Source of the DNA: Sulfitobacter albidus
GTDB lineage: Bacteria; Pseudomonadota; Alphaproteobacteria; Rhodobacterales; Rhodobacteraceae
NCBI RefSeq assembly: GCF_018200035.1
Contig: NZ_CP073581.1
Location: 3,344,501-3,408,500, forward strand
Direction: 5' to 3'
Length of the DNA stretch: 64,000 nucleotides
The notes below the pieces were generated by a model. That model was not told the DNA's origin. It ran no database searches and saw only the letters and a list, made by a program, of their open reading frames with translations. Shown in pieces: positions 1 through 64,000 of this stretch; the stretch's first letter is position 1, and each line of letters starts with the position of its first letter. Position numbers and translations under genes: made by a program.

Positions 1-590
1 TGCCACGATGCCTCGTTCGTGCCGAGATAGGCGGTAAGCTGTTTGCGGCCCCAATCGCTTGCCGTGGGGTGCGCGATGGGGGCAAAGGCCGACACGGACG
101 CAAAGCGCCCCGGCAGCCGCATCGCCAGCGTCAGCGCGCCGTGCCCGCCCATGGAATGCCCGGTGATCGCCTGACGCGCCATATCGAGCGGGAAATGCGC
201 GGCGAGCAGATCGGGGAGCTCCTGGCTGAGATACTGCCACATCTGAAAATTTGCGGCCCATGGTTCCTGGGTCGCATCGACGTAGAATCCCGCCCCCTTG
301 CCAAGATCGTAGGCATCGTCGTCGGCAACGCTGTCGCCGCGGGGGGACGTGTCGGGGAAGACCAGCGCGATGCCCTGTTCCGCCGCCCACGCCTGTGCGC
401 CTGCCTTGGTCATCGCGTTCTCATGGGTGCAGGTCAGGCCCGCGAGGAACCACAGGACGGGGACGGGGCCGTCTCGGGCTTCTTCGGGGAGAAAGAGGCC
501 GAAGGTCATGTCGCAGTTGCAGCTTGTGGAGGGGTGCTGGATGACGTGCTGTATGCCGCCAAAGCTGGCATTCGAAGAGAGGGTTTGCAT
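1..590 (-). CDS. fghA: S-formylglutathione hydrolase (3' end outside window)
   Basis: Serine esterase that hydrolyses S-formylglutathione to formate and glutathione, the last step of glutathione-dependent formaldehyde detoxification in the cytoplasm. The leftward frame starts at the ATG at 588-590 (MQTLSSNASFGG) and reads without interruption to the window edge, giving about 196 of the usual ~275-280 residues. Visible family features are the FLAGLTCTHEN segment near residues 49-59 and the nucleophile elbow GHSMGGHG near residue 145, whose Ser is the catalytic nucleophile. The Asp and His of the triad lie beyond base 1. Its usual partner, a class III alcohol dehydrogenase, would be expected outside the window. 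Confidence 0.93.
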   Translation of the reverse strand, partial: MQTLSSNASFGGIQHVIQHPSTSCNCDMTFGLFLPEEARDGPVPVLWFLAGLTCTHENAMTKAGAQAWAAEQGIALVFPDTSPRGDSVADDDAYDLGKGAGFYVDATQEPWAANFQMWQYLSQELPDLLAAHFPLDMARQAITGHSMGGHGALTLAMRLPGRFASVSAFAPIAHPTASDWGRKQLTAYLGTNEASW

Positions 591-692
591 CTGGCGCTCC
601 TTGATCTGTTTGTCATTGGGTACGCGGGGGCGGCGCGTGCGGCAAGGGCGGGAGTCAGGTATTTGGAAAAGGGTGCAGGGGCAGGACGGTGC

Positions 693-1619
693 CTAGCCTG
701 TCAGCCAGGCGATGCAGAGGCTGACGGTGAGGATGCTGACGGCGGTGGAAACGAGGATCGCAGCCGAGACCCGTTGCGGAGCGACACCGTAGTGTTGGGC
801 GAGGATGTAGACGTTGCCTGCAACCGGCAGCGCAGCGGCAGCGATGATGACCGTCGCCTGATAGGGCTCTACGTGGAACAGCACGAGGCAGGCGAACCCG
901 ACAAAGAGCGGGTGCAGCACCAGTTTGCAAAAGGTGAGCCAGCCCGCGACCGAAATACGCTCTGCCGATTTGGAAGCGAGCGAGGCGCCGATGGCGAAAA
1001 GCGCGCCGGGAGTGGCCGCACCGCCGAGGATCGTCACGAATTCATTGACGGGTGTGGGGATCGGGATTTTCAGGCCGGACCACGCCAGCCCCGCGACGAT
1101 GGCAACGATCATCGGATTCTTGATCAGGCCGAGGCCCACGGTTTTCAGGATGCCGAGGCTCATGCGTCCGTCCCGCGAGCCGGTGATCAGGATCACGATC
1201 AGCGAGGAAAACACGATGAGATCGACGGCGAGGGCCATCATCACGGGGCCGATGGCTTCGGGGCCCAGTAGAAGGGTCAGCATCGGCACGCCGAGAAAGC
1301 CCACATTGCCGATGACGGCGCATTGCGCCTCGATCGCGGTGTGTTCGATGCTGAGCCCACGCAGGTAGGCCACGATGGTGGCAATCCCGTAGACAAAGGC
1401 CGTGCCCCAGAGATACGCGGCGACCATGCGCCCGTTCCAGACGTCCGCGAGGCTGAGATTTGCGGAAAAGCGGAACAGCATCGCGGAGAGCGCGAAGTAG
1501 AAGACGAATTTGGTGAGGTAGGCGGTCGCTTCTTCGGAGAAAAAGCGGCTGCGACCTGCCCAGTAGCCGACCCCGATGATGGCAAAAAACGGGAGCGTTT
1601 TGAGGAAGATCGCAAGCAT
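693..1619 (-). CDS. AEC-family (auxin efflux carrier-like) transporter
   Basis: Inner-membrane permease of 308 residues, the usual size for the AEC family, which exports or exchanges organic anions such as malate or malonate. About ten hydrophobic helices are visible in two five-helix halves. The N-terminal half has the typical IIGVGYWAGR stretch and the GNVGFLGVPML segment near residue 107; this broken helix with G/N/P residues is the conserved core of the family. The substrate cannot be read from the sequence. It is divergent from the TetR regulator at 1734, with 114 bases between, so that regulator could control it. A second AEC protein lies at 56897-57805. Confidence 0.85.
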   Translation of the reverse strand: MLAIFLKTLPFFAIIGVGYWAGRSRFFSEEATAYLTKFVFYFALSAMLFRFSANLSLADVWNGRMVAAYLWGTAFVYGIATIVAYLRGLSIEHTAIEAQCAVIGNVGFLGVPMLTLLLGPEAIGPVMMALAVDLIVFSSLIVILITGSRDGRMSLGILKTVGLGLIKNPMIVAIVAGLAWSGLKIPIPTPVNEFVTILGGAATPGALFAIGASLASKSAERISVAGWLTFCKLVLHPLFVGFACLVLFHVEPYQATVIIAAAALPVAGNVYILAQHYGVAPQRVSAAILVSTAVSILTVSLCIAWLTG

Positions 1620-1733
1620 GCCCTCTCGATAACGCGCGCCGGACGGTCGCGCTAGCGTAAATCGCGGGCGAATGCGGCTTGGAACTGAACCGATCTGTTT
1701 ATATCCTGCCGTTCCGCCCTAGTTGGAGCCTCT

Positions 1734-2363
1734 ATGGATCAGACAGTCACACACGCCGATACCCCGGTGCACCGCGGGCGCAAATACGCGCAGGTGCTGG
1801 CGGGCGCGCGGCAGGTGTTCCTGTCGGACGGGTTTGAGGGCGCCAGCGTGGACGAGATCGCACGGGTTGCCGGGGTGTCGAAAGCGACGCTTTACAAGTA
1901 TTTCCCCGACAAGCGGATCCTGTTCATCGAAGTCGTGAACAGCGAGTGCCAGCGTCAAGCCAGTGCCGCCATGGACAGCATCGACAAGACCGCGCCGCCG
2001 CGGGAGGTGCTTGGCCAGACCGGGCGGCATTTTTTGAGCTTCATCACGACTGAATTCGGGCAGCGGATCTTTCGGATCTGTGTGGCGGAGGCGGAGCGAT
2101 TCCCCGAACTGGGGCGCGCGTTCTACGAGTCTGGTCCGGCAGTCATGCGTCAGGAGATCGCGGAATACTTCGGCGAGGCAAGGGCGCGGGGTGAGTTGCG
2201 GATTGCGGATGATCTGTTGGCCGCGGATCAATTTGGGGAACTGTGCAAGGCGCAGGTCTGGATGCAGCTGACGTTTGGGGTTATCGATAGGGTCAGCGCG
2301 ACCGAGATCGACCGGGTTGTCGACAGCGCGGTCGAGGTTTTTCTAGCGAGGTACGGCACATGA
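1734..2363 (+). CDS. TetR/AcrR-family transcriptional regulator
   Basis: One-component repressor of 209 residues. The N-terminal helix-turn-helix spans about residues 38-57 (VDEIARVAGVSKATLYKYF), the standard TetR signature with the TLYKYF recognition helix. The remaining ~145 residues form the helical ligand-binding and dimerisation region, which I cannot assign to a ligand. Its stop overlaps the next gene by four bases (ATGA), so it is co-translated with the I78-type lipoprotein. It is divergent from the AEC transporter gene, a common arrangement for a repressor and its target. Confidence 0.88.
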   Translation: MDQTVTHADTPVHRGRKYAQVLAGARQVFLSDGFEGASVDEIARVAGVSKATLYKYFPDKRILFIEVVNSECQRQASAAMDSIDKTAPPREVLGQTGRHFLSFITTEFGQRIFRICVAEAERFPELGRAFYESGPAVMRQEIAEYFGEARARGELRIADDLLAADQFGELCKAQVWMQLTFGVIDRVSATEIDRVVDSAVEVFLARYGT

Positions 2364-2632
2364 GATACGCGATATTGACCGCAGTTTTGGTCGCCGGATG
2401 CGGCGCGGTGGTGCCCCCTGCGGGCGGTGGCGCCCCGGCGGGCGGCCCTGACACCTGCGGCGCCGCCGCACAGCAGGGGCTGATCGGGCAGGATGCCGCC
2501 GCCGCGTTGATCGTGCCGGAGCCCAAGCGGGTCTACCGCACGGATGAGGCCGTGACGCAGGATTTGGTGCCCGAACGGGTAAACGTCCTGCTTGATGAAA
2601 CGGACGTCATTGTGTCGGTGAGCTGCGGCTGA
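2360..2632 (+). CDS. I78-family peptidase-inhibitor-like lipoprotein
   Basis: Small exported protein of 90 residues. Residues 1-14 form a short lipoprotein signal ending in a lipobox (VAGC, Cys14), followed by a Pro/Gly/Ala-rich linker. The folded part from Cys33 to Cys89 carries the pattern of the I78 inhibitor family: CGAAAQQGLIGQ near residues 33-44, a Y-x-T-D-E-AVT-x-D segment, the ERVNVLLDE strand and a terminal VSCG. I78 proteins are thought to inhibit serine proteases; here the role in the periplasm is inferred from family only. It overlaps the TetR gene by ATGA and ends one base before paaK, which converges on it. Confidence 0.82.
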   Translation: MRYAILTAVLVAGCGAVVPPAGGGAPAGGPDTCGAAAQQGLIGQDAAAALIVPEPKRVYRTDEAVTQDLVPERVNVLLDETDVIVSVSCG

Positions 2633-3943
2633 TCAACCTTTTGGCCGAGCATCCAGGATGCGCACGGCCTTTCCTTCCGAGCGCGGGACGGCGCCGACGT
2701 CGCCCACGGTGATGGCGACGCTGATGCCCACCGTCTGCTTGATCGCCGCCGACAGGGCCGCCCCCGCAGCCTCACGGGTGTGTGCGTCGACCCCGGCGTC
2801 AGAGGCTTCGCAGAGCACGCGCATACGATCCATGCGGCCCTCTTGGGTCAATTCGATCTGAAAATGCGGGGCGAGCGCCGGGGTCTGCATCAACAGCTCT
2901 TCGATCTGGGTGGGAAAGACGTTCACGCCGCGCAGGATGATCATGTCGTCGCTGCGCCCGGTGACTTTCTCCATCCGGCGCATGGTCCGCGCGGTGCCTG
3001 CCAGAAGCCGCGTCAGATCGCGGGTGCGGTAGCGGATGATCGGAAACGCCTCTTTCGTGAGAGAGGTGAATACCAGCTCGCCGCGCTCGCCATCGGCGAC
3101 GGGTTGGCCGGTCTCGGGATTGATGATCTCGGGGTAGAAGTGGTCCTCCCAGATGTGCAGGCCGTCCTTGCTTTCCACACATTCCATCGACACGCCGGGG
3201 CCCATGACTTCGGACAGGCCATAGATGTCGACGGCGTGCATATCAAAGGCCTGCTCGATCTCGCGGCGCATGGCGTTGGTCCAGGGTTCGGCGCCGAAAA
3301 TGCCGACCTCAAGCGAGGAGCTGCGCGGATCGATCCCTTGCGCGGCGAATTCATCGAGTACGGAAAGTGCATAGGAGGGCGTCACGGTGATGCCCTTGGG
3401 TTGGAAATCGGTGATCAGACGGACCTGGCGCGGGGTCATGCCGCCCGAAATCGGGATCGTGGCCAGCCCCAGCGCGTCTGCGCCCAGATGGATGCCCAGA
3501 CCACCGGTAAACAACCCGTAGCCGTAGGCGTTGTGCAGCATGTCACCGGGCCGCATGCCCGCCGCACGCAGGCTGCGCGCGACCACATTGCCCCAATTCG
3601 TCAGATCGTTCTGGGTGTACCCCACGACAGTTGGCTGGCCCGTGGTGCCGGATGAAGCATGGATGCGCCGCAGCTGATCGCGCGGCACGGCGAACATATC
3701 AAAGGGATAATTGTCGCGCAGGTCGGTTTTCACGGTGAAGGGGAATTTGGCCAGATCGCTGAGCGTGTGCAGATCGTCCGGGTGCACGCCCGCCGCGTCA
3801 AAGGATTTCCGGTAGAACGGCACGTTATCGTAGGCGTGGCGCAGCGACCATTTCAGCCGGTCGAGTTGCAGCGCCTCGATCTCGTCGCGGCTGGCGATCT
3901 CGATCGGATCAAGGCTGGCGCGGTCGGGGGTGAGATCTTTCAT
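2633..3943 (-). CDS. paaK: Phenylacetate-CoA ligase PaaK
   Basis: ATP-dependent ligase that activates phenylacetate to phenylacetyl-CoA (AMP-forming), the entry step of aerobic phenylacetate degradation. The protein has 436 residues, the standard length. The AMP-binding P-loop-like motif HASSGTTGQPTVVGYT spans residues ~95-110. Further ANL-superfamily motifs are YGLSEVMGPG in the middle and the RTRDLTR / GRSDDMIILRGVNVFPTQIEE segments in the C-terminal lid domain. It follows paaI with an ATGA overlap, so the two are translationally coupled. The ring-oxygenase genes paaABCDE are not in the window. Confidence 0.95.
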   Translation of the reverse strand: MKDLTPDRASLDPIEIASRDEIEALQLDRLKWSLRHAYDNVPFYRKSFDAAGVHPDDLHTLSDLAKFPFTVKTDLRDNYPFDMFAVPRDQLRRIHASSGTTGQPTVVGYTQNDLTNWGNVVARSLRAAGMRPGDMLHNAYGYGLFTGGLGIHLGADALGLATIPISGGMTPRQVRLITDFQPKGITVTPSYALSVLDEFAAQGIDPRSSSLEVGIFGAEPWTNAMRREIEQAFDMHAVDIYGLSEVMGPGVSMECVESKDGLHIWEDHFYPEIINPETGQPVADGERGELVFTSLTKEAFPIIRYRTRDLTRLLAGTARTMRRMEKVTGRSDDMIILRGVNVFPTQIEELLMQTPALAPHFQIELTQEGRMDRMRVLCEASDAGVDAHTREAAGAALSAAIKQTVGISVAITVGDVGAVPRSEGKAVRILDARPKG

Positions 3944-4419
3944 GCGGACGCTCCGTCTTCGGGGAAATGCTGGCCTTTGATCGTGCGGGACAGGCCGCGG
4001 AAGGTGGCGACCGTGCGGCCATCGTCGCCTGTCACCTCAACATCGTAGACGCCGGAGCGACCGGCAAGAGCTGTCTCGCGTGCCGTGGCGGTCAGTGTCT
4101 CGCCGGGTTTGCCCGGTGTGATATAGGTGATCTGGTTCTGTTGCGCGACCGTGAGGCGGTTGTAGCTGTTGCAGGCGAACGCGAAGGCACTGTCGGCGAG
4201 TGTAAAGATATAGCCGCCGTGGCAGATACCGTGCCCGTTGAGCATATCGCCGGTGACCTGCATCGTCATCGTCGCCTCGCCCGGCGCGATGGTGGTCAGC
4301 TGCATGCCCAGCGCGCGGCTGGCGCGGTCGTTGGCCATCATTGTCTTGGCCGCCCTTTGGGCGCGGTCTTGCGGTGTCATACTGTGCCAATACGTTTCAT
4401 TGCTTTCGATATTCTGCAC
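3940..4419 (-). CDS. paaI: Phenylacetate-pathway acyl-CoA thioesterase PaaI
   Basis: Hotdog-fold thioesterase of up to 159 residues that hydrolyses dead-end hydroxyphenylacetyl-CoA adducts and recovers CoA during phenylacetate catabolism. The hotdog signature GHGICHGGYIFTLADSAFAFA is visible in the middle of the chain, with Asp in LADS as the probable catalytic residue. The start is uncertain: the frame opens with a GTG at 4417-4419, but homologues usually begin near MTPQDRAQ, which would be the ATG at 4378-4380; neither has a clear ribosome-binding site. It overlaps paaK by four bases. Confidence 0.9.
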   Translation of the reverse strand: MQNIESNETYWHSMTPQDRAQRAAKTMMANDRASRALGMQLTTIAPGEATMTMQVTGDMLNGHGICHGGYIFTLADSAFAFACNSYNRLTVAQQNQITYITPGKPGETLTATARETALAGRSGVYDVEVTGDDGRTVATFRGLSRTIKGQHFPEDGASA

Positions 4420-4519
4420 ATAGATGTAACGCGATCAAGCAAATTGTAAGTCTGTCAAGCAGGCGGTCAGGTGCGGGATCCCCCTTGATAATCGGGGGGC
4501 GCAGGGCAATTGTATCGGT

Positions 4520-4876
4520 ATGAGCTTTCCACCCCCTCCCCAGACCGGAATGGGCGTCGCCGCGACGCGGGCGCCCGATCAGGTCGCTTTTCACCGCACC
4601 GAACTTTCGGTGATCCTGTCGCTTTACGGGCGCATGGTCGCTGCGGGCGAGTGGCGGGATTACGGGATTTCGTGCCTGCGCGATGTCGCCGTTTTTTCGG
4701 TATTCCGCCGCACGGCGGAAATGCCGATGTACCGCATAGAAAAGCGGCCCCGCCTGCGTGGCAAACAGGGGCAGTACGCGGTGATCGGGCTGAACGGCCA
4801 GATCCTCAAGCGCGGGAACGACCTGAAGACAGTTTTGCGCGTGCTTGAGCGCAAGCTTATCCGCGCGGTGGACTGA
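4520..4876 (+). CDS. DUF2794 domain protein
   Basis: Conserved alphaproteobacterial protein of 118 residues, function unknown. The DUF2794 core runs from about residue 24 to the C-terminus (FHRTELSVILSLYGRMVAAG, then EWRDYGI, FRRTAEMPMYRIEKRPRLRG and KTVLRVLERK). The protein is basic and has no signal peptide or membrane segment. It is divergent from paaI (100 bases between) and its last 20 bases overlap the convergent NlpC/P60 gene. Confidence 0.85.
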   Translation: MSFPPPPQTGMGVAATRAPDQVAFHRTELSVILSLYGRMVAAGEWRDYGISCLRDVAVFSVFRRTAEMPMYRIEKRPRLRGKQGQYAVIGLNGQILKRGNDLKTVLRVLERKLIRAVD

Positions 4877-5657
4877 CCGCGAGACGACGGTGGCTTGTCA
4901 CCGGTCCGTCCGCCTGTGCGATGCGGTCTATGGCGTCCTGAAGCGGCTCGAACACGGTGGCCATGGCGTGCGCATTGGCGTGGATCAGCGTCTGCGCGTC
5001 ATAGACAAGCGCCACGTGCCCTTTCCAAAACAGCAGATCATTGCGCTGGGGTGGGCTGTCGTCCGTCACTTCGGACCCAAGCGCGCCCTCTTGCAGATCG
5101 CTGTCGCCGGGGCAGATCAGGCCGCAGGCTGCACACGCCGCCTGTACCAGACCAGAGCAGTCGATGCCCCAACGGCTGTTGCCGCCCCACAGGTACGGCG
5201 TGCCGATGAACAATGCCGCAACCTCGGCCGGATCGTCGTGAAGGCTGTCAACGGGGGCGAGGTGCTGACGGGGGATATGGCCATGGGCGGTTTCGATGAA
5301 GCCATCGCTTTGCCCTGTGGCGGCCACACGGCTGCCATGGCTGAGGCTGGTGCGGTCCGCCGATTTGATGTCCGCGTCAAGATAGGCGTGCGTCGCGGGG
5401 GCGATGATCCGGTGGGTGATCGCAAGGGCCGCCGCGAGGTGGTGCCGCTCGACATAGCCGCAATAGCCGTCGGCCTGCGCCTGCACGTAGGCCCAGGAGC
5501 CTTGCGCATCCATTAGCGTCACATCCGCGCCCAACAGCAGTTGCCGGTCGCGTGGACCGCCAGGTTGGCGCATCAGATCGGTGAGCGGCACACAGACCTG
5601 CGCAGGCTCGGATTGCATCATCCGTGCGGGATCGGGGGTCAGTCGCGGATCGCTCAC
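4857..5657 (-). CDS. NlpC/P60-family cysteine peptidase with SH3-like region
   Basis: Predicted peptidoglycan or muropeptide hydrolase (C40 family) of 266 residues. Residues ~1-130 form one or two SH3b-like units (PGGPRDRQLLLG, GSWAYVQAQADGYCGYV) that would bind the stem peptide. The catalytic domain follows: YLWGGNSRWGIDCSGLVQ with the nucleophile Cys near residue 166, GHVALVYD with the catalytic His, and a third polar site near LIHANAH. No signal peptide is visible, so it may act on recycled muropeptides in the cytoplasm, as DL-endopeptidases of this type can. The GTG start overlaps the aminopeptidase stop (GTGA), so the two form an operon. Confidence 0.9.
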   Translation of the reverse strand: MSDPRLTPDPARMMQSEPAQVCVPLTDLMRQPGGPRDRQLLLGADVTLMDAQGSWAYVQAQADGYCGYVERHHLAAALAITHRIIAPATHAYLDADIKSADRTSLSHGSRVAATGQSDGFIETAHGHIPRQHLAPVDSLHDDPAEVAALFIGTPYLWGGNSRWGIDCSGLVQAACAACGLICPGDSDLQEGALGSEVTDDSPPQRNDLLFWKGHVALVYDAQTLIHANAHAMATVFEPLQDAIDRIAQADGPVTSHRRLAVSPPRG

Positions 5658-7036
5658 CGCGAGAGGATCCCGGGGAGTGCCTCCAGCAGCGCGCGGGTGC
5701 CTTGCCCGACACCTCCCTTGGCCCGCGCGGGTGCGGCGCTGGGCTGCCAGCCGTAGATGTCGAAATGCGCGTAGCGGCTGTCGGTGACAAACCGGCGCAG
5801 GAACAGGGCCGCGGTGATTGTCCCGGCAAAGCCACCCTTGGGCGCGTTGTCCAGATCGGCCACATCGGGTTCGATCATGCTCTCGTAGGGGTCGTGGAAC
5901 GGCAGGCGCCAGACGGGATCGGCGACACCGGCGGCGGCGGCTTCAAGCGCCGTGACAAACAGCGGATCATCGCTGAAATAGGGCGCAAGGTCGGGGCCTA
6001 CGGCCACGCGCGCGGCCCCCGTCAGCGTCGCCATCGAGATGATCTGGTCCGGCTTCTCCTCATCCGCCAGCGCCAGTGCGTCGGCCAGCACCAGCCGCCC
6101 CTCGGCATCGGTATTGTTGATCTCGACCGTCAGCCCCTTGCGCGAGGTCAGCACGTCCTGCGGACGGAACGCATTGCCCGACACTGAGTTTTCGACCGCC
6201 GGGATCAGCACGCGCAGGCGCAACCTTGCGCCCGTGGCCATGAGCATATGCGCCAGGCCCAGCACGGCGGCGGCGCCGCCCATGTCCTTTTTCATCAGGC
6301 CCATGGACGCGGCCGGTTTCAGGTTCAGCCCGCCGGTGTCAAAACACACGCCCTTGCCCACCAGCGTCAGCGTCGGCCCGGCGTCGCCCCAGCGCATGTC
6401 AACGAGGCGCGGCGCCCGGTCGGCGGCGCGGCCAACGGTGTGGATCATTGGTAGATTGGCCTCCAGCAGCGCCTCGCCGGTGATGACCGAAATGTCAGCG
6501 CCGTGTTCCTGAGCCAGATCGCGCGCCGCCTTTTCAAGATCCGGGGGGCCCATGTCGGAAGCGGGTGTGTTGATGAGATCACGGGTCAGATATTCACCCT
6601 CGGCGATCGCTTCGATCCGCGCGGCATCGACGCCGCCGGGCGCGATCAGCTGCGCGTTCATGGGGGATTTATCCTTGTACCGGTCAAAGCGGTAGGCGGA
6701 GAGCAGCCAACCCAGCGCTTCGATCTCCGCCACGTCCTCCGGCAGGCCGCTGTCGATCCTGTAGCTGCCCTTGGGCAGGCGCGGCGCCGCCTGTGCGAGG
6801 GCAAAGCGCCCCCGCTTGCGGCGTGCGTCGGTCCCGTAGCCGATGAGGGCGGCGGCGATCGCGCCATCCTCGCCGGGCAGGGTCAGCGATTGCCCCAGCG
6901 CGCCGGTGAAGCCGCTGGCACCCACCCAGGTGCGCACCCGTTCGGGTTGATCGGAAAGCCAGCTTTCGAGGTCGTCACTGGCGATGACATGGGTCGCAAT
7001 GGCGGCGGCGGGATCGGTCGCAAAACGCGGCGGCAT
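5654..7036 (-). CDS. M17-family leucyl aminopeptidase
   Basis: Two-metal cytosolic aminopeptidase of the M17 family, about 460 residues from the ATG at 7034-7036 (MPPRFATDPA); an upstream in-frame ATG adds a 20-residue stretch without family similarity. The C-terminal catalytic domain has the metal-binding KGVCFDTGGLNLKP block, MKKDMGGAA, and the family signature NTDAEGRLVLADAL. Coupling to the NlpC/P60 gene by GTGA suggests a shared role in degrading peptides released from the cell wall; that pairing is common in this family of bacteria, but the joint role is my inference. Confidence 0.93.
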   Translation of the reverse strand: MPPRFATDPAAAIATHVIASDDLESWLSDQPERVRTWVGASGFTGALGQSLTLPGEDGAIAAALIGYGTDARRKRGRFALAQAAPRLPKGSYRIDSGLPEDVAEIEALGWLLSAYRFDRYKDKSPMNAQLIAPGGVDAARIEAIAEGEYLTRDLINTPASDMGPPDLEKAARDLAQEHGADISVITGEALLEANLPMIHTVGRAADRAPRLVDMRWGDAGPTLTLVGKGVCFDTGGLNLKPAASMGLMKKDMGGAAAVLGLAHMLMATGARLRLRVLIPAVENSVSGNAFRPQDVLTSRKGLTVEINNTDAEGRLVLADALALADEEKPDQIISMATLTGAARVAVGPDLAPYFSDDPLFVTALEAAAAGVADPVWRLPFHDPYESMIEPDVADLDNAPKGGFAGTITAALFLRRFVTDSRYAHFDIYGWQPSAAPARAKGGVGQGTRALLEALPGILSR

Positions 7037-7106
7037 AGGGCAAGGCTCCGGCAAATAGGTCGACGGGCAGAGTAGCCCGTTCCCGCGCCGCCGCAAGCCA
7101 CCGCCT

Positions 7107-7487
7107 CTAAAGGCGTTGGTCCTCCATCTTCCAGACCGCCGACAGGGACCGCTCCCCGGTGCGCATCAGGCGCGCGAGCGTTGCCGCCACCGCCACATCG
7201 TCGCGCGCGTCGATGGAGCTGGTCACGTCTGCCGCGACCTGCGCCAGCCGGTACATGCCGATCTGTTCGGAAATGGCGATCAGTGAGCGGCTGTTCTTGC
7301 GCAACTGCGCGGTCTTTCCGCCGTTCCACTGCGCGCGGCATTGAGCGAGCCGCGATGCAAGTTCCTCCATCGCACGGGCAACGACGCTTTCCGCGTTCTG
7401 CTCCCCCAGCTGCGTATAGAGCGCGCCCAGACGCACCTGATCCAGTTCGACCTGCTCGACAAGTCGCAATTGCTCGACAACACCCAT
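7107..7487 (-). CDS. Conserved helical protein, function unknown
   Basis: Soluble protein of 126 residues from the ATG at 7485-7487 (MGVVEQLRLVEQVELDQ); a GTG 15 bases upstream would bury the AAGGGA ribosome-binding site inside the gene. It is almost entirely alpha-helical, rich in Leu, Ala, Gln and Arg. The run LRKNSRSLIAISEQIGMYRLAQVAADV in the middle resembles the helical bundle of HPt-type domains (a helix followed by IGMYRLAQVA), but I do not see an unambiguous phospho-accepting His. I know similar uncharacterised proteins from Rhodobacteraceae. It is divergent from the carbonic anhydrase gene. Confidence 0.72.
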   Translation of the reverse strand: MGVVEQLRLVEQVELDQVRLGALYTQLGEQNAESVVARAMEELASRLAQCRAQWNGGKTAQLRKNSRSLIAISEQIGMYRLAQVAADVTSSIDARDDVAVAATLARLMRTGERSLSAVWKMEDQRL

Positions 7488-7635
7488 GATACTTCCCTTC
7501 ACGCGCCCCCACGGCTGCCGAGCCTTATGGGGGCCGGAGTTTTAGAAATCCTTTCGCGGCCGGGCGGATTAACGCTCGAAATTGGGCGGATTTCGGTCTA
7601 ATTGGGGCTAACTGCGACAAGAGGACCCATGACCC

Positions 7636-8286
7636 ATGCATGAGGCAAAACCATTGCCCTCCTACCTGGTGCAACGCTACCAGGGTTGGAAAGTTACAAG
7701 TTACGCCGAAAACCGTGCGTGGTACCAGAAGCTGGCGACGGACGGGCAGCACCCCCGTGCCATGGTGATTTCGTGCTGTGACAGCCGGGTAAACGTCATT
7801 TCCATGTTCGGCGCCGAGCAGGGTGAACTGTTTATCCACCGCAATATCGCCAATTTGGTGCCGCCCTATCAGCCCGACGGGAAGGAGCACGGCACATCGG
7901 CGGCGATTGAATACGCGGTACAGGTTCTCAAGGTCGCGCATCTGATCGTGCTGGGCCATTCCAATTGCGGCGGCGTTCAGGGCTGTTTGAACATGTGCCG
8001 GGGCGATGCGCCCGAGTTGGAAGGCAACCACAGCTTTGTCGGGCGCTGGATGGACATCCTGCGGCCCAAATACGATGACGTGAAGGATATCGGCGATGAG
8101 GATACGCAGCTGCGGGCGCTTGAAAAATCATCGGTGATGATGTCGCTGGAAAACCTGATGTCCTTCCCGTGGCTTGCCGACAAGGTTGCGGAGGATACCT
8201 TGACCCTGCACGGGCTATGGGTCGACATCAGCGCCGGGACGCTGGAATTTTACGACACGCAAGAGGCCCGGTTCCGGGCAGTGTAA
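7636..8286 (+). CDS. Beta-class carbonic anhydrase
   Basis: Zinc enzyme interconverting CO2 and bicarbonate, 216 residues, standard length for the bacterial beta class. Zinc ligands are Cys47, His108 and Cys111 (SCCDSRV and GHSNCGG), with the Asp49/Arg51 dyad following Cys47. The ATG at 7636 is preceded by GAGGAC; an earlier ATG at 7629 stops after four codons. It heads a run with SbtA and SbtB homologues, so its job here is probably to handle bicarbonate brought in by the transporter. Two GGGCGGATT repeats lie 22 bases apart upstream (7562, 7584). Confidence 0.95.
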   Translation: MHEAKPLPSYLVQRYQGWKVTSYAENRAWYQKLATDGQHPRAMVISCCDSRVNVISMFGAEQGELFIHRNIANLVPPYQPDGKEHGTSAAIEYAVQVLKVAHLIVLGHSNCGGVQGCLNMCRGDAPELEGNHSFVGRWMDILRPKYDDVKDIGDEDTQLRALEKSSVMMSLENLMSFPWLADKVAEDTLTLHGLWVDISAGTLEFYDTQEARFRAV

Positions 8287-8290
8287 CCCC

Positions 8291-8314
8291 GCTTTACCCG
8301 CGTGGCGGGAAAGC
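8291..8314 (+). promoter_or_regulatory. Hairpin in the carbonic anhydrase-sbtA spacer
   Basis: A stem of GCTTT/AAAGC plus CCCGC/GCGGG with one bulged A and a GTG loop sits between the carbonic anhydrase stop and the sbtA ribosome-binding region. There is no T-run after it, so it does not look like a full terminator. It could set relative expression of the enzyme and transporter or protect mRNA; this is inference. Confidence 0.4.
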
Positions 8315-8329
8315 AAAGAAAGGCGCAGC

Positions 8330-9313
8330 ATGTCCGATCTATTGAGCCTCGCGGGCCAGAATCTTCTGTCGCCGATCATTCTCAGTTTTGTTCTTGGTCT
8401 CGCGGCGTCGCTGGCCCGGTCGGATCTGAGCATCCCCGAAGCGGTCGCCAAGGGCATGTCGATCTATCTGCTGTTTGCCATCGGCTTCAAGGGCGGGGCG
8501 AGTGTTGCCTCCTACGGGCTGGACGCGCGGCTGGGATTTTCGCTGCTGGCGGGGGTGATCCTGTCGGCGCTGCTGCCACTCATTGCCTTTGCGCTGCTCA
8601 AGGTGATGACGGGGATGAGCCGCCTCGATGCGGCTGCGGTGGCTGCGCATTACGGCTCCATTTCGATCGTGACTTTTGTTGCCGCGACATCGGTTCTCGA
8701 AGGGCGCGGGGTGGAGTCCGAGGGCTATATGGTCGCTGTCGCCGCCGCGATGGAAGCGCCCGCGATCCTGTCGGCGCTATGGCTCATCTCGCGCGGGGGC
8801 GGGGATGCGGCAAAGGGGATGGATAGCGCGCTGATCCGCGAGATCATGCTGAACGGATCCATCGTGCTGCTGGTCGGCAGTTTCTTTATCGGCTGGGCCA
8901 CGGGGGAGCGGGGGCTGGCCGAAATCTCGAGTTTTATCGTCAATCCGTTCAAGGGTGTGCTGTGCCTTTTCCTGCTCGATATGGGGCTTGTTGCGGGGCG
9001 TGGGCTGCGCGGGGGCGGCAAGGTGCTGACGCCCGGCGTGCTGGCCTTCGGCGTGCTGATGCCCCTGATCGGGTCGGCCTTCGGGCTCGGTGCGGGGCTT
9101 TTGCTGGGGCTTAGCTCGGGCGGTGTGGCGCTGATGATGGTGCTGTCGGCCTCGGCGTCCTACATTGCGGTGCCCGCGGCGATGCGGGTCGCATTGCCCG
9201 AGGCGAACCCGTCGCTGTACCTGACGCTATCGCTGGGCGTAACATTTCCTTTTAACCTGACCGTCGGCATCCCCCTTTACGTGGGTGTCGCCATGGCAAT
9301 GACCGGAGGCTGA
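8330..9313 (+). CDS. sbtA: SbtA-like sodium-dependent bicarbonate transporter
   Basis: Inner-membrane permease of 327 residues with about ten helices in two inverted halves, matching the SbtA/DUF897 family of sodium-dependent bicarbonate transporters. The helix-breaking core segments are visible: AIGFKGGASVASYG near residue 45, AAHYGSISIVTFVAATSVLEGRG near residue 105, LLDMGLVAGRG near residue 215, and GVALMMVLSASASYIAVPAAMR near residue 265. In cyanobacteria SbtA is a high-affinity carbon-concentrating transporter shut by its PII partner SbtB; an SbtB-like gene follows four bases downstream. Confidence 0.88.
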   Translation: MSDLLSLAGQNLLSPIILSFVLGLAASLARSDLSIPEAVAKGMSIYLLFAIGFKGGASVASYGLDARLGFSLLAGVILSALLPLIAFALLKVMTGMSRLDAAAVAAHYGSISIVTFVAATSVLEGRGVESEGYMVAVAAAMEAPAILSALWLISRGGGDAAKGMDSALIREIMLNGSIVLLVGSFFIGWATGERGLAEISSFIVNPFKGVLCLFLLDMGLVAGRGLRGGGKVLTPGVLAFGVLMPLIGSAFGLGAGLLLGLSSGGVALMMVLSASASYIAVPAAMRVALPEANPSLYLTLSLGVTFPFNLTVGIPLYVGVAMAMTGG

Positions 9314-9317
9314 TCCG

Positions 9318-9629
9318 ATGCAGACTCACAAGGCTAAACGTGTGGAAATCACCATCGAGAACGTGATGCAGTCGCGGCTGACGAACGCGCTGGAGGGGGC
9401 GGGCGTGACCGGTTATTCCATCCTGCCCGTTCTCGGTGGGTCGGGTCGATCCGGCGCATGGACACGTGCCGGGCAGGTCAGCCGCGCGCAGGGGATGGTG
9501 CAGGTCGTGTGCATCATTCGCCCCGACAGGCTGGATGCTCTGCTGGATGCCGCTTTTGCGGTGGTCGAGCGGCACATCGGCGTGGTCAGTGTTGTCGATT
9601 GCGACGTGCTGCGGGCGGAGCGGTTCTGA
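9318..9629 (+). CDS. sbtB: SbtB-like PII signalling protein
   Basis: Small trimeric PII-like protein of 103 residues, predicted to sense adenine nucleotides and gate the bicarbonate transporter encoded just upstream. The ferredoxin-like PII pattern is seen in KRVEITIENVMQSRLTNALE, followed by ILPVLGGSGRSGAW, a long exposed loop equivalent to the T-loop, VQVVCIIRPDRLDALLDAAF, and the last strand VVSVVDCDVLRAERF. The C-terminal two-Cys redox loop of cyanobacterial SbtB is absent because the protein ends soon after the last strand. Function is inferred from the family and from the neighbour. Confidence 0.83.
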   Translation: MQTHKAKRVEITIENVMQSRLTNALEGAGVTGYSILPVLGGSGRSGAWTRAGQVSRAQGMVQVVCIIRPDRLDALLDAAFAVVERHIGVVSVVDCDVLRAERF

Positions 9630-9671
9630 ACCGTTAACGCGCCGTTAACCATGCACCGCGCAGGCTGGGGC

Positions 9672-10373
9672 ATGGAATTGGAATCGGTCATGCTCAAGCT
9701 CCCGCGGGAGCTGTTGTCGGGGGCGCAGCGGGTTGCGACGGCGCAGGATGTCACCATCGGGCATTTGGTACGCGTCCTTCTCAAGCGTGAGGTCGACCGG
9801 CAGCTGAATACCCCAAAGGTGCCCCCGGACCCACGGCTTATCGCGGCCCTTCAGGCGCTCCTCGCCACGGATATGGCCGCCGCGCGGGATTGGGAGGATC
9901 TGGCCGTGCGATTGCGCCCGCATGGCTATGCGCTGCGCCTCGCCGCGGGCGAGCTGATCGTGCGCAAGCTGAGCTGCGGTACACGTGTCTGCAAAGCGTC
10001 CGATCTGGGGATGGAATACGGCGATCTGGTGCGCCGTTTCGGCGGCCCGATGCCGGAGCACACACACGCGATGACACACCGCGGCGTTATGCCCGCCGGC
10101 AAGCTGGACGACCGCCGCCATGGGTTACTGAGCGCGCAGCTCGCCGCCGCCACCTGCTGGCCTGATCTGATTGCGCGCCTTGCCCGCGAGGGGATGGAGA
10201 TGCGCGCGCTGGGCGCGGGTCTGGGGATATACGTCAGATCGACTGGTCGGCATCTGTGCAACACGGATGCGATTGGCGCGTCCTATGATGCGCTGATTGC
10301 ACGGTTTGGTGAACCCTTGCCAGAGAGGGGCGGCGATATCGCAGGGGCTCCGCTGACCGCGACACGAACCTAG
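9672..10373 (+). CDS. Ribbon-helix-helix-type protein with a duplicated ~57-residue module
   Basis: Uncharacterised protein of 233 residues from the ATG at 9672 (MELESVMLKLPREL); the earlier ATG at 9651 lacks a ribosome-binding site. Residues ~1-42 fit a ribbon-helix-helix DNA-binding unit: a short strand (VMLKLPREL), then two helices. The rest holds two copies of one module, at about residues 75-132 and 162-219. Shared landmarks are W-x-DL-x-x-RL, a Gly at the end of the helix, a G-x-L strand, and a closing Y-x-x-L-x-x-RFG-x-P. Such W..L..L...G..G modules also occur at the ends of relaxase-type proteins. It may be a DNA-binding protein that uses the repeats to dimerise or bind a partner; that is inference. 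Confidence 0.6.
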   Translation: MELESVMLKLPRELLSGAQRVATAQDVTIGHLVRVLLKREVDRQLNTPKVPPDPRLIAALQALLATDMAAARDWEDLAVRLRPHGYALRLAAGELIVRKLSCGTRVCKASDLGMEYGDLVRRFGGPMPEHTHAMTHRGVMPAGKLDDRRHGLLSAQLAAATCWPDLIARLAREGMEMRALGAGLGIYVRSTGRHLCNTDAIGASYDALIARFGEPLPERGGDIAGAPLTATRT

Positions 10374-10547
10374 GGCCACATGGCGCCCCCGGCCTGAGAA
10401 AAAAGCGGGTCTGATCAAATTGATGGTATGGGCGCCGCTGTGCGTGGCCAATCATGGCAAATTCGCGCGGACAAAGCGCGGATCCCGTTTGCTGCGCGCC
10501 GCGCCTCCGGTCGATTGCCTCCCGCAGTGGCGGACGTATGCCGACAA

Positions 10548-12152
10548 CTATCGCAGATTGGTGCCTTCGGGCCAGCGGATGTCCTGCTCGAGCGTGATTG
10601 CCCGCTCCCCGCCAGCGCCAAGCGTAAATGACCATTCCAGCAACCCGCGGGTGTCATCGACATTCGCTGTGGTCGGGGCTGGATCAGCGGCCCAGTTGAC
10701 CGTCAGATCGTCCTGTTCGCTGTAGGGCACGGCCTCACGCAGCTCAACTTCCCAGCTCTCCTGACCAAGGTTTTCGATCTCCAGACGGGTAAATTGCAGT
10801 CGCTGGTTGCTGCGGTTGATAATGCCGCGATCCCCGTCGCTGCGATCGAGCACGGTGCGCGTCAGGCGCAGATCCTCGATCGGGCCAAAGGCCTGCGTGA
10901 TCGAGGCACCTGCGGCAACGGCCGCAAACGCGGTTTGCCCGACAAGACCACCGTCGACGAAGAGCTGTGCCACGGGGGCGGCAAGCAACGGCTCGGCGCT
11001 GGAATTAACGGCCTCGGCCATCAGAAAGGCGGTGGTATCGAAGGCAGGTACCGCGCGGGCGAACAGCCGCGCGTCAAAGCGCAATGTATCGAGGGCAACG
11101 CGCGCGCCATCGGCGCCGGGGGCGATATCGATGCTCTCCGGTACGGGATAGCTCACCCCCGGTCCGTCGAAATTCGCGGCTACCGCCCCGCTTTCCGCCA
11201 TGACGGGTTCAACGGCGGCGGCGAAATCACTTGCCGCCGCGCGGGATTGAAGCTGCGCCCGACCGGGTTCCTCAAAGCGCAGCAGTGGCGGGAAAAGGGT
11301 CGAGGGGCTGACCTGCCCCGATGGGCTGAGCGTCGAGAGTGTGACGCGCACGTCACGCCAGCTTTCGGCGCTGTTTTGAAAAACGGTGGCGCCGCGCCGC
11401 AAGGCAAGCGTTTCGGTCTCACGATCAAGAAACAGATCGTATGTCGGCTGCCAGGAGGCAGAGACGGGGTATTGCGTGCTGACAGTGACCTCGCCCGCGT
11501 CGGGGACGGAGATCGACAGCACCAGCAGTGCACCGGGATCGGCAGGCGGTGTGAGGGCTGCGAGGGCCGCGCGGGCGTCGCTGAGCGCCTCCTCGAGATC
11601 AGGGCGCTGTGCGCTGATCTCGCGGGCCGATCGCTCGGCGGCAACGCGGGCCTGTGTGCCGCTCAGCGTCTGTGCCTCGATCATCCTTGCCACATTCGCG
11701 AGCGCATCCGGGTCCGAGGGCAGTGTCTTGCTTGACCAAAGGCCCGACAGAAACGTCACGCGCGCTTCAGCGGCGCTGGCAACGAGGCGCGCGTCCTCGA
11801 TGCGGTCGTCAAGTTGGCGCAAATCCTCCTCCGCCTGCTCCACCTCCGCACGGGCGGCGGTGATCTCGGGGGTGTCTGCGTCGGGGGCGGGGGGCAACGC
11901 ATTCTGGCGCAGGCGAGTGCTGCGTAGGGTGGCGCCATCGACCGTGACGCGCAGCCGTGCGGGGTCAATCCCGCGCGGCAGGTCGGGCAGGATGATTTCA
12001 TGCGCGCCCGCTGCTACCGCCACGTCGATCTGTCGGGTCACGGTAGCAAAACCGGGATAGACTGTCACGGATGTCGGCGCGGAGGTGGCCGTGTAGGTTT
12101 CGGCAAGGGCCGGACCGGTGAGGATCAGCAAAGCGGTGAGGGCGAGGCGCAT
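10548..12152 (-). CDS. DUF4139 (MuiA-like) secreted protein
   Basis: Exported protein of 534 residues from the ATG at 12150-12152 (MRLALTALLILTGPALA is a clear signal peptide). Residues ~20-120 are the N-terminal DUF4140-type strand region (SVTVYPGFATVTRQ), followed by a coiled-coil hairpin (residues ~110-215, AEVEQAEEDLRQLDDRIEDA), and then the large DUF4139 beta domain (SASWQPTYDLFLDRET, GEERAITLEQDIRWPEG). The family is known as mucoidy-inhibitor-like but its biochemical role is not established. It stands alone downstream of the asd terminator. Confidence 0.85.
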   Translation of the reverse strand: MRLALTALLILTGPALAETYTATSAPTSVTVYPGFATVTRQIDVAVAAGAHEIILPDLPRGIDPARLRVTVDGATLRSTRLRQNALPPAPDADTPEITAARAEVEQAEEDLRQLDDRIEDARLVASAAEARVTFLSGLWSSKTLPSDPDALANVARMIEAQTLSGTQARVAAERSAREISAQRPDLEEALSDARAALAALTPPADPGALLVLSISVPDAGEVTVSTQYPVSASWQPTYDLFLDRETETLALRRGATVFQNSAESWRDVRVTLSTLSPSGQVSPSTLFPPLLRFEEPGRAQLQSRAAASDFAAAVEPVMAESGAVAANFDGPGVSYPVPESIDIAPGADGARVALDTLRFDARLFARAVPAFDTTAFLMAEAVNSSAEPLLAAPVAQLFVDGGLVGQTAFAAVAAGASITQAFGPIEDLRLTRTVLDRSDGDRGIINRSNQRLQFTRLEIENLGQESWEVELREAVPYSEQDDLTVNWAADPAPTTANVDDTRGLLEWSFTLGAGGERAITLEQDIRWPEGTNLR

Positions 12153-12200
12153 GGCGGGTCTCCTGTGTGTTGGATCAAACATGCCCCGCCGCGTGCCAAA

Positions 12201-12226
12201 GAAAAAGGGGCGCCGTGGGGCACCCC
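12201..12226 (-). terminator. Intrinsic terminator of asd
   Basis: Read leftwards, GGGG-T-GCC pairs with GGC-G-CCCC (eight pairs including one G.T) around a CCAC loop and is followed by TTTTTCTTT. It lies 28 bases beyond the asd stop. Confidence 0.85.
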
Positions 12227-12253
12227 TTCCGCAATTGTTCGTTTCGGCGGGTT

Positions 12254-13276
12254 TCAGCCCTTCTTGAGCACTTCGCGGCCCAGAAGCTCTGCGATCTGCA
12301 CGGCGTTCAGGGCTGCCCCCTTGCGCAGGTTGTCGCTGACGCACCACATGTTCAGGCCGTTGTCGATAGTGCTGTCCTGGCGAATGCGGCTGATGAAGGT
12401 CGCAAAATCGCCCACGCATTCGATGGGCGTGACGTATCCGCCATCCTCGCGCTTGTCGATCACCATGACACCGGGCGCCTCGCGCAGGATGTCGCGCGCT
12501 TCGTTCTCGTCAAGGTGGTCTTCGAACTCGATGTTGATCGCCTCGGAATGGCCGACAAAGACCGGCACGCGCACGCAAGTGGCCGTGACCTTGATCGACG
12601 GATCGACGATCTTTTTGGTTTCGGCGACCATCTTCCATTCTTCCTTGGTCTCGCCGCTGTCCATGAACACGTCGATATGCGGGATCACGTTGAACGCGAT
12701 CTGCTTGGTGAACTTCGACGGGGGCACGTCGGACGTCGGATTGTAGATGGATTTGGTCTGATCCCACAGCTCGTCCGCGCCTTCCTTGCCCGCGCCGGAG
12801 ACGGATTGATAGGTGCTGACCACGACGCGCTTGATGCGCGCGCGGTCGTGCAGGGGCTTGAGCGCCACCACCATCTGCGCGGTCGAGCAGTTGGGATTGG
12901 CGATGATGTTCTTCTTGGAATAGCCGTGGATGGCCTGCGGGTTCACTTCGGGCACGATCAACGGAATCTCGCTGTCGTAGCGGTAGAGCGATGAGTTGTC
13001 GATCACCACGCAGCCTGCCGCGGCGGCCTTGGGCGCGTATTTCTTTGTCGCCTCGGAGCCGACGGCAAACAGGGCCATATCCCAACCCGCAAAGTCGAAG
13101 GTATCGAGGTCTTTCGTCTTGAGTGTCTTGTCACCAAAGCTGACTTCCGTGCCCAGCGATTTGCGGCTGGCAAGGACCGTGATTTCATCCACGGGGAACT
13201 GGCGCTCGGCCAGGATGTTCAGCATTTCACGGCCCACGTTTCCGGTGGCACCCGCGATGACGACGCGATAACCCAT
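12254..13276 (-). CDS. asd: Aspartate-semialdehyde dehydrogenase
   Basis: Reduces aspartyl-phosphate to aspartate semialdehyde with NADPH, the branch step to lysine/diaminopimelate, threonine and methionine. The protein has 340 residues, the usual length. GATGNVGREML near the N-terminus is the NADP-binding loop; NPNCSTAQMV places the nucleophile Cys at residue 130; TYQSVSGAGKEG and the later HSEAINIEF segment are family-conserved. The ribosome-binding site GGAGAG precedes the ATG. It is monocistronic, with a strong terminator on its 3' side. Confidence 0.97.
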   Translation of the reverse strand: MGYRVVIAGATGNVGREMLNILAERQFPVDEITVLASRKSLGTEVSFGDKTLKTKDLDTFDFAGWDMALFAVGSEATKKYAPKAAAAGCVVIDNSSLYRYDSEIPLIVPEVNPQAIHGYSKKNIIANPNCSTAQMVVALKPLHDRARIKRVVVSTYQSVSGAGKEGADELWDQTKSIYNPTSDVPPSKFTKQIAFNVIPHIDVFMDSGETKEEWKMVAETKKIVDPSIKVTATCVRVPVFVGHSEAINIEFEDHLDENEARDILREAPGVMVIDKREDGGYVTPIECVGDFATFISRIRQDSTIDNGLNMWCVSDNLRKGAALNAVQIAELLGREVLKKG

Positions 13277-13350
13277 TTTTTCTCTCCAATTAGGGTGGGT
13301 AGTGCGCGCCTGTTATACGCGATTGCCCCGGTTGGAAAGGGGCGCGGCGC

Positions 13351-14544
13351 TCACGTTGGCGCGTCGCGGGAAAACAGATACACCGCAAGCCCCAGCGTCA
13401 GCAGCGCGGCAAAGAAGATCAGGATCATCCAATAGGGCGCGACCGCACCGGCCGCAGGGTCAACGCCGCTGTAGATTCGCCCGGTCGCGAATTGCGCGAT
13501 GCCCACACCCCCGATGGAGCACAGGTTCAGCATCGTGACCCCGCGCCCGACCAGATGCGGCGGCAGGAAGCTGCGCCCGTGGGCCATGATCGCGGGATAG
13601 GTCGAGCCAAAAAAGCCTATCAGGCACATGATCGCCGCGACATACAGGATCGAGCGGTCCGGCGCGCCGATCAGCGCCAGCGTCGATATCAGCAGCAGCG
13701 CAGAGCCGCCAAAGATGATCCATTTGCGGCTGGGGATGATGCGGTCGGCGGCGGAATAGGCCATCGGCCCCACGACCATCGCCAGACCCATGGCAAGGCT
13801 GGCCTGCCCGATCACGCGGGGCGGGGCGGCAAAGACCTCGGCCAGATAGGGGCCGATCCACAGGCCGCGCAGCGCGCCGACCTCGGCGTAGCTGACCAGC
13901 ATCAGCGGAAAGATGAACCAAAGCGCGCGGATGCGCAGCACGGCGGCAAAACTGCCGACCTCGGTCTGCGGGCCCTTCACCGGGTCACGCACCAGCACGA
14001 GAATCCCCAGCGCGGTGGCCGAAGACGCGGCACAGAGCGCCCACATCGCCGCGCGCCAGCCAATCGTCTCGGCGGCGAGCGTCATGGGGTAGGAGGCGAC
14101 GAGATTACCCAGCGTGCCGATCCCGACCATGAGGGCGGCAAGAAAGGCAAAGCGATCCGTCGGGTGATCCAGCGCAAATATGTAATAGCTTGCCATCAGT
14201 ACGGGCGCGCAGCCCACGCCGATCAGTGTCATCGCGACCGAGATATGCAGCGGGCTGCTCGCCAGCGCGAACACCGCCGATCCGCCACCCGCGCCCAGCA
14301 GCATCAACCCGGCGGCGGTCCGGCGGGGTCCGTGGGTATCCAGCGCCCAGCCGATGGGCGGCTGCAACGCGGCAAAGGCGATGAACCACAGCCCCGAGGC
14401 AAAGGCGAGATCCTGCGGCGTGGCACCCAGATCGCTTTGCAGGAACGGGCTGAGCACCGCCAGAAAGGCGCGAAAGAACTGGCTGAGCACATAGGCAAAG
14501 GCCAGCAGGGCAAGGCCCGCGTTCACCCGCGCGTGGCCTGCCAT
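13351..14544 (-). CDS. MFS transporter
   Basis: Major facilitator superfamily permease of 397 residues with twelve predicted helices. The loop between helices 2 and 3 carries the family pattern (GWALDTHGPRRTAAG). The substrate is unknown. Its first 22 bases overlap the end of the aldolase gene in another frame, so it is likely translated from the same mRNA; it could import a compound metabolised by the aldolase, or the link may only be positional. Confidence 0.85.
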   Translation of the reverse strand: MAGHARVNAGLALLAFAYVLSQFFRAFLAVLSPFLQSDLGATPQDLAFASGLWFIAFAALQPPIGWALDTHGPRRTAAGLMLLGAGGGSAVFALASSPLHISVAMTLIGVGCAPVLMASYYIFALDHPTDRFAFLAALMVGIGTLGNLVASYPMTLAAETIGWRAAMWALCAASSATALGILVLVRDPVKGPQTEVGSFAAVLRIRALWFIFPLMLVSYAEVGALRGLWIGPYLAEVFAAPPRVIGQASLAMGLAMVVGPMAYSAADRIIPSRKWIIFGGSALLLISTLALIGAPDRSILYVAAIMCLIGFFGSTYPAIMAHGRSFLPPHLVGRGVTMLNLCSIGGVGIAQFATGRIYSGVDPAAGAVAPYWMILIFFAALLTLGLAVYLFSRDAPT

Positions 14545-15299
14545 TTGGCCGCAAGGCCGCGGGCGGCGGTGCCCAGCAACAGCACGTCCGCGCCAACGGC
14601 CACGAATTGCGCGCCCGCCTCAAGCGCGGCGTTGGTCATCGGATCGCGGGTCGACAGGATGCCGGGCGCCTTGCCCGCCGCGCGGATCCGGGTGATCGCG
14701 TCCATGATTGCGGCCTGTACGTCGGGGTGTTCGGGATTGCTCATGTGGCCCATGTCGGCGGCCAGATCGGAAGGGCCGATAAAGACGCCGTGCACGCCCT
14801 CGACGGCAAGGATCTCATCCAGCGCGGCCAGCCCCGCGCGATTTTCGACCTGCACCAGAAGGCAGATCTGCGCGTCCGCCGTCTTGCCGTAGTCGGCGAT
14901 GGTGCTGAACCCTGCCGCGCGGCTCAGCGCAAAGCCGACACCGCGCACGCCGTGGGGCGGGTAGGTGACGTCGCGCACCAGCTGTTCGGCCTGTGCGGCG
15001 CTTTCCACCATGGGCACCAGCAGCGTCTGCGCGCCCAGATCGAGCATTTGTTTGATGATGACCGTATCGCCCACGGGCACGCGCACCACCGGGTGCGCGG
15101 GTGTGCCTGCCAGCACTTGCAGTGCGTTGAGCGTGGCGCGGTAATCCTGCGGCCCGTGTTCTCCGTCGATGACCAGCCAGTCGAAACCGGCGTGGCCCAT
15201 CAGCTCGGTCGTGAAACCGGTCGGGATGCCGAGCCAGCAGCCGAATTGAATCTCGCCGTCAGCGAGCGCTTTCTTGAAGGGGTTGATCGGTGCCGGCAT
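14523..15299 (-). CDS. HpcH/HpaI-family aldolase
   Basis: Class II metal-dependent pyruvate aldolase of 258 residues from the ATG at 15297-15299 (MPAPINPFKKALADGE); the frame is open further upstream but that part lacks family similarity. Diagnostic segments are GCWLGIPTGFTTELMGHAGFDWLVIDGEHGP near the start, VRVPVGDTVIIKQMLDLGAQTLLVPMVESAAQ, QVENRAGLAALDEI with the metal-binding Glu, and FIGPSDLAADMGH with the metal-binding Asp. The family cleaves 2-keto-3-deoxy (or 4-hydroxy-2-keto) acids to pyruvate and an aldehyde; the exact substrate is not evident. It overlaps both neighbours. Confidence 0.92.
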   Translation of the reverse strand: MPAPINPFKKALADGEIQFGCWLGIPTGFTTELMGHAGFDWLVIDGEHGPQDYRATLNALQVLAGTPAHPVVRVPVGDTVIIKQMLDLGAQTLLVPMVESAAQAEQLVRDVTYPPHGVRGVGFALSRAAGFSTIADYGKTADAQICLLVQVENRAGLAALDEILAVEGVHGVFIGPSDLAADMGHMSNPEHPDVQAAIMDAITRIRAAGKAPGILSTRDPMTNAALEAGAQFVAVGADVLLLGTAARGLAAKWQATRG

Positions 15300-15723
15300 G
15301 GGTCTGGTCCTCGTCCTGTTCGACGGGACTTTGCGCCACGGGCGCGTCTTTGACCAGTGCTTGTGTGGCCGTGGCGGCGCGGGCGAGCCGGGCGCGCAGG
15401 GCGGCGGCACGGGTCGCCGTGCGGCCTGTGGTTTGCAGCGGGGCCGTCGCCCGTGCGATGCCCGCAGCGCCGGGCGCCTGCACGACTCCCTCACGCAGCA
15501 GCGAAGAGAAAAGCGCGTTGGCCTGCGCCGGTGTCAGACCCAGATGCCGCGCCAGCATCGCGGGGCTTGACCGCCCCTGCGCCCGCACGATCAGCGTGGC
15601 CCAGGCCCGCGCCGTGGGCGGGATCGCCGGTGCCGCGACCGCCGCCGCACGCACCCGTGCGAACGGCACCAGTGCGCTGCCCGCCAGCGCCCCCAAACCG
15701 GCAAGAAAGCTGCGGCGCCTCAT
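15259..15723 (-). CDS. Tat-signal-like protein with winged-helix-like segment, function unknown
   Basis: Protein of 154 residues. The N-terminus MRRRSFLAGLGALAGSALVPFARVRA looks like a twin-arginine signal (RRRSFL followed by a hydrophobic stretch). Residues ~38-85 (TARAWATLIVRAQGRSSPAM, LARHLGLTPAQANALFSSLL, REGVVQAP) resemble a MarR-like helix-turn-helix with a wing, which is odd on a protein that seems exported. The C-terminal third is low-complexity, Ala-rich and charged. Its last 41 bases overlap the aldolase start and it follows the membrane winged-helix gene by one base. I know similar uncharacterised proteins only from Rhodobacteraceae. Confidence 0.68.
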   Translation of the reverse strand: MRRRSFLAGLGALAGSALVPFARVRAAAVAAPAIPPTARAWATLIVRAQGRSSPAMLARHLGLTPAQANALFSSLLREGVVQAPGAAGIARATAPLQTTGRTATRAAALRARLARAATATQALVKDAPVAQSPVEQDEDQTHAGTDQPLQESAR

Positions 15724-15724
15724 C

Positions 15725-16429
15725 TCACAGCACCTTGATCACGTCTTTGTCGATGGCCAGCATATAGCCGCGCCGCGCGATGTTCTTGACCAGCAATTCC
15801 GCCACGATCTGATTGCCCAAAGTATCGCGCAGGCGTTTGATGCGTGTCGCCCCTGCGGCCTCCTCGCAATCCACTGCCGCGCGGCCGGAGATCACCGCTT
15901 CGATCTCGCTGCCCGACATCACGTCATCGTCCATGCGCGCCTCGGCCAAAACCGCCAGCGTCTCCATCGCCGCATCGGTCAGTTTGAAGCCAAGGTTGTT
16001 GAGGTAAACCTTGTTCTCCTCGCGGCTGATCAGAAGGGAGTTCACCTGTATCCCCGCGCGTTCAATCTGCGCCATGCGGCGGTTAAAGCCGATCAGCATC
16101 ACCAGAAACACGACCGCCGCCACCAGCATAGCCGCGGCAAAGACCAGCAAAACAGTGACCAGAAGCCGGTAATTCGTCAGCGTGTCGGAAAACGCGGTGC
16201 CCGATTGCGCCAGGATCTCCAGGAGCTTGATCTCGGCGGCGGAGGTCAGATCGTCGTTTTCGATAAAGATCCGTTCGACCCGCGCATTGAACGCATTGGC
16301 GTCGGGCAGGGCCAGAAACATCACGACTGCGCCCACCAGCAACAGGGCAACCACGGCGCCGATCCCGACGCCCACGATCCGCCCGCCCGAGCGGCGGATA
16401 TCAGAAGCGGAGGAAATTTGATCCGGCAC
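15725..16429 (-). CDS. Two-TM membrane protein with cytoplasmic winged-helix (OmpR-type) domain
   Basis: Uncharacterised protein of 234 residues. I chose the GTG at 16427-16429, which has AGGAG five bases upstream; an ATG at 16477 would sit deep in the preceding gene and lacks such a site. TM helix 1 spans about residues 17-41 and TM helix 2 about 86-113, with a ~45-residue acidic loop between them. After the second helix, residues ~135-225 look like an OmpR/PhoB winged-helix: LTDAAMETLAVLAEA, then GSEIEAVISG, then GATRIKRLRDTLGNQIVAELLV and NIARRGYML, which matches the recognition helix and GYxL wing. A membrane-tethered transcription regulator is the simplest reading, but it is inference. 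It overlaps the upstream secreted-protein gene by 29 bases. Confidence 0.75.
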   Translation of the reverse strand: MPDQISSASDIRRSGGRIVGVGIGAVVALLLVGAVVMFLALPDANAFNARVERIFIENDDLTSAAEIKLLEILAQSGTAFSDTLTNYRLLVTVLLVFAAAMLVAAVVFLVMLIGFNRRMAQIERAGIQVNSLLISREENKVYLNNLGFKLTDAAMETLAVLAEARMDDDVMSGSEIEAVISGRAAVDCEEAAGATRIKRLRDTLGNQIVAELLVKNIARRGYMLAIDKDVIKVL

Positions 16430-16685
16430 TGTCTCTCCTTTGCTCAAGACCTTCGGGGCCAAAGACCGACACGACATTCAGCAGCGTCCAGCCGCGCGCG
16501 CCCAGACGGCGCGCCAACTCGTCCCGCGCGGCATTGCGTGAGCAGTCGCCGCGCAGCTCGGCCACACCGTAGTGCAGCCGCAGCGGATTGTCCTGTTTCG
16601 CCTTATAGTCGGCGTAGCAATCGGCCGCCTGCGCGGGCAGGGCCAGCGTGCCGATCAGCGTGAGGGAAAGAAGAAGGTGTTTCAT
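16401..16685 (-). CDS. Small secreted protein with two cysteines, function unknown
   Basis: Exported protein of 94 residues. MKHLLLSLTLIGTLALPAQA is a typical Sec signal with an AQA cleavage site. The mature part (~74 residues) has two Cys (CYADYKAK near its start and GDCSRNAARDEL in the middle) that could form a disulphide, and a Trp/Leu-rich strand region (ARGWTLLNVVSVFG). I do not recognise the family. It heads the leftward run 16685-13351 and its upstream side holds the double palindrome at 16710-16742, so that element may control this operon. Confidence 0.7.
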   Translation of the reverse strand: MKHLLLSLTLIGTLALPAQAADCYADYKAKQDNPLRLHYGVAELRGDCSRNAARDELARRLGARGWTLLNVVSVFGPEGLEQRRDSAGSNFLRF

Positions 16686-16709
16686 GTCCCCTTGATGCGT
16701 TGGGACGCG

Positions 16710-16742
16710 GGGATATTCAATATCCCACGCCGCGCGGCGTGG
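16710..16742. promoter_or_regulatory. Two back-to-back palindromes between divergent genes
   Basis: GGGATATT-C-AATATCCC (16710-16726) is a perfect 8-bp inverted repeat. It overlaps by two bases a perfect 18-bp palindrome CCACGCCGC/GCGGCGTGG (16725-16742). They lie just upstream of the small secreted-protein gene (starts 16685, leftward) and 120 bases before the His-rich gene (starts 16863, rightward). The shape suits operators for dimeric regulators or an mRNA structure; which one is unknown. Confidence 0.6.
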
Positions 16743-16862
16743 CTGTTATCCGATAGCACCGCGCTGTTATTGCCTGTCTCGCAGACCGATGCCCATCCTG
16801 ATCCCATCTTGCTGCCCGGTGTCTGTGCCCGGGTCGGCGCCCACAGAAAAAGGATCAGACCC

Positions 16863-17405
16863 ATGCGACTTGCCCTCTCCTCCCGCTTTCTCAGCACACT
16901 TGCCGCGACGGCGCTGGCCCTGACCGCCTTTACCGCCGCGCCGGCCTATGCCGATGACGACCGCACGGCACGGGCACTCGCCACGATCCTTGGCCTCGCC
17001 ATCGTGGGGAAGATCATCCACGACGAGCGCAAGGATGACAAAGAGAAGCGCAAGGCGCGCCAGCAGGTCTACAAGCCGCAGGCGCATACGCACCGCCACG
17101 GGCATCTCACCCATCGCCATCACGACGGGCAGGTGCGGCACTCGCATCGCTCGCACCAGCCCAAGCCGCGCCCTTTGCCGCGTCGCGTGGACCGCAAGCA
17201 ACTGCCCAAGCATTGCTTTCGCAGCTACGACACCCGGCAGGGCACGGCCTATATGTTCGGGCGCCGCTGCCTTGAACGGTCCTATCAGTTCGTGAACCGC
17301 CTGCCGCAGGCCTGCGCCCAGCGCATCCGCACCTACGACGGTAAACGCCGCGGCTACAACGCGCGCTGCCTGCGCCGCAACGGATACAGCCTCGCACGGG
17401 GCTGA
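16863..17405 (+). CDS. His-rich secreted protein, function unknown
   Basis: Exported basic protein of 180 residues from the ATG at 16863. Residues 1-31 form a signal peptide ending AAPAYA. A hydrophobic stretch (ARALATILGLAIVGKIIHDE) near residues 35-54 is followed by a Lys/Arg/Glu-rich linker. Residues ~77-102 are a His-rich segment with alternating H-x-H patterns (HTHRHGHLTHRHHDGQVRHS) that would bind transition metals. The C-terminal half has four Cys (HCFRSYDT, RRCLERSY, QACAQR, ARCLRRNGYS), likely two disulphides. The C-terminal pattern resembles other uncharacterised proteins of Rhodobacteraceae. A terminator follows. Confidence 0.72.
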   Translation: MRLALSSRFLSTLAATALALTAFTAAPAYADDDRTARALATILGLAIVGKIIHDERKDDKEKRKARQQVYKPQAHTHRHGHLTHRHHDGQVRHSHRSHQPKPRPLPRRVDRKQLPKHCFRSYDTRQGTAYMFGRRCLERSYQFVNRLPQACAQRIRTYDGKRRGYNARCLRRNGYSLARG

Positions 17406-17484
17406 GGGATCCGGCGCCAACGGGGGTATCACCACCCCGGCGCCGGCGGGCCGCGGCATGTCCCTGTCGCGGTCCATCAGGGGA

Positions 17485-17514
17485 GGGGGAGGCGTTCGGG
17501 CGCTTCCCCCTTTT
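17485..17514 (+). terminator. Intrinsic terminator after the His-rich protein gene
   Basis: GGGGGAGGCG pairs with CGCTTCCCCC (one G.T pair) around TTCGGG and is followed by TTTT. It separates the His-rich gene from rnhB, whose start is 38 bases further on. Confidence 0.8.
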
Positions 17515-17552
17515 CGCTTGTGCTGTGCCGGTCGATCCGGTTTTTCAGGGGC

Positions 17553-18167
17553 ATGACACCTGATTACTCATTCGAGGCCGCCGCCCGGGCCCAGGGCTAT
17601 CTGCGCATCGCCGGCGTGGATGAGGTGGGGCGCGGGCCACTGGCCGGTCCCGTCACCGCCGCCGCCGTTGTGCTGGATCCGGCGCGCATCCCCGAAGGCC
17701 TCAACGACAGTAAGAAACTGACCAAGCGGCGGCGCGAGGCGCTGTATGAGCAGATCCTCGCGCTGGCGGACGTCAGCGTCGCCCATGCCAGCGTCGAAGA
17801 GATCGACGCGCACAACATCCTGCGTGCCAGCCACATCGCCATGGTGCGCGCGATTCAAGGTCTGGCCACGCCGCCAGACTACGTGCTGATCGACGGCAAT
17901 ATGATCCCCCGGGGATTATCCCTTCCGGCGGAAACAATCGTGAAGGGCGATGCGCGGTCGGTGTCCATTTCGGCGGCCTCAATTATGGCCAAAATACGGC
18001 GCGATTGTGTCATGTTGTCCCTTGCGCAACAGCACCCCGGCTACGGCTGGGACACCAACATGGGTTATGGATCAAAAAGCCACATGTCTGCGCTGCAAAA
18101 TCTTGGCGTGACCCCACACCATAGACGTAGCTTCAGGCCCATCCACAATATCTTGTGGCAAGAATAA
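17553..18167 (+). CDS. rnhB: Ribonuclease HII
   Basis: Endonuclease that removes single ribonucleotides and RNA-primer remnants from DNA-RNA hybrids. It has 204 residues from the ATG at 17553 (preceded by CAGGGG); an ATG at 17520 adds 11 residues. The catalytic acids are in GVDEVGRGPLAGPV (Asp and Glu) and in the downstream IDGN Asp, and the metal-site Asp is in VKGDARSVSISAASI. The C-terminal HHRRSFRPI segment is typical. It precedes ccrM by 104 bases. Confidence 0.96.
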   Translation: MTPDYSFEAAARAQGYLRIAGVDEVGRGPLAGPVTAAAVVLDPARIPEGLNDSKKLTKRRREALYEQILALADVSVAHASVEEIDAHNILRASHIAMVRAIQGLATPPDYVLIDGNMIPRGLSLPAETIVKGDARSVSISAASIMAKIRRDCVMLSLAQQHPGYGWDTNMGYGSKSHMSALQNLGVTPHHRRSFRPIHNILWQE

Positions 18168-18197
18168 TTACTAAATTTCTGTTTCAAAAAACGAATT

Positions 18198-19372
<1,175 letters not shown>

Positions 19373-19447
19373 TCCCCACCGACATTCGAACACCGCCAGT
19401 GTCACTGCGCCCTCCACATGAGGGACCGCATCGATGACACTCACCTT

Positions 19448-19480
19448 GGCCCCGCCTTTTTGGCGGGGCCCTTTTTTTTT
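19448..19480 (+). terminator. Intrinsic terminator of ccrM
   Basis: A perfect 9-bp stem, GGCCCCGCC/GGCGGGGCC with a five-T loop, is followed by C and nine T. It ends four bases before the convergent response-regulator gene. Confidence 0.95.
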
Positions 19481-19483
19481 GCG

Positions 19484-19909
19484 TCAACTGATGCGTGGGC
19501 GGCGTTTCGGGCGGCGCTGCATCGCCTGTTGCACGTATTGTGTCCCGAATTCCGATTTGTTCACGACATAGAGCACACCCGCGCTTGCCGCCTTCTCCCA
19601 CATGAAGGGGGTGGGCCAGTCGCTGACCATGATCACGGGGATCTGCGCCAACCGGGGGTCTGACGCCAGCTCAAGCGCGAAATTCGCGCCGATGCCGTCG
19701 GGCAGGTTGTTGTCGAGCAGGATGAGGCTGATCTGCCCCTCGGCCAATGCCTCGCGCGCGGATTGCAGCGTTGCGGCGACCTTCACGCCCATGCGCTGGG
19801 CAGATTTGGCGATCACACGGGTCATCATCAGCTGATCGAATCGGCTGTCCTCGACGATCAGGCAAGTCGGATCAAGTGTTCGGGTCTGTTGGTGGGTCTG
19901 GTGTTGCAT
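19484..19909 (-). CDS. Receiver-only response regulator
   Basis: Single-domain CheY-like protein of 141 residues from the ATG at 19907-19909, which has AGGGAG upstream; an in-frame codon at 19936 adds nine residues. The receiver domain spans about residues 13-130. The acidic pair is in IVEDSRFD, the phospho-acceptor Asp is in LILLDNNLPDG, the Ser/Thr switch position is in VIMVSDW, and the Lys is in YVVNKSEF. There is no output domain, so it would act through protein contacts with a kinase, phosphotransferase or motor. The C-terminus is a basic Arg-rich tail (RRPKRRPR). No histidine kinase is adjacent. Confidence 0.88.
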   Translation of the reverse strand: MQHQTHQQTRTLDPTCLIVEDSRFDQLMMTRVIAKSAQRMGVKVAATLQSAREALAEGQISLILLDNNLPDGIGANFALELASDPRLAQIPVIMVSDWPTPFMWEKAASAGVLYVVNKSEFGTQYVQQAMQRRPKRRPRIS

Positions 19910-19965
19910 GCGGTCTCCCTCACCTCGACATGCCACTCCTATGCCCCACGCACGTTAAGAAGTGT

Positions 19966-21117
19966 TTAGCGCGGAGGCGGATTGGCGGCCGCGTTGTAGG
20001 CGCTCCAATCGCTGATCTCGGGGTAGTAACGCTTGCGCCATTCGCGCACACGCGGGTTCATCACCCGCCGCCACAGCGGGGGCACCAACGCCAGCATCGT
20101 CATCACCGGATAGCCGTGGGGCAGCTGCGGCGCCTCATCGGGGCCGTAGGTCTGCAGCACGGCGAAACGGCGGTCGGGTTTGTAGTGGTGATCGGAATGG
20201 CGCTGCAGATTGATCAGCAGCCAGTTCGAGGCCTTTTGCGCGGCGTTCCACGAATGGCGGGGCAGCACGTGTTCGTATTTGCCGTCGCCCAGATGTTTGC
20301 GGGTCAGCCCGTAGTGTTCGATGTAGTTGACCAGCTCCAGCTGCCAGATCGCGACGCCGGCCTGCACCAGAAACAGCCCGACACCCGTCCAGCCGCCAAG
20401 GGAGAACGCAATCACAAAGAACGCCGCTTGCAGCGCCCAGTAGCGCCAGAAGGGATTGCTGCGGTCGGTCCAAGGCTTGTTCTTGCGCGCCAGCATCGCG
20501 GCCTCGGCGTCAAAGGCGGATTGCCAGCATTGGCGCAGAACGCGGGGGTAGAACCGGTGGAACCCCTCGTTATAGCGCGCCGTCACCGGATCGCGCGGCG
20601 TGGCGACATAGCGGTGATGCACCAACAGATGTTCGGACCGGAAATGCGAATACAGCACCATCGCCAGCAGGATATCGGCAAACCACCGCTCCATCTTGTT
20701 GCGCTGGTGCATCAGCTCGTGGGAATAGTTGATGCCCACCGTGCCGGTGATCACACCGACGCCGAAGAAGACGCCGACCTTCTCCCATCCGATCAGATGG
20801 GCCGCCTGCGGCACGTACCACAGCAGGCTGATCAGCAGCGCGAATTGCACGGGCACCCAGATTGTCGTGATGGCGCGATACCAAAACAGATCATCTTCGG
20901 TCGCCGAGAGATCCGCGTTTTCGGTGTTCAGCCCCAATGCCGCATCCAGCGCGGTGAACAGATACCACGTCACGACCGGCACGATTGCAATCGCCCACCC
21001 GCCGTAGAGGGCGGCGATCCACGCCAGCGGCACCAGCCCCAGCGATAGCCAGAACGGCAAGGCGCGGCTGAACTTCGAAAGCTCTGCGGGGGCAAGGGGC
21101 GTGGTCGCGTCAGTCAT
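19966..21117 (-). CDS. alkB: Alkane 1-monooxygenase (AlkB)
   Basis: Membrane di-iron hydroxylase of 383 residues that oxidises medium-chain alkanes at the terminal carbon. About six hydrophobic helices are visible. The di-iron histidine boxes are complete: HELMHQR at residues 133-139, EHLLVHH at 162-168, and LQRHSDHH at 304-311, plus the AlkB-specific NYIEHYG at 264-270. No rubredoxin, rubredoxin reductase or alcohol dehydrogenase gene is adjacent; electron partners must come from elsewhere. It converges on nothing upstream and lies between the receiver protein and mutY, all leftward. Confidence 0.94.
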   Translation of the reverse strand: MTDATTPLAPAELSKFSRALPFWLSLGLVPLAWIAALYGGWAIAIVPVVTWYLFTALDAALGLNTENADLSATEDDLFWYRAITTIWVPVQFALLISLLWYVPQAAHLIGWEKVGVFFGVGVITGTVGINYSHELMHQRNKMERWFADILLAMVLYSHFRSEHLLVHHRYVATPRDPVTARYNEGFHRFYPRVLRQCWQSAFDAEAAMLARKNKPWTDRSNPFWRYWALQAAFFVIAFSLGGWTGVGLFLVQAGVAIWQLELVNYIEHYGLTRKHLGDGKYEHVLPRHSWNAAQKASNWLLINLQRHSDHHYKPDRRFAVLQTYGPDEAPQLPHGYPVMTMLALVPPLWRRVMNPRVREWRKRYYPEISDWSAYNAAANPPPR

Positions 21118-21187
21118 GGGGTCGTCCGTCGTTGGCTACAGACGCAGCCATAGCACAGATTTGCACCCTGCAATATGTGGCGCTGCG

Positions 21188-22219
21188 TCACTGCGCCAGA
21201 TCAAAGGCCTTGCGCATCACGGTGGGCAGATCGGCGGGGCCGAATTCGGCCCGCGTGCGAAAGCTGCCACGGGTGGGGGTACAGTCCGCAGGAAGATCGG
21301 CGCGCATGACGCGCAGGATCAGGTGGAAATGCGTGAAGGTATGGCGCACCTCGCCGGGCAATTCTGTCCAGTCGCCGGGGGCGGGCGGCGTGGCTTCGGG
21401 GGCGTCCCCTTCGGCCCATTCCGATCCGGGCCAGCCCAGCATGCCGCCCAACAGCCCCCGCTCGGGCCGCGTCTCAAGCAGCCATGCGCCATCGGCGCGG
21501 CGCCCGAGGTAGACGGTGCCGTAGCGGGTTGGCTTGGCCTTCTTGGGCAATTTGCGCGGCAGATCCGCCGCCGTGCCCGCCACGCGCGCCGCGCAGGGAT
21601 CGCGCCACGGGCAGATCCCGCAGGCCGGGTTGCGCGGGGTGCAGATCGTGGCGCCGAGGTCCATCACGGCTTGGGCGTAATCTCCGGGCCGTGTGGCTGG
21701 CGTCAGAGCCTCGGCGCGGGCCATCAATTCGGGCTTGGCCGTGGGGAGAGGCGTGTGAATGTCGTGCAGCCGCGCCATCACCCGTTCCACATTCCCGTCG
21801 AGCACGGCGTGCGGCAGATCAAACGCGATGGAGGAGACGGCAGCGGCGGTATAGGGGCCGATCCCCGGAAGCTTGAGCAGCGCGGCGTGATCGGCGGGAA
21901 AGGCGCCGCCGTGATCGGCCACCACCGCGCGCGCGCACTTCAGCAGGTTGCGCGCCCGCGCGTAGTATCCCAGCCCGGCCCATTCGGCCATCACCGCCGC
22001 ATCCTCGGCCGCGGCCAGATCGGCGACGGTCGGCCAGCGGGTGATGAAGCGGATGAAGTAATCCTTTACCGTGGCAACGGTCGTCTGTTGCAGCATGATC
22101 TCGCTCATCCAGACGGCGTAGGGGTCGGGCAGCGTGCCGCCCTTGCGCGCCTGCGGAGAAACACGCCACGGCATCTCACGAGCGTGGCGGTCGTACCACT
22201 CCAGCAGGATTACAGACAT
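21188..22219 (-). CDS. mutY: A/G-specific adenine glycosylase MutY
   Basis: Base-excision enzyme that removes adenine mispaired with 8-oxoguanine. About 343 residues from the ATG at 22217-22219; a GTG at 22237 would add MRDKDN and neither has a good ribosome-binding site. Features in order: catalytic Glu in SEIMLQQTTV, helix-hairpin-helix LPGIGPYTAAAV with the following VLDGNVERV Asp, the 4Fe-4S cluster C-x6-C-x2-C-x5-C (CTPRNPACGICPWRDPC), and the C-terminal NUDIX-like 8-oxoG recognition domain (LETRPERGLLGGMLGWPGSEW). It is divergent from dciA. Confidence 0.96.
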   Translation of the reverse strand: MSVILLEWYDRHAREMPWRVSPQARKGGTLPDPYAVWMSEIMLQQTTVATVKDYFIRFITRWPTVADLAAAEDAAVMAEWAGLGYYARARNLLKCARAVVADHGGAFPADHAALLKLPGIGPYTAAAVSSIAFDLPHAVLDGNVERVMARLHDIHTPLPTAKPELMARAEALTPATRPGDYAQAVMDLGATICTPRNPACGICPWRDPCAARVAGTAADLPRKLPKKAKPTRYGTVYLGRRADGAWLLETRPERGLLGGMLGWPGSEWAEGDAPEATPPAPGDWTELPGEVRHTFTHFHLILRVMRADLPADCTPTRGSFRTRAEFGPADLPTVMRKAFDLAQ

Positions 22220-22368
22220 GTTATCTTTGTCACGCACAGTTTATGATCTCGGTTTGATATGGCAGGGTGTGAACGGGTCAGGCTTGCGCTATCATCGCTG
22301 CTGTCCCACATAGGGTGCAGACCGTGATAGGCCGCACCGACCGCAATGAAAAGGCACCCACCCGACCG

Positions 22369-22887
22369 ATGCCAAAACGCCGCGCCACGACAAAGGGGTT
22401 CGCCCGCACGTCCAATCTGCTGACGCAGCGGATCCGGCAGGCGTCGGAATCGCGTGGCTTTGCGCAGTCGCGTCTGTTGACCAACTGGGCCGAAGTCGTG
22501 GGCGAAGAGACGGCAGCGATGTCGCGCCCGGTCGAGGTATCCTACGGGCGTGGCGGCATGGGGGCGACGCTGACGCTGCTGACCACCGGCGCGCAGGCGC
22601 CCTTGCTTGAGATGCAAAAGGAACAGCTGCGCGCGCGGGTCAATGCCGTCTACGGCTACAACGCCATTGCACGCATCCGTGTGACGCAAACCGCCGCTAC
22701 CGGCTTTTCCGAAGGCAAGGTCGCATTTGAACACGCGCCGAAAAAGACCGCCGCCACGCCCGACCCCGCCCTGCGCGCCCGCGCGCAGCAGACTGCAGCG
22801 GATGTGGGTGACGCGGGCCTGCGCGAAGCGCTCGCGCGGCTGGCCGAGAATGTACTGACCAGAACAAACACACCGCGACGGGGCTGA
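22369..22887 (+). CDS. dciA: DciA-like DUF721 protein
   Basis: DUF721 protein of 172 residues from the ATG at 22369 (MPKRRATTKGFARTS); an earlier in-frame ATG at 22315 adds 18 residues. DciA is the ancestral loader/operator of the replicative helicase DnaB in bacteria lacking DnaC/DnaI. The N-terminal KH-like domain (NLLTQRIRQASESRGFAQSR, LLTNWAEVVGEETA) spans residues ~15-115, followed by an Ala-rich tail and a C-terminal helix (LREALARLAENVL) seen in alphaproteobacterial members. It precedes dsbA by 40 bases. Confidence 0.85.
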   Translation: MPKRRATTKGFARTSNLLTQRIRQASESRGFAQSRLLTNWAEVVGEETAAMSRPVEVSYGRGGMGATLTLLTTGAQAPLLEMQKEQLRARVNAVYGYNAIARIRVTQTAATGFSEGKVAFEHAPKKTAATPDPALRARAQQTAADVGDAGLREALARLAENVLTRTNTPRRG

Positions 22888-22927
22888 GCGTCACGTCGCT
22901 ACGCACACTCAATAGAGGAACGAACAG

Positions 22928-23611
22928 ATGAACCGCAGAAATCTTTTGCTTGGCGCCTTTGCCGCCCTTGGCCTTGGTGGCTGGTATCTGACCACGCCGC
23001 GCCCTTCCGGCACGGCGGGCGCGCCCGATCTGGCGCTGCCGGGGGCCGCCAATGCGCAGACCAGCGCGGGCGACATCGACATCTCGGGGATCGAGGAAAT
23101 GGTCGCGGGCAATCCCGACGCCCCCGTCGAGATCATCGAATACGCGTCCTTTACGTGCCCGCATTGTGCAACCTTCCACGCAGGCCCCTACAAACAGCTC
23201 AAGGCCGATTACATCGACACCGGCAAGATCCGGTTTGTCTACCGCGAGGTCTATTTTGATCGCTTCGGCCTGTGGGCGTCGCTGGTTGCGCGCTGCGGCG
23301 GGGCCGAGCGGTTCTTTGGCATCACGGATCTGATCTACGCCGGGCAGTCCGAATGGACCCGCGCGGGCGACCCGGCGGCGATTGTCGAAGAGCTGCGCAA
23401 GATCGGGCGCCTCGCAGGCATGGACACCGAAACCATCGAGGCCTGCCTGCAGGACGGCGATCAAGCGCAGACGCTGGTGGCGTGGTACCAGCAGAACGCC
23501 GAAAAAGACGACATCGACAGCACACCGAGCTTTGTCATCAACGGCACGAAATACTCCAACATGGCCTACAGCCAGATGAAGCAGATCATCGACGAGGCGT
23601 TGGAAAGCTGA
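22928..23611 (+). CDS. DsbA-family thiol-disulphide oxidoreductase
   Basis: Exported thioredoxin-fold protein of 227 residues that forms or rearranges disulphides in the periplasm. Residues 1-43 form a signal region (MNRRNLLLGAFAALGLGGWY). The active site FTCPHC (Cys77, Cys80) follows EIIEYAS, the insertion domain is helical (residues ~110-185), and the cis-Pro loop is STPSFVINGTKYS. It reads as the DsbA/DsbG-like group common in alphaproteobacteria (BdbD-like). Its stop overlaps the next start by one base (TGATG). Confidence 0.9.
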   Translation: MNRRNLLLGAFAALGLGGWYLTTPRPSGTAGAPDLALPGAANAQTSAGDIDISGIEEMVAGNPDAPVEIIEYASFTCPHCATFHAGPYKQLKADYIDTGKIRFVYREVYFDRFGLWASLVARCGGAERFFGITDLIYAGQSEWTRAGDPAAIVEELRKIGRLAGMDTETIEACLQDGDQAQTLVAWYQQNAEKDDIDSTPSFVINGTKYSNMAYSQMKQIIDEALES

Positions 23612-24723
23612 TGGCGGCGCCCCTTGCCGGATTGAAAGTCATCGAACTCGCGCGGGTTCTGGCGGGCCCATGGGCCGGTCAGACCCTGTCTGATCTGGGT
23701 GCAGAGGTCATCAAGGTCGAAAGCCCGCAGGGCGATGATACCCGGCAGTGGGGACCGCCCTTTGTGGAGCGGGAGGGCGATCGCTCGGCCTCCTATTTCC
23801 ATTCGGCCAATCGGGGAAAGGCGTCGGTCACGGTGGATCTGCGCACCGATGCGGGGCGCGAGAAGATGCACGCACTGCTCGAAGATGCCGACATCCTGAT
23901 CGAGAATTTCAAGACCGGCGGGCTTGCCAAATACGGGATGGATTACGCGACCCTGTCGGCGCGGTTCCCCCGGCTGATCTATTGCTCGATCACCGGTTTC
24001 GGGCAGACCGGCCCCTATGCGCATCGCGCGGGCTATGATTTCATCATCCAGGGCATGTCGGGCCTGATGAGCATCACCGGGGAGCCTGACCGCCAGCCGC
24101 AAAAGCATGGCATGGCGATCACGGATATCTTCACCGGGATTTACGCGACGACGGCGATCCTTGCAGCGGTGCACCAGCGTGCGCAAACCGGCGTGGGCCA
24201 ACAGATCGACATGGCGCTGATGGATTGCGCGGTGGCGATTACCGGTAATCAGGCGATGAACTATCTGACGACGGGCACGGCGCCGGTCCGGCTGGGCAAT
24301 GCCCATCCCAATCTGACCCCCTACGAAGTGTTCGAGACCTCCGATGGTCACGCCATTCTTGCAACCGGCAACGACGGGCAATTCCAGCGGCTGTGCCGCC
24401 TGCTGGGCCTCGACGATATGGCAAGCGATACTGACTATGCCAGCAATGCCGACCGTGTGGCCAATCGCCCCGAGATGAACAGACGGATTCAGGAGGCGGC
24501 CCGGCGTTTCACCCGCGACGCACTGCTGGCCGCCTGTGAGGCGCACAATGTGCCGGCCGGCCCAATCAACGACATGGCGGATGTGTTCGAGGACCCGCAA
24601 GTCAAGGCGCGCGGCATGCAGTTGGAGATCGACGGCATTCCCAGCATCAACTCCCCGTTCAAATTTTCCGGCGCCGAGTTGGCGCTGCACCGCCCCGCGC
24701 CGAAACTCGGTGAGGATGACTGA
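23611..24723 (+). CDS. CaiB/BaiF-family (class III) CoA-transferase
   Basis: Enzyme of 370 residues that moves CoA between carboxylic acids. Start ATG at 23611, overlapping the dsbA stop by one base. Typical segments: AGLKVIELARVLAGPWAGQTLSDLGAEVIKVE at the N-terminus, NRGKASVTVDL, IENFKTGGLAKYGMDY, SITGFGQTGPYAHRAGYD and GVGQQIDMALMDC, where an Asp serves as the acyl-binding nucleophile in the family. The substrate is not evident. Coupling with dsbA looks positional rather than functional. Paired hairpins separate it from convergent lpxK. Confidence 0.92.
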   Translation: MAAPLAGLKVIELARVLAGPWAGQTLSDLGAEVIKVESPQGDDTRQWGPPFVEREGDRSASYFHSANRGKASVTVDLRTDAGREKMHALLEDADILIENFKTGGLAKYGMDYATLSARFPRLIYCSITGFGQTGPYAHRAGYDFIIQGMSGLMSITGEPDRQPQKHGMAITDIFTGIYATTAILAAVHQRAQTGVGQQIDMALMDCAVAITGNQAMNYLTTGTAPVRLGNAHPNLTPYEVFETSDGHAILATGNDGQFQRLCRLLGLDDMASDTDYASNADRVANRPEMNRRIQEAARRFTRDALLAACEAHNVPAGPINDMADVFEDPQVKARGMQLEIDGIPSINSPFKFSGAELALHRPAPKLGEDD

Positions 24724-24738
24724 CCTCTCCCCGGGAAT

Positions 24739-24783
24739 CCGAATTTTTCGAAAAATTCGGGCCGGAATTTTTGGAAAATTCCG
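24739..24783. repeat. Paired AT-rich palindromes (probable bidirectional terminator or repeat element)
   Basis: A perfect 22-bp palindrome (24739-24760; half CCGAATTTTTC) is followed three bases later by a second, related hairpin (24763-24783; stem CGGAATTTT/AAAATTCCG with a TGG loop). Both lie between the CoA-transferase and lpxK stop codons, which converge. The A/T-rich arms give T-runs on both strands. The two units look like diverged copies of each other. Confidence 0.75.
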
Positions 24784-24784
24784 C

Positions 24785-25786
24785 TCACGTGGCCGGTGTG
24801 GTGATGCGTTTCAGGGCTGCGATCAGGCCGCTGTCGTCTGAGAACACCAGTCGGACCGGCAGGGTGATGACCCGATGGCGGAATTCTGGCGGCAGGCGGA
24901 CCGCGTCCTTTTCTGTCGTGACCAGTTGCGCACCGGCGGCGCGTGCATCGGCCTCCAGCCGGCCCAACAACGCCGCGCTGAGACGTTGATGATCGTCAAG
25001 CGCTTCGGCGTGCACCAGCGTGGCGCCAAGACCGCGCAGCGTGGCAAAGAATTTCTCCGGATGCCCGATCCCGGCAAAGGCCAGTAGCGGTGTATCCGTC
25101 CAGTCCATCCCGGTTTGCAAGGGGCTCAACGTTGCGCGCAGGTGGGGCAGGCCGTCCGGCACATGCCCTGCGGCGCGCGTGTCAAACTCGGCCTGCGCCG
25201 CATCGTCCCCGATCGACAGTAGCATATCGGCTCGCGCCAACCCGACCGTTGCGGGTTCGCGTAAAGGCCCGGCAGGCAGGCACAACCCGTTGCCGAACCC
25301 CCGCTGCGCATCGACCACCACAAGGCTCAGATCGTAGGCAAGGGCGGGGTTTTGAAATCCATCGTCCAGCACGATCACTTCCGCCCCGGCGGCCACCGCG
25401 GCTGCCGCTCCTGCCGCGCGGTCGCGCGCCACCCACACTTCGGCAAATGCCGAGAGCAACAGCGGCTCGTCCCCGACCTCGGCCGCGCTGTGGCGAGCGG
25501 GATCGACGCGGGTGGGCGCGGTCAGTGTCCCGCCGTAGCCACGACTGACGACATGGGGCTCAAGGTAAAGATCGCGCAGACGCTCAAGCACGGCGATCAC
25601 CGTGGGCGTTTTGCCGGTGCCGCCTGCGTTGATGTTGCCAACACAGATCACGGGCACCTGAAGGCGCCGGGGCGTTCCCCGCGCCAGCCGCCGTGCGGTA
25701 GCTGCGGCATAGAGCGAGCCGAGCGGTTGCAGCGCGCGCGCGCGCAGGCCGGGGCGGGGGCGATCCCAGAACGCGGGCGGGCGCAT
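24785..25786 (-). CDS. lpxK: Tetraacyldisaccharide 4'-kinase LpxK
   Basis: Inner-membrane-associated kinase of 333 residues that phosphorylates the 4' position of the lipid A disaccharide. The P-loop is [15 protein letters not shown] near residues 48-62, and [23 protein letters not shown] in the middle is the family hallmark with the Mg/substrate site. The N-terminus ([21 protein letters not shown]) is the amphipathic membrane-binding region. It follows the Kdo-transferase-like gene with an ATGA overlap. Confidence 0.95.
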
Positions 25787-27018
25787 CAGCGGGTGCCCGC
25801 TTGTGTGTCGAGTGTATCCTGAATCAGATCGCTGATCCGGTCGAAAAGCGCCGCGCCCTCACTCACAACGCGCCAACCGGCCCGGGCCATCAGCGCGGCC
25901 TGGTCCGGCGCCACCAACTGCGTCACGGCCGTTCCCAGCGCGGTACTGTCGTTCACGATGCGCGCCGCGCCTTCATTGGCCAGCCGCGTATAGCTTTCAA
26001 GATACGGGCCCACCCGCGGCCCGTACAGGATGGCCGATCCCAGCGCCGCGGCTTCCATCGGATCGCAGCTTTGTGTGCCCTGGCCCAGGGAACCACCCAG
26101 AAAGGAGACCGGGGCCAGCCGGTAGAACAGCCCAATCTCGCGGGGGTCCTGAAAATGCAAAACCTGCGTACTTTCGTCGGGAAACTCTCCATTATCCCAA
26201 TCACAGGCGCGAAAATCCTGCTGGCGACATTCGGCCATGGCGTCGGCGGCAGGGAGCGCTTTGGCGGGTCGCAGCACCAGCAACAAACGGTGCGACAGGC
26301 GCAAGGCACGGCGGTGCGCGGCCAGGACAGTGCCCAACTCTTCGGCCTCCACCCCGTTGGCAAACCAGACCGGACGGCCCACGCAGGCCGCCGTCAGTTC
26401 GGTCTCGTCGTCGGGGTTGCACGGCAGTGCCCGCCCGCCTGCCAACAGGGCCGAGGCAAGTTCGATCTGCGAGCGGTCGAGGCCTGTTTGTGTCAGCTTG
26501 CCGACGGCGGCGGGGGAGGCCGCGAGGACGGTCATGAACAGCGGCAATAATGTGCGCAGCACGTCCGGCAACCAGCGGTCGCGGCGCTGCTCGAACCCGG
26601 CTTCATGCGCGGCGAGCAAAATCAAGGGCACGCCACTGTCGTCAGCGGCAAGGATCAGATTTGGCTGTAGCGCCCCCCAGATCCAGATCCCGCAATCGGG
26701 GCGCCAGTGGTCGATAAAGGCCGTGCATGCATCGGGATGGTCGCCGGGCAGCGGGCGCAAGTGAATAGCGTAGTGGTGCGCGACGGCGCGCTTGTGGCCA
26801 TCGCGCAGGGGCGCGGGCAGGGTCACCAGCACCGACAGTCCTTCGCGCAAGGCAATCTGCTGCGCGGCCAGATCCACGGTGGCCAGAAAATCGGCATCGC
26901 GGGCGCAGTGCAGCCACAACAGCTCTCCGGCAGGGCGGGGCGTGCCGGTATCGACCGCCCCCGCCTGCGTGCGCCGCGCGAGCGCCCGGTAGGCGCGCAA
27001 TCCCAGTGAGCGGGCCAC
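25786..27018 (-). CDS. Divergent Kdo-transferase-like (WaaA/KdtA) glycosyltransferase
   Basis: About 410 residues from the GTG at 27016-27018 ([16 protein letters not shown]); the open frame further upstream overlaps DUF4170 and is not protein-like. Its position before lpxK is that of waaA, which adds Kdo to lipid IVA. The C-terminal Rossmann half is well conserved ([39 protein letters not shown]). The N-terminal acceptor half is poorly conserved: where WaaA has the catalytic Glu in a SVGE motif, this protein reads [11 protein letters not shown], and the usual ELWPN motif reads GALQPN. It may still transfer Kdo by another residue or have a different role. Confidence 0.8.
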
Positions 27019-27028
27019 GGCCGCGCGG

Positions 27029-27271
27029 TCAGCCCAGCTCTTCGGTGGGCGAGACGGGTGTTTCCTCGTCCCGCAGCCGGTGCAGATGGGCGATGTAATA
27101 GCGCATATGTGCGTTATCCACGGTGCGCTGTGCCTCGTTTTTCCACGCATCATAGGCCGCGTCGTAATTCGGGAAGATGCCGACGACGTGCAGATCATCG
27201 ACGTTCTTGAAGACGTTTTCGCTGGGCGTTACCAGCTCTCCGCCGAAAACGAGGTGAAGTCGTTGGACCAT
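27029..27271 (-). CDS. DUF4170 domain protein
   Basis: Conserved alphaproteobacterial protein of 80 residues, function unknown, from the ATG at 27269-27271 with AAAGGAG upstream. The DUF4170 pattern covers almost the whole chain: QRLHLVFGGELV, FKNVDDLHVVGIFPNYDAAYDAWKNEAQRTVDNAHMRYYIAHLHRL (split here for description). It sits between cysQ and the Kdo-transferase-like gene, a gene order I know from related genomes, and may serve lipopolysaccharide synthesis; that is only by association. Confidence 0.85.
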   Translation of the reverse strand: MVQRLHLVFGGELVTPSENVFKNVDDLHVVGIFPNYDAAYDAWKNEAQRTVDNAHMRYYIAHLHRLRDEETPVSPTEELG

Positions 27272-27335
27272 GGGGCACTCCTTTGGTTCGGGCTCGATCT
27301 TGTGTGTACGCGCGCGCCGGGTGGCGTCAAGCGGA

Positions 27336-28127
27336 TCAGCGCGTGGCGACCGGATCGAGCGCGTCAATAACCGCGTCGTGAATCGGGCATCCGCCCGCCA
27401 CCACCCCGTCGAGGCGCGGGTCGGCGTTGTTGAACACCAGGTCGCGCCCGTGGCGATCCGAGCAGCGGCCGCCGGCCTCCGCCACGATCAGCGCCCCTGC
27501 GGCGATGTCCCATTCCCAGCTGGGCCGCAGGGTGAGCATCGCGTCGAACCGCCCCTGCGCCACCAGCCCCAGCCGGTAAGCGAGCGAGGGCCGGTAGGCG
27601 CGTTTGAAGGCAGGACAGGCGCCCGCCCGCCACAGGGATGCCGCGAGCGCGGGTTTGGCCGCCAGGATCGTCGCGTCCTCCATCGCCGCAACCGGGGATG
27701 CGTGCACGCGCACCCCGTTCAGATAGGCACCGCCCCCCCTGCGCGCAGAATACAGCAGATCGCGCAGCGGCAGGTAGATGACGGCGGCGGTGATCTCTCC
27801 CCGCTCGGCCACGGCGAGGGCATGGGCCCAGGTGTTTGCCCCTTCGGTAAAGCTGCGCGTGCCGTCGATGGGATCGATGATGAACACGTGCTCGCGCGAC
27901 AGGCGTTCGGTATCATCCTCGGACTCCTCCGACAGCCAGCCGTAATCGGGGCGCGCGAGGGTCAGCGTCCGGTGCAGGGCGCGGTCGACGGCCAGATCGG
28001 CCTCGGTCACCGGGCCGGCGCCGTCGGGCTTGTCCCAACGCTGCGCCCGCGCGCCGGAAAAGCTGGTCGCGATGCGCCCGGCCATGCGGGCAGCGTCGAT
28101 CAAGAGCGGCAGGTCAGCTCCCGGCAA
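27336..28127 (-). CDS. cysQ: 3'(2'),5'-bisphosphate nucleotidase / inositol-phosphatase-family protein CysQ
   Basis: Mg-dependent phosphatase of 263 residues, predicted to hydrolyse 3'-phosphoadenosine 5'-phosphate from sulphate assimilation. Metal sites of the family are present: GPVTEADLAVD, SEESEDD, the signature FIIDPIDGTRSF near residues 82-93, and WEWDIAAGALIVAEAGG near residues 203-219. The frame begins with a TTG at 28125-28127 that overlaps the tldE stop by 14 bases; this start gives the usual length. It is in one leftward run with tldE and DUF4170. Confidence 0.9.
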   Translation of the reverse strand: MPGADLPLLIDAARMAGRIATSFSGARAQRWDKPDGAGPVTEADLAVDRALHRTLTLARPDYGWLSEESEDDTERLSREHVFIIDPIDGTRSFTEGANTWAHALAVAERGEITAAVIYLPLRDLLYSARRGGGAYLNGVRVHASPVAAMEDATILAAKPALAASLWRAGACPAFKRAYRPSLAYRLGLVAQGRFDAMLTLRPSWEWDIAAGALIVAEAGGRCSDRHGRDLVFNNADPRLDGVVAGGCPIHDAVIDALDPVATR

Positions 28128-29459
28128 GGGTCATCCCCGGCACGAGGATCGACGGGACCACCCGGCTCAGCCAGTCGCGCGCGTCGTCGGCGGGCACCAT
28201 GGCGCCCAGCATGTCACGCAGATTGCCCGCGATCGTGCATTCGTTGACGGGATAGGTGATTTCCCCGTTCTCGATCCAGAAACCGGCAGCACCGCGGGAA
28301 TAATCGCCGGTGTTGGGATTGATCGTCGATCCGATCATCGAGGTCACGAGCAGCCCGGTGCCCATCTGCGCCAACAGATCCGCGCGCGTGGCCTGCGCGC
28401 CCGCCAGCCGCACGTTCCACGTGGCGGGTGAGGGGCCGCTGCCGGTGCCGCGCGCCGCATTCGCGGTTGAGCGCTGCCCCAGTTGACGCGCGGTCGCCAG
28501 ATCCAGCGTCCAGCCCTGCAACACGCCATCGGCCACGATAGTTCGGTTTGCCGTGGCCAGGCCTTCGGCATCGAAAGGGCGTGAGCCGGGCACGCGGGGC
28601 GGTGTGGTTCTTCCACCAGCGACAGATGCGCGGGCAGGATCCGCTTGCCCAGATCGTCGCGCAGAAAGGATGCGCCGCGCGCGATGGAGGATCCGTTCAC
28701 CGCGCCCAGCAGATGGCCGATAAGGCTGCTCGCAATCCGCTCGTCAAACAGCACCGGGTAGCGTCCCGTGGGCGGCTTGCGCGCGTCGAGCCGTTCGACC
28801 GCGCGGGCAGCAGCGCGGGTGCCGATCTCTTCCGGCGCGCGCAGATCGGCCTGGAAGATGCGGCTGTCACCGTCATAGTCCCGCTCCATCCCCGTCCCGG
28901 TGCCCGCGATCGCAAGACAGCTCAGACCCCGGCTGGTGCGGCGATAGCCGCCAGAAAAGCCGTTGCTGGCGGCGAGATGGATCTGGTCGGCGCTGTAGCC
29001 CGCACTGGCCGATTGCACCTGCGCAACGCCCGGCACCTCCAAGGCGGCGGCCTCGGCGCGGGCAGCGTCGTCCTGCAGGGCCGCAGGCGTGGGCTCATCG
29101 GTCGGATCGGCAAGCTGCAACGCCTCTGCATCCGCGCCCTGCGCGAGCATGTCGGGATCGGCGAGGCCCGCGTATGCGTCTTCGGGCGCCTCGCGGGCCA
29201 TGGCGACGGCGCGCGCCGCCATCTCGTCAATCGTGCGCGTGGCTGTGTCGGAGGCCGAGACAATTGCCAGCCGCTGCCCCACAAACACCCGCAGGCCGAT
29301 ATCGGTGCTTTCCTCGCGTTGCGCTTCTTCCAGCGCACCGCCACGCACATCCACCGAAAGCGACGTGCCGCGCGTGGCCATGGCGTCCGCCGCATCCGCA
29401 CCCGCGCGCTGCGCTGCCTCCAGCATCTGCGCGGTCAGCGCCTCAAGGGGGTTGGTCAT
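28114..29459 (-). pseudogene. tldE: TldE/PmbA metalloprotease subunit, frameshifted (probable sequencing error)
   Basis: TldE partners TldD in a zinc protease that trims unfolded peptides and modified peptides such as microcins. The ATG at 29457-29459 opens MTNPLEALTAQMLEAAQ and the family reads well through LPAHLSLVEEPHRP. The frame then shifts by one base and resumes as VPGSRPFDAEGLATANRTIV to the stop at 28114, with SGPSPATWNVRL, GLLVTSMIGSTINPNTGDYSRGA and the usual C-terminus. The break is at the four-G run 28596-28599; one extra G restores a ~448-residue protein. Nothing else in the gene is degraded, so it is probably intact in the cell. Confidence 0.88.
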
Positions 29460-29529
29460 GCAAATCTCCGGGGCTGTGGCATCGCACGACAGGTAGCCGC
29501 CCGCCCGCATCCTAGCAAGGGCAGGCGCC

Positions 29530-29566
29530 AAAAGAAAAAGGGCGGCCCGGTGTGCCCGAACCGCCC
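29530..29566 (-). terminator. Intrinsic terminator of the DUF2125 gene
   Basis: Read leftwards, GGGCGGTTCGG pairs with CCGGGCCGCCC (11 pairs, two G.T) around GCACA, followed by TTTTTCTTT. It lies between the DUF2125 gene and tldE. Confidence 0.9.
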
Positions 29567-29586
29567 CCTGCGCAGCGTCAGCTTGC

Positions 29587-31116
29587 CTATTTCAGACGTT
29601 GCCCGTTGGCCAGGATCTGACCCGCGTCGTTGAACTCGATGGTCGAGGTCAGCGTGTCCTCGCCCTGGCCCGGCACCGCGAACAGACCCATCATCATACG
29701 TGCGCCCATGGCTTGTTCCTGAGGCAGCAGGCCCATCGCCATCAGCTTGTCGATCAGCCCGTTGGCCCCAGCAAGATCGACGGTGACGGCGCCAACGGGC
29801 TTGGGAAAGCCCGGCAGCGTCGTCTTGTCGGTATTGTCAAAGGCCACATCGCCGGTCGCATCCAGCCGCGCCCCCACGGCATCCACCGTCAAGGTGTTGA
29901 TCTTGAGCGCGTCGATCTCACCCGGCGCCGTACCAGGAGCGAGCTGTGCCGCCGCTGCAGGGTCCAGCATGTCGAACAACAGCTTTGCCTTGCCGCTCAA
30001 GTCCAGCACCACGGTGGCGGGATCGCGGGGAAGCTGGGCAGAGGGATCGAAAAGGCCCCAGATGACATCCGACATCGAAAATTCAGTGAGGTTGAAACCC
30101 AGCGCAAAATCCTGCGGCGTGTCCGATTTCACGACCGGCGCGGCCAGCTCAAGCCCGGCGCTGGCCATCTGCGCTGAGAGCGGGATCGGCAGGCCCGCAA
30201 TCTGCGCCCCGATCAGCATGTCGGTGGCCCCAAGATCATAGCGCAGCCCGTCGGCGTCCATCTTGATGCGGTAGTCCCCGGCGACTGATCCGGTTTTGAT
30301 CCGGGTGGTGCCATCGGCGCTGGTAATGTCGATCAGGGTCTCACCGTTGCCCGTGGTGAACACACCGTCAAAGGCAAATCCCGCCTGCATTAGTGCATTC
30401 ATGTCCGCCGCGCTGGCCACGGCATCGACGGGCAGCGCGGTTGTCCCCTCGAAACCCACGGTCTGCGCGCGCATGGTCACGGAGCCGCCATCGTCGCCTG
30501 CCGGATCCTTGAAGGCGATGTCGTAGACGAGGTTGCTGGCGGAGTAGGTCTGATCATAGCTGCGCGTCTCACCGACGCTGACGTCGGTCTGCGACTGGAG
30601 ATTTTCGCCCGACAGATTGACGCGCATCGCCTCGCCCATATCGACACCATCGACAACCACGCCTGCGACACTGAAACCAAAGCTGTCGGCGGTGTAGTCA
30701 TAGCGTAACGCGTCCGCGCTGCCGCTTGCTGTCATGCGCTGGCCTGCCTGACTGTAGGTCAGCACGATATTCGCGGCTTCATCGGTGCTCTTGGGCTCGA
30801 TCTCAAGGGTGATCGGCATCGTGTCAGGCATGACCACATCGACGGTGCCATCGCCGTTTTCCACAAACGACAGCGATCCGATGCTGATCTGCATCGTCTC
30901 GATATCGGGGCCGCCCGCAAGGTTCATCGTGATGTCAGAGACAGTCAGCGTGTTGCCCGATGTGCTCTCTGTCGCCTCGACACCGTAGCCCATGCCAGAG
31001 AGATAGCCCTGCCAGTCCCCCCAAACCTCGGCGGCGGTCAGATCCGCCGCGGCGGAGGTGGCGATCAAGCCCAGCCCGAAGGCGGACCCGATAAGGGGAA
31101 CGATGTGTGTGGTCAT
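29587..31116 (-). CDS. DUF2125 secreted protein
   Basis: Exported protein of 509 residues from the ATG at 31114-31116 (MTTHIVPLIGSAFGLGLIATSAAA is the signal peptide; the open frame 20 residues upstream is not protein-like). The mature part is rich in short beta strands (GNTLTVSDITMNL, IETMQISIGSLSFVENGDGT and many Asp/Gly turns) and matches the alphaproteobacterial DUF2125 family, which has no known function. The strand-rich repeats and lack of TM segments suggest a periplasmic beta-rich protein. It ends in a strong terminator and begins a monocistronic unit. Confidence 0.82.
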   Translation of the reverse strand: MTTHIVPLIGSAFGLGLIATSAAADLTAAEVWGDWQGYLSGMGYGVEATESTSGNTLTVSDITMNLAGGPDIETMQISIGSLSFVENGDGTVDVVMPDTMPITLEIEPKSTDEAANIVLTYSQAGQRMTASGSADALRYDYTADSFGFSVAGVVVDGVDMGEAMRVNLSGENLQSQTDVSVGETRSYDQTYSASNLVYDIAFKDPAGDDGGSVTMRAQTVGFEGTTALPVDAVASAADMNALMQAGFAFDGVFTTGNGETLIDITSADGTTRIKTGSVAGDYRIKMDADGLRYDLGATDMLIGAQIAGLPIPLSAQMASAGLELAAPVVKSDTPQDFALGFNLTEFSMSDVIWGLFDPSAQLPRDPATVVLDLSGKAKLLFDMLDPAAAAQLAPGTAPGEIDALKINTLTVDAVGARLDATGDVAFDNTDKTTLPGFPKPVGAVTVDLAGANGLIDKLMAMGLLPQEQAMGARMMMGLFAVPGQGEDTLTSTIEFNDAGQILANGQRLK

Positions 31117-31258
31117 GGAAAAATCCTCGTCTCTAAATGCTCTACGCAGGGTCGGGGAATCGTGGCGAGGCGTCAAGGGTGGGGTGGCAGCCCGGCGTGT
31201 GAATTGCTAGTTCTGGGGCAATCCGGGTGCTTGGTGCGCCCAATCGAAAGGGAATAGC

Positions 31259-32005
31259 ATGGATATGAACGGCAAGACGGTGATGATCACGGGCGCCAGC
31301 CGAGGGATCGGTGCTTCGGCCGCGCGGATTTTTGCCGAGGCGGGCGCCAATGTGGCACTGCTCGCCCGCTCGCAGGATGACATCGCCGAAATCGCGGGCG
31401 AGATTGGTCAAAGTGCCATCGCCATCCCCTGCAATGTCGCGCGCTACGCCGAAATGACGGCGGCGGTGGAAACGACCGTGCAGGCATTCGGCGGGCTGGA
31501 CGTGCTGATCAACAATGCGGGCGTGGTCGATCCCATCGGCCACATCGGCGACACCGATCCCGAAGCATGGGGCCAGCTGATCGATATCAACCTCAAGGGC
31601 GTCTATTATGGCGTGCACGCGGCGCTGCCCGCGCTCAGGCAGGGCGGTGGATCGGTGCTGACCATCAGCTCCGGCGCGGCGCATAGCGCGATCGAGGGGT
31701 GGAGCGCCTATTGCTCCTCCAAGGCGGCGGTCAACATGTTCAACCGGGCGCTGCACAATGAGGAGGCCGCCAACGGCATCCGTGCCATCGGCCTGTCGCC
31801 CGGTACTGTCGCCACGCAGATGCAGCGCACGATCAAGGCGTCTGGCATAAATCCCGTCAGCCAACTTGATTGGGAAACGCACATCCCCGCCGACTGGCCC
31901 GCGAAATGCCTGCTTTGGATGTGCAGCGCCGAGGCAGACCGTTTTTGCGGGGACGAGATCTCGCTCCGCGACGAAGACATCCGGCGGGCGGTGGGTCTCA
32001 TATGA
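31259..32005 (+). CDS. SDR-family oxidoreductase
   Basis: Short-chain dehydrogenase of 248 residues. The nucleotide-binding TGASRGIG is at residues 11-18, NNAG near residue 84, the catalytic Ser in TISSGAAHS, and Tyr/Lys in YCSSK near residues 149-153, so the classical tetrad is complete. The lack of an Asp after strand 2 (VALLARSQDD, with Arg) suggests NADP(H). The substrate is unknown; coupling by ATGA to an enoyl-CoA hydratase-like gene suggests a hydroxyacyl or 3-ketoacyl substrate. Confidence 0.9.
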   Translation: MDMNGKTVMITGASRGIGASAARIFAEAGANVALLARSQDDIAEIAGEIGQSAIAIPCNVARYAEMTAAVETTVQAFGGLDVLINNAGVVDPIGHIGDTDPEAWGQLIDINLKGVYYGVHAALPALRQGGGSVLTISSGAAHSAIEGWSAYCSSKAAVNMFNRALHNEEAANGIRAIGLSPGTVATQMQRTIKASGINPVSQLDWETHIPADWPAKCLLWMCSAEADRFCGDEISLRDEDIRRAVGLI

Positions 32006-32610
32006 TCGAGCACCGCGCGCAGGACGGCATCACCACGGTCACGCTCAACCGGCCCGATAAGGCCAATGCGCTGACCGAGGCGATGCTGATCGAACTGTGC
32101 GAGATTGCCGAAGGCGCGGGTGACGCGCGCGCGTTCGTTTTGACGGGGCGCGGCAAGATCTTTAGCGCCGGGGCCGATCTGGAGGCCGCGCGCGCGGGTC
32201 TTGCCACATCGCCGCTGTGGGAGCGGTTGTCGGGCGCGATCGCGGATCTGCCGGGGCTGAGCATCGCCGCCCTCAACGGCACGCTTGCGGGGGGCGCGAT
32301 GGGCATGGCGTTGGCCTGCGATCTGCGGATCAGCGTCGCGTCGGCAAAATTCTTCTACCCGGTGATGAAGCTGGGATTTCTGCCCCAGCACTCCGATCCG
32401 GGGCGTCTGGCGACGCTGGTCGGTCCGGCACGCGCCAAGCTGATCCTGATGGGCGGGCAGAAGATCCTCGCCGACGAAGCATTGGCGATGGGCCTGATTG
32501 ACCGGATCGTGGAGGCGGATGCGCTGCTGGATGCCGCCCACGCGCTGTGCGCCGATACCGTTGCGGCATCGCCCGAAATCGCGCAGGGCATCAAGCGGAT
32601 GTGCCGTTAG
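32002..32610 (+). CDS. Enoyl-CoA hydratase/isomerase-family protein
   Basis: Crotonase-fold protein of 202 residues, shorter than the usual ~255 because the C-terminal helices are reduced. ATG at 32002 overlaps the SDR stop. Oxyanion-hole segments are FSAGADLEAAR near residues 54-64 and GGAMGMALACDLRIS near residues 98-112. The catalytic Glu positions of canonical hydratases are not obvious: the segment after the second hole reads AKFFYPVMKLGFLPQHSDPG, so it may be an isomerase or hydrolase type. It converges on the 24-residue lipoprotein gene and overlaps it by four bases. Confidence 0.87.
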   Translation: MIEHRAQDGITTVTLNRPDKANALTEAMLIELCEIAEGAGDARAFVLTGRGKIFSAGADLEAARAGLATSPLWERLSGAIADLPGLSIAALNGTLAGGAMGMALACDLRISVASAKFFYPVMKLGFLPQHSDPGRLATLVGPARAKLILMGGQKILADEALAMGLIDRIVEADALLDAAHALCADTVAASPEIAQGIKRMCR

Positions 32611-32681
32611 ATCAGCGGCACGAAGGGCACGTCGCAGGCGGCGAGTGTCAGAAGGGCGGCAAAGAGGGCAAGTTTCTGCAT
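32607..32681 (-). CDS. 24-residue putative lipoprotein
   Basis: Tiny gene of 24 codons: ATG at 32679-32681, stop TAA at 32607-32609, with AGGAAC seven bases upstream. The peptide starts MQKLALFAALLTLAAC, a textbook lipoprotein signal with lipobox LAAC (Cys16), and ends DVPFVPLI. After cleavage and lipidation only nine residues would remain. I recall similar CDVPFVPLI tails in roseobacters. It could act like LptM-type microproteins, but I have no evidence beyond shape. Confidence 0.65.
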   Translation of the reverse strand: MQKLALFAALLTLAACDVPFVPLI

Positions 32682-32733
32682 GGGTCTGTTCCTGTAGGCT
32701 GGTGTATGCTCTTGGCGTAGCCGTAACACAGCG

Positions 32734-33051
32734 TCATCGCTTGCGCATGCCCCCTGGCACCTTTGATTTGAACGACGGCGGTCGTTTGCTCACCCAGGCC
32801 GCGAATTTGGCCAGCCTCGGGTGGCTGCGCAGCGCTTCTGGCGTGTTGTAGTCGCGTGCAAGCTCGGCCTCGGAGAGGCTGGCGTGCACCTCGCGGTGGC
32901 AGATGTGGTGCATCAGGACCGTTGGCCCGCCTTTTCCCCCTTTCAGCTTGGGGATCAGATGATGCAGGCTTTGCGGAACACCTTTCGGGATCGGTCGCAG
33001 GCAGAGCGGGCAGATCGGATCGTCGGTGTGAATGTCGAGGGTGCGGGCCAC
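32734..33051 (-). CDS. HNH nuclease-domain protein
   Basis: Protein of 105 residues from a GTG at 33049-33051 with AGGA six bases upstream. The zinc knuckle CPLCLRPIP near residues 14-22 and the pair of His in SLHHLIPKLKGG, followed by HHICHREVHASLSEAE, make a full HNH fold with two C-x2-C-like metal sites. HNH proteins of this size occur both as free nucleases and as DNA-repair helpers; no mobile element or restriction system is adjacent. It is divergent from the mscS gene. Confidence 0.85.
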   Translation of the reverse strand: MARTLDIHTDDPICPLCLRPIPKGVPQSLHHLIPKLKGGKGGPTVLMHHICHREVHASLSEAELARDYNTPEALRSHPRLAKFAAWVSKRPPSFKSKVPGGMRKR

Positions 33052-33113
33052 GGGTTGATCCTGTCGAGGTGCTGCGCCAAGAGAATGTAACTGATTGCCC
33101 GGCCGGCAAGGGG

Positions 33114-34452
33114 ATGCGCGTGAATTTTGACTTGGACGACTATCCGCCCATCGTAGGGCAGATCGCAGGCTACGGCGTGCAGGGCTACGAGCTGGCGCTG
33201 GGCTGGCTGCTGAGCCCGGCCGCCTGGTCGCAATTCGCGGTGCTGGTCGCGGCCTATGTGCTGGCGGTGCTGATCGCGCGGCGGCTGCGCCCGGCGCTCA
33301 GCAATCTGATCGACCCGGGCGAAAAGCAGAATATGTTCACGGCGCCGCGCCAGTTCATCCTGCGGTTTTTGCCGTTGATCCTGCCGCTGCTGGCCTATGC
33401 GCTTACCGGTATCGGAGAGCAGGTGATCCGCTCGGTCTTTGACAGCGGTGCGGTGATTGCCTTTGGCAAGCGGGTGTTCCTGTTCCTCGCGGCGCGCGCC
33501 TTTGTGCGCGATATTCTGGGCGATCCGTTCCTGTCGGTGCTGGGCCGGTTTATCCTGCTGCCCATCGCCGCGCTTTATGCCGTTGGTCTGCTGGATACGG
33601 TCATCCTGCAGCTGACCGAAACGGTTGTGGGCGTGGGCAACATCCGGTTTTCGCTGATTTCCATCGTACGCGGCATCATCGCGGGATCGCTGCTTTTCTG
33701 GCTGGGGCAATGGTCCAACCAGCAGACCGCCGCCGCCATCGAAAAGCAGCAAGAGATGCGCCCCTCGATCCGTCAGCTGCTGATCAAGCTGGTGGAATTC
33801 ACGATCTTTGGCGTGGCTTTCATCCTGCTGATGAACATCATGGGGATCAATCTCGGTGCCCTTGCGGTGCTGGGGGGGCGATCGGTGTGGGTCTTGGTTT
33901 TGGCCTGCAAAAGATCGCGTCGAATTTTATCTCGGGCGTGATCCTGCTGGTCGAGGGGCAGGCGACCGTCGGCGATTTCGTGGAGCTTGACGGCGGTGAG
34001 GCGGGCACGATCGTCAAGATGACCGCCCGCGCCGCGATCCTTGAGACCTACGATGGCCGCTGGATCGTGGTGCCCAACGAGGATTTCATCACCACACGGG
34101 TGGTCAATTATTCCGACAGCGGGTCCGCCAACCGCTACGAGGCGCCGTTTTCCGTCAGCTACGACACCGACATCAACGAGGTGCCCGCCCTGATCGAAGC
34201 GGCGGTGGCCACCCATCCCGAAGTGCTGGATGAGCCCTACCCCCCGATTGCGAGCTGCGCGGCTTTGGCGAGAACGGCATCGATTTCGCGGTGGAGTTCT
34301 GGGTGAACGGGCTGGATGACGGGCCGAACAAATACACCTCCGACGTGCTGTTCCTGATCTGGAACGCGCTGCGCGATGCCGGGATCACAATCCCCTATCC
34401 CCAGCGCGTGGTGGAGATCAAAGGCGGGTTGCCCGGCGCCGATTCCGCGTGA
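33114..34452 (+). pseudogene. MscS-family mechanosensitive channel, two frameshifts (probable sequencing errors)
   Basis: Small-conductance mechanosensitive channel of the inner membrane that releases solutes on hypo-osmotic shock. From the ATG at 33114 the first frame gives an N-terminal membrane domain of several helices and leads to NLGALAVLGG. A one-base loss in the seven-G run 33872-33878 breaks the pore helix; the next frame continues AIGVGLGFGLQKIASNFISG and the MscS beta domain (VGDFVELDGGEAGTIVKMTAR, VPNEDFITTRVVNYS). A second loss in the six-C run 34240-34245 moves to a third frame that finishes GENGIDFAVEFWVNGL to the stop at 34450-34452. The restored protein would have about 445 residues. 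Confidence 0.88.
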
Positions 34453-35633
34453 GCCGGGCGGTCGTCATCGGCAGCGGCCCCGCCGGGCTGATGGCGGCGC
34501 AGGCGCTGACGCAGGCGGGCCACCGCGTCACGATTGCCGAGGCGAAACCATCGGCGGGGCGCAAGTTTCTCATGGCCGGGAAATCCGGGCTGAACCTGAC
34601 CAAGGACGAGGCGCCGGAAACCTTTGCCGACACCTACGCAGAGGCGAGCCCGCGTCTGCGCCCGATGCTGGCGGCATTGGGCCCGCAAGGGGTGATGGAC
34701 TGGGCGCGCGGGTTGGATCAACCGGTGTTCACTGGCACAAGCGGCAGGGTTTTTCCTGAGGCGATGAAAGCCTCGCCACTGCTGCGCGCGTGGCTCGGGC
34801 GGCTGATGCAGGATGGGGCCACTCTGCGTACCCGCTGGCGCTGGACCGGGTGGGAGGGCGGTGCGCTGGCGTTCGACACGCCCGATGGTGCGCAGACCCT
34901 TGATGCCGATGTGACGATACTGGCGCTGGGCGGGGCAAGTTGGCGCCGTCTTGGGTCGGATGGCGGATGGGCCAACACGCTGGCCGCGCGCGGTGTGCCG
35001 CTTGCGCCTTTTGCCCCGGCAAACGCTGCCGTGGCGCGCCCGTGGTCCGCGCATATGGCAGCACATTTCGGCACACCGCTCAAGGCGATCGGCCTGCGCT
35101 GCGGCCCCTACAGCAGCCGCGGCGAGGCGATCCTGTCGGCGTACGGGCTGGAGGGCGGCGGGATCTATAGCGTCAGTCGGGGGCTGCGCGAGGGCCATCC
35201 GCTGACACTGGACCTCGCGCCGGATCTGACGGCCGACGCGATCGCGGCGCGGCTCAGCGGCCCGCGCGGCAAAGCGTCGTTTTCCAATCACCTGCGCAAA
35301 CGGCTGAAGCTGGATCCGGTGAAACGCGCGCTCTTGCAGGAACTGGCGCGCCCCTTGCCACAGGATCCCGGTGTGCTCGCCGCCGTCGTCAAGGCGTTGC
35401 CGGTGAGCGACGCCACCCTGCGTCCGATGGACGAGGCGATCTCGACCGCAGGAGGTATTGTGTGGGACGGGCTGACGGAAGATCTGGAGATCAAAGCACT
35501 CCCCGGCGTGTACGCCGCCGGAGAGATGATTGATTGGGAGGCACCGACGGGCGGTTATCTGATCACCGCCTGTCTGGCCACCGGCCTGCACGCGGGGCGC
35601 GCGGCGGCAGCCCGTCTGGCGGCGGGCGCCTAA
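34449..35633 (+). CDS. HI0933/YhiN-type flavoprotein (TIGR03862-like)
   Basis: FAD-binding oxidoreductase of 394 residues, of unknown substrate. The GTG start overlaps the mscS stop (GTGA). The dinucleotide fold is VVIGSGPAGLMAAQALTQAG at residues 5-24. AKPSAGRKFLMAGKSGLNLTK at ~34-54 is diagnostic of the HI0933 family, and the C-terminal FAD segment is VYAAGEMIDWEAPTGGYLI. The members are linked by some to RNA or cofactor reduction, but the role is not settled. It converges on the GST gene with a four-base overlap. Confidence 0.88.
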   Translation: MSRAVVIGSGPAGLMAAQALTQAGHRVTIAEAKPSAGRKFLMAGKSGLNLTKDEAPETFADTYAEASPRLRPMLAALGPQGVMDWARGLDQPVFTGTSGRVFPEAMKASPLLRAWLGRLMQDGATLRTRWRWTGWEGGALAFDTPDGAQTLDADVTILALGGASWRRLGSDGGWANTLAARGVPLAPFAPANAAVARPWSAHMAAHFGTPLKAIGLRCGPYSSRGEAILSAYGLEGGGIYSVSRGLREGHPLTLDLAPDLTADAIAARLSGPRGKASFSNHLRKRLKLDPVKRALLQELARPLPQDPGVLAAVVKALPVSDATLRPMDEAISTAGGIVWDGLTEDLEIKALPGVYAAGEMIDWEAPTGGYLITACLATGLHAGRAAAARLAAGA

Positions 35634-36220
35634 CTGTCGCGGGCGCGCACGGCCTTGAACGCGTCGCGCTTGCGCAGCTCACCCGCCCAGGCGCCGAGTT
35701 TATCGTCGACCGGATCAAACCCCGCACCGATCGACCAGTTCAGACAATGCACCGCCAGCAGGTCCGGCACGGTAATCGCATCCCCCATCAGGAACGGCCC
35801 ATCGAGCCGGTCTGACAGCGCCTTGGCCGAGCGGGCGAACTCTGCCTTGAGGCTGTCCTTGATCGCGGGCACGCGGGCCTCCTCGGGAAAGACAAAGGAA
35901 TGTTTGGCCGCCGCCCATAGGATCGCATCGAATTCGTCGATCAGCCAGAACAGCATCGCGTCCTGACGCGCGCGGGCGGGGGTGCCTGCAGGGGCGGTCA
36001 GCGCGCCGTGCTTGTCGGCGAGGTACTGCATGATCGCAACCGAATCCGTCAACACATCCTCGCCGTCCTTCAGCGCCGGGATCTTGCCGGAGGGGTTGTA
36101 CTGCTTTGCCTCGTCGGACCGTGGCCCGGCGGGGATCAGATCATAGCTTTGCCCCAGCTCTTCGAGCATCCACATCACGCGGAACGCCCGCGATTTCACC
36201 GTGCCGATTACCGTGTACAT
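35630..36220 (-). CDS. Glutathione S-transferase-family protein
   Basis: Cytosolic GST-fold protein of 196 residues. N-terminal thioredoxin-like domain: YTVIGTVKSRAFRVMWMLEELG, then PSGKIPALKDGEDVLTDSVAIMQYL, which carries the cis-Pro (KIPAL) and glutathione gamma-Glu binding (TDSVAI). The C-terminal helical domain includes DGPFLMGDAITVPDLLAVHCLNW. The substrate is unknown. It is the first gene downstream of holA in the leftward lptE-holA run (18 bases apart on the 3' side of GST's own start). Confidence 0.9.
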   Translation of the reverse strand: MYTVIGTVKSRAFRVMWMLEELGQSYDLIPAGPRSDEAKQYNPSGKIPALKDGEDVLTDSVAIMQYLADKHGALTAPAGTPARARQDAMLFWLIDEFDAILWAAAKHSFVFPEEARVPAIKDSLKAEFARSAKALSDRLDGPFLMGDAITVPDLLAVHCLNWSIGAGFDPVDDKLGAWAGELRKRDAFKAVRARDS

Positions 36221-36238
36221 GTCTGTCTCTCCCTTGAA

Positions 36239-37236
36239 TTACCTGCCGCGAAACATCGCCAGACGGATGAACAACCGCTCCACAATCGCCAACGCCGGGG
36301 CGGTCTGCCCGGCGGAGCGAAGCTTGAGGTCGGTATCCGTCAACATCTCTAGCGCCTCTTCCAGCTTTACCGCCCCCCAGTCGCGCGCCTGACGACTCAC
36401 CCGGTCGCGGTCGCGCACGCCGTAGACCGGTGCGCCGGGGTTGCAGGCGATGCGGTGCAACGTGCGAAAATGGCGCATCGCCATGATGCTGAGCGTGACG
36501 GCATTCACACCCTGGCTTTGCAGGCGCCGCATCAACGGGCCGATCTGCGCCGATTGCGCCTCAGCCACGACGTTGAGGATATCATCCACTCCCGCTTCGA
36601 CCGAGGCAGGGGCGCAGGCGGCAATATCGTCGAGCGTGATGGGTGCGTCGGGATCGCTGAGTTTGTAGAGCGCGAGTTTTTCCAGCGTCTGACGAAAATC
36701 ACCGGGATCCAGCGCGCGCGCCAGCTCTTCGAGCGCGCCCATGGCGGTGCCGTCGACGGTGAGTTTCGCATCGGTGAGCATAGCCTCGATCTCGGCCCGG
36801 GTGGGCGGATTGTCGTAGATGGCAAGGGCGTAGGCGTTGGGGTGGCTCTCGAACGCCTTGCGCAGTTTCGAGGTCTTTTTCAGATCACCCGCGCTGATCA
36901 CGATCTGGGCGTCGCCCGGTTGCCAGTCGGCAAGGGTGTCGAGGATCGGTTTGGCGAACTGCTCGGTCGCGCCCTCGACAAAGGCGGCGCGGGGGCCCGG
37001 AAAGAATCCGACGGCCTTGATGGCGTCGTTCAAGAGCGCGGGCTCGCGCCGCAGATCACCGGCTGGCAGGCGGGTCAGGCGCATTTCCTCCTCGGCCTGC
37101 GGTCCCAGCAGCGCCTTGAGATAATCCTGCCGCTTGATCGCCACGCGCATGGCATCGGCGCCGAACACCAAAAGCCCGAGTGCGTCGCGCGGGGCTTGGC
37201 GATCAGCCCGGCGGCCTCGCGCATCGACAGCTTCAT
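36239..37236 (-). pseudogene. holA: DNA polymerase III delta subunit HolA, frameshifted (probable sequencing error)
   Basis: Clamp-loader delta subunit that opens the sliding clamp. The true start is the ATG at 37234-37236, which overlaps the lptE stop (ATGA) and reads [15 protein letters not shown]. The frame then shifts by one base in the run 37191-37194 (CCCC on the coding strand) and resumes as RDALGLLVFGADAMRVAIKRQDYLKALLG, continuing with the family features (PRAAFVEGATEQFAKPIL, ISAGDLKKTSKLRKAFE, LDDIAACAPASVEAGVDDIL) to the stop at 36239. One extra base gives a ~332-residue HolA. Since holA is normally essential, a real null is unlikely. Confidence 0.9.
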
Positions 37237-37742
37237 GCGGGAATGTCTGAGGTGAACAGCCGCGCGACGATCTGATCGGCAAGGATCACCATCAACCGCT
37301 CCAGCGCGTCCCGCTCGGCGGCGAGGGTTGCGACGGTGGTGCCGGTGGCGGAATAGGCGGTGAATTGGTTGACCTCGCCCGAGGTCACGACCGCACCCGT
37401 TTCCAGATCGCGCAGGGAATAGGCGGCGGCACCGATGAGGTTGAACCGTTCGATATCGCCCTCGGTATTCACGGCCAGCCCTTCGGAAGAGGTCGACAGC
37501 CCCATATCCAGCGCAAAGCGCGGGGTGGCGGCGCGGCCAAGGCGCTGCTCCAGCTGGCGGGTCATCAGATAGCCGCTTTCGGTCGTCGGGGCCTGCACCT
37601 CGACCCGGCCCCGCAGGGCGGTGCCCGCACCGTCCGGGCCGTAGACGGGCGTGAACCCGCAGGCGCCAAGGCCAAGGGCGCCGAGCAGGAGGGCACGGCG
37701 ATTGAACGATGGCGTATTCCTGCGCCGCTCAAGCAACGACAT
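37233..37742 (-). CDS. lptE: LPS-assembly lipoprotein LptE
   Basis: Outer-membrane lipoprotein of 169 residues that plugs LptD for lipopolysaccharide export. Signal and lipobox are [16 protein letters not shown], with Cys28 as lipidation site; [21 protein letters not shown] right after it is the LptE hallmark (G-F-x-P-x-Y). The rest alternates short strands and helices ([48 protein letters not shown]). It overlaps leuS by 14 bases upstream and holA by four downstream, the conserved leuS-lptE-holA order. Confidence 0.92.
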
Positions 37743-40290
37743 TCACGATCCGGCCGGGCACGACGATCACCTTTTTCGGGGTTGCGCCGTCGAGTGTACG
37801 GATCACCGCCTCATGGGCAAGGGCCAGCTTTTCAACCTCGGCCTTGTCCATATCGGCGGGCACCTCGATTTCTGCCCGGCGTTTGCCGTTGACCTGAATG
37901 GGCAGGGTCACGGTGTCAGAGACCAGCATCGCCTCGTCGGCCACCGGCCAATCGGCGGTGGCGATCAGCCCTTCGCCCCCCTGCGTGGCCCAGATGTCTT
38001 CGGCCAGGTGCGGCGTCATCGGCGCCATAAGCTGTGCCAGCGTCATCACCGCCTCGCGTTGTGCGGCCTGCCCTGCCTTGGATTTCTGCAACACGGCGGT
38101 AAAGCCGTAAAGCTTGGCAATCGCCGCGTTGAAGCCAAAGCTGTCGATGGCGAGCGAGACGTCATTGATGGTCTTGTGTATCTCGCGGCGCAGATCATCG
38201 TCACCCTCACCCGGCGCGCCCTCGTCCATCCCGGCGATCCGGTCGCTGATGTTCCACACGCGCGACAGATGCTTATACGCGGCCTCCGCACCTGAGGCGG
38301 TCCATTCCACGTCCCGTTCCGGGGGCGAATCGCTCAGCACGAACCAGCGGGCAGTGTCGGCGCCGTAGGACGAGATGATGTTGAGCGGATCAACCACGTT
38401 GTTCTTGGATTTCGACATTTTGGCCGACGGGATGATCTGGACCTCCGCGCCACCATCCTTCAGAACGGCGCGGTCGCCGTGCAGCTCGACCTCTTCGGGG
38501 TAGTGAAACACGGGACGGTCATCGGCGCCTTTGCTGCGGTAGATCGCGTGGGTCACCATCCCTTGGGTGAAAAGCGCGTCAAAAGGCTCGATCGCGGACT
38601 CGGGCAGGTGGCCCGTCATCTGCATCGCGCGCGCAAAGAAACGGGCGTAGAGCAGGTGAAGAATCGCGTGTTCGACCCCGCCGATGTACTGATCCACGTT
38701 CATCCAGTATTGCGCGTCGTCCATCACCGTCGGCGTGTCGGCGCGCGGAGCGGTGAAGCGGGCGAAATACCACGACGAATCGACGAAGGTGTCCATCGTG
38801 TCGGTTTCCCGGCGGGCCGCAGCCCCGCAGGACGGGCAGGGCACGTTGCGCCAGGCGTCATGGCGATCCAGCGGGTTGCCGGGCGTCTCGAATGTCACGT
38901 CCTCGGGCAGTTTAACCGGTAGGTTTTCCTTCTTTTCGGGGACCACGCCGCAGGCGTCGCAATGCACCACGGGGATCGGGCACCCCCAGTAGCGCTGGCG
39001 CGACAGGCCCCAGTCGCGCAGGCGGTACTTGGTCACGCCCTGACCCACGCCCTTGTCCTCGCAGAAGGTCACGGCGGCATCGATGGCCTCAAGGCCCGTC
39101 TGCCATGGCTCCCCGGCGAAGCCGCGGTTGTAGAACACTTTTTCCGTCTTTGCGGGCACGTAGGCTTCGGTCAGCTCGGGGTTTGCGTCCTCCGACGGCA
39201 GGTAGGTCGAGATGATGGGCAGCCCGTATTTGGTGGCAAATTCGAAATCGCGCTGGTCGTGTGCGGGGCAGCCAAAGATCGCGCCGGTGCCGTATTCCAT
39301 AAGGATGAAATTCGCGATGTAGACGGGCAATTCGTGCGCGGTATCAAAGGGATGGCGCACCCGGATCCCTGTATCGAGGCCCAGCTTTTCGCCGGTCTCG
39401 ATGGCTTCCTCAGTGGTGCCGCCCTTGCGGCATTCCGCGACAAATTCGGCTACCTTGGGGTCACCGGCCTCCAGCAGCTTGGCCAGCGGGTGATCGGGCG
39501 AGATGCCGACAAAGGAGGCGCCCAGCAGCGTGTCGGGGCGCGTTGTGTAGACCTCGATGCGGTCATGCCCGTCGGGGGCATCCACGGTCGAGAAAGCGAA
39601 TTGCAGACCGCGCGATTTGCCGATCCAGTTCTCCTGCATCAGCCGTACCTTGGCGGGCCAGTTTTCAAGCGAGTCCAGCGCGCTGAGCAGTTCTTCGGAA
39701 TAATCCGAGATCTTGAAGAACCACTGCGTCAACTCGCGGCGTTCGACCAATGCACCCGAGCGCCAGCCGCGCCCCTGTTCGACCTGCTCGTTGGCGAGCA
39801 CGGTCATGTCGACCGGATCCCAGTTGACCACCGCGTTCTTGCGGTAGATCAGCCCGGCCTCGATCATGTCGATGAACATGGCCTGCTGGTGACGGTAGTA
39901 TTCGGGATGGCACGTCGCAATTTCGCGGCTCCAGTCGAGCGAGAAGCCCAGCGGCTTCATCTGGCCCTTCATGTCCTCGATGTTCTGGTAGGTCCACTCA
40001 CCGGGGTGGATGCCCTTTTGCATGGCGGCGTTTTCGGCGGCCAGGCCAAAGGCGTCCCAGCCCATCGGGTGCAGCACGTTGAAACCGCTCGCCTTTTTGT
40101 AGCGCGCGATGACGTCGCCCATGGTGTAGTTGCGCACGTGGCCCATATGGATGCGCCCGGACGGGTAGGGAAACATCTCAAGCACGTAGTATTTGGGTTT
40201 GTCGGCGGCACGGGTCGCCTTGAAGATCTCGCGCTGATCCCAGGCGGCTTGCCAGCGGGCTTCGATCTCGGAGGGGGTGTAGCGGGTCAT
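37729..40290 (-). CDS. leuS: Leucyl-tRNA synthetase
   Basis: Class Ia synthetase of 853 residues, the normal length. The HIGH motif is PSGRIHMGH near residues 43-51; the CP1 editing domain spans about 220-420 ([40 protein letters not shown]); KMSKSKNN is near residues 624-631; the anticodon-binding helices and the C-terminal domain follow. It charges leucine to tRNA-Leu and hydrolyses mischarged products. First gene of leuS-lptE-holA; the coding strand begins at the ATG at 40288-40290. Confidence 0.98.
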
Positions 40291-40374
40291 GGGAATGCCT
40301 TTTTACGCAACAACGCCGGACATGTGGATGTCACACGAGCCCGGCGCTGGAAGAATTCGGAAAGATATGAACGC

Positions 40375-40869
40375 TCAGAGCCGGTTGTCGGCGATCCGTA
40401 GTTCACGGGCGCGGGTCAGGATGGCATCCTCAACCGCGCGGGACGTGGCCGCGCTGACCGGACCGCCGCGCGATTGCAGGGCGACGTTCAGCGACCGCGC
40501 GTCGAGTGCGGGATCGTCGATCAGAACGGTGGCACGGTACGCACGGCCGCCGCCCGGCGGGGTGCCGTAGCCGGTCACAATCACACCCGTGAAAGGATCG
40601 ACCGACTGCACCGGCAGGAAATTCAGCACTTCGAGAGAGGCGGACCACAGGTAGCGGTTCACCAAAACCGTGCTTTCAGTGCGGTTGTTGCGAAAGATTG
40701 ACCAGATGGTGTTGGCGGGATTCGTCTCGACGTTCGAGGGGATGTTCTGGTTGTTGTAGTATTCGGGCCGGTCCGTCGCGGGGGAGCCCAACTGTCGCCC
40801 ACCACAGGCGACCAGCACGCCAAGGGCGAACACCATTACCGCAAAATTCACTACCTGTCTGCGCATCAT
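40375..40869 (-). CDS. DUF3576 lipoprotein
   Basis: Predicted lipoprotein of 164 residues from the double ATG at 40864-40869. Signal and lipobox are VVNFAVMVFALGVLVACGG. The mature protein follows the alphaproteobacterial DUF3576 pattern: TIWSIFRNN, VNRYLWSASLEVLNFLPVQSVDPFTGVIVTGYG, RAYRATVLIDDPALDARSL and a C-terminal helix. Function unknown; the conserved position next to leuS suggests an envelope role, by association only. Confidence 0.88.
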   Translation of the reverse strand: MMRRQVVNFAVMVFALGVLVACGGRQLGSPATDRPEYYNNQNIPSNVETNPANTIWSIFRNNRTESTVLVNRYLWSASLEVLNFLPVQSVDPFTGVIVTGYGTPPGGGRAYRATVLIDDPALDARSLNVALQSRGGPVSAATSRAVEDAILTRARELRIADNRL

Positions 40870-41134
40870 GCCCGCCACCTCTATGCAAGTTGGCCATGGA
40901 ATACCCAAGCGAACAGGGCGGGGCAAGGTATATGTACGTGCGCACGCGCGGGGGCCGACGGCGCATTTAAGGCACCGATGGCGAAACTGTGGCAAAGCTG
41001 CACCATCGCGCGGCGCAGTTTTGCGGGCCTGTCGGGTTCGCTTGCCAAAACAGGGGCGGCGGCGCAAAAGACCCTCATACCTAGATCGGAATTCCCCGGT
41101 CGGGTCCTACTGATTTCAAACCGAGGGAAAACTC

Positions 41135-42034
41135 ATGAAAAAAGTTCTCTTCGCAACGACTGCTCTGGTTGCAACAGCTTCCGTTGCCGCAGCAGACGTA
41201 AGCTTTTCCGGCTACGGCCGTTTTGGTATCATCTACCAGTCCGACGCCGATGGCCTGGGCAACAGCGACACCAACCTGACAAGCCGCTGGCGCCTGCAGA
41301 TCGACACAACAGCTGAATCCGACGCTGGTGTGACATTTGGTGCCCGCGTTCGCCTCGAAGGCGAAGAGCGTGACGCAGCCGCAGGTCAGCGCCCACAGTT
41401 CAACGGCGTTCGTTACTTCGCCCGCTCCGGCGGTCTGGAAGTCGGCGTTGGCAACATCTTCGGCGCCCTGGAATTCATGCCTGGCATGTACCCCATCGAC
41501 ATCGGTCTGACCGGTCACAACTATGACTACACCGCGTACAACTTCCGCGGCGACGCATACTCCTCCGGCGGTCTGGGCGATGGCGGCGACAACGGCGTTG
41601 AAGTTCTGTACTCCGCAGGCGACTTCTCCGTGCACGTTTCGGCTTCCGACACAGACGACCGTATTGCCGCACACGCAGCATACACATGGAACGGCTGGAC
41701 ATTCGCACTGGGTGCACAGGACTCCGACAACGCAGCTGACACTGAGTTCGCTGCTTCGGTTGGTGGTTCCTTCGGTATCGCAGACGTGACACTGGCCTAT
41801 GCCGACAACGGCACAGCTGGCGACCACATCGTTCTGGCAGGCCGCGTTGACGTTGGTGCCGCAACCAACATCGAAGCCTACGTTGCCGACGCCGATCAGT
41901 GGAACGACACATCGTTCGGTATCGACTTCAACCACGACATGGGCGGCGGTACATCGCTGCGCGGTGGTATCACAACAGGCGGTTCGCTCGGTGACGAGCA
42001 GCTGGTCGACCTGGGTGTTCGCTTCAACTTCTAA
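41135..42034 (+). CDS. Major outer-membrane porin
   Basis: General-diffusion porin of 299 residues. Residues 1-21 are a signal peptide (MKKVLFATTALVATASVAAA). The mature chain is a run of amphipathic beta strands (VSFSGYGRFGIIYQ, RWRLQIDTTAESDAGVTFGARV) and ends with the aromatic VDLGVRFNF, the C-terminal Phe required for barrel insertion. Its eyelet loop region is VGNIFGALEFMPGMYP. Codon use differs from its neighbours, with many ACA, GCA and GTT codons, which suggests very high expression. GAGG precedes the ATG and a strong terminator follows, so it is monocistronic. Confidence 0.93.
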   Translation: MKKVLFATTALVATASVAAADVSFSGYGRFGIIYQSDADGLGNSDTNLTSRWRLQIDTTAESDAGVTFGARVRLEGEERDAAAGQRPQFNGVRYFARSGGLEVGVGNIFGALEFMPGMYPIDIGLTGHNYDYTAYNFRGDAYSSGGLGDGGDNGVEVLYSAGDFSVHVSASDTDDRIAAHAAYTWNGWTFALGAQDSDNAADTEFAASVGGSFGIADVTLAYADNGTAGDHIVLAGRVDVGAATNIEAYVADADQWNDTSFGIDFNHDMGGGTSLRGGITTGGSLGDEQLVDLGVRFNF

Positions 42035-42059
42035 GTTGACCGCAACAACCTGACGATTT

Positions 42060-42093
42060 GGGGCGTACCTTCGGGTGCGCCCCTTTTCTTTTG
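42060..42093 (+). terminator. Intrinsic terminator of the porin gene
   Basis: GGGGCGTACC pairs with GGTGCGCCCC (ten pairs, one T.G) around a TTCG tetraloop and is followed by TTTTCTTTT. Confidence 0.93.
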
Positions 42094-42134
42094 TGCGCGG
42101 CTGTTATTTCTAGTCAGGACAAGGAGACCGCCGC

Positions 42135-42788
42135 ATGACCATTGAGACGATCAAAGACCGCATTGCAAAGGCCGCGCAGGCGGCAAATCGCGCTGAGGAT
42201 AGCGTCAAATTGATCGCGGTCAGCAAGGTACAGCCCAACGAGCGGGTCGAAGCCGTGCTGGAGGCGGGGCACCGCTGCTTTGGCGAGAATCGCGTGCAGG
42301 AGGCTGCGGGCAAGTGGCCCGATTTTCGCGAGCGTTTCGCGGGCGTGGATCTGCACCTCATCGGCCCGTTGCAGACCAACAAGGCCAGGCAGGCGATGGA
42401 GCTGGCGCAATCCATCCATACGCTCGACCGGCCCAAGCTGGCAAAAACCCTTGCCCGCCTCGCACAGGAAATAGGTCAGTGCCCGGAGCTTTTCATTCAG
42501 GTCAACACCGGGGAGGAAGAGCAGAAGGCGGGAGTGATGCCCGCGCAAGCCGATGATTTCATCGCAGAGTGTCGTGCCCTCGACCTGCCCGTCGCGGGCC
42601 TGATGTGCATCCCCCCTGTAGAGGAAGAACCCGCGTTGCATTTTGCACTGCTGGCCAAGATCGCGGCACGCAATGACCTCAGCGGGCTGTCCATGGGGAT
42701 GAGCGGCGATTTCGAGCGCGCAATCGCGTTGGGGGCCACCCACGTGCGTGTAGGCTCCGCCATATTCGGTGAACGTGTGCCGGGCTAG
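42135..42788 (+). CDS. YggS-family PLP-binding protein (PLPBP)
   Basis: Pyridoxal-phosphate homeostasis protein of 217 residues with a single alpha/beta barrel. The PLP Lys is in VKLIAVSKVQP near residues 29-39. CFGENRVQEAAGKWP, HLIGPLQTNKARQAM, FIQVNTGEEEQKAGV and GLSMGMSGDFERAIALGATHVRVGSAIFG are the family signatures; the last binds the phosphate. The family buffers free PLP and affects amino-acid metabolism. It converges with the L,D-transpeptidase gene, overlapping by four bases. Confidence 0.95.
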   Translation: MTIETIKDRIAKAAQAANRAEDSVKLIAVSKVQPNERVEAVLEAGHRCFGENRVQEAAGKWPDFRERFAGVDLHLIGPLQTNKARQAMELAQSIHTLDRPKLAKTLARLAQEIGQCPELFIQVNTGEEEQKAGVMPAQADDFIAECRALDLPVAGLMCIPPVEEEPALHFALLAKIAARNDLSGLSMGMSGDFERAIALGATHVRVGSAIFGERVPG

Positions 42789-43279
42789 GCCACGATCAGG
42801 CGTGTCCGAAAGCGTATGCGCCGCGCGATAGCGTGCAGGTGGTCGCGCCGGAGGGCGACGCAGCCTTCGGTCGGATAGCCCGGTCGCCGCCATTGATGAA
42901 TGAAAATAGCCGATCCGCGCCCCGGCACGGCATAGGGCCAGTTCCAATCCGTGAGAATCACTAAGTCATATAACGGGTCCGCCCGCCGCAAGCGCTCATG
43001 GCTGGGTGAATAGGGGGCGCGGACCATGGTGTTATAATCCTCGGCCGTGGGGTCATCCGACCACAGATCACCCGGCCCGATGGGCACCGCCCAATCAGTT
43101 GGTGCCACCATCCGGTCGGGCCGGTAAAGCATGCCGACAATTCTGTGTACACCGCGCGGCGTAGCGCCGTCGCCTTCGCGTTTGCGCCCCGATACCCCGC
43201 CTTTCCCGATAGTGCAGGGCCACAGCCGCCCCTGAAACCGCAGGCCGCGTGGCGTGAGGACCAGATCGTCCGGGCTCAT
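42785..43279 (-). CDS. L,D-transpeptidase (YkuD-family) catalytic domain protein
   Basis: Protein of 164 residues consisting of little more than a YkuD-type catalytic domain. The hallmark [21 protein letters not shown] near residues 128-148 contains the His and the catalytic Cys in [25 protein letters not shown] near residues 25-44 is the substrate-binding start of the fold. No signal peptide is seen, so export or a cytoplasmic role is open. Such enzymes form 3-3 cross-links or attach proteins to peptidoglycan. It overlaps ribA by four bases (ATGA). Confidence 0.88.
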
Positions 43280-44355
43280 AACAGGTGACCGGATTTGCGC
43301 GCCTTCACGGCCAGATAGGCCGCGTTGTGGCGGTTTTCCCCGACAATGAGGGGCACGCGCTCGGTCACCTCGATGCCGCTTGCGCGCATCATCTCGACCT
43401 TGCGTGGATTGTTGGTCAGCAGACGTACCGCGCTGAACCCCAGCGAAGACAGAATATCCGCACCCAAACGGAAATCACGCTCGTCATCTTCAAAGCCCAA
43501 CCTGTGATTCGCCTCCACGGTGTCGAAACCCTGATCTTGCAGAGAATAGGCGCGCATCTTGTTCGCCAACCCAATGCCGCGACCTTCCTGATTGAGATAG
43601 AGAAAGAGGCCCTCGCCCTCGGCGCCCATCTGTGCCAGCGCCGCGCGCAGCTGCGGGCCGCAGTCGCATTTCAGACTGCCCAGCACGTCGCCCGTGAAAC
43701 AGGCCGAATGCAGTCGGCTCAACACGGGGCGGGTCCGATCCGGGCGGCCGACTTCAATCGCGTAATGCTCCTCTCCGCCGTCATCGGGGCGAAAGATATG
43801 CAGCCGTCCGGCTTCAGATGCTTCCATCGGCAGTCGGGCCTGTACGACCGGATGCAACGGGCTGCGCGCCTTGAGCACCTCTTGAGCGGCAGGCAGGCTG
43901 ACGTAGGTCAGGCGGGTGTTGGCGGCAAAGGCGGACGCGGCGGGAATCGGGCTGACGATCGCTGCCGGCAACAGGTGGGCGGATTTCACGAGGGCCAGTG
44001 CCGCGCGGTGCACATCCACATCGCCGCCCCGCTCCGCGATCAGGGGCCCTTTCATCGGCACGCTCAGATCGTCCTTGGGATCCGCCAGTGCCCGGATCCA
44101 TCGCAGGTTCGCGCCCTCGGGTATGGAAATCCGCGCGAGATCCCCGTCATAGCACCGCGCTTTGAGCGTTTGCGCCCGCCGCTCCGACAGCACCAGAACC
44201 GGGGCGCCCTCCAGCGCGTGCAGTGCGTGGAGCCGTTCGGCCCCCAGCGTCTCGGCTGCGAGAACCAATGCATTGCCCAGCACGACGGGTACGCCCATGC
44301 GCAGATCGGCACGCGCGCGCGCCGTAATCTCGACAGGATCGGGGGCAAAAGACAT
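43276..44355 (-). CDS. ribA: GTP cyclohydrolase II with unusual N-terminal domain
   Basis: Opens GTP to the first riboflavin precursor. The protein has 359 residues. The C-terminal ~200 residues are a complete cyclohydrolase [23 protein letters not shown] supplies three zinc Cys, [17 protein letters not shown] has the catalytic Arg/Tyr region, and [13 protein letters not shown] follows. The N-terminal ~150 residues ([20 protein letters not shown]) are not a RibB domain: I see none of the conserved acidic RibB loop. This extra domain is known in other alphaproteobacterial RibA proteins but its role is unclear. It is divergent from the CenR-like regulator. Confidence 0.9.
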
Positions 44356-44466
44356 GGATTGTTACAACTCCACTCGATTTCTGAAAGACTCCTACCCCGC
44401 AAAGGCCGGAATTGAAACATTTGACCGTGCGTCTGACACACCCGCGTGAGAACGGCGCGCAAAGCC

Positions 44467-44494
44467 TTGTTGATTGTCGCAAGGGGCATATTTT
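44467..44494 (+). promoter_or_regulatory. Possible sigma70-type promoter of the CenR-like gene
   Basis: TTGTTG (44467-44472) and TATTTT (44489-44494) are separated by 16 bases and lie 25 bases before the start codon. This is a pattern match only. Confidence 0.3.
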
Positions 44495-44519
44495 GAAGTC
44501 AACACAACGGAGAGAGATC

Positions 44520-45206
44520 ATGGCCCAGCTGAAAAAGATCCTGCTTGTCGACGATGACGAGGACCTGCGCGAGGCGCTCAGCGAGCAGCTGATCATGACA
44601 GAGGATTTTGACGTCTTCGAGGCCGCCAATGGCACCGAGGCGATGAGCCGGGCCAAGGAAATGCCCTATGATCTGATCATCCTCGACGTGGGCCTGCCCG
44701 ACACCGACGGCCGCGAGCTGTGCCGCCTGATGCGCAAGCAGGGGATCAAGAGCCCGATCATGATGCTCACAGGGCACGATGGCGACGCCGATACAATCCT
44801 CGGTCTGGACGCGGGTGCGAATGACTATGTGTCCAAACCGTTCAAGTTTCCGGTTCTGCTGGCCCGGATCCGCAGCCAGATGCGCACCCACGAGCAATCG
44901 GAGGACGCGATTTTCCAGCTTGGCCCCTACACCTTCAAACCCTCGATGAAGATGCTCATCACCGAGGACGACAAGAAAGTGCGCCTGACCGAGAAGGAAA
45001 CCAATATTCTCAAATTCCTCTACCGCGCCACCGATGGTGTCGTGCCGCGCGATACGCTGCTGCACGAGGTTTGGGGCTACAACGCCGGCGTGACGACCCA
45101 CACGCTTGAGACGCATATCTACCGCCTGCGCCAAAAGATCGAGCCCGATCCTTCGAACGCGCGTCTTTTGGTAACTGAATCAGGCGGTTACCGTCTGATG
45201 GCATAA
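44520..45206 (+). CDS. OmpR-family response regulator, CenR-like
   Basis: Two-component regulator of 228 residues from the ATG at 44520 (GGAGAGAG upstream). Receiver domain, residues ~5-120: acidic pair in LLVDDDEDLRE, phospho-acceptor Asp in LIILDVGLPDTDG, Thr in MMLTGHD, Lys in YVSKPFKFPVL. Output winged helix, residues ~128-226: VRLTEKETNILKFLYRA, WGYNAGVTTHTLETHIYRLRQKIEPDP, TESGGYRLMA. It reads like the alphaproteobacterial envelope regulator CenR, which is essential in Rhodobacter; that assignment is from memory of the sequence and is not proven. No kinase gene is adjacent. A strong terminator follows. Confidence 0.88.
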   Translation: MAQLKKILLVDDDEDLREALSEQLIMTEDFDVFEAANGTEAMSRAKEMPYDLIILDVGLPDTDGRELCRLMRKQGIKSPIMMLTGHDGDADTILGLDAGANDYVSKPFKFPVLLARIRSQMRTHEQSEDAIFQLGPYTFKPSMKMLITEDDKKVRLTEKETNILKFLYRATDGVVPRDTLLHEVWGYNAGVTTHTLETHIYRLRQKIEPDPSNARLLVTESGGYRLMA

Positions 45207-45347
45207 ATTCGACATCGCCTGGGAACCAAATTAGCCCGGTGGATGTTACCCTCACAAGACGACGGATTTTTTTCATGAGTTTTCCGTCGGTTTGAGCCCG
45301 AAGATGAGTGGCCGGGCCAAGTGCCACTCTACCTCCCTGTTGGACTT

Positions 45348-45376
45348 GGCCGGGCCTTTGTGCCCGGTCTTTTTTT
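45348..45376 (+). terminator. Intrinsic terminator of the CenR-like gene
   Basis: GGCCGGGC pairs with GCCCGGTC (eight pairs, one G.T) around CTTTGT, followed by seven T. A further GAGTGGC/GCCACTC hairpin lies about 40 bases upstream of it. Confidence 0.85.
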
Positions 45377-45465
45377 GTCCAATTGCGGGACGGCCGGACA
45401 ACTGATTGCTTGTCCCGCTACCGCCCCCGCATAGGTTGCGCGCGACCCACAAGCGGAGCGCGCCC

Positions 45466-46254
45466 ATGTCCTTCACCCTCGCCACCTGGAACATAAACTC
45501 AGTACGCCTGCGCGAAGGACTGGTAAGCAAACTGCTGTCCGAGGAAGCGCCCGACGTGCTGTGCCTGCAGGAGTGCAAAAGCCCCGTCGACAAGATCCCG
45601 CTGCAGGCCTTTGCCGATCTCGGCTACCCGCACATGGTCGCGCAGGGGCAAAAAGGCTACAATGGCGTCGCCATCCTGTCGCGCCTCCCACTTGAGGAGG
45701 CGGGCAGCCGCGATTTCGCCAGCCTCGGCCACGCCCGCCACGTGGCGGCACGTTTGCCCAACGGGGTGACGGTGCATAATTTCTACGTGCCTGCGGGCGG
45801 CGATGTGCCCGACCGGGAGGTCAACGAGAAATTCGGTCAGAAGCTCGATTATCTGGCCGAGATGCGCGACACATTCCACGCCGACCGGCCCGAACGCGCG
45901 ATCCTCGTGGGCGATCTTAACATTGCCCCGCGCGAGGATGACGTCTGGGATCACAAGAAACTGTTGAAGGTCGTCAGCCACACGCCCGTCGAGGTCGAGG
46001 CGCTGGGTGCGGTGCAGGATGCCGGTGGCTGGACGGATGTGACCCGGGCCGATATTCCCGACGGCAAGCTGTACAGCTGGTGGTCCTACCGTGCCAAGGA
46101 CTGGGATGCTGCCGACAAGGGCCGCAGGCTCGATCACGTGTGGGCCACTGCCGATATTGCCACTGCCGCCAGCGACAGCCGGGTGCTGCGCACCGCGCGC
46201 GGTTGGGAAAAACCCTCTGACCACGCGCCGGTTTTTGCCCGCTTCGACCTTTGA
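45466..46254 (+). CDS. xthA: Exodeoxyribonuclease III
   Basis: AP endonuclease/3'-phosphatase of 262 residues for base-excision repair. The ATG at 45466 starts MSFTLATWNINSVRLREG, which includes the conserved Asn. Other sites: LCLQECKSP (Mg-binding Glu), GYNGVAILSR, ILVGDLNIAPREDDVWD (catalytic Asp and Asn), RLDHVWAT and the C-terminal SDHAPVFARFD with the catalytic His. Length fits the XthA family. It stands between the CenR-like gene and cnoX, all rightward. Confidence 0.96.
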   Translation: MSFTLATWNINSVRLREGLVSKLLSEEAPDVLCLQECKSPVDKIPLQAFADLGYPHMVAQGQKGYNGVAILSRLPLEEAGSRDFASLGHARHVAARLPNGVTVHNFYVPAGGDVPDREVNEKFGQKLDYLAEMRDTFHADRPERAILVGDLNIAPREDDVWDHKKLLKVVSHTPVEVEALGAVQDAGGWTDVTRADIPDGKLYSWWSYRAKDWDAADKGRRLDHVWATADIATAASDSRVLRTARGWEKPSDHAPVFARFDL

Positions 46255-46322
46255 ACTCCGCGCGCCGGAACACATATAAAGCGTGATAGCGCTCCCCAAA
46301 CGCAAACCGAATGGATTGACCG

Positions 46323-47236
46323 ATGGAACTGAACCTCTCTGCCGCCGCACCCGATGCCGATCTGATCAAGGATACGACCGAAGCCACCTTTATGGCCGAT
46401 GTGGTCGAAGCCTCGCAAACGACGCCGATCATTGTGGATTTCTGGGCGCCCTGGTGCGGGCCTTGCAAAACGCTCGGCCCCCAGCTTGAGGCGGCGGTTG
46501 TTGCTGCCAAGGGCGCGGTCAAGATGGTCAAGGTCAACGTCGATGAGGCGCAGATGATCGCCGGTCAGCTGCAAATCCAGTCGATCCCAACGGTGTATGC
46601 CTTTCACAAGGGCCAGCCCATCGACGGTTTTCAGGGTGCCGTGCCGCAATCCGAGATTCAGGCGTTCGTTGATCGGGTCGTAAAGGCATCGGGGGCGAGG
46701 CGCCGACCGATACGCTCAACGACGCGGTCGAGGCCGCCGAGGAAATGCTGGGCGAGGGGGCCGCCACGGATGCGGCGGAGACCTTTGCCGCGATCCTCGG
46801 AGAGGATCCGATGCATGCCGGTGCCTACGGCGGCATGGTGCGCGCGCATATCGCGATGGGAGAGTTGGATCAGGCCGAAGGGCTGCTGAACGGCGCCCCC
46901 ATCGAGATCTCGAAATCGCCGGAGCTTGAGGCCGCGCACGCGCAGCTGGAACTTGCCCGCCAGGCGCAGGACGCAGGCCCGGTGACAGAGCTGCAAGCCG
47001 CTGTCGAGGCTGATCCCGAGGATCATCAGGCGCGGTTCGATCTGGCGCAGGCGCTGCATGCGAATGGCGATCCCGGAGCGGCCGTGGATCATCTGCTGGA
47101 GTTGTTCAAACGCGACAAGGAATGGAACGACGGGGCGGCGAAAACCCAGCTTTTCACGATCTTTGACGCGCTAAAACCCAACGATCCCATCGTGTTGAAT
47201 GGACGGCGAAAACTAAGCTCCATGATATTTGCCTGA
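46323..47236 (+). pseudogene. cnoX: Thioredoxin-TPR co-chaperone CnoX/YbbN, frameshifted (probable sequencing error)
   Basis: Redox-regulated holdase that delivers clients to GroEL. The ATG at 46323 starts a thioredoxin domain (residues ~20-120) with VDFWAPWCGPCKTLGPQ (active site CGPC) and cis-Pro in QSIPTVYAF. After FVDRVVKASG the frame breaks in the five-G run 46691-46695; the other frame carries on with AVEAAEEMLGEGAATDAAETF and the TPR-like helices (ELEAAHAQLELARQ, DHQARFDLAQALHANGD) to the end at 47236. One extra G gives a full ~304-residue protein. The rest is intact. Confidence 0.9.
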
Positions 47237-47262
47237 GGGCCTTACGGCGCTACCTCCAGCAC

Positions 47263-47907
47263 ATGATAAAACAAGCAGATTTGCCTGACACGATCCCGAT
47301 CTTTCCCTTGGGCGGTGCGCTTCTGCTCCCGCGCTCGCGATTGCCGCTGCATATCTTTGAGCCGCGCTATTTGCAGATGATCGAGGATTCGCTGAAAACA
47401 CCCTCCCGTTTGATCGGGATGGTGCAACCTAATGTCGTGCCGGGACGAGAGGGGCCCGGTCTGCAGACCATCGGCTGCGCCGGGCGCATCACCCAATTCT
47501 CCGAGACGGAGGATGGCCGGTACATGGTCACGCTCGCGGGGACGTCGCGCTTTCGCGTGGTGCAGGAGGTCGATGGCTTCGCGCCCTATCGCCGCTGCGA
47601 GGTTGCGTGGGACGGGTTCGACCGTGACCTTGGGCCCGAGGAAAAGGACAACGGCTTCGACCGGGAGAAATTCCTCGTCACGCTGGGGCGTTTCTTCGAT
47701 ACCAAAGGGCTGTCGGCGGATTGGGACACCCTCAAGGAAGCCGATGACGAGTTGTTGGTCAATTCGCTGTCGATGATGCTGGATTTCGATCAAGAGGATA
47801 AGCAGGCACTGCTGGAGGCGCCCTCGCTCAGTACCCGGCGCGAAACGCTGGTGACCCTGATCGAATACGCCATGCGCGGCGGTGACGGCGGGGAGATGAT
47901 GAATTGA
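47263..47907 (+). CDS. LON substrate-binding-domain protein
   Basis: Protein of 214 residues made of the N-terminal (PUA-like) LON domain without the ATPase or protease parts. Hallmarks: [38 protein letters not shown] at the start, [28 protein letters not shown], and a C-terminal helical bundle ([13 protein letters not shown]). Stand-alone LON-domain proteins are of unknown function. It overlaps the Trm112-like gene (TTGA) and follows cnoX by 26 bases, suggesting one operon. Confidence 0.9.
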
Positions 47908-48089
47908 GCGATGCCGAAACCGGATTTGACCGCCGCATGCTCGAAGCGCTGATCTGCCCGCGGACCCAGACCACACTGCGCTACGACGCGCAGGCGCAGG
48001 AGTTGATATCGAAGTCAGCGGGGCTTGCCTACCCGATCCGAAATGGCATTCCGGTCATGTTGGTGGACGAGGCGCGTACGCTGGATTAA
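47904..48089 (+). CDS. Trm112-family protein
   Basis: Small protein of 61 residues from a TTG start that overlaps the LON-domain stop (TTGA). It has the Trm112/UPF0434 pattern: [17 protein letters not shown], then [23 protein letters not shown]. Eukaryotic Trm112 activates methyltransferases; the bacterial role is less certain. The zinc site is degenerate here, with only one Cys left (ICPRT). It converges on the hydroxylase gene with a four-base overlap. Confidence 0.9.
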
Positions 48090-49312
48090 AGCGGCTGTCC
48101 GCGCAGCAGACGGGGCAGCTCTCCGGTAAGGCCGGCGGCCTCGCGCATGAAACCTCGGCGCAGGCCGGGAAGTGCATTGATCGCGCCCATGCCGATATCC
48201 CGCGCGGCACGGATCAGAGGATTGTCGTTCGAAAACATCCTGTTGAACGTATCCGTCGCCAGCGCGAGCGTGGCGTTGTCGAAACGACGCCAATCCTGAT
48301 AGCGCTCCAGCACCTGCGGCGCGGCAAAGTCCTCCCCGCGCCGGGTGGCATCGGCGATCACCTCGCAAAGTGCCGCAATATCGCGCAGCCCGGCATTCAG
48401 TCCCTGTCCGGCAATCGGGTGCACGCCGTGGGCGGCATCGCCTACCAGCGCCACACGCGGCGCGATCATGCTGTGGGTCAGCGATAGGCTCAGCGGATAG
48501 GTATAGCGCGCGCCCGCCAATGAAATCTCCCCCAGGAAATCGCCGAACCGGGGGCGCAGCACGTCGAGATAGGCGTCATCGTCCAGCGCGTTGATTGCTG
48601 CGGCCTGCGCGTCCGTCTCGGACCACACAATAGACGAACGGTTGCCCGTCAACGGCAGGATCGCCAGCGGGCCGGGCGGCATGAAGAACTGATGCGCGAC
48701 GCCCTCGTGCGGCAGCTCATGCGCAATTGCGCAGACGAGCGCTGTCTGTCCATAGCGCCAGCCGATGCGCCGGATGCCCGCCCGCTGCGCCACACCAGAG
48801 CCGCGACCGTCCGCGCCCACGCAGAGCCGCGCGCGCAGTGTTGCGCCGTCATCAAGGTGCAGCGTAACCCCGTCTGCGCCGGATACCTGCCCGGTGACGC
48901 GCGCGCCACTGTGCAGGGAGATCTGGGGGTTGTCTGCGACGGCGTGGGCGAGGGCCGCGCGCAGGTGCCGATCCTCGATCAGGTGACCCAGCGGCCCTTC
49001 GTCGATTTCGGTGTGGTCGAAATGCATGAAAAACGGCGATGGTCCGTCGCCCGCACGCCCGTCTGTCACCTTGATATCCAGCATCGGCTGGGCGTCCGCC
49101 TCCAGCGCATCCCACAGACCCAGACCCTGCAAGAGCCGACCGGACGTCAGAGCAATCGCGTAAGAACGCCCGTCAAAGCCCGCGTCGCGCGCCACAGCTT
49201 GCGGGCTGGCATCGATGATCGTGATCCGCAGGCCCAGCTGCGCGAGGCCAAGCGCCAGCGCCGCCCCGTTCAATCCGCCGCCAACGATGGCGATATCCGT
49301 GTTAAAATCCAT
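48086..49312 (-). CDS. UbiH/UbiF-family FAD-dependent hydroxylase
   Basis: Flavin monooxygenase of 408 residues from the ATG at 49310-49312 ([20 protein letters not shown]), predicted to hydroxylate the ubiquinone ring. The dinucleotide fold is at residues 8-23; the DG motif is [15 protein letters not shown] near residue 165; the second FAD motif [25 protein letters not shown] is near residues 285-310. The ring position cannot be told from sequence; in alphaproteobacteria one such enzyme can serve more than one position. It is divergent from the amidase gene. Confidence 0.9.
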
Positions 49313-49396
49313 GCCCCGCAATATGCGCCCCCGCCGGGGATTGTCCATGCGCGTTGACGCCGCTACCGTCCGGGGCAACAGCGAAAAGGGAACGAC

Positions 49397-50734
49397 ATGC
49401 AAGACTGGCTGACAATGACCGCGGCGGATCTGGGACGTGGCATCGACGCGGGAGACATCGACCCGGTGGCGCTCTGCCAGACATACCTCGACGCGATTGA
49501 CGCACACCCCGCCCGTGATCGCATCTACGCCCGCGTCACCGCCGATCGCGCGCTGGCAGAGGCGGGCGCCGCCGCGGAGCGGGCGCGCGCGGGTCTGCGC
49601 CTGTCGCCGCTCGACGGGGTGCCGATCAGCTGGAAGGATCTGTTCGATACCGCAGGCATCGCGACCGAAGCGGGATCAAAGCTGCTGGAGGGGCGCGTGC
49701 CTGACCGCGACGCGCTGGTGCTGGCCAATGCCACGGCGGCGGGGCTTGTCTGTCTGGGCAAGGTGCATATGAGCGAGCTTGCGTTTTCGGGCCTTGGCCA
49801 TAACCCTTCGACCGCGACACCGCCCAATGTCAACGACGACGGCGCTGTGCCGGGTGGGTCGTCCTCAGGTTCCGCCGCGTCGGTGGCTTTTGGTCTGGCG
49901 GCGGCGAGCATCGGGTCGGACACCGGCGGCTCGGTCCGCGTGCCCTCGGCGTGGAACGATCTGGTGGGGCTGAAAACCACTCACGGGCGGCTGCCGCTTG
50001 AAGGGGTTGTGCCGCTGGTGCTGAGTTTTGACACGGTTGGCCCGCTTTGCCGCTCGGTCGAGGATGCCGCGCTGCTGTTGGCGGTGATGGAGGGGACAAA
50101 GCCCGCCGATCTGGCCGATAGCGATCTGGCAGGGCGCAAGCTGGCCGTGCTCAACACCATCGCGATGGACGATCTGCGCGACGCGCCGCGCGCGGCGTTC
50201 GACCACGCGGTCGAGGCGTTCGAGGCTGCGGGCGCGCACGTCACCCGGATCGACGTGCCGGAGGTCGCGCAGGCGCACGGCCTCTCCGGCTGCCTGTTCA
50301 CCGCCGAAGCTTATGGCTTGTGGCGCGACGTGATCGAGGCGGCGCCCGAGAAGATGTACGACGAAATCCTCACCCGCTTCCGTCTGGGAAAGGATCATAG
50401 CGGCCCCGACTACGTCGCTGCCTGGGCCAAGCTGCGCGGCTATCGCGCGGCCTACGATGCGGCCACGGCAGGCTTTGACGCGGTGATTATCCCGACGGCG
50501 GCCAACGTGCCGCCAGATCGCGAAAAGCTGAGCCAGGACAGCGACTATTACGTCACCGAAAACCTGCTGACCCTGCGCAACACGCGCATCGGCAACCTGA
50601 TGGGCCTGTGCGGGTTGACGCTGCCCACGGGTACGCCCGGCTGCGGCGTCATGCTGATGGCCGCCCCCGATCAGGACCGCGCGCTGTTGCGGCTGGGCGC
50701 TGCGGCAGAGCGCGCGCTGGCGGCCCGCTCCTAG
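49397..50734 (+). CDS. Amidase-signature-family enzyme
   Basis: Amidase of 445 residues. The Ser-cisSer-Lys triad is visible: Lys in GVPISWKDLFDTAG near residue 80, cis-Ser in PGGSSSGSAASVAFGLAA and nucleophile Ser in GSDTGGSVRVPSAWN near residues 155-185. The substrate is not evident from sequence; GatA-like tRNA amidotransferase is unlikely because no gatC or gatB partner is nearby and the enzyme is short. The following spacer (50753-50792) is strongly structured, so it is probably monocistronic. Confidence 0.9.
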   Translation: MQDWLTMTAADLGRGIDAGDIDPVALCQTYLDAIDAHPARDRIYARVTADRALAEAGAAAERARAGLRLSPLDGVPISWKDLFDTAGIATEAGSKLLEGRVPDRDALVLANATAAGLVCLGKVHMSELAFSGLGHNPSTATPPNVNDDGAVPGGSSSGSAASVAFGLAAASIGSDTGGSVRVPSAWNDLVGLKTTHGRLPLEGVVPLVLSFDTVGPLCRSVEDAALLLAVMEGTKPADLADSDLAGRKLAVLNTIAMDDLRDAPRAAFDHAVEAFEAAGAHVTRIDVPEVAQAHGLSGCLFTAEAYGLWRDVIEAAPEKMYDEILTRFRLGKDHSGPDYVAAWAKLRGYRAAYDAATAGFDAVIIPTAANVPPDREKLSQDSDYYVTENLLTLRNTRIGNLMGLCGLTLPTGTPGCGVMLMAAPDQDRALLRLGAAAERALAARS

Positions 50735-50752
50735 CGACGAAAAAGCCACAAA

Positions 50753-50792
50753 CCCCGCCCCGCCCGGTCAAACCGGCTGGACGGGGCAGGGG
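50753..50792 (+). terminator. GC-rich hairpin after the amidase gene (weak terminator candidate)
   Basis: CCCCGCCCCG pairs with CGGGGC-A-GGGG (one bulged A), enclosing a small CCGGT/ACCGG stem. There is no T-run, so true termination is doubtful. Confidence 0.4.
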
Positions 50793-50850
50793 GCCATAAG
50801 CTACCTTTGGCGAAACGGGGCGATAATGATCCCGATCTGAGGCAGTTGTA

Positions 50851-52038
50851 ATGAAGTTTCCCGAGCGGTTTTCGAACCTACCGGCGCACGCGTGGCCGCG
50901 CCTGCGCGCCTTGCTGGACGTCCACGAGGGCGGTGGCCCCCTGATCCAGATGACGATTGGTGAGCCGAAACACGCGTTTCCGGCGTGGGTCACGGATGTG
51001 ATTGTCGAGAACGCCGCAGGCTTCAACAGCTACCCGCCCAACGACGGCTCGCCTGAGCTGCGCGAAGCGATTGCCGCGTGGATCACGCGCCGCTACGGCG
51101 TGCCGACGGACGCGGACACGCAGGTGATGGCGCTCAACGGCACCCGCGAGGGGCTTTATAACGCCGTGATCGCGCTGTGCCCCGAGGCCAAGAAAGGCCA
51201 GCGCCCCGCCATCGCGATGCCAAACCCGTTCTATCAGGTCTACATGATCGCCGCGATATCGGGCGCCTGCGATCCGATCATGGTCAACGCCACCGAGGGG
51301 ACCGGCCACCTGCCCGATTTTTCGACGGTGGACACCGCAACGCTCGACCGCATGGCCGCCGTCTACATCTGCTCCCCGGCCAATCCGCAGGGTGCGGTGG
51401 CGAGCCGGGAGTATTGGGAAGACCTCATTCGCCTCGCGGAAAAGCACGATTTCCGCATCTTCGCGGATGAATGCTATTCCGAGATCTACCGCTTTGATCC
51501 CCCCGTTGGTGCATTGCAGGTCGCGCATGAGATGGGCGCCGATCTGAACCGCGTGGTGATTTTCCACAGCCTGAGCAAACGCTCCAACCTGCCCGGTCTG
51601 CGCTCTGGCTTTGTCGCCAGCGGGGCCGAGGTGATCGCCGAGATCAAGCAGCTGCGCAACTATGCGGGCGCGCCACTGCCGCTGCCCTTGCAGGCCGCAT
51701 CGGCAAAGGTGTGGGCGGACGAGACCCACGTCGTGGAAAACCGCGCGCTCTACGCCGAAAAGTTCGAGATCGCCGACCGGATCTTTGGCAATGTGCCGGG
51801 CTACACCAGCCCAGAGGCCGGGTTTTTCCTGTGGTTGCCGGTCGAGGACGACGAGGCGGCGGCGGTCAAACTCTGGCGCGAGACAGGCGTCAAGGTGCTG
51901 CCGGGCGGTTATCTGGCGCAGGACGTTCCCGGGCAGGAAAACCCCGGCAAGAAATACATAAGGGCCGCGCTTGTGGCCCCAAAAGAAGAGACAGAGCGGG
52001 GCCTGCAGGCCATCCGCGACTGTCTGTACGCGGTTTAA
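50851..52038 (+). CDS. Class I/II aminotransferase (DapC-like)
   Basis: PLP-dependent aminotransferase of 395 residues. [14 protein letters not shown] at the N-terminus and [14 protein letters not shown] are seen in the succinyldiaminopimelate transaminase (DapC) group. PLP site: [19 protein letters not shown] near residues 235-253 with the Schiff-base Lys; [11 protein letters not shown] has the conserved Asn. It would make N-succinyl-L,L-diaminopimelate for peptidoglycan and lysine; the assignment rests on the overall pattern. It precedes ftsK by 13 bases, a typical order. Confidence 0.88.
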
Positions 52039-52051
52039 GAGGACGAGCACC

Positions 52052-55000
52052 ATGGCATACCAGACCCGCGGACGCGATCCGCTGCTAGACAGCAACATGA
52101 GCGAGGCCATCGAGAAACGCGGCAAGGAATTGCTGGGTGTCGTGCTGGTGGTGTTGGGCGTCATGGCCGCGATGATGATCGGCAGCTACACGCCCGACGA
52201 TCCCAACTGGATGCTGGCCACGGACGCGCCTGCGCAAAACTGGCTGGGTCGCATGGGCGCATCGCTCGCCGCGCCGCTGTTCATGATCGTGGGGTGGGGC
52301 GCGTGGGGTCTGGCCGCCGTTCTGCTGGTCTGGGGCCTGCGTTTCGTGCTGCACCGCGGTCAGGAACGCGCGATGAGCCGGGCGATCTTTGCCCCCATCG
52401 CCGTGGCCTTTGGCGCGATCTATGCCGCGACGCTGACGCCGGGGTCTGAATGGCTTGAGACGCACAGCTTTGGTCTGGGTGGTCTGTTCGGCGATACCGT
52501 GATGGGCGTGATCCTGACGGTGCTGCCCATCGGATCAACCTTTACGATCAAGCTGATGTCGCTGCTGATGGGCGTGGGCATCGTGATCTTTGGCGCCTTT
52601 GTGCTGGGCTTTACCCGTGTTGAGCTGACGCGGTTTGGCCGCTTTCTGCTGGTGGGCACGATCATGGCCTACGCGACGCTGATGACTGTGCTGGGCCGGG
52701 GTGCTTCCGGCGCCGTGGGGGCCGCGCAGACGTTGCAGGCCAAACAGGCAGAGCGGCGCGCGCAGCGTGAGGCCTACGCCGCAGAACAGGCCGCCTATAC
52801 GCAGGCCGAAGCACAAGCGGCGGCGCAGGTCCAGCCCGCCATGGCCGCCGAAGCGGCCCGCCGCCCCGCGATCATCGCCTCCCGCGCGATGCCGATCCCC
52901 GATCCCGAACCCTTGATCGAAGAGGATCCCTATTGGGAGGACGCGCCCCTGCCAGAAGCGGAACCCAAGGCCGGGTTGTTGTCGCGTATGCCAAGCCTGA
53001 TCAAACGCGCGCCCGATCCCATGCCGGAGCCCGAACTGGTTGTGGCCGAGGCGCCTGATTTCACGCCGCACGGCGACGATGTGCCCGATACAGACCGCAT
53101 TAAATCCAAGATTTCGGACGTGATCCGCAACCGCGTGCGCACCACGAATGCCGTGCATACGGCTACAACCGCTCCGCTGACGCGCGGGCGCGGGCGTGGA
53201 CCCGATCCGCTGGTGCTCAACACCACGCGGGCAGAGCCGCCGTTGACCGCTGCCGCCGCCGCGCCCCGCCCGGTCGAGCCGCCGCTGACGGCGCAGATCG
53301 CCGTTCCCCCCGCCCCAGCGGCGCCGCAGCCGGTGGCAAAGGTCTCCTTTGATCCGGCGCCGGTGGTGGAAGAGGATGAAGCCAACATCTTCCTCGATTC
53401 GCCGATGGAAGAAGCCGCACCGATCGCTGAGGCCCCGCGCAAACCGCTCGTGGCGGATGCGCCGCGCAAACCGGTCGTGAAGCAGCCCGCGCGCAACCCT
53501 GTCAAACCCAGCAAGCAGGCCCAGACCGAGGCGCAACCTACGCTCAGCTTTGACGATACGCATCCCGGGTTTGAACTGCCGCCGCTGGCGCTGCTGGAAA
53601 GCCCCGAGAGCGTGCCGCGCCTGCAATTGAGCAACGAGGCGCTTGAGGAAAACGCGCGGATGCTGGAAACCGTGCTGGACGACTACGGCGTCAAGGGAGA
53701 AATCGTCGCCGTGCGCCCCGGCCCCGTCGTCACGATGTACGAACTCGAACCCGCACCGGGCCTCAAGGCGTCCCGCGTGATCGGATTGGCCGATGACATC
53801 GCCCGCTCGATGGCCGCACTCAGTGCGCGCGTCTCCACCGTGCCGGGGCGCTCTGTCATCGGGATCGAATTGCCCAACGAGAACCGCGAGAAAGTCGTGC
53901 TGCGCGAAATCCTCGCGAGCCGCGATTTCGGCGATGGCAACCAGCGCCTGCCGCTTGCCTTGGGCAAGGATATCGGTGGGGAGCCTGTGGTGGCCAACCT
54001 TGCCAAGATGCCGCACCTGCTGATTGCGGGCACGACCGGTTCGGGTAAATCCGTGGCGATCAACACCATGATCCTGAGCCTGCTCTACAAGCTGAGCCCC
54101 GAAGAATGCCGGATGATCATGATCGACCCCAAGATGCTGGAGCTTAGCGTCTATGACGGCATCCCGCATCTGCTGAGCCCCGTCGTGACGGACCCCAAGA
54201 AGGCGCTTGTCGCGCTGAAATGGACCGTGGGCGAGATGGAGGACCGCTACCGCAAGATGTCCAAGATGGGCGTGCGCAATATCGAAGGCTACAACGGACG
54301 CGTGGCCGAAGCGCTGGCCAAGGGCGAGAATTTCGAGCGGACCGTGCAAACCGGATTTGACGAGGATACCGGTGAGCCGATTTTCGAGACCGAAGAGAAC
54401 ACGCCGGTCAAATTGCCCTATATCGTCGTCATCGTGGACGAGATGGCCGACCTGATGATGGTCGCGGGCAAGGAGATCGAGGCGTGCATCCAGCGTCTGG
54501 CGCAGATGGCGCGGGCGTCCGGCATCCACCTCATCATGGCCACGCAGCGCCCGTCGGTCGATGTGATCACCGGCACGATCAAGGCGAACTTCCCCACGCG
54601 GATCTCGTTCCAGGTCACGTCGAAGATCGACAGCCGCACCATCCTGGGCGAAATGGGCGCCGAGCAACTGCTGGGCATGGGCGACATGCTGTACATGGCC
54701 GGCGGATCCAAGATCGTGCGCTGCCACGGGCCGTTCGTGAGCGATGAGGAAGTCGAGGAAATCGTCAACCACCTCAAGCAATTCGGCGAGCCCGACTACG
54801 TCAGCGGCGTTGTCGAAGGACCGCCCGAGGAAAAGGAAGCCGACCTTGACGCCGTGCTGGGCCTCAATACCGGTGGCAATACCGATGGCGAGGACGCGCT
54901 GTATGACACCGCCGTGCAGGTGGTGATCAAGGACCGCAAGTGCTCGACCTCCTACATCCAGCGCAAGCTTGCCATCGGCTACAACAAGGCCGCGCGACTG

Positions 55001-55084
55001 GTCGAGCAGATGGAGGACGAGGGCCTTGTCTCCCCGGCCAACCATGTGGGCAAACGCGAAATTCTCGTGCCGGAACAAGGGTGA
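52052..55084 (+). CDS. ftsK: DNA translocase FtsK
   Basis: Septum-bound DNA pump of 1010 residues that clears chromosome termini and activates XerCD at dif. From the ATG at 52052: four TM helices at ~30-205 ([19 protein letters not shown] onward), a long Ala/Pro/Glu-rich linker at ~220-525, then the motor. Walker [12 protein letters not shown] is near residues 658-668, Walker [13 protein letters not shown] near 789-800. The C-terminal gamma winged helix ([32 protein letters not shown]) spans ~965-1000 and reads KOPS sequences. A terminator follows. Confidence 0.97.
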
Positions 55085-55114
55085 TCTCAGCACCCGTCCG
55101 GTGACCTCGTGGAA

Positions 55115-55150
55115 ACGGCTCTTCCCCTTTATGCGGGAGGGGCCGTTTTT
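55115..55150 (+). terminator. Intrinsic terminator of ftsK
   Basis: ACGGCTCTTCCC pairs with GGGAGGGGCCGT (12 pairs, two T.G) around CTTTATGC and is followed by a short T-run. Confidence 0.85.
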
Positions 55151-55274
55151 CTGTGGAACGCGAGGATGCCCCCAGCGTTGGGGAGGGCGACGGGCGTTTA
55201 CCCGCCGAGTGCTATCGCATAACAGCCGCACGCGTCCTATGTTGGCGCAAAGAAGACGAGACAGGACACATCAC

Positions 55275-55880
55275 ATGAGACTTCTCACATCCCTCGCGCT
55301 GGGCGCCGCCGTGGCGCTGACAACCGCAACTGCTGGCTGGGCGGACAAGCTGCCGCTGGGATCGATCAGCAGCTACCTCAACGGTCTGACCACCGCCAAG
55401 GGGGAGTTCACGCAGATCAACGGCGACGGTACGATCTCGACCGGCACGATCTATATCAAGCGTCCGGGCCGGGTGCGGTTTGAATACAACGCGCCCGAAA
55501 CCGGGCTGGTCGTGGCGGGCTCGAACACCGTGGTGATCTATGACACCAAGTCGAACCAACCGCCCGAGACCTATCCGCTGTCGCGCACGCCGCTGTCGAT
55601 CATCCTTGCGCGCAATGTCGATCTGAGCCGGGCGCGTATGGTGACGGGCCACAACTTTGACGGGACGGCCACGACCGTGACGGCGCAAGACCCCGACAAC
55701 CCACAATACGGCAACATCCAGATGAAATTCACCGGCCCGCAGCCGGAGCTGCGTCAGTGGATCATCAACGACGGGAACGGCAGCCAGACCACCGTGGTTC
55801 TGGGAGAGTTGCAGAAGGGCGGCAACCTGCCCAACCGTCTGTTTGACGTGGGCAGCCCCGGATCCTCGGTCAATCGCTGA
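55275..55880 (+). CDS. lolA: Outer-membrane lipoprotein carrier LolA
   Basis: Periplasmic chaperone of 201 residues that carries lipoproteins to the outer membrane. ATG at 55275; signal peptide MRLLTSLALGAAVALTTATAGWA. Features: ISSYLNGLTTAKGEFTQI at the start of the mature protein, IYIKRPGRVRFEYNAPE, VIYDTKSNQPPETYPLSRTPL and DPDNPQYGNIQMKF, all typical of the LolA barrel. It follows ftsK, a conserved order in this group, but the ftsK terminator makes it a separate unit. Confidence 0.93.
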   Translation: MRLLTSLALGAAVALTTATAGWADKLPLGSISSYLNGLTTAKGEFTQINGDGTISTGTIYIKRPGRVRFEYNAPETGLVVAGSNTVVIYDTKSNQPPETYPLSRTPLSIILARNVDLSRARMVTGHNFDGTATTVTAQDPDNPQYGNIQMKFTGPQPELRQWIINDGNGSQTTVVLGELQKGGNLPNRLFDVGSPGSSVNR

Positions 55881-55883
55881 CGC

Positions 55884-56240
55884 TTAATCGCTCCGGTGGG
55901 ACAGGATGTTCAGCGTCCGTCCCGCCGGGTCTGTGACGAAAAACCGCCGCAGCCCCCAATCGGTATCGTGCAGGGGAAGGGTGATCTGCGCACCCATGGC
56001 GACCGCGCGCGCGTGGGTTTCATCCACATCCGTGACCTCGATCGACAGGTCCGGCACCGGCGTACCGCCGCCACCTTCGCGCACGATGCTCAGCTGCGGG
56101 GCGCAGGTGCCGGGGGCCTTGAGCGTGGTGATGAAATCCAGCTGCATCACCGTCTCAAGATCCAGCAAATCGCGGTAGAACGCAGCCACGTTATCCATAT
56201 CCGTGGCCGCGATATTCGGCACGATCCGAAGAACACTCAC
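55884..56240 (-). CDS. VOC-family (glyoxalase/bleomycin-resistance-like) protein
   Basis: Protein of 118 residues from the GTG at 56238-56240, which overlaps the transglycosylase stop (GTGA). VOC-fold pattern: VLRIVPNIAATDMDNVAAFYRDLLDLETVMQ, VPDLSIEVTDVDETHARAVAMG, GLRRFFVTDPAGRTLNILSHR. Only weak metal-ligand positions (His in THAR, terminal region) are seen, so it may bind a ligand rather than be an enzyme. The substrate is unknown. It converges on lolA with three bases between. Confidence 0.87.
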   Translation of the reverse strand: MSVLRIVPNIAATDMDNVAAFYRDLLDLETVMQLDFITTLKAPGTCAPQLSIVREGGGGTPVPDLSIEVTDVDETHARAVAMGAQITLPLHDTDWGLRRFFVTDPAGRTLNILSHRSD

Positions 56241-56821
56241 CGCAGGCGGCAGGCGGCGATCTGGTCGCGGTACATCAGCGAGCGGGCCGCGACCTTGGAC
56301 GACACGCCAACCAGCCACGGCTTGCGGTTGTAGCTGGCGCGCGAAAAGCCGGTGTGCCCTTCGTGATAGGCTAGGTACTGATTGCGCGCGTCCGTGAGCG
56401 GGATACCGTTCCGCTCACGGCTGATGTTCATATACCAGCCCATGAAGTCGGTCGCGTCGCGGATATCGTCCCGCTTGGCGCTGCGGCGGCCCTGATCGGC
56501 GCGGTATTCATCCCATGTGGCGTCCAGTGCCTGAGAGTATCCGAACGCGCTTGATTGCCGCCCCATCGGGATCACGCCCAGCACATAGCGGAACGGCGTG
56601 CGCGCGTCCGAGACGAACTTGCTTTCCTGATGTATGGTGGCCATCTGCACGTGGATGGGGACGCCCCATTTACGCTCCACATTCTTGAAGGCTCTGTGGT
56701 AATTCGGGCGCTGTTTCAGGATCGTGCAGGCATTGTCCAGATCCCGCGGAGGGGTGCTGGAGGAACCGCCACAGCTTGCCAGCAGCAGCACGATCAACAT
56801 AGCGCGAAGGGGTGTTTTCAT
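56237..56821 (-). CDS. Lytic transglycosylase (SLT-domain) lipoprotein
   Basis: Lipoprotein of 194 residues that cleaves the glycan strand of peptidoglycan. Lipobox: LIVLLLASCGG (Cys17). The SLT-like domain covers residues ~40-190: KWGVPIHVQMATIHQESKF carries the catalytic Glu in HQES, GYSQALDATWDEYR is the next motif, and NQYLAYHEGHTGFSRASY the later one. It matches the 1C-like family (AYHEG). It is in one unit with the VOC gene. Confidence 0.9.
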   Translation of the reverse strand: MKTPLRAMLIVLLLASCGGSSSTPPRDLDNACTILKQRPNYHRAFKNVERKWGVPIHVQMATIHQESKFVSDARTPFRYVLGVIPMGRQSSAFGYSQALDATWDEYRADQGRRSAKRDDIRDATDFMGWYMNISRERNGIPLTDARNQYLAYHEGHTGFSRASYNRKPWLVGVSSKVAARSLMYRDQIAACRLR

Positions 56822-56896
56822 CTGCCTCTCGCCTCAATTTGGTTTTTTATTTTGACGCTAGTTTAGCGCAGAAATCCGTTCCGCAACAGGGGTATC

Positions 56897-57805
56897 CTAT
56901 AACAAAAACGCCAGCAGCAGCGGCAGAGCGCCGACCGACATCAGCGTCGAGATCACGACCAGCCCCGCGACCGCCTGCGCATCGGCGCCGTATTTCTCGG
57001 CCAGCAGGTAGGACGTGACGGCAACCGGGGTTGCGACCTGAAGCACCAATACGCCAAAAGCCACAGGATCGAGCGCAAACCAGCGCCCCACGCCCCAGGC
57101 GATGCCTGCACACAGCATGAGTTTGATCGCTGAAATCACCACGGCCTGCCCCACTCCGCGCGGTTTCAGCCGCGCCACGGCAACGCCCAAGGTGATCAGC
57201 ATCAAGGGGATCGCCATCTGCCCGATCAGCGCTAGGGTGTTGGTCAGAAAGGCCGGTGTCTGCCAGTCCTGCCACAGGAAAATCCCGCCCAGCACCGTCG
57301 CCCAGACCAGTGGTTCGCGCAGCACTTTCCCAAAGCTGCCAGAGCCTGCGACCAGCCAGATCCCGTAGGTAAACGTCCAAACCGCCATGATCGCAAAGAC
57401 CACGACGGCATATCCCAACCCCTCGTCGCCAAAGGCAAAAAGCGCCAGCGGCAGGCCAAGGTTTCCGGTGTTGCCAAAGATGATCGGCGCCTCATAGGTC
57501 CGCCGATCCAGCCGCCCGAGCCGTACCAATGCAGCGGCCACCAACGTGATCGCGCCGTAGGCCGCAAGCGTGGCGAGCGACAGCGCGGTCAGCGCCTGCG
57601 GCGCAATCTCGGTCCGCATGAGCGAGACAAAGATCAGGCAGGGCACCGCAAGGCTGGTCGCCAGTTGCGTGACAAAGCCGATGCGGTATTCGAATCCCAG
57701 CTTGACCCAGGCAAATCCGACGGCGGCCAGCAAGAACACGGGCGCCACGATCTCGAGCACGGTTATGGTTAAGTGCACAGTCTGTTTCCTGATTTCTACA
57801 CGCAT
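56897..57805 (-). CDS. AEC-family transporter (second copy)
   Basis: Inner-membrane permease of 302 residues, the second AEC carrier in the window. About ten helices, with the conserved segments TVLEIVAPVFLLAAVGFAWVKLG, GNTGNLGLPLALFAFGDEG near residues 111-129 and ATPVAVTSYLLAEKYGADAQ in the second half. The start could instead be a GTG 15 residues later. Its substrate is unknown and it is not closely similar to the copy at 693. It is divergent from hspQ. Confidence 0.86.
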   Translation of the reverse strand: MRVEIRKQTVHLTITVLEIVAPVFLLAAVGFAWVKLGFEYRIGFVTQLATSLAVPCLIFVSLMRTEIAPQALTALSLATLAAYGAITLVAAALVRLGRLDRRTYEAPIIFGNTGNLGLPLALFAFGDEGLGYAVVVFAIMAVWTFTYGIWLVAGSGSFGKVLREPLVWATVLGGIFLWQDWQTPAFLTNTLALIGQMAIPLMLITLGVAVARLKPRGVGQAVVISAIKLMLCAGIAWGVGRWFALDPVAFGVLVLQVATPVAVTSYLLAEKYGADAQAVAGLVVISTLMSVGALPLLLAFLL

Positions 57806-57862
57806 CGGTTGGACAAATTGCCCTTGTCTCAGCTACAAAGCCTCGGTAGGGGGCGCAGTGCA

Positions 57863-58189
57863 ATGATCCGAACACGCGCGAAATATCATCTTGGCCAAGT
57901 GGTCCGTCACCGCAAGCACCCTTTTCGCGGGGTGATCTTCGATGTGGACCCTGAGTTCGCCAATACCGACGAATGGTACGAGGCGATCCCTGAGGACAGT
58001 CGGCCCGTCAAGGACCAGCCATTCTATCACCTGCTGGCCGAAAACGATCAAAGCTATTACGTCGCCTATGTGTCAGAGCAGAATCTGGTGGCCGATTATT
58101 CCGGCGAGCCGGTGGACCATCCCGACATCCCCGACCTGTTTGGCCCGTTCGAAAACGGCGCCTACCCGCTGCATTTTCAGCTGAACTGA
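57863..58189 (+). CDS. hspQ: Heat-shock protein HspQ
   Basis: Small hemimethylated-DNA-binding-like protein of 108 residues from the ATG at 57863; longer in-frame starts lack similarity. The core AKYHLGQVVRHRKHPFRGVIFDVDPEF at residues ~6-32 and the later NDQSYYVAYVSEQNLVAD are the family hallmarks (YccV/HspQ). In E. coli it modulates Lon-dependent degradation and DnaA stability; whether that holds here is not known. The 11-bp-phased GTRCAY array begins four bases after its stop. Confidence 0.92.
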   Translation: MIRTRAKYHLGQVVRHRKHPFRGVIFDVDPEFANTDEWYEAIPEDSRPVKDQPFYHLLAENDQSYYVAYVSEQNLVADYSGEPVDHPDIPDLFGPFENGAYPLHFQLN

Positions 58190-58192
58190 GCC

Positions 58193-58245
58193 GTACACGG
58201 GGCGTACACCACCTGTGCACAGGGCGTGCATACGATTTTGTACAC
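58193..58245. repeat. 11-bp-phased GTRCAY array after hspQ
   Basis: Hexamers GTACAC (58193), GTACAC (58204), GTGCAC (58215) and GTGCAT (58226) are spaced exactly 11 bases start to start, so they lie on one face of the helix; a fifth, GTACAC (58240), follows after 14 bases. The stretch lies between the convergent ends of hspQ and ggt, so it is not an obvious promoter. No known element that I recognise fits. The rest of the gap (58246-58415) shows nothing. Confidence 0.6.
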
Positions 58246-58415
58246 GTTGGCCGGGCTGTTCGGTGAGGCTCACGGGGGCGCCGGGAGGATCGCGCCCGAC
58301 AGAAACACCTCCCCGCGGAGCGGAAAGGGCCGGGGCGCAGGCAAAGGGTTTCGAAAAAGACCTGCCCCCGTAGCCAGGAACGCGAGTGCGTCCGGTGCGG
58401 CTCTTGCCAGCGCCC

Positions 58416-59990
58416 TCACATCCCCAGCGCGCAGCCGTCCTTGCGCGGATCGGACGCGCCTTCGAGCACGCCGCTGTCGTGGATCTTGATCGCCTGGGCA
58501 CCGCCGATGGCGACTTGGGGGATGTCGACGGTGTGGCCCATCTCTGACAGCTCGGCGCGCACGGCGTCTGAATAGCCGCGTTCGACCTTGAGCGTGCCTG
58601 CGTCCGAAAACGCGCGCGGGGCGTCGATGGCCGCCTGCGGGTCCATGCCGAAATCACTGAGGTTGGAGGCAAAGCGCGCGTGGCCGTTGGGCTGATACGC
58701 GCCGCCCATGACGCCGAAGGGTATGGTTACGCGCCCGCCCTCGACGATCATGCCGGGGATGATCGTGTGCATGGGGCGCTTGCCGCCCTTGAGCTCATTC
58801 GGGTGGCCCGCCTCAAGCGTGAAGCCAGCGCCCCGGTTTTGCATCAGGATGCCGAATTTGTCCGACGCGATGCCGGAGCCAAAGCCGTGGAAGATCGAAT
58901 AGATCAATGAGACGGCCATGCCGTCGCCGTCGACCACGGTGATATAGATCGTGTCCTTGTGCACGGCCTCCGACACCGCGCGGGGCGATTCCATGGCACG
59001 GGCAGGGTCGATCAGGGCCGCGAGCGCGCGGGCCGTGTCCATCGACAGCATGTGTTCAGTGCGCGTCGCGTAATCGGCATCCGAGATAAAGCGGTCGCGC
59101 GCGTCATAGGCAAGCTTGGCCGCTTCGGCCTCGATATGCACACGCTGGGCGCCGTTCGGGTCCATCGAGGCGATGTCGAATTGCGCGAGAATGTTGAGCA
59201 TCAGGATCGCGGTGGCGCCTTGCCCGTTTGGCGGATGCTCGACCACGTCGAGATCCTTGTAGCGGCCCGCGATGGGGTCGGTGGGGGTGCAGGCGACATT
59301 TGCAAAATCCTCCGCCGTGTGTTTGCCGCCCAGCGCGGTGAGCGTCGCGATCATGTCATCGGCGATCTCACCGGTGTAGAACGCGTCGCGCCCGTCTTTG
59401 GCGATGCGGCGCAGGACTTCGGCCTGCGTGGGGGAGCGCCAGATCTGGCCTGCGGTGGGGATTTTCCCGTCGAGCAAGTAGTGCTCGCGTGCGGCACCTT
59501 GCAGCTTTTCCGTCTCAAGCGCCCAGTCAAAGGCCACGCGTGGGGCGACGGGCACGCCCGCCTCGGCGTAGTGGATGGTAGGGGCGAGGATCGCGTCGAG
59601 GCCGATTTTGCCGACGGTGTCGGACAGGTGACAGAATGCGTCGATGGCGCCCGGTACGGTGACGGCGTGTGCGGAGTATGTGGGCACGGTCGCCTCACCC
59701 GCGTCGCGCAGCGCGCTTGCGTCCAATGCTGCCGGGCTGCGGCCGGATCCGTTGAGCGCCTGCACCGGTTTGCCGGGCTCGGACCACAGCACAAAGCAGT
59801 CGCCGCCGATCCCGGTCATCTGTGGCTCGCAGATCCCCAGAAGGACCGCGCCCGCAATGGCCGCATCCATGGCGTTGCCGCCACGCGCCAGCGTGTCGAT
59901 GGCGACTTTCGCGCCCAGCGGGTGCGAGGTGGCACACATGCCGCCGGTGCTGAAAACGGGGGAACGGCCGGGAAGGTGGAAATCGCGCAT
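58416..59990 (-). CDS. ggt: Gamma-glutamyltransferase-family protein
   Basis: N-terminal-nucleophile hydrolase of 524 residues, self-cleaving into two subunits. From the ATG at 59988-59990 (MRDFHLPGRSPVFSTGGM). The catalytic Thr is in HKDTIYITVVDGDGMAVSLIYSIF near residue 360, matching the TTHYSVVD-type site; the large subunit has GGNAMDAAIAGAVLLGICEPQMTGIGGDCF. No signal peptide is visible, so it may act in the cytoplasm, as do GGT-like acylases. It may therefore use acyl substrates rather than glutathione. It stands alone in a leftward orientation. Confidence 0.9.
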   Translation of the reverse strand: MRDFHLPGRSPVFSTGGMCATSHPLGAKVAIDTLARGGNAMDAAIAGAVLLGICEPQMTGIGGDCFVLWSEPGKPVQALNGSGRSPAALDASALRDAGEATVPTYSAHAVTVPGAIDAFCHLSDTVGKIGLDAILAPTIHYAEAGVPVAPRVAFDWALETEKLQGAAREHYLLDGKIPTAGQIWRSPTQAEVLRRIAKDGRDAFYTGEIADDMIATLTALGGKHTAEDFANVACTPTDPIAGRYKDLDVVEHPPNGQGATAILMLNILAQFDIASMDPNGAQRVHIEAEAAKLAYDARDRFISDADYATRTEHMLSMDTARALAALIDPARAMESPRAVSEAVHKDTIYITVVDGDGMAVSLIYSIFHGFGSGIASDKFGILMQNRGAGFTLEAGHPNELKGGKRPMHTIIPGMIVEGGRVTIPFGVMGGAYQPNGHARFASNLSDFGMDPQAAIDAPRAFSDAGTLKVERGYSDAVRAELSEMGHTVDIPQVAIGGAQAIKIHDSGVLEGASDPRKDGCALGM

Positions 59991-60209
59991 GGGAGCCTCG
60001 CTGGTCTGGTCAATTGCGCAGCAACGTAGACCGGAGCGGGGGGAGTGCCAATGTGCGAAAGGAAAGTGCTCCGGCGCCACGTACTGGGTGGGGGCAATGA
60101 AACGCAGCGCCGGAGGAAGCTATATGCAGCTACAGGACCGTATATGACGGTCAAGCGTGGCAGCAATGAGACGCGGCGGCGGCGGGTTTGGGGTGTTTTC
60201 GCGGAAGGA

Positions 60210-60656
60210 TCAGCCCGAAAGAGGTAGACGCAGGGAGAGCCGGTTTTCGGCACCGATGCGGGCGTAGCGCACGTCTTGCGCCAGTGTCTGGATCATGAAC
60301 CAGCCAAAGCCGCCTTCGGGCAGGGTCTGGGTGGGCAGGTCGATCTGCGGCGGCGCGCCCGCGGGGGCCTGGCCACCGGGCATCGGCGTGCCGGGATCGC
60401 TGATCAGCAGATGCAGCCCGGCAGGGTCGCGCCGCCCCTCGACGCGGATGTCGTGCAATTCGCAGGTCTGCGCCAGTGCGTGCTCGACGATGTTGTTGAG
60501 CGCTTCGGCCAGCACCAGTTCGACAGTCCCGCTGTCGTCGGGGCTGAGCGCGAGGGGCGCGAGATGCGCCATGACTTCGGCGAGGCCCTCGCGCACGGCG
60601 GCCTCGGACCCCGGCACCCGGACCACAAAACGGGTCTGCGGGGCGGTCTGGGTCAT
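60210..60656 (-). CDS. RsbW-like anti-sigma / serine-kinase ATP-binding protein
   Basis: GHKL-ATPase-type protein of 148 residues. N-box: VLAEALNNIVEHALA near residues 50-64; G1 box: LLISDPGTPMPG; G2 box: GGFGWFMIQTL near residues 115-125. Such proteins bind a sigma factor or phosphorylate an STAS partner. The partner STAS gene overlaps by ATGA just upstream. The matching sigma factor and phosphatase (PP2C) are not in this window. Confidence 0.88.
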   Translation of the reverse strand: MTQTAPQTRFVVRVPGSEAAVREGLAEVMAHLAPLALSPDDSGTVELVLAEALNNIVEHALAQTCELHDIRVEGRRDPAGLHLLISDPGTPMPGGQAPAGAPPQIDLPTQTLPEGGFGWFMIQTLAQDVRYARIGAENRLSLRLPLSG

Positions 60657-60991
60657 CCGCGCAGCTCTGCCAGGGCGCCGTCGACGGTGTCGTAGACGCC
60701 AAAAACCGAATCCATGCGGGTCAGCCGGAACACCTTGTCCACGGTGGGGGTCAGCCCGGCCAGCACGAGGCGGCGATCGGGGGCCAGCGCCTTCATCGCG
60801 GCGACGATGGCGCCCAGGCCGCTGGAATCGATGAATTGCACGTGGTGCAGATCAAGAAGCACGGTTTCCCGTTCGCCTTCGGTGATGTCGCGCATGCGAT
60901 CCTTGAACGACAGTGCGACGGAGGCGTCGATGCGCGGCTCCTGCACGGTGACGACTTGTAGTTGCGGTTCTTTCGAGCTGGTCAGGTCCAT
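60653..60991 (-). CDS. STAS-domain anti-anti-sigma factor (RsbV-like)
   Basis: Antagonist protein of 112 residues from the ATG at 60989-60991. The STAS fold is visible as VVTVQEPRIDASVALSFKDRM, LLDLHHVQFIDSSGLGAIVAAM near residues 47-68 (the second Ser of IDSS is the conserved phosphorylation site), and LVLAGLTPTVDKVFRLT. Its dephosphorylated form would bind the kinase encoded downstream and free a sigma factor or another target. It is co-translated with the kinase gene, and the pair is divergent from the thiolase gene. Confidence 0.88.
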   Translation of the reverse strand: MDLTSSKEPQLQVVTVQEPRIDASVALSFKDRMRDITEGERETVLLDLHHVQFIDSSGLGAIVAAMKALAPDRRLVLAGLTPTVDKVFRLTRMDSVFGVYDTVDGALAELRG

Positions 60992-61080
60992 GATACATTC
61001 CTGCAAAATTCGGATGCGATCCCTCTTAGGGGTCAAAACCTAACAACCGATAACCGGCCCCGGGCCGAGGAGGATTTACG

Positions 61081-62253
61081 ATGCGTAATGTGGTCATCGC
61101 GGGGGCATCCCGCACGCCGATGGGTGGATTTCAGGGGGCGTTCGACGGGGTCACCGCCGCCGATCTGGGCGGTGCGGCGATCCGCGCGGCGCTGGCCGGT
61201 GCCGGTGCCACGACGGTCGATGAGGTGCTGATGGGCTGCGTTCTGCCCGCAGGACAGGGGCAGGCGCCTGCGCGGCAGGCGGGATTCGCCGCCGGTCTGG
61301 GCGAGGACGTGCCCGCCACCACGCTCAACAAGATGTGCGGATCGGGGATGAAGGCGGCGATGATTGCGTTCGATCAGATCGCATTGGGCCATACCGAGAC
61401 GATGATCGCGGGCGGCATGGAATCGATGACCGGCGCGCCCTACGTGCTGCCCAAGATGCGCGGCGGCGCGCGGTTGGGGCATGGTGCGGTCGTGGATCAC
61501 ATGTTTCTGGACGGGTTGGAGGACGCCTATGACAAGGGCCGTCTGATGGGCACTTTCGCGGAGGATTGCGCGTCGGCATATCAGTTCACCCGCGCGGCGC
61601 AGGACGAATACGCGCTGGCGTCGCTGTCGCGCGCGCTGGAGGCGCAGGAAAGCGGGGCGTTCGCCGATGAGATCACCCCGTTCGAGGTGGCGGGCCGCCG
61701 GGGGGCGGTGACGGTCGCGGCGGACGAGCAACCCGGCAACGCGCGCCCCGACAAGATCCCGCAGCTGAAACCAGCCTTCCGCAAGGACGGGACGGTGACG
61801 GCGGCGAATTCATCGTCGATCAGCGACGGGGCGGCGGCGCTGCTGCTGGCCTCGGAAGAGACTGCCGCGGCGCGGGGGCTGACGGTGCGCGCGCGTATCC
61901 TTGGCCACGCAAGCCACGCGCAGGCGCCGGGGCTGTTCACCACCGCCCCCGTTCCGGCGGCGCAAAAGCTATTGAAGCGCGTCGGCTGGGCCAAAGAGGA
62001 CGTGGACCTGTGGGAGGTGAACGAGGCCTTTGCCGTGGTGCCCATGGCCTTCATGCACGAAATGGGGCTGAGCCATGACATCGTGAACGTGAACGGCGGC
62101 GCCTGTGCGCTGGGCCATCCGATTGGCGCGTCGGGCGCGCGGATTATGGTGACGCTGCTGAACGCGCTGGAAAAACGCGGGCTCAAACGCGGGGTCGCCG
62201 CGATCTGTATTGGCGGGGGCGAGGGCACGGCCATCGCGATCGAGCGGGTCTGA
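61081..62253 (+). CDS. Acetyl-CoA C-acetyltransferase (thiolase)
   Basis: Biosynthetic or degradative thiolase of 390 residues. Catalytic Cys: TTLNKMCGSGMKAAMIAFD near residue 89; active His in NEAFAVVPMAFMHE near residue 347; second Cys in GGACALGHPIGASGAR near residue 375. A strong GAGGAGG ribosome-binding site lies eight bases before the ATG. Acetoacetyl-CoA formation (PhaA-like) or beta-oxidation are both possible. Its stop overlaps the next start by one base (TGATG). Confidence 0.93.
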   Translation: MRNVVIAGASRTPMGGFQGAFDGVTAADLGGAAIRAALAGAGATTVDEVLMGCVLPAGQGQAPARQAGFAAGLGEDVPATTLNKMCGSGMKAAMIAFDQIALGHTETMIAGGMESMTGAPYVLPKMRGGARLGHGAVVDHMFLDGLEDAYDKGRLMGTFAEDCASAYQFTRAAQDEYALASLSRALEAQESGAFADEITPFEVAGRRGAVTVAADEQPGNARPDKIPQLKPAFRKDGTVTAANSSSISDGAAALLLASEETAAARGLTVRARILGHASHAQAPGLFTTAPVPAAQKLLKRVGWAKEDVDLWEVNEAFAVVPMAFMHEMGLSHDIVNVNGGACALGHPIGASGARIMVTLLNALEKRGLKRGVAAICIGGGEGTAIAIERV

Positions 62254-62717
62254 TGCGGATTGACTATGCCGCCACCGCGCGGGCGATTGCCTCGCTCACC
62301 GACGGGGAAACCGACGAAGTCGCGCTGATGGCCACCGTGGTATGTGAGCTGCACCACGCCGACGACCGATTCGACTGGACCGGGTTTTACCGGGTGACGG
62401 GGCCGGAAATGCTCAAGATCGGGCCATATCAGGGCGGGCACGGGTGTTTGCAGATCCCCTTTGCGCGCGGGGTGTGCGGGGCAGCGGCGCGCACGGGGCA
62501 GGTGCAGCTGGTCGATGACGTGGATGCCTTTCCGGGCCACATCGCCTGCGCATCCTCGACCCGGTCCGAGATCGTTTTGCCGGTGACGGGCGCGGGCGGT
62601 ACGTTGCTGGGGGTTCTGGATATCGACAGCGACCAGCCGGCGGCGTTTGACGCAGCGGACGCGGCAGCATTGGAGGGGATCTTGCGCGATGTTTTTGGCG
62701 ACGTGAAAAAATACTAG
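62253..62717 (+). CDS. msrC: Free methionine-R-sulfoxide reductase (GAF-domain)
   Basis: GAF-fold protein of 154 residues that reduces free Met-R-O. Signatures: DWTGFYRVTGPEMLKIGPYQG, GVCGAAARTGQ and the active-site segment CASSTRSEIVLPV near residues 99-111; conserved Cys in the CGAAA and CASS positions support fRMsr function. It overlaps the thiolase stop by one base. The palindrome 62702-62728 covers its stop codon. Confidence 0.9.
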   Translation: MRIDYAATARAIASLTDGETDEVALMATVVCELHHADDRFDWTGFYRVTGPEMLKIGPYQGGHGCLQIPFARGVCGAAARTGQVQLVDDVDAFPGHIACASSTRSEIVLPVTGAGGTLLGVLDIDSDQPAAFDAADAAALEGILRDVFGDVKKY

Positions 62718-62728
62718 ATTTTTTCACG
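62702..62728. promoter_or_regulatory. 11-bp-arm palindrome in front of the XRE-cupin gene
   Basis: CGTGAAAAAAT and ATTTTTTCACG form a perfect inverted repeat around ACTAG. The loop includes the msrC stop TAG. It ends 65 bases before the XRE-cupin start, so it may be both a terminator of the thiolase-msrC unit and an operator for the regulator. Confidence 0.6.
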
Positions 62729-62793
62729 AACCTCGGGCAACAGTTGACGCACCGGCGCGGGCGCGCCGGGAATCGTTTGCAACCCGAGGGACC

Positions 62794-63365
62794 ATGCAGC
62801 ACCAGACTCCCGATCTGCCGCACACGCTTGGTGTTGATCTGCGCGCGCTGCGCCGGTCGCGGGGCGTCACGCTGGCGGATCTGGCGGACGCGTTGGGCCG
62901 CTCGGTCGGCTGGCTGAGCCAGGTGGAACGGGATAAATCGGAGCCTTCGCTGAGCGATCTGCGCGCGATTGCCGCGTTCTTTGACGTGCCGGTGTCGATC
63001 CTGTTCCGCCACGATGCCGCCCCGCGGGAGAGGCGGGATATATCGTGCGCAGCAAGGCGCGTCGCCCCATCGGCGGCAGCATCGAGGGGCTGAGCGAGGA
63101 ATTGCTGTCGCCCGATCTGACGGATGATTTCGAGGTGGTCCATTCCACCATTGCGCCCGGTGCGCGGCAGCCCGAATGGGTGATACGCCCGACGCAGGAG
63201 GTCGGCTATCTGATGTCCGGTACGCTGGATCTGGAAGTGGCGGGGCAGACCCACCGCCTGCATCCCGGCGACAGTTTCCGTGTTCGGGGCGAGCCGTTTC
63301 GCTGGTCGAACCCCGCGGACACGCCCGCCATCGCGATCTGGGTGATCGCCCCGCCGGTGTATTGA
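62794..63365 (+). pseudogene. XRE-family regulator with C-terminal cupin domain, frameshifted (probable sequencing error)
   Basis: Regulator of the HTH-cupin class. N-terminal Cro/CI-type helix-turn-helix: LRALRRSRGVTLADLADALG, SVGWLSQVERDKSEPSLSDL. The frame breaks after ILFRHDAAP in the CCCCGCGGG stretch 63020-63028, and the next frame gives the cupin domain (VVHSTIAPGARQPEWV, VGYLMSGTLDLEV, HPGDSFRVRGEPFRWSNP) to the stop at 63365. One extra C (or G) restores ~190 residues. It precedes a LysE exporter by one base and may regulate it. The ligand is unknown. Confidence 0.87.
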
Positions 63366-63366
63366 G

Positions 63367-63987
63367 GTGAGCGGGGACGCGTGGATCATATTCGTCCTGT
63401 TCTGGGCCGTGTTCGTCACCACGCCGGGGCCCAACGCCGTCAATTGCATCAACAACGGCATGACGCTGGGCTTTCGCCGTGCGCTGGTGGGGGTGGCGGC
63501 GATCCTGACGCAGGCGACGCTGTTTCTGGGGCTGTCGGCGCTGGGGATCACGGCGCTGATCGCGGCCTCTCCGACGGGCTTTGCCGTGGCCAAGTTCATC
63601 GGGGCGGGCGTGCTGATCGTGCTGGGCGTGCGCGGTATCCTGAACGCCGCGCGCCCGGTGACACTGGCGCATCAACCGGCGGGACGCATCTATGGCCGCG
63701 CGCTGGCGATTGCCGTCATCAACCCCAAGAGCGTCGCGGGGTACCTTGCCGCGTTCTCGCAATTCGTGCAGCCCGATGTGCCGATCTGGAGCCAGATGGT
63801 CGTGATCGTGCCCACGGCGCTGACGCTTACCGCGCTGAGCTACACCGGATTTACCGCGCTGGGCGCGGGTCTGGGCCGTGCGGCGCTGGGGGCGGTGTTC
63901 AACGTCTGGGTGCGGCGCGCGATGGGCGCGTGTTTCATTCTTTACGGCCTCGCCCTTGGCGCGGCCTCGACCCCGGGGCGGGCGTGA
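63367..63987 (+). CDS. LysE-family translocator
   Basis: Amino-acid exporter of 206 residues from a GTG one base after the regulator stop. About six TM helices; the family motif TTPGPNAVNCINNGMTLGFRRALVGV at residues ~18-43 carries the conserved G-P-N. The second half has INPKSVAGYLAAFSQF. The substrate is not evident. The HTH-cupin gene upstream is a good candidate for its regulator. Confidence 0.92.
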   Translation: MSGDAWIIFVLFWAVFVTTPGPNAVNCINNGMTLGFRRALVGVAAILTQATLFLGLSALGITALIAASPTGFAVAKFIGAGVLIVLGVRGILNAARPVTLAHQPAGRIYGRALAIAVINPKSVAGYLAAFSQFVQPDVPIWSQMVVIVPTALTLTALSYTGFTALGAGLGRAALGAVFNVWVRRAMGACFILYGLALGAASTPGRA

Positions 63988-64000
63988 CCGTGCGCGTGGC
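63984..64000 (+). CDS. Possible next gene, first codons only
   Basis: A GTG at 63984 overlaps the LysE stop (GTGA) and reads MTVRV in the few codons left before the window edge. The overlap is the pattern used by other coupled genes here; no function can be given. Confidence 0.3.

Follow-up and report, generated by a model that had tools for sequence, protein, structure and literature searches.

Single-base frameshifts at short G/C runs in a Sulfitobacter albidus genome assembly: very probable consensus errors

Introduction

Long-read bacterial assemblies are known for homopolymer errors that fragment genes (PMC12007338, PMC8011154), and similar errors are described for long-read-only assemblies (PMC8812927). 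In the parts of these reports used here, the systematic errors of nanopore sequencing are said to be homopolymer indels for the most part (Homopolish, PMC8011154), and false deletions predominate in the principal Pseudomonas example given for Kastor, a nanopore case in which A/T deletions outnumber G/C deletions and insertions also occur (PMC12007338). Mutator lines likewise accumulate homopolymer indels of both kinds, with a slight deletion bias, a slight insertion bias or an insertion bias in the lines that these papers describe (PMC5854121, PMC4316635). A survey of frame transitions takes the view that non-orphan frameshift genes occurring as singletons are likely to reflect indel mutations or errors of sequencing, in the portion of it drawn on here (PMC3711429).

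The subject of the present analysis is a window of the Sulfitobacter albidus genome, by which we mean the whole 64,000-nucleotide stretch from base 3,344,501 to base 3,408,500 of contig 1. A sequence-only reading of this window had proposed six single-base frameshifts in five genes, all at G or C runs, and had attributed them to a systematic under-call of homopolymers and not to gene decay. The genome consists of five contigs with a total length of 3.86 Mb (contig 1, 3,441,674 bases; the remaining contigs, 192,820, 87,586, 73,622 and 64,458 bases), and this layout of one 3.44 Mb contig and four of 64–193 kb suggests that the assembly was made from long reads. Its completeness is 96.19%, compared with 99–100% for 17 among the 23 same-genus genomes listed. 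On the 64 kb contig (C5) lies a photosynthesis gene cluster, with bch and puf genes, that resembles the clusters of named Sulfitobacter plasmids.

Methods

Open reading frames (ORFs) of relatives were used as queries in a purpose-written protein-to-DNA aligner that permits one-base frame changes at a cost. Genes with less than 55% identity or fewer than 60 aligned codons were left out of the counts. Frameshifts were kept where at least 12 residues with at least 60% identity were aligned on either side, and each breakpoint was assigned the longest run within 7 bases. By this assignment 13.7% of coding positions drawn at random (20,000 in all) would count as near a G/C run of at least 4 bases; such runs occupy 3.6% of the aligned coding bases. 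Thirty of 37 listed genes could be named, using the reference's own copies.

The closest same-genus relative used, G001, has a leuS identity of 84% and is syntenic over the window, and the genes aligned to five relatives span 90.5% of the window. Outside the window, the genome was sampled near 1.00, 1.70–1.88, 2.50–2.68 and 3.26–3.34 Mb and in the first 20 kb of contig C5. The reference was G001 for the sampled stretches and a plasmid region of Sulfitobacter sp. S190 for C5. The stretches at 1.00 and 3.26–3.34 Mb show low synteny to G001 and gave five and nine usable genes, respectively. A further stretch, at 0.30–0.38 Mb, was left out; a 6 kb piece of it (C1:340001–346000) finds hardly any DNA match in three genomes of the genus and is probably strain-specific or island DNA. 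With the window included, the sample amounts to 344 aligned genes and 114,831 codons.

The eight retained comparisons gave 72 raw frameshifts (60 deletions and 12 insertions). The flank rule kept 44 of these (41 deletions and three insertions) and removed 28 (19 deletions and nine insertions), some of which were at G/C runs. Ten comparisons between relatives only gave 37 raw frameshifts (27 deletions and ten insertions), from which five distinct sites were kept, a single one of these being at a G/C run of at least 4 bases.

Frameshifts in the window

Alignment with the G001 ORFs placed frame changes at 28597, 33874, 34242, 37190, 46693 and 63023, with the window one base short at each. The only other frame changes in this alignment were a compensating pair (1656/1709) from a mis-chosen ORF with 62% identity. 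All six of the frameshifts that had been proposed are thus present in the five genes and at the G/C runs given for them. Comparison with close relatives had been suggested as a check, and in the alignments to five relatives the window is one base short at all six runs. Wherever they aligned, the relatives show single open frames at these sites.

The tldE/pmbA-type gene (28120..29459, minus strand) has one frame break, at a G4 run (28596..28599); the G001 copy contains Pfam PmbA_TldD domains and matches NCBIfam PmbA below the cut-off. This break passes the flank filter in all five relatives, with G003 placing it 6 bases off. The gene for an mscS-type mechanosensitive channel (33114..34440, plus strand) is broken twice, at a G7 run (33872..33878) and at a C6 run (34240..34245), and Pfam MS_channel_2nd is found in the open piece between the breaks; both pass the filter in three of the five relatives, G011 and G003 having no DNA match there. 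In holA (36251..37236, minus strand), which encodes the delta subunit of DNA polymerase III and for which the G001 copy scores above the cut-off of NCBIfam TIGR01128, the frame breaks near the start at a G4 run (37191..37194). The filter is passed in four of the five relatives, while G003 flags position 37177 but falls below it.

The gene for a cnoX-type thioredoxin with TPR (46323..47233, plus strand; Pfam Thioredoxin and TPR on the G001 copy) has one break, at a G5 run (46691..46695), which passes the filter in five of five relatives. The last gene, for an XRE-type regulator with a cupin domain (62788..63362, plus strand; Pfam HTH_31 and Cupin_2 on the G001 copy), is broken once at 63020..63028, where a C4 run (63020–63023) is followed by a nearby G3. 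Here the filter is passed in two of the five relatives, and G018, G003 and G002 give no row. No premature stop besides the shifts was found by alignment in the five window genes.

Frameshifts elsewhere in the genome

The pattern proved to be wider than first described, recurring in six of the seven other sampled regions. Across the whole sample, G/C runs of 4–7 bases account for 36 of the 44 frameshifts kept; all 36 are deletions, and they fall in 33 genes, so that about one in ten of the aligned sampled genes (33/344) reads as broken. The deletions are distributed as six in the window, three just upstream of it, one at 1.00 Mb, six at 1.70 Mb, ten at 1.78 Mb, four at 2.50 Mb, six at 2.58 Mb and none in C5, giving seven of eight regions with such events. 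In the first 20 kb of C5 (4,891 codons) no kept frame break was found at a G/C run. The breakpoint touches its run in 34 of the 36 cases and is 2 and 5 bases off in the other two. No insertion at a G/C run of at least 4 bases was found among the 44 kept rows.

The frequency of deletion rises steeply with run length, from 12/2210 runs (0.5%) at length 4 to 13/579 (2.2%) at length 5, 8/81 (9.9%) at length 6 and 3/16 (18.8%) at length 7; the single run of length 8 is unaffected (0/1). In contrast, the 1163 A/T runs of 4–7 bases carry zero deletions, whereas the rates seen for G/C runs of each length predict 13.3 (P = 1.7e-6). No sequence motif was found around the failing runs, the flanks of the 36 events being close to what length-weighting predicts; G runs with C at both ends, for instance, were observed 16 times compared with 11.7 expected. 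A depletion of long G/C runs relative to the relatives was also looked for and no clear difference was seen at lengths 4–7, runs longer than 7 being too few. At about 104 deletions per Mb of coding DNA, the whole genome would by extrapolation contain some 350 such sites, with a coding fraction of 0.88 taken from the G001 region.

The corresponding background in the relatives, from one comparison for each of the five in the region syntenic with the window, is one G/C-run event in 90,099 codons. In the alignments to the window, G011 adds an insertion row at window position 63496, which corresponds to a G7 run that is one base short in G011's own copy of the gene. We note that the short run lies at joined-loci position 67523, in the gene corresponding to window 63367–63987, and that it may be an error of like kind or a real mutation.

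The eight kept rows that are not at G/C runs of at least 4 bases were set aside. They comprise five deletions (1711347, 1711445, 1732568, 2622897 and C5:14650) and three insertions (1720426, 2575939 and 1829749), and fall at residues 20–92 of the relative's ORF; two of the insertions, at gene starts, are within 7 bases of a T4 run. From their sequence context these rows look like cases in which the ORF was begun ahead of its true start, least clearly so for 2622897. In prfC, ffh and mraZ the set-aside break precedes the point at which the NCBIfam profile begins, and in the other genes start mis-setting was judged from a nearby start codon. Six of the 36 counted events, that in holA included, also lie within 32 residues of the start of the relative's ORF.

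Broken genes

The broken genes that score above a curated NCBIfam cut-off include holA, a gpmI-type phosphoglycerate mutase gene, prfC, nuoG, nuoE and ffh, together with recN, ddl, murB, mraY and murE; a broken ftsI-type penicillin-binding-protein gene has matches below cut-offs only. In model bacteria holA, ffh, mraY, murB, murE and ddl are mostly essential. In a whole-genome profile search ffh appears only as pieces in two frames, and no copy of full length was found; a further match to the ffh model covers model positions 30–295 and is presumably FtsY. There is a single match to mraY in the whole genome, beginning at model position 25 compared with position 5 in the G001 copy, so this gene is without its start in frame and has no second copy.

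Five of these genes, ddl, murB, mraY, murE and the ftsI-type gene, lie within 19 kb (C1:1811000–1830000), each broken at a G/C run. In this cell-wall cluster 5/141 runs are affected compared with 31/2746 elsewhere (Fisher P = 0.029, towards more), and such genes are therefore not spared. The median identity to the references is 0.840 for broken genes and 0.824 for intact genes (Mann–Whitney P = 0.71). A KefB/KefC-like efflux gene contains three G/C-run frame breaks in about 210 bases (C1:1864387–1864595).

The mismatch-repair gene mutL is split into two frames (C1:15324–16900), which overlap at about 15.66–15.69 kb, where there is a G4 run. Among the 23 same-genus genomes searched, the split is found in this one only; in the other 22 mutL is a single open frame of at least 620 codons. 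In S. albidus mutS is open over 909 codons.

Interpretation

The reading frames are broken in the sequence as given, as they would be in ordinary gene decay, in which pseudogenes arise through independent mutation. Decay is nevertheless extremely unlikely: the breaks show a single direction and a single kind of site across 33 unrelated genes, the five window genes have no extra premature stop in the alignments, and the identity of broken genes to their references is not lower than that of intact genes. It was on this unreduced identity that decay was rejected. The sequence-only reading had itself named phase variation as an alternative, and homopolymer tracts can indeed switch genes on and off, to go by the part of the frame-transition survey used here (PMC3711429). 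Phase variation would lead one to expect long tracts in surface or modification genes, whereas the runs are just 4–7 bases long and most of the genes have housekeeping functions; in the relatives checked these genes keep a single frame, and the events are all in one direction. Slippery homopolymers could also support programmed ribosomal frameshifting or transcriptional slippage, but the slippage tracts described in the same part of the survey have at least 8 bases or are paired shorter ones (PMC3711429), and the number of unrelated genes affected also argues against it. The relatives use one frame in these genes, and therefore there is no conserved shift site, which was the ground for rejecting this explanation. 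We attach practically no credence to phase variation or to programmed shifting.

The split mutL gives a different rival its strongest point, since homopolymer indels would be expected from a broken mutL alone. The frameshifts would then be real and the strain a mismatch-repair mutator in which homopolymer slippage had accumulated genome-wide. Mutator lines do gain single-base homopolymer indels at a rate that grows with run length, as described for one set of lines (PMC5854121), but the published lines have both kinds of indel in the parts of the reports cited (PMC5854121, PMC4316635), whereas all 36 events here are deletions. In addition, genes taken to be essential are broken, with ffh and mraY having no second copy, and the runs of the cell-wall cluster are affected no less than those elsewhere. 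With deletions only, and with genes taken to be essential among those broken, a mutator is unlikely, and we regard it as very improbable. The mutL break itself carries the same signature as the suspected errors, being at a short G run like the rest, and mutS is open; in the simplest account the same error has broken mutL as well. Less probable again is a composite in which the mutL break is real, single bases are lost from G/C runs alone in a natural mutator, and the essential genes are rescued by slippage in transcription or translation.

In our view, the six breaks are almost certainly consensus errors of the assembly, in which G/C runs were called one base short, and the genes are very likely unbroken in the living strain. 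We infer that the fault lies in the reads or the consensus step rather than in the DNA. On this account G or C runs would be called one base too short during the read or consensus step, with a miscall probability that climbs steeply with run length; the errors would have stayed in the assembly without being polished out. The position, direction, base type and length dependence of the deletions, and their recurrence in most of the sampled regions, are direct observations, as are their indifference to gene importance and their near-absence in the five relatives. The data support an artefact that is specific to G/C runs, depends on run length and is widespread in the parts of the genome sampled. 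The completeness of 96.19%, below that of most same-genus genomes listed, also speaks for this reading. Several observations count against this reading, namely the broken mutL (as in a real mutator), the one similar site in G011, the sparing of A/T runs, the absence of events in 20 kb of C5 and the eight kept rows off G/C runs.

The original attribution to a systematic under-call of homopolymers, and not to decay, is strengthened by the 30 further G/C-run deletions outside the window, by a rate that grows with run length, by the breakage of single-copy genes taken to be essential and by the lack of any loss of conservation in the broken genes. It is refined on two points: A/T runs escape the deletions, and the broken genes include mutL. 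Homopolymer under-calling usually affects all four bases, and the A/T runs here do not show this. In our view the four-base effect is a usual but non-defining trait of under-calling, and its absence limits guesses at the platform. The G/C-only profile fits no sequencing platform that could be identified; A/T runs led in the nanopore example, in the part of that report used here (PMC12007338). A literature search on G/C-specific under-calling found no matching paper among those listed, as judged in part from titles and the openings of abstracts.

The biological interest of these errors is low and their importance for data quality is moderate. Pseudogene counts, statements on the presence or absence of pathways, mutator inference and pangenomes based on this assembly would mislead, as the functions that appear broken include cell-wall synthesis, replication, protein-export and mismatch-repair genes. 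Such errors may also imitate a mutator, the assembly seeming to hold both a broken repair gene and its expected consequences. The G/C-only, deletion-only profile provides a usable fingerprint with which to flag similar assemblies.

Comparison with known systems

The frameshift genes of the GeneTack survey resemble those described here in that the reading frame changes at a homopolymer (PMC3711429), but the S. albidus sites are not conserved in relatives, are mostly in housekeeping genes and lie at runs shorter than the tracts reported in the part of the survey used. Mismatch-repair-deficient lines (Vibrio mutS, PMC5854121; Pseudomonas fluorescens, PMC4316635) share with this genome homopolymer indels that depend on run length and a repair gene that is, or reads as, broken. 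As far as the cited parts of these reports extend, those lines hold insertions as well as deletions, whereas S. albidus shows 36 deletions to no insertions, with genes taken to be essential among those hit. In the Pseudomonas example of Kastor (PMC12007338), within the part of it cited, A/T runs led and insertions were present, whereas here only G/C runs are affected and no run insertion was kept. With the unpolished long-read assemblies treated by Kastor (PMC12007338) and Homopolish (PMC8011154), as described in the same parts of those reports, the S. albidus assembly has in common single-base homopolymer indels that break reading frames.
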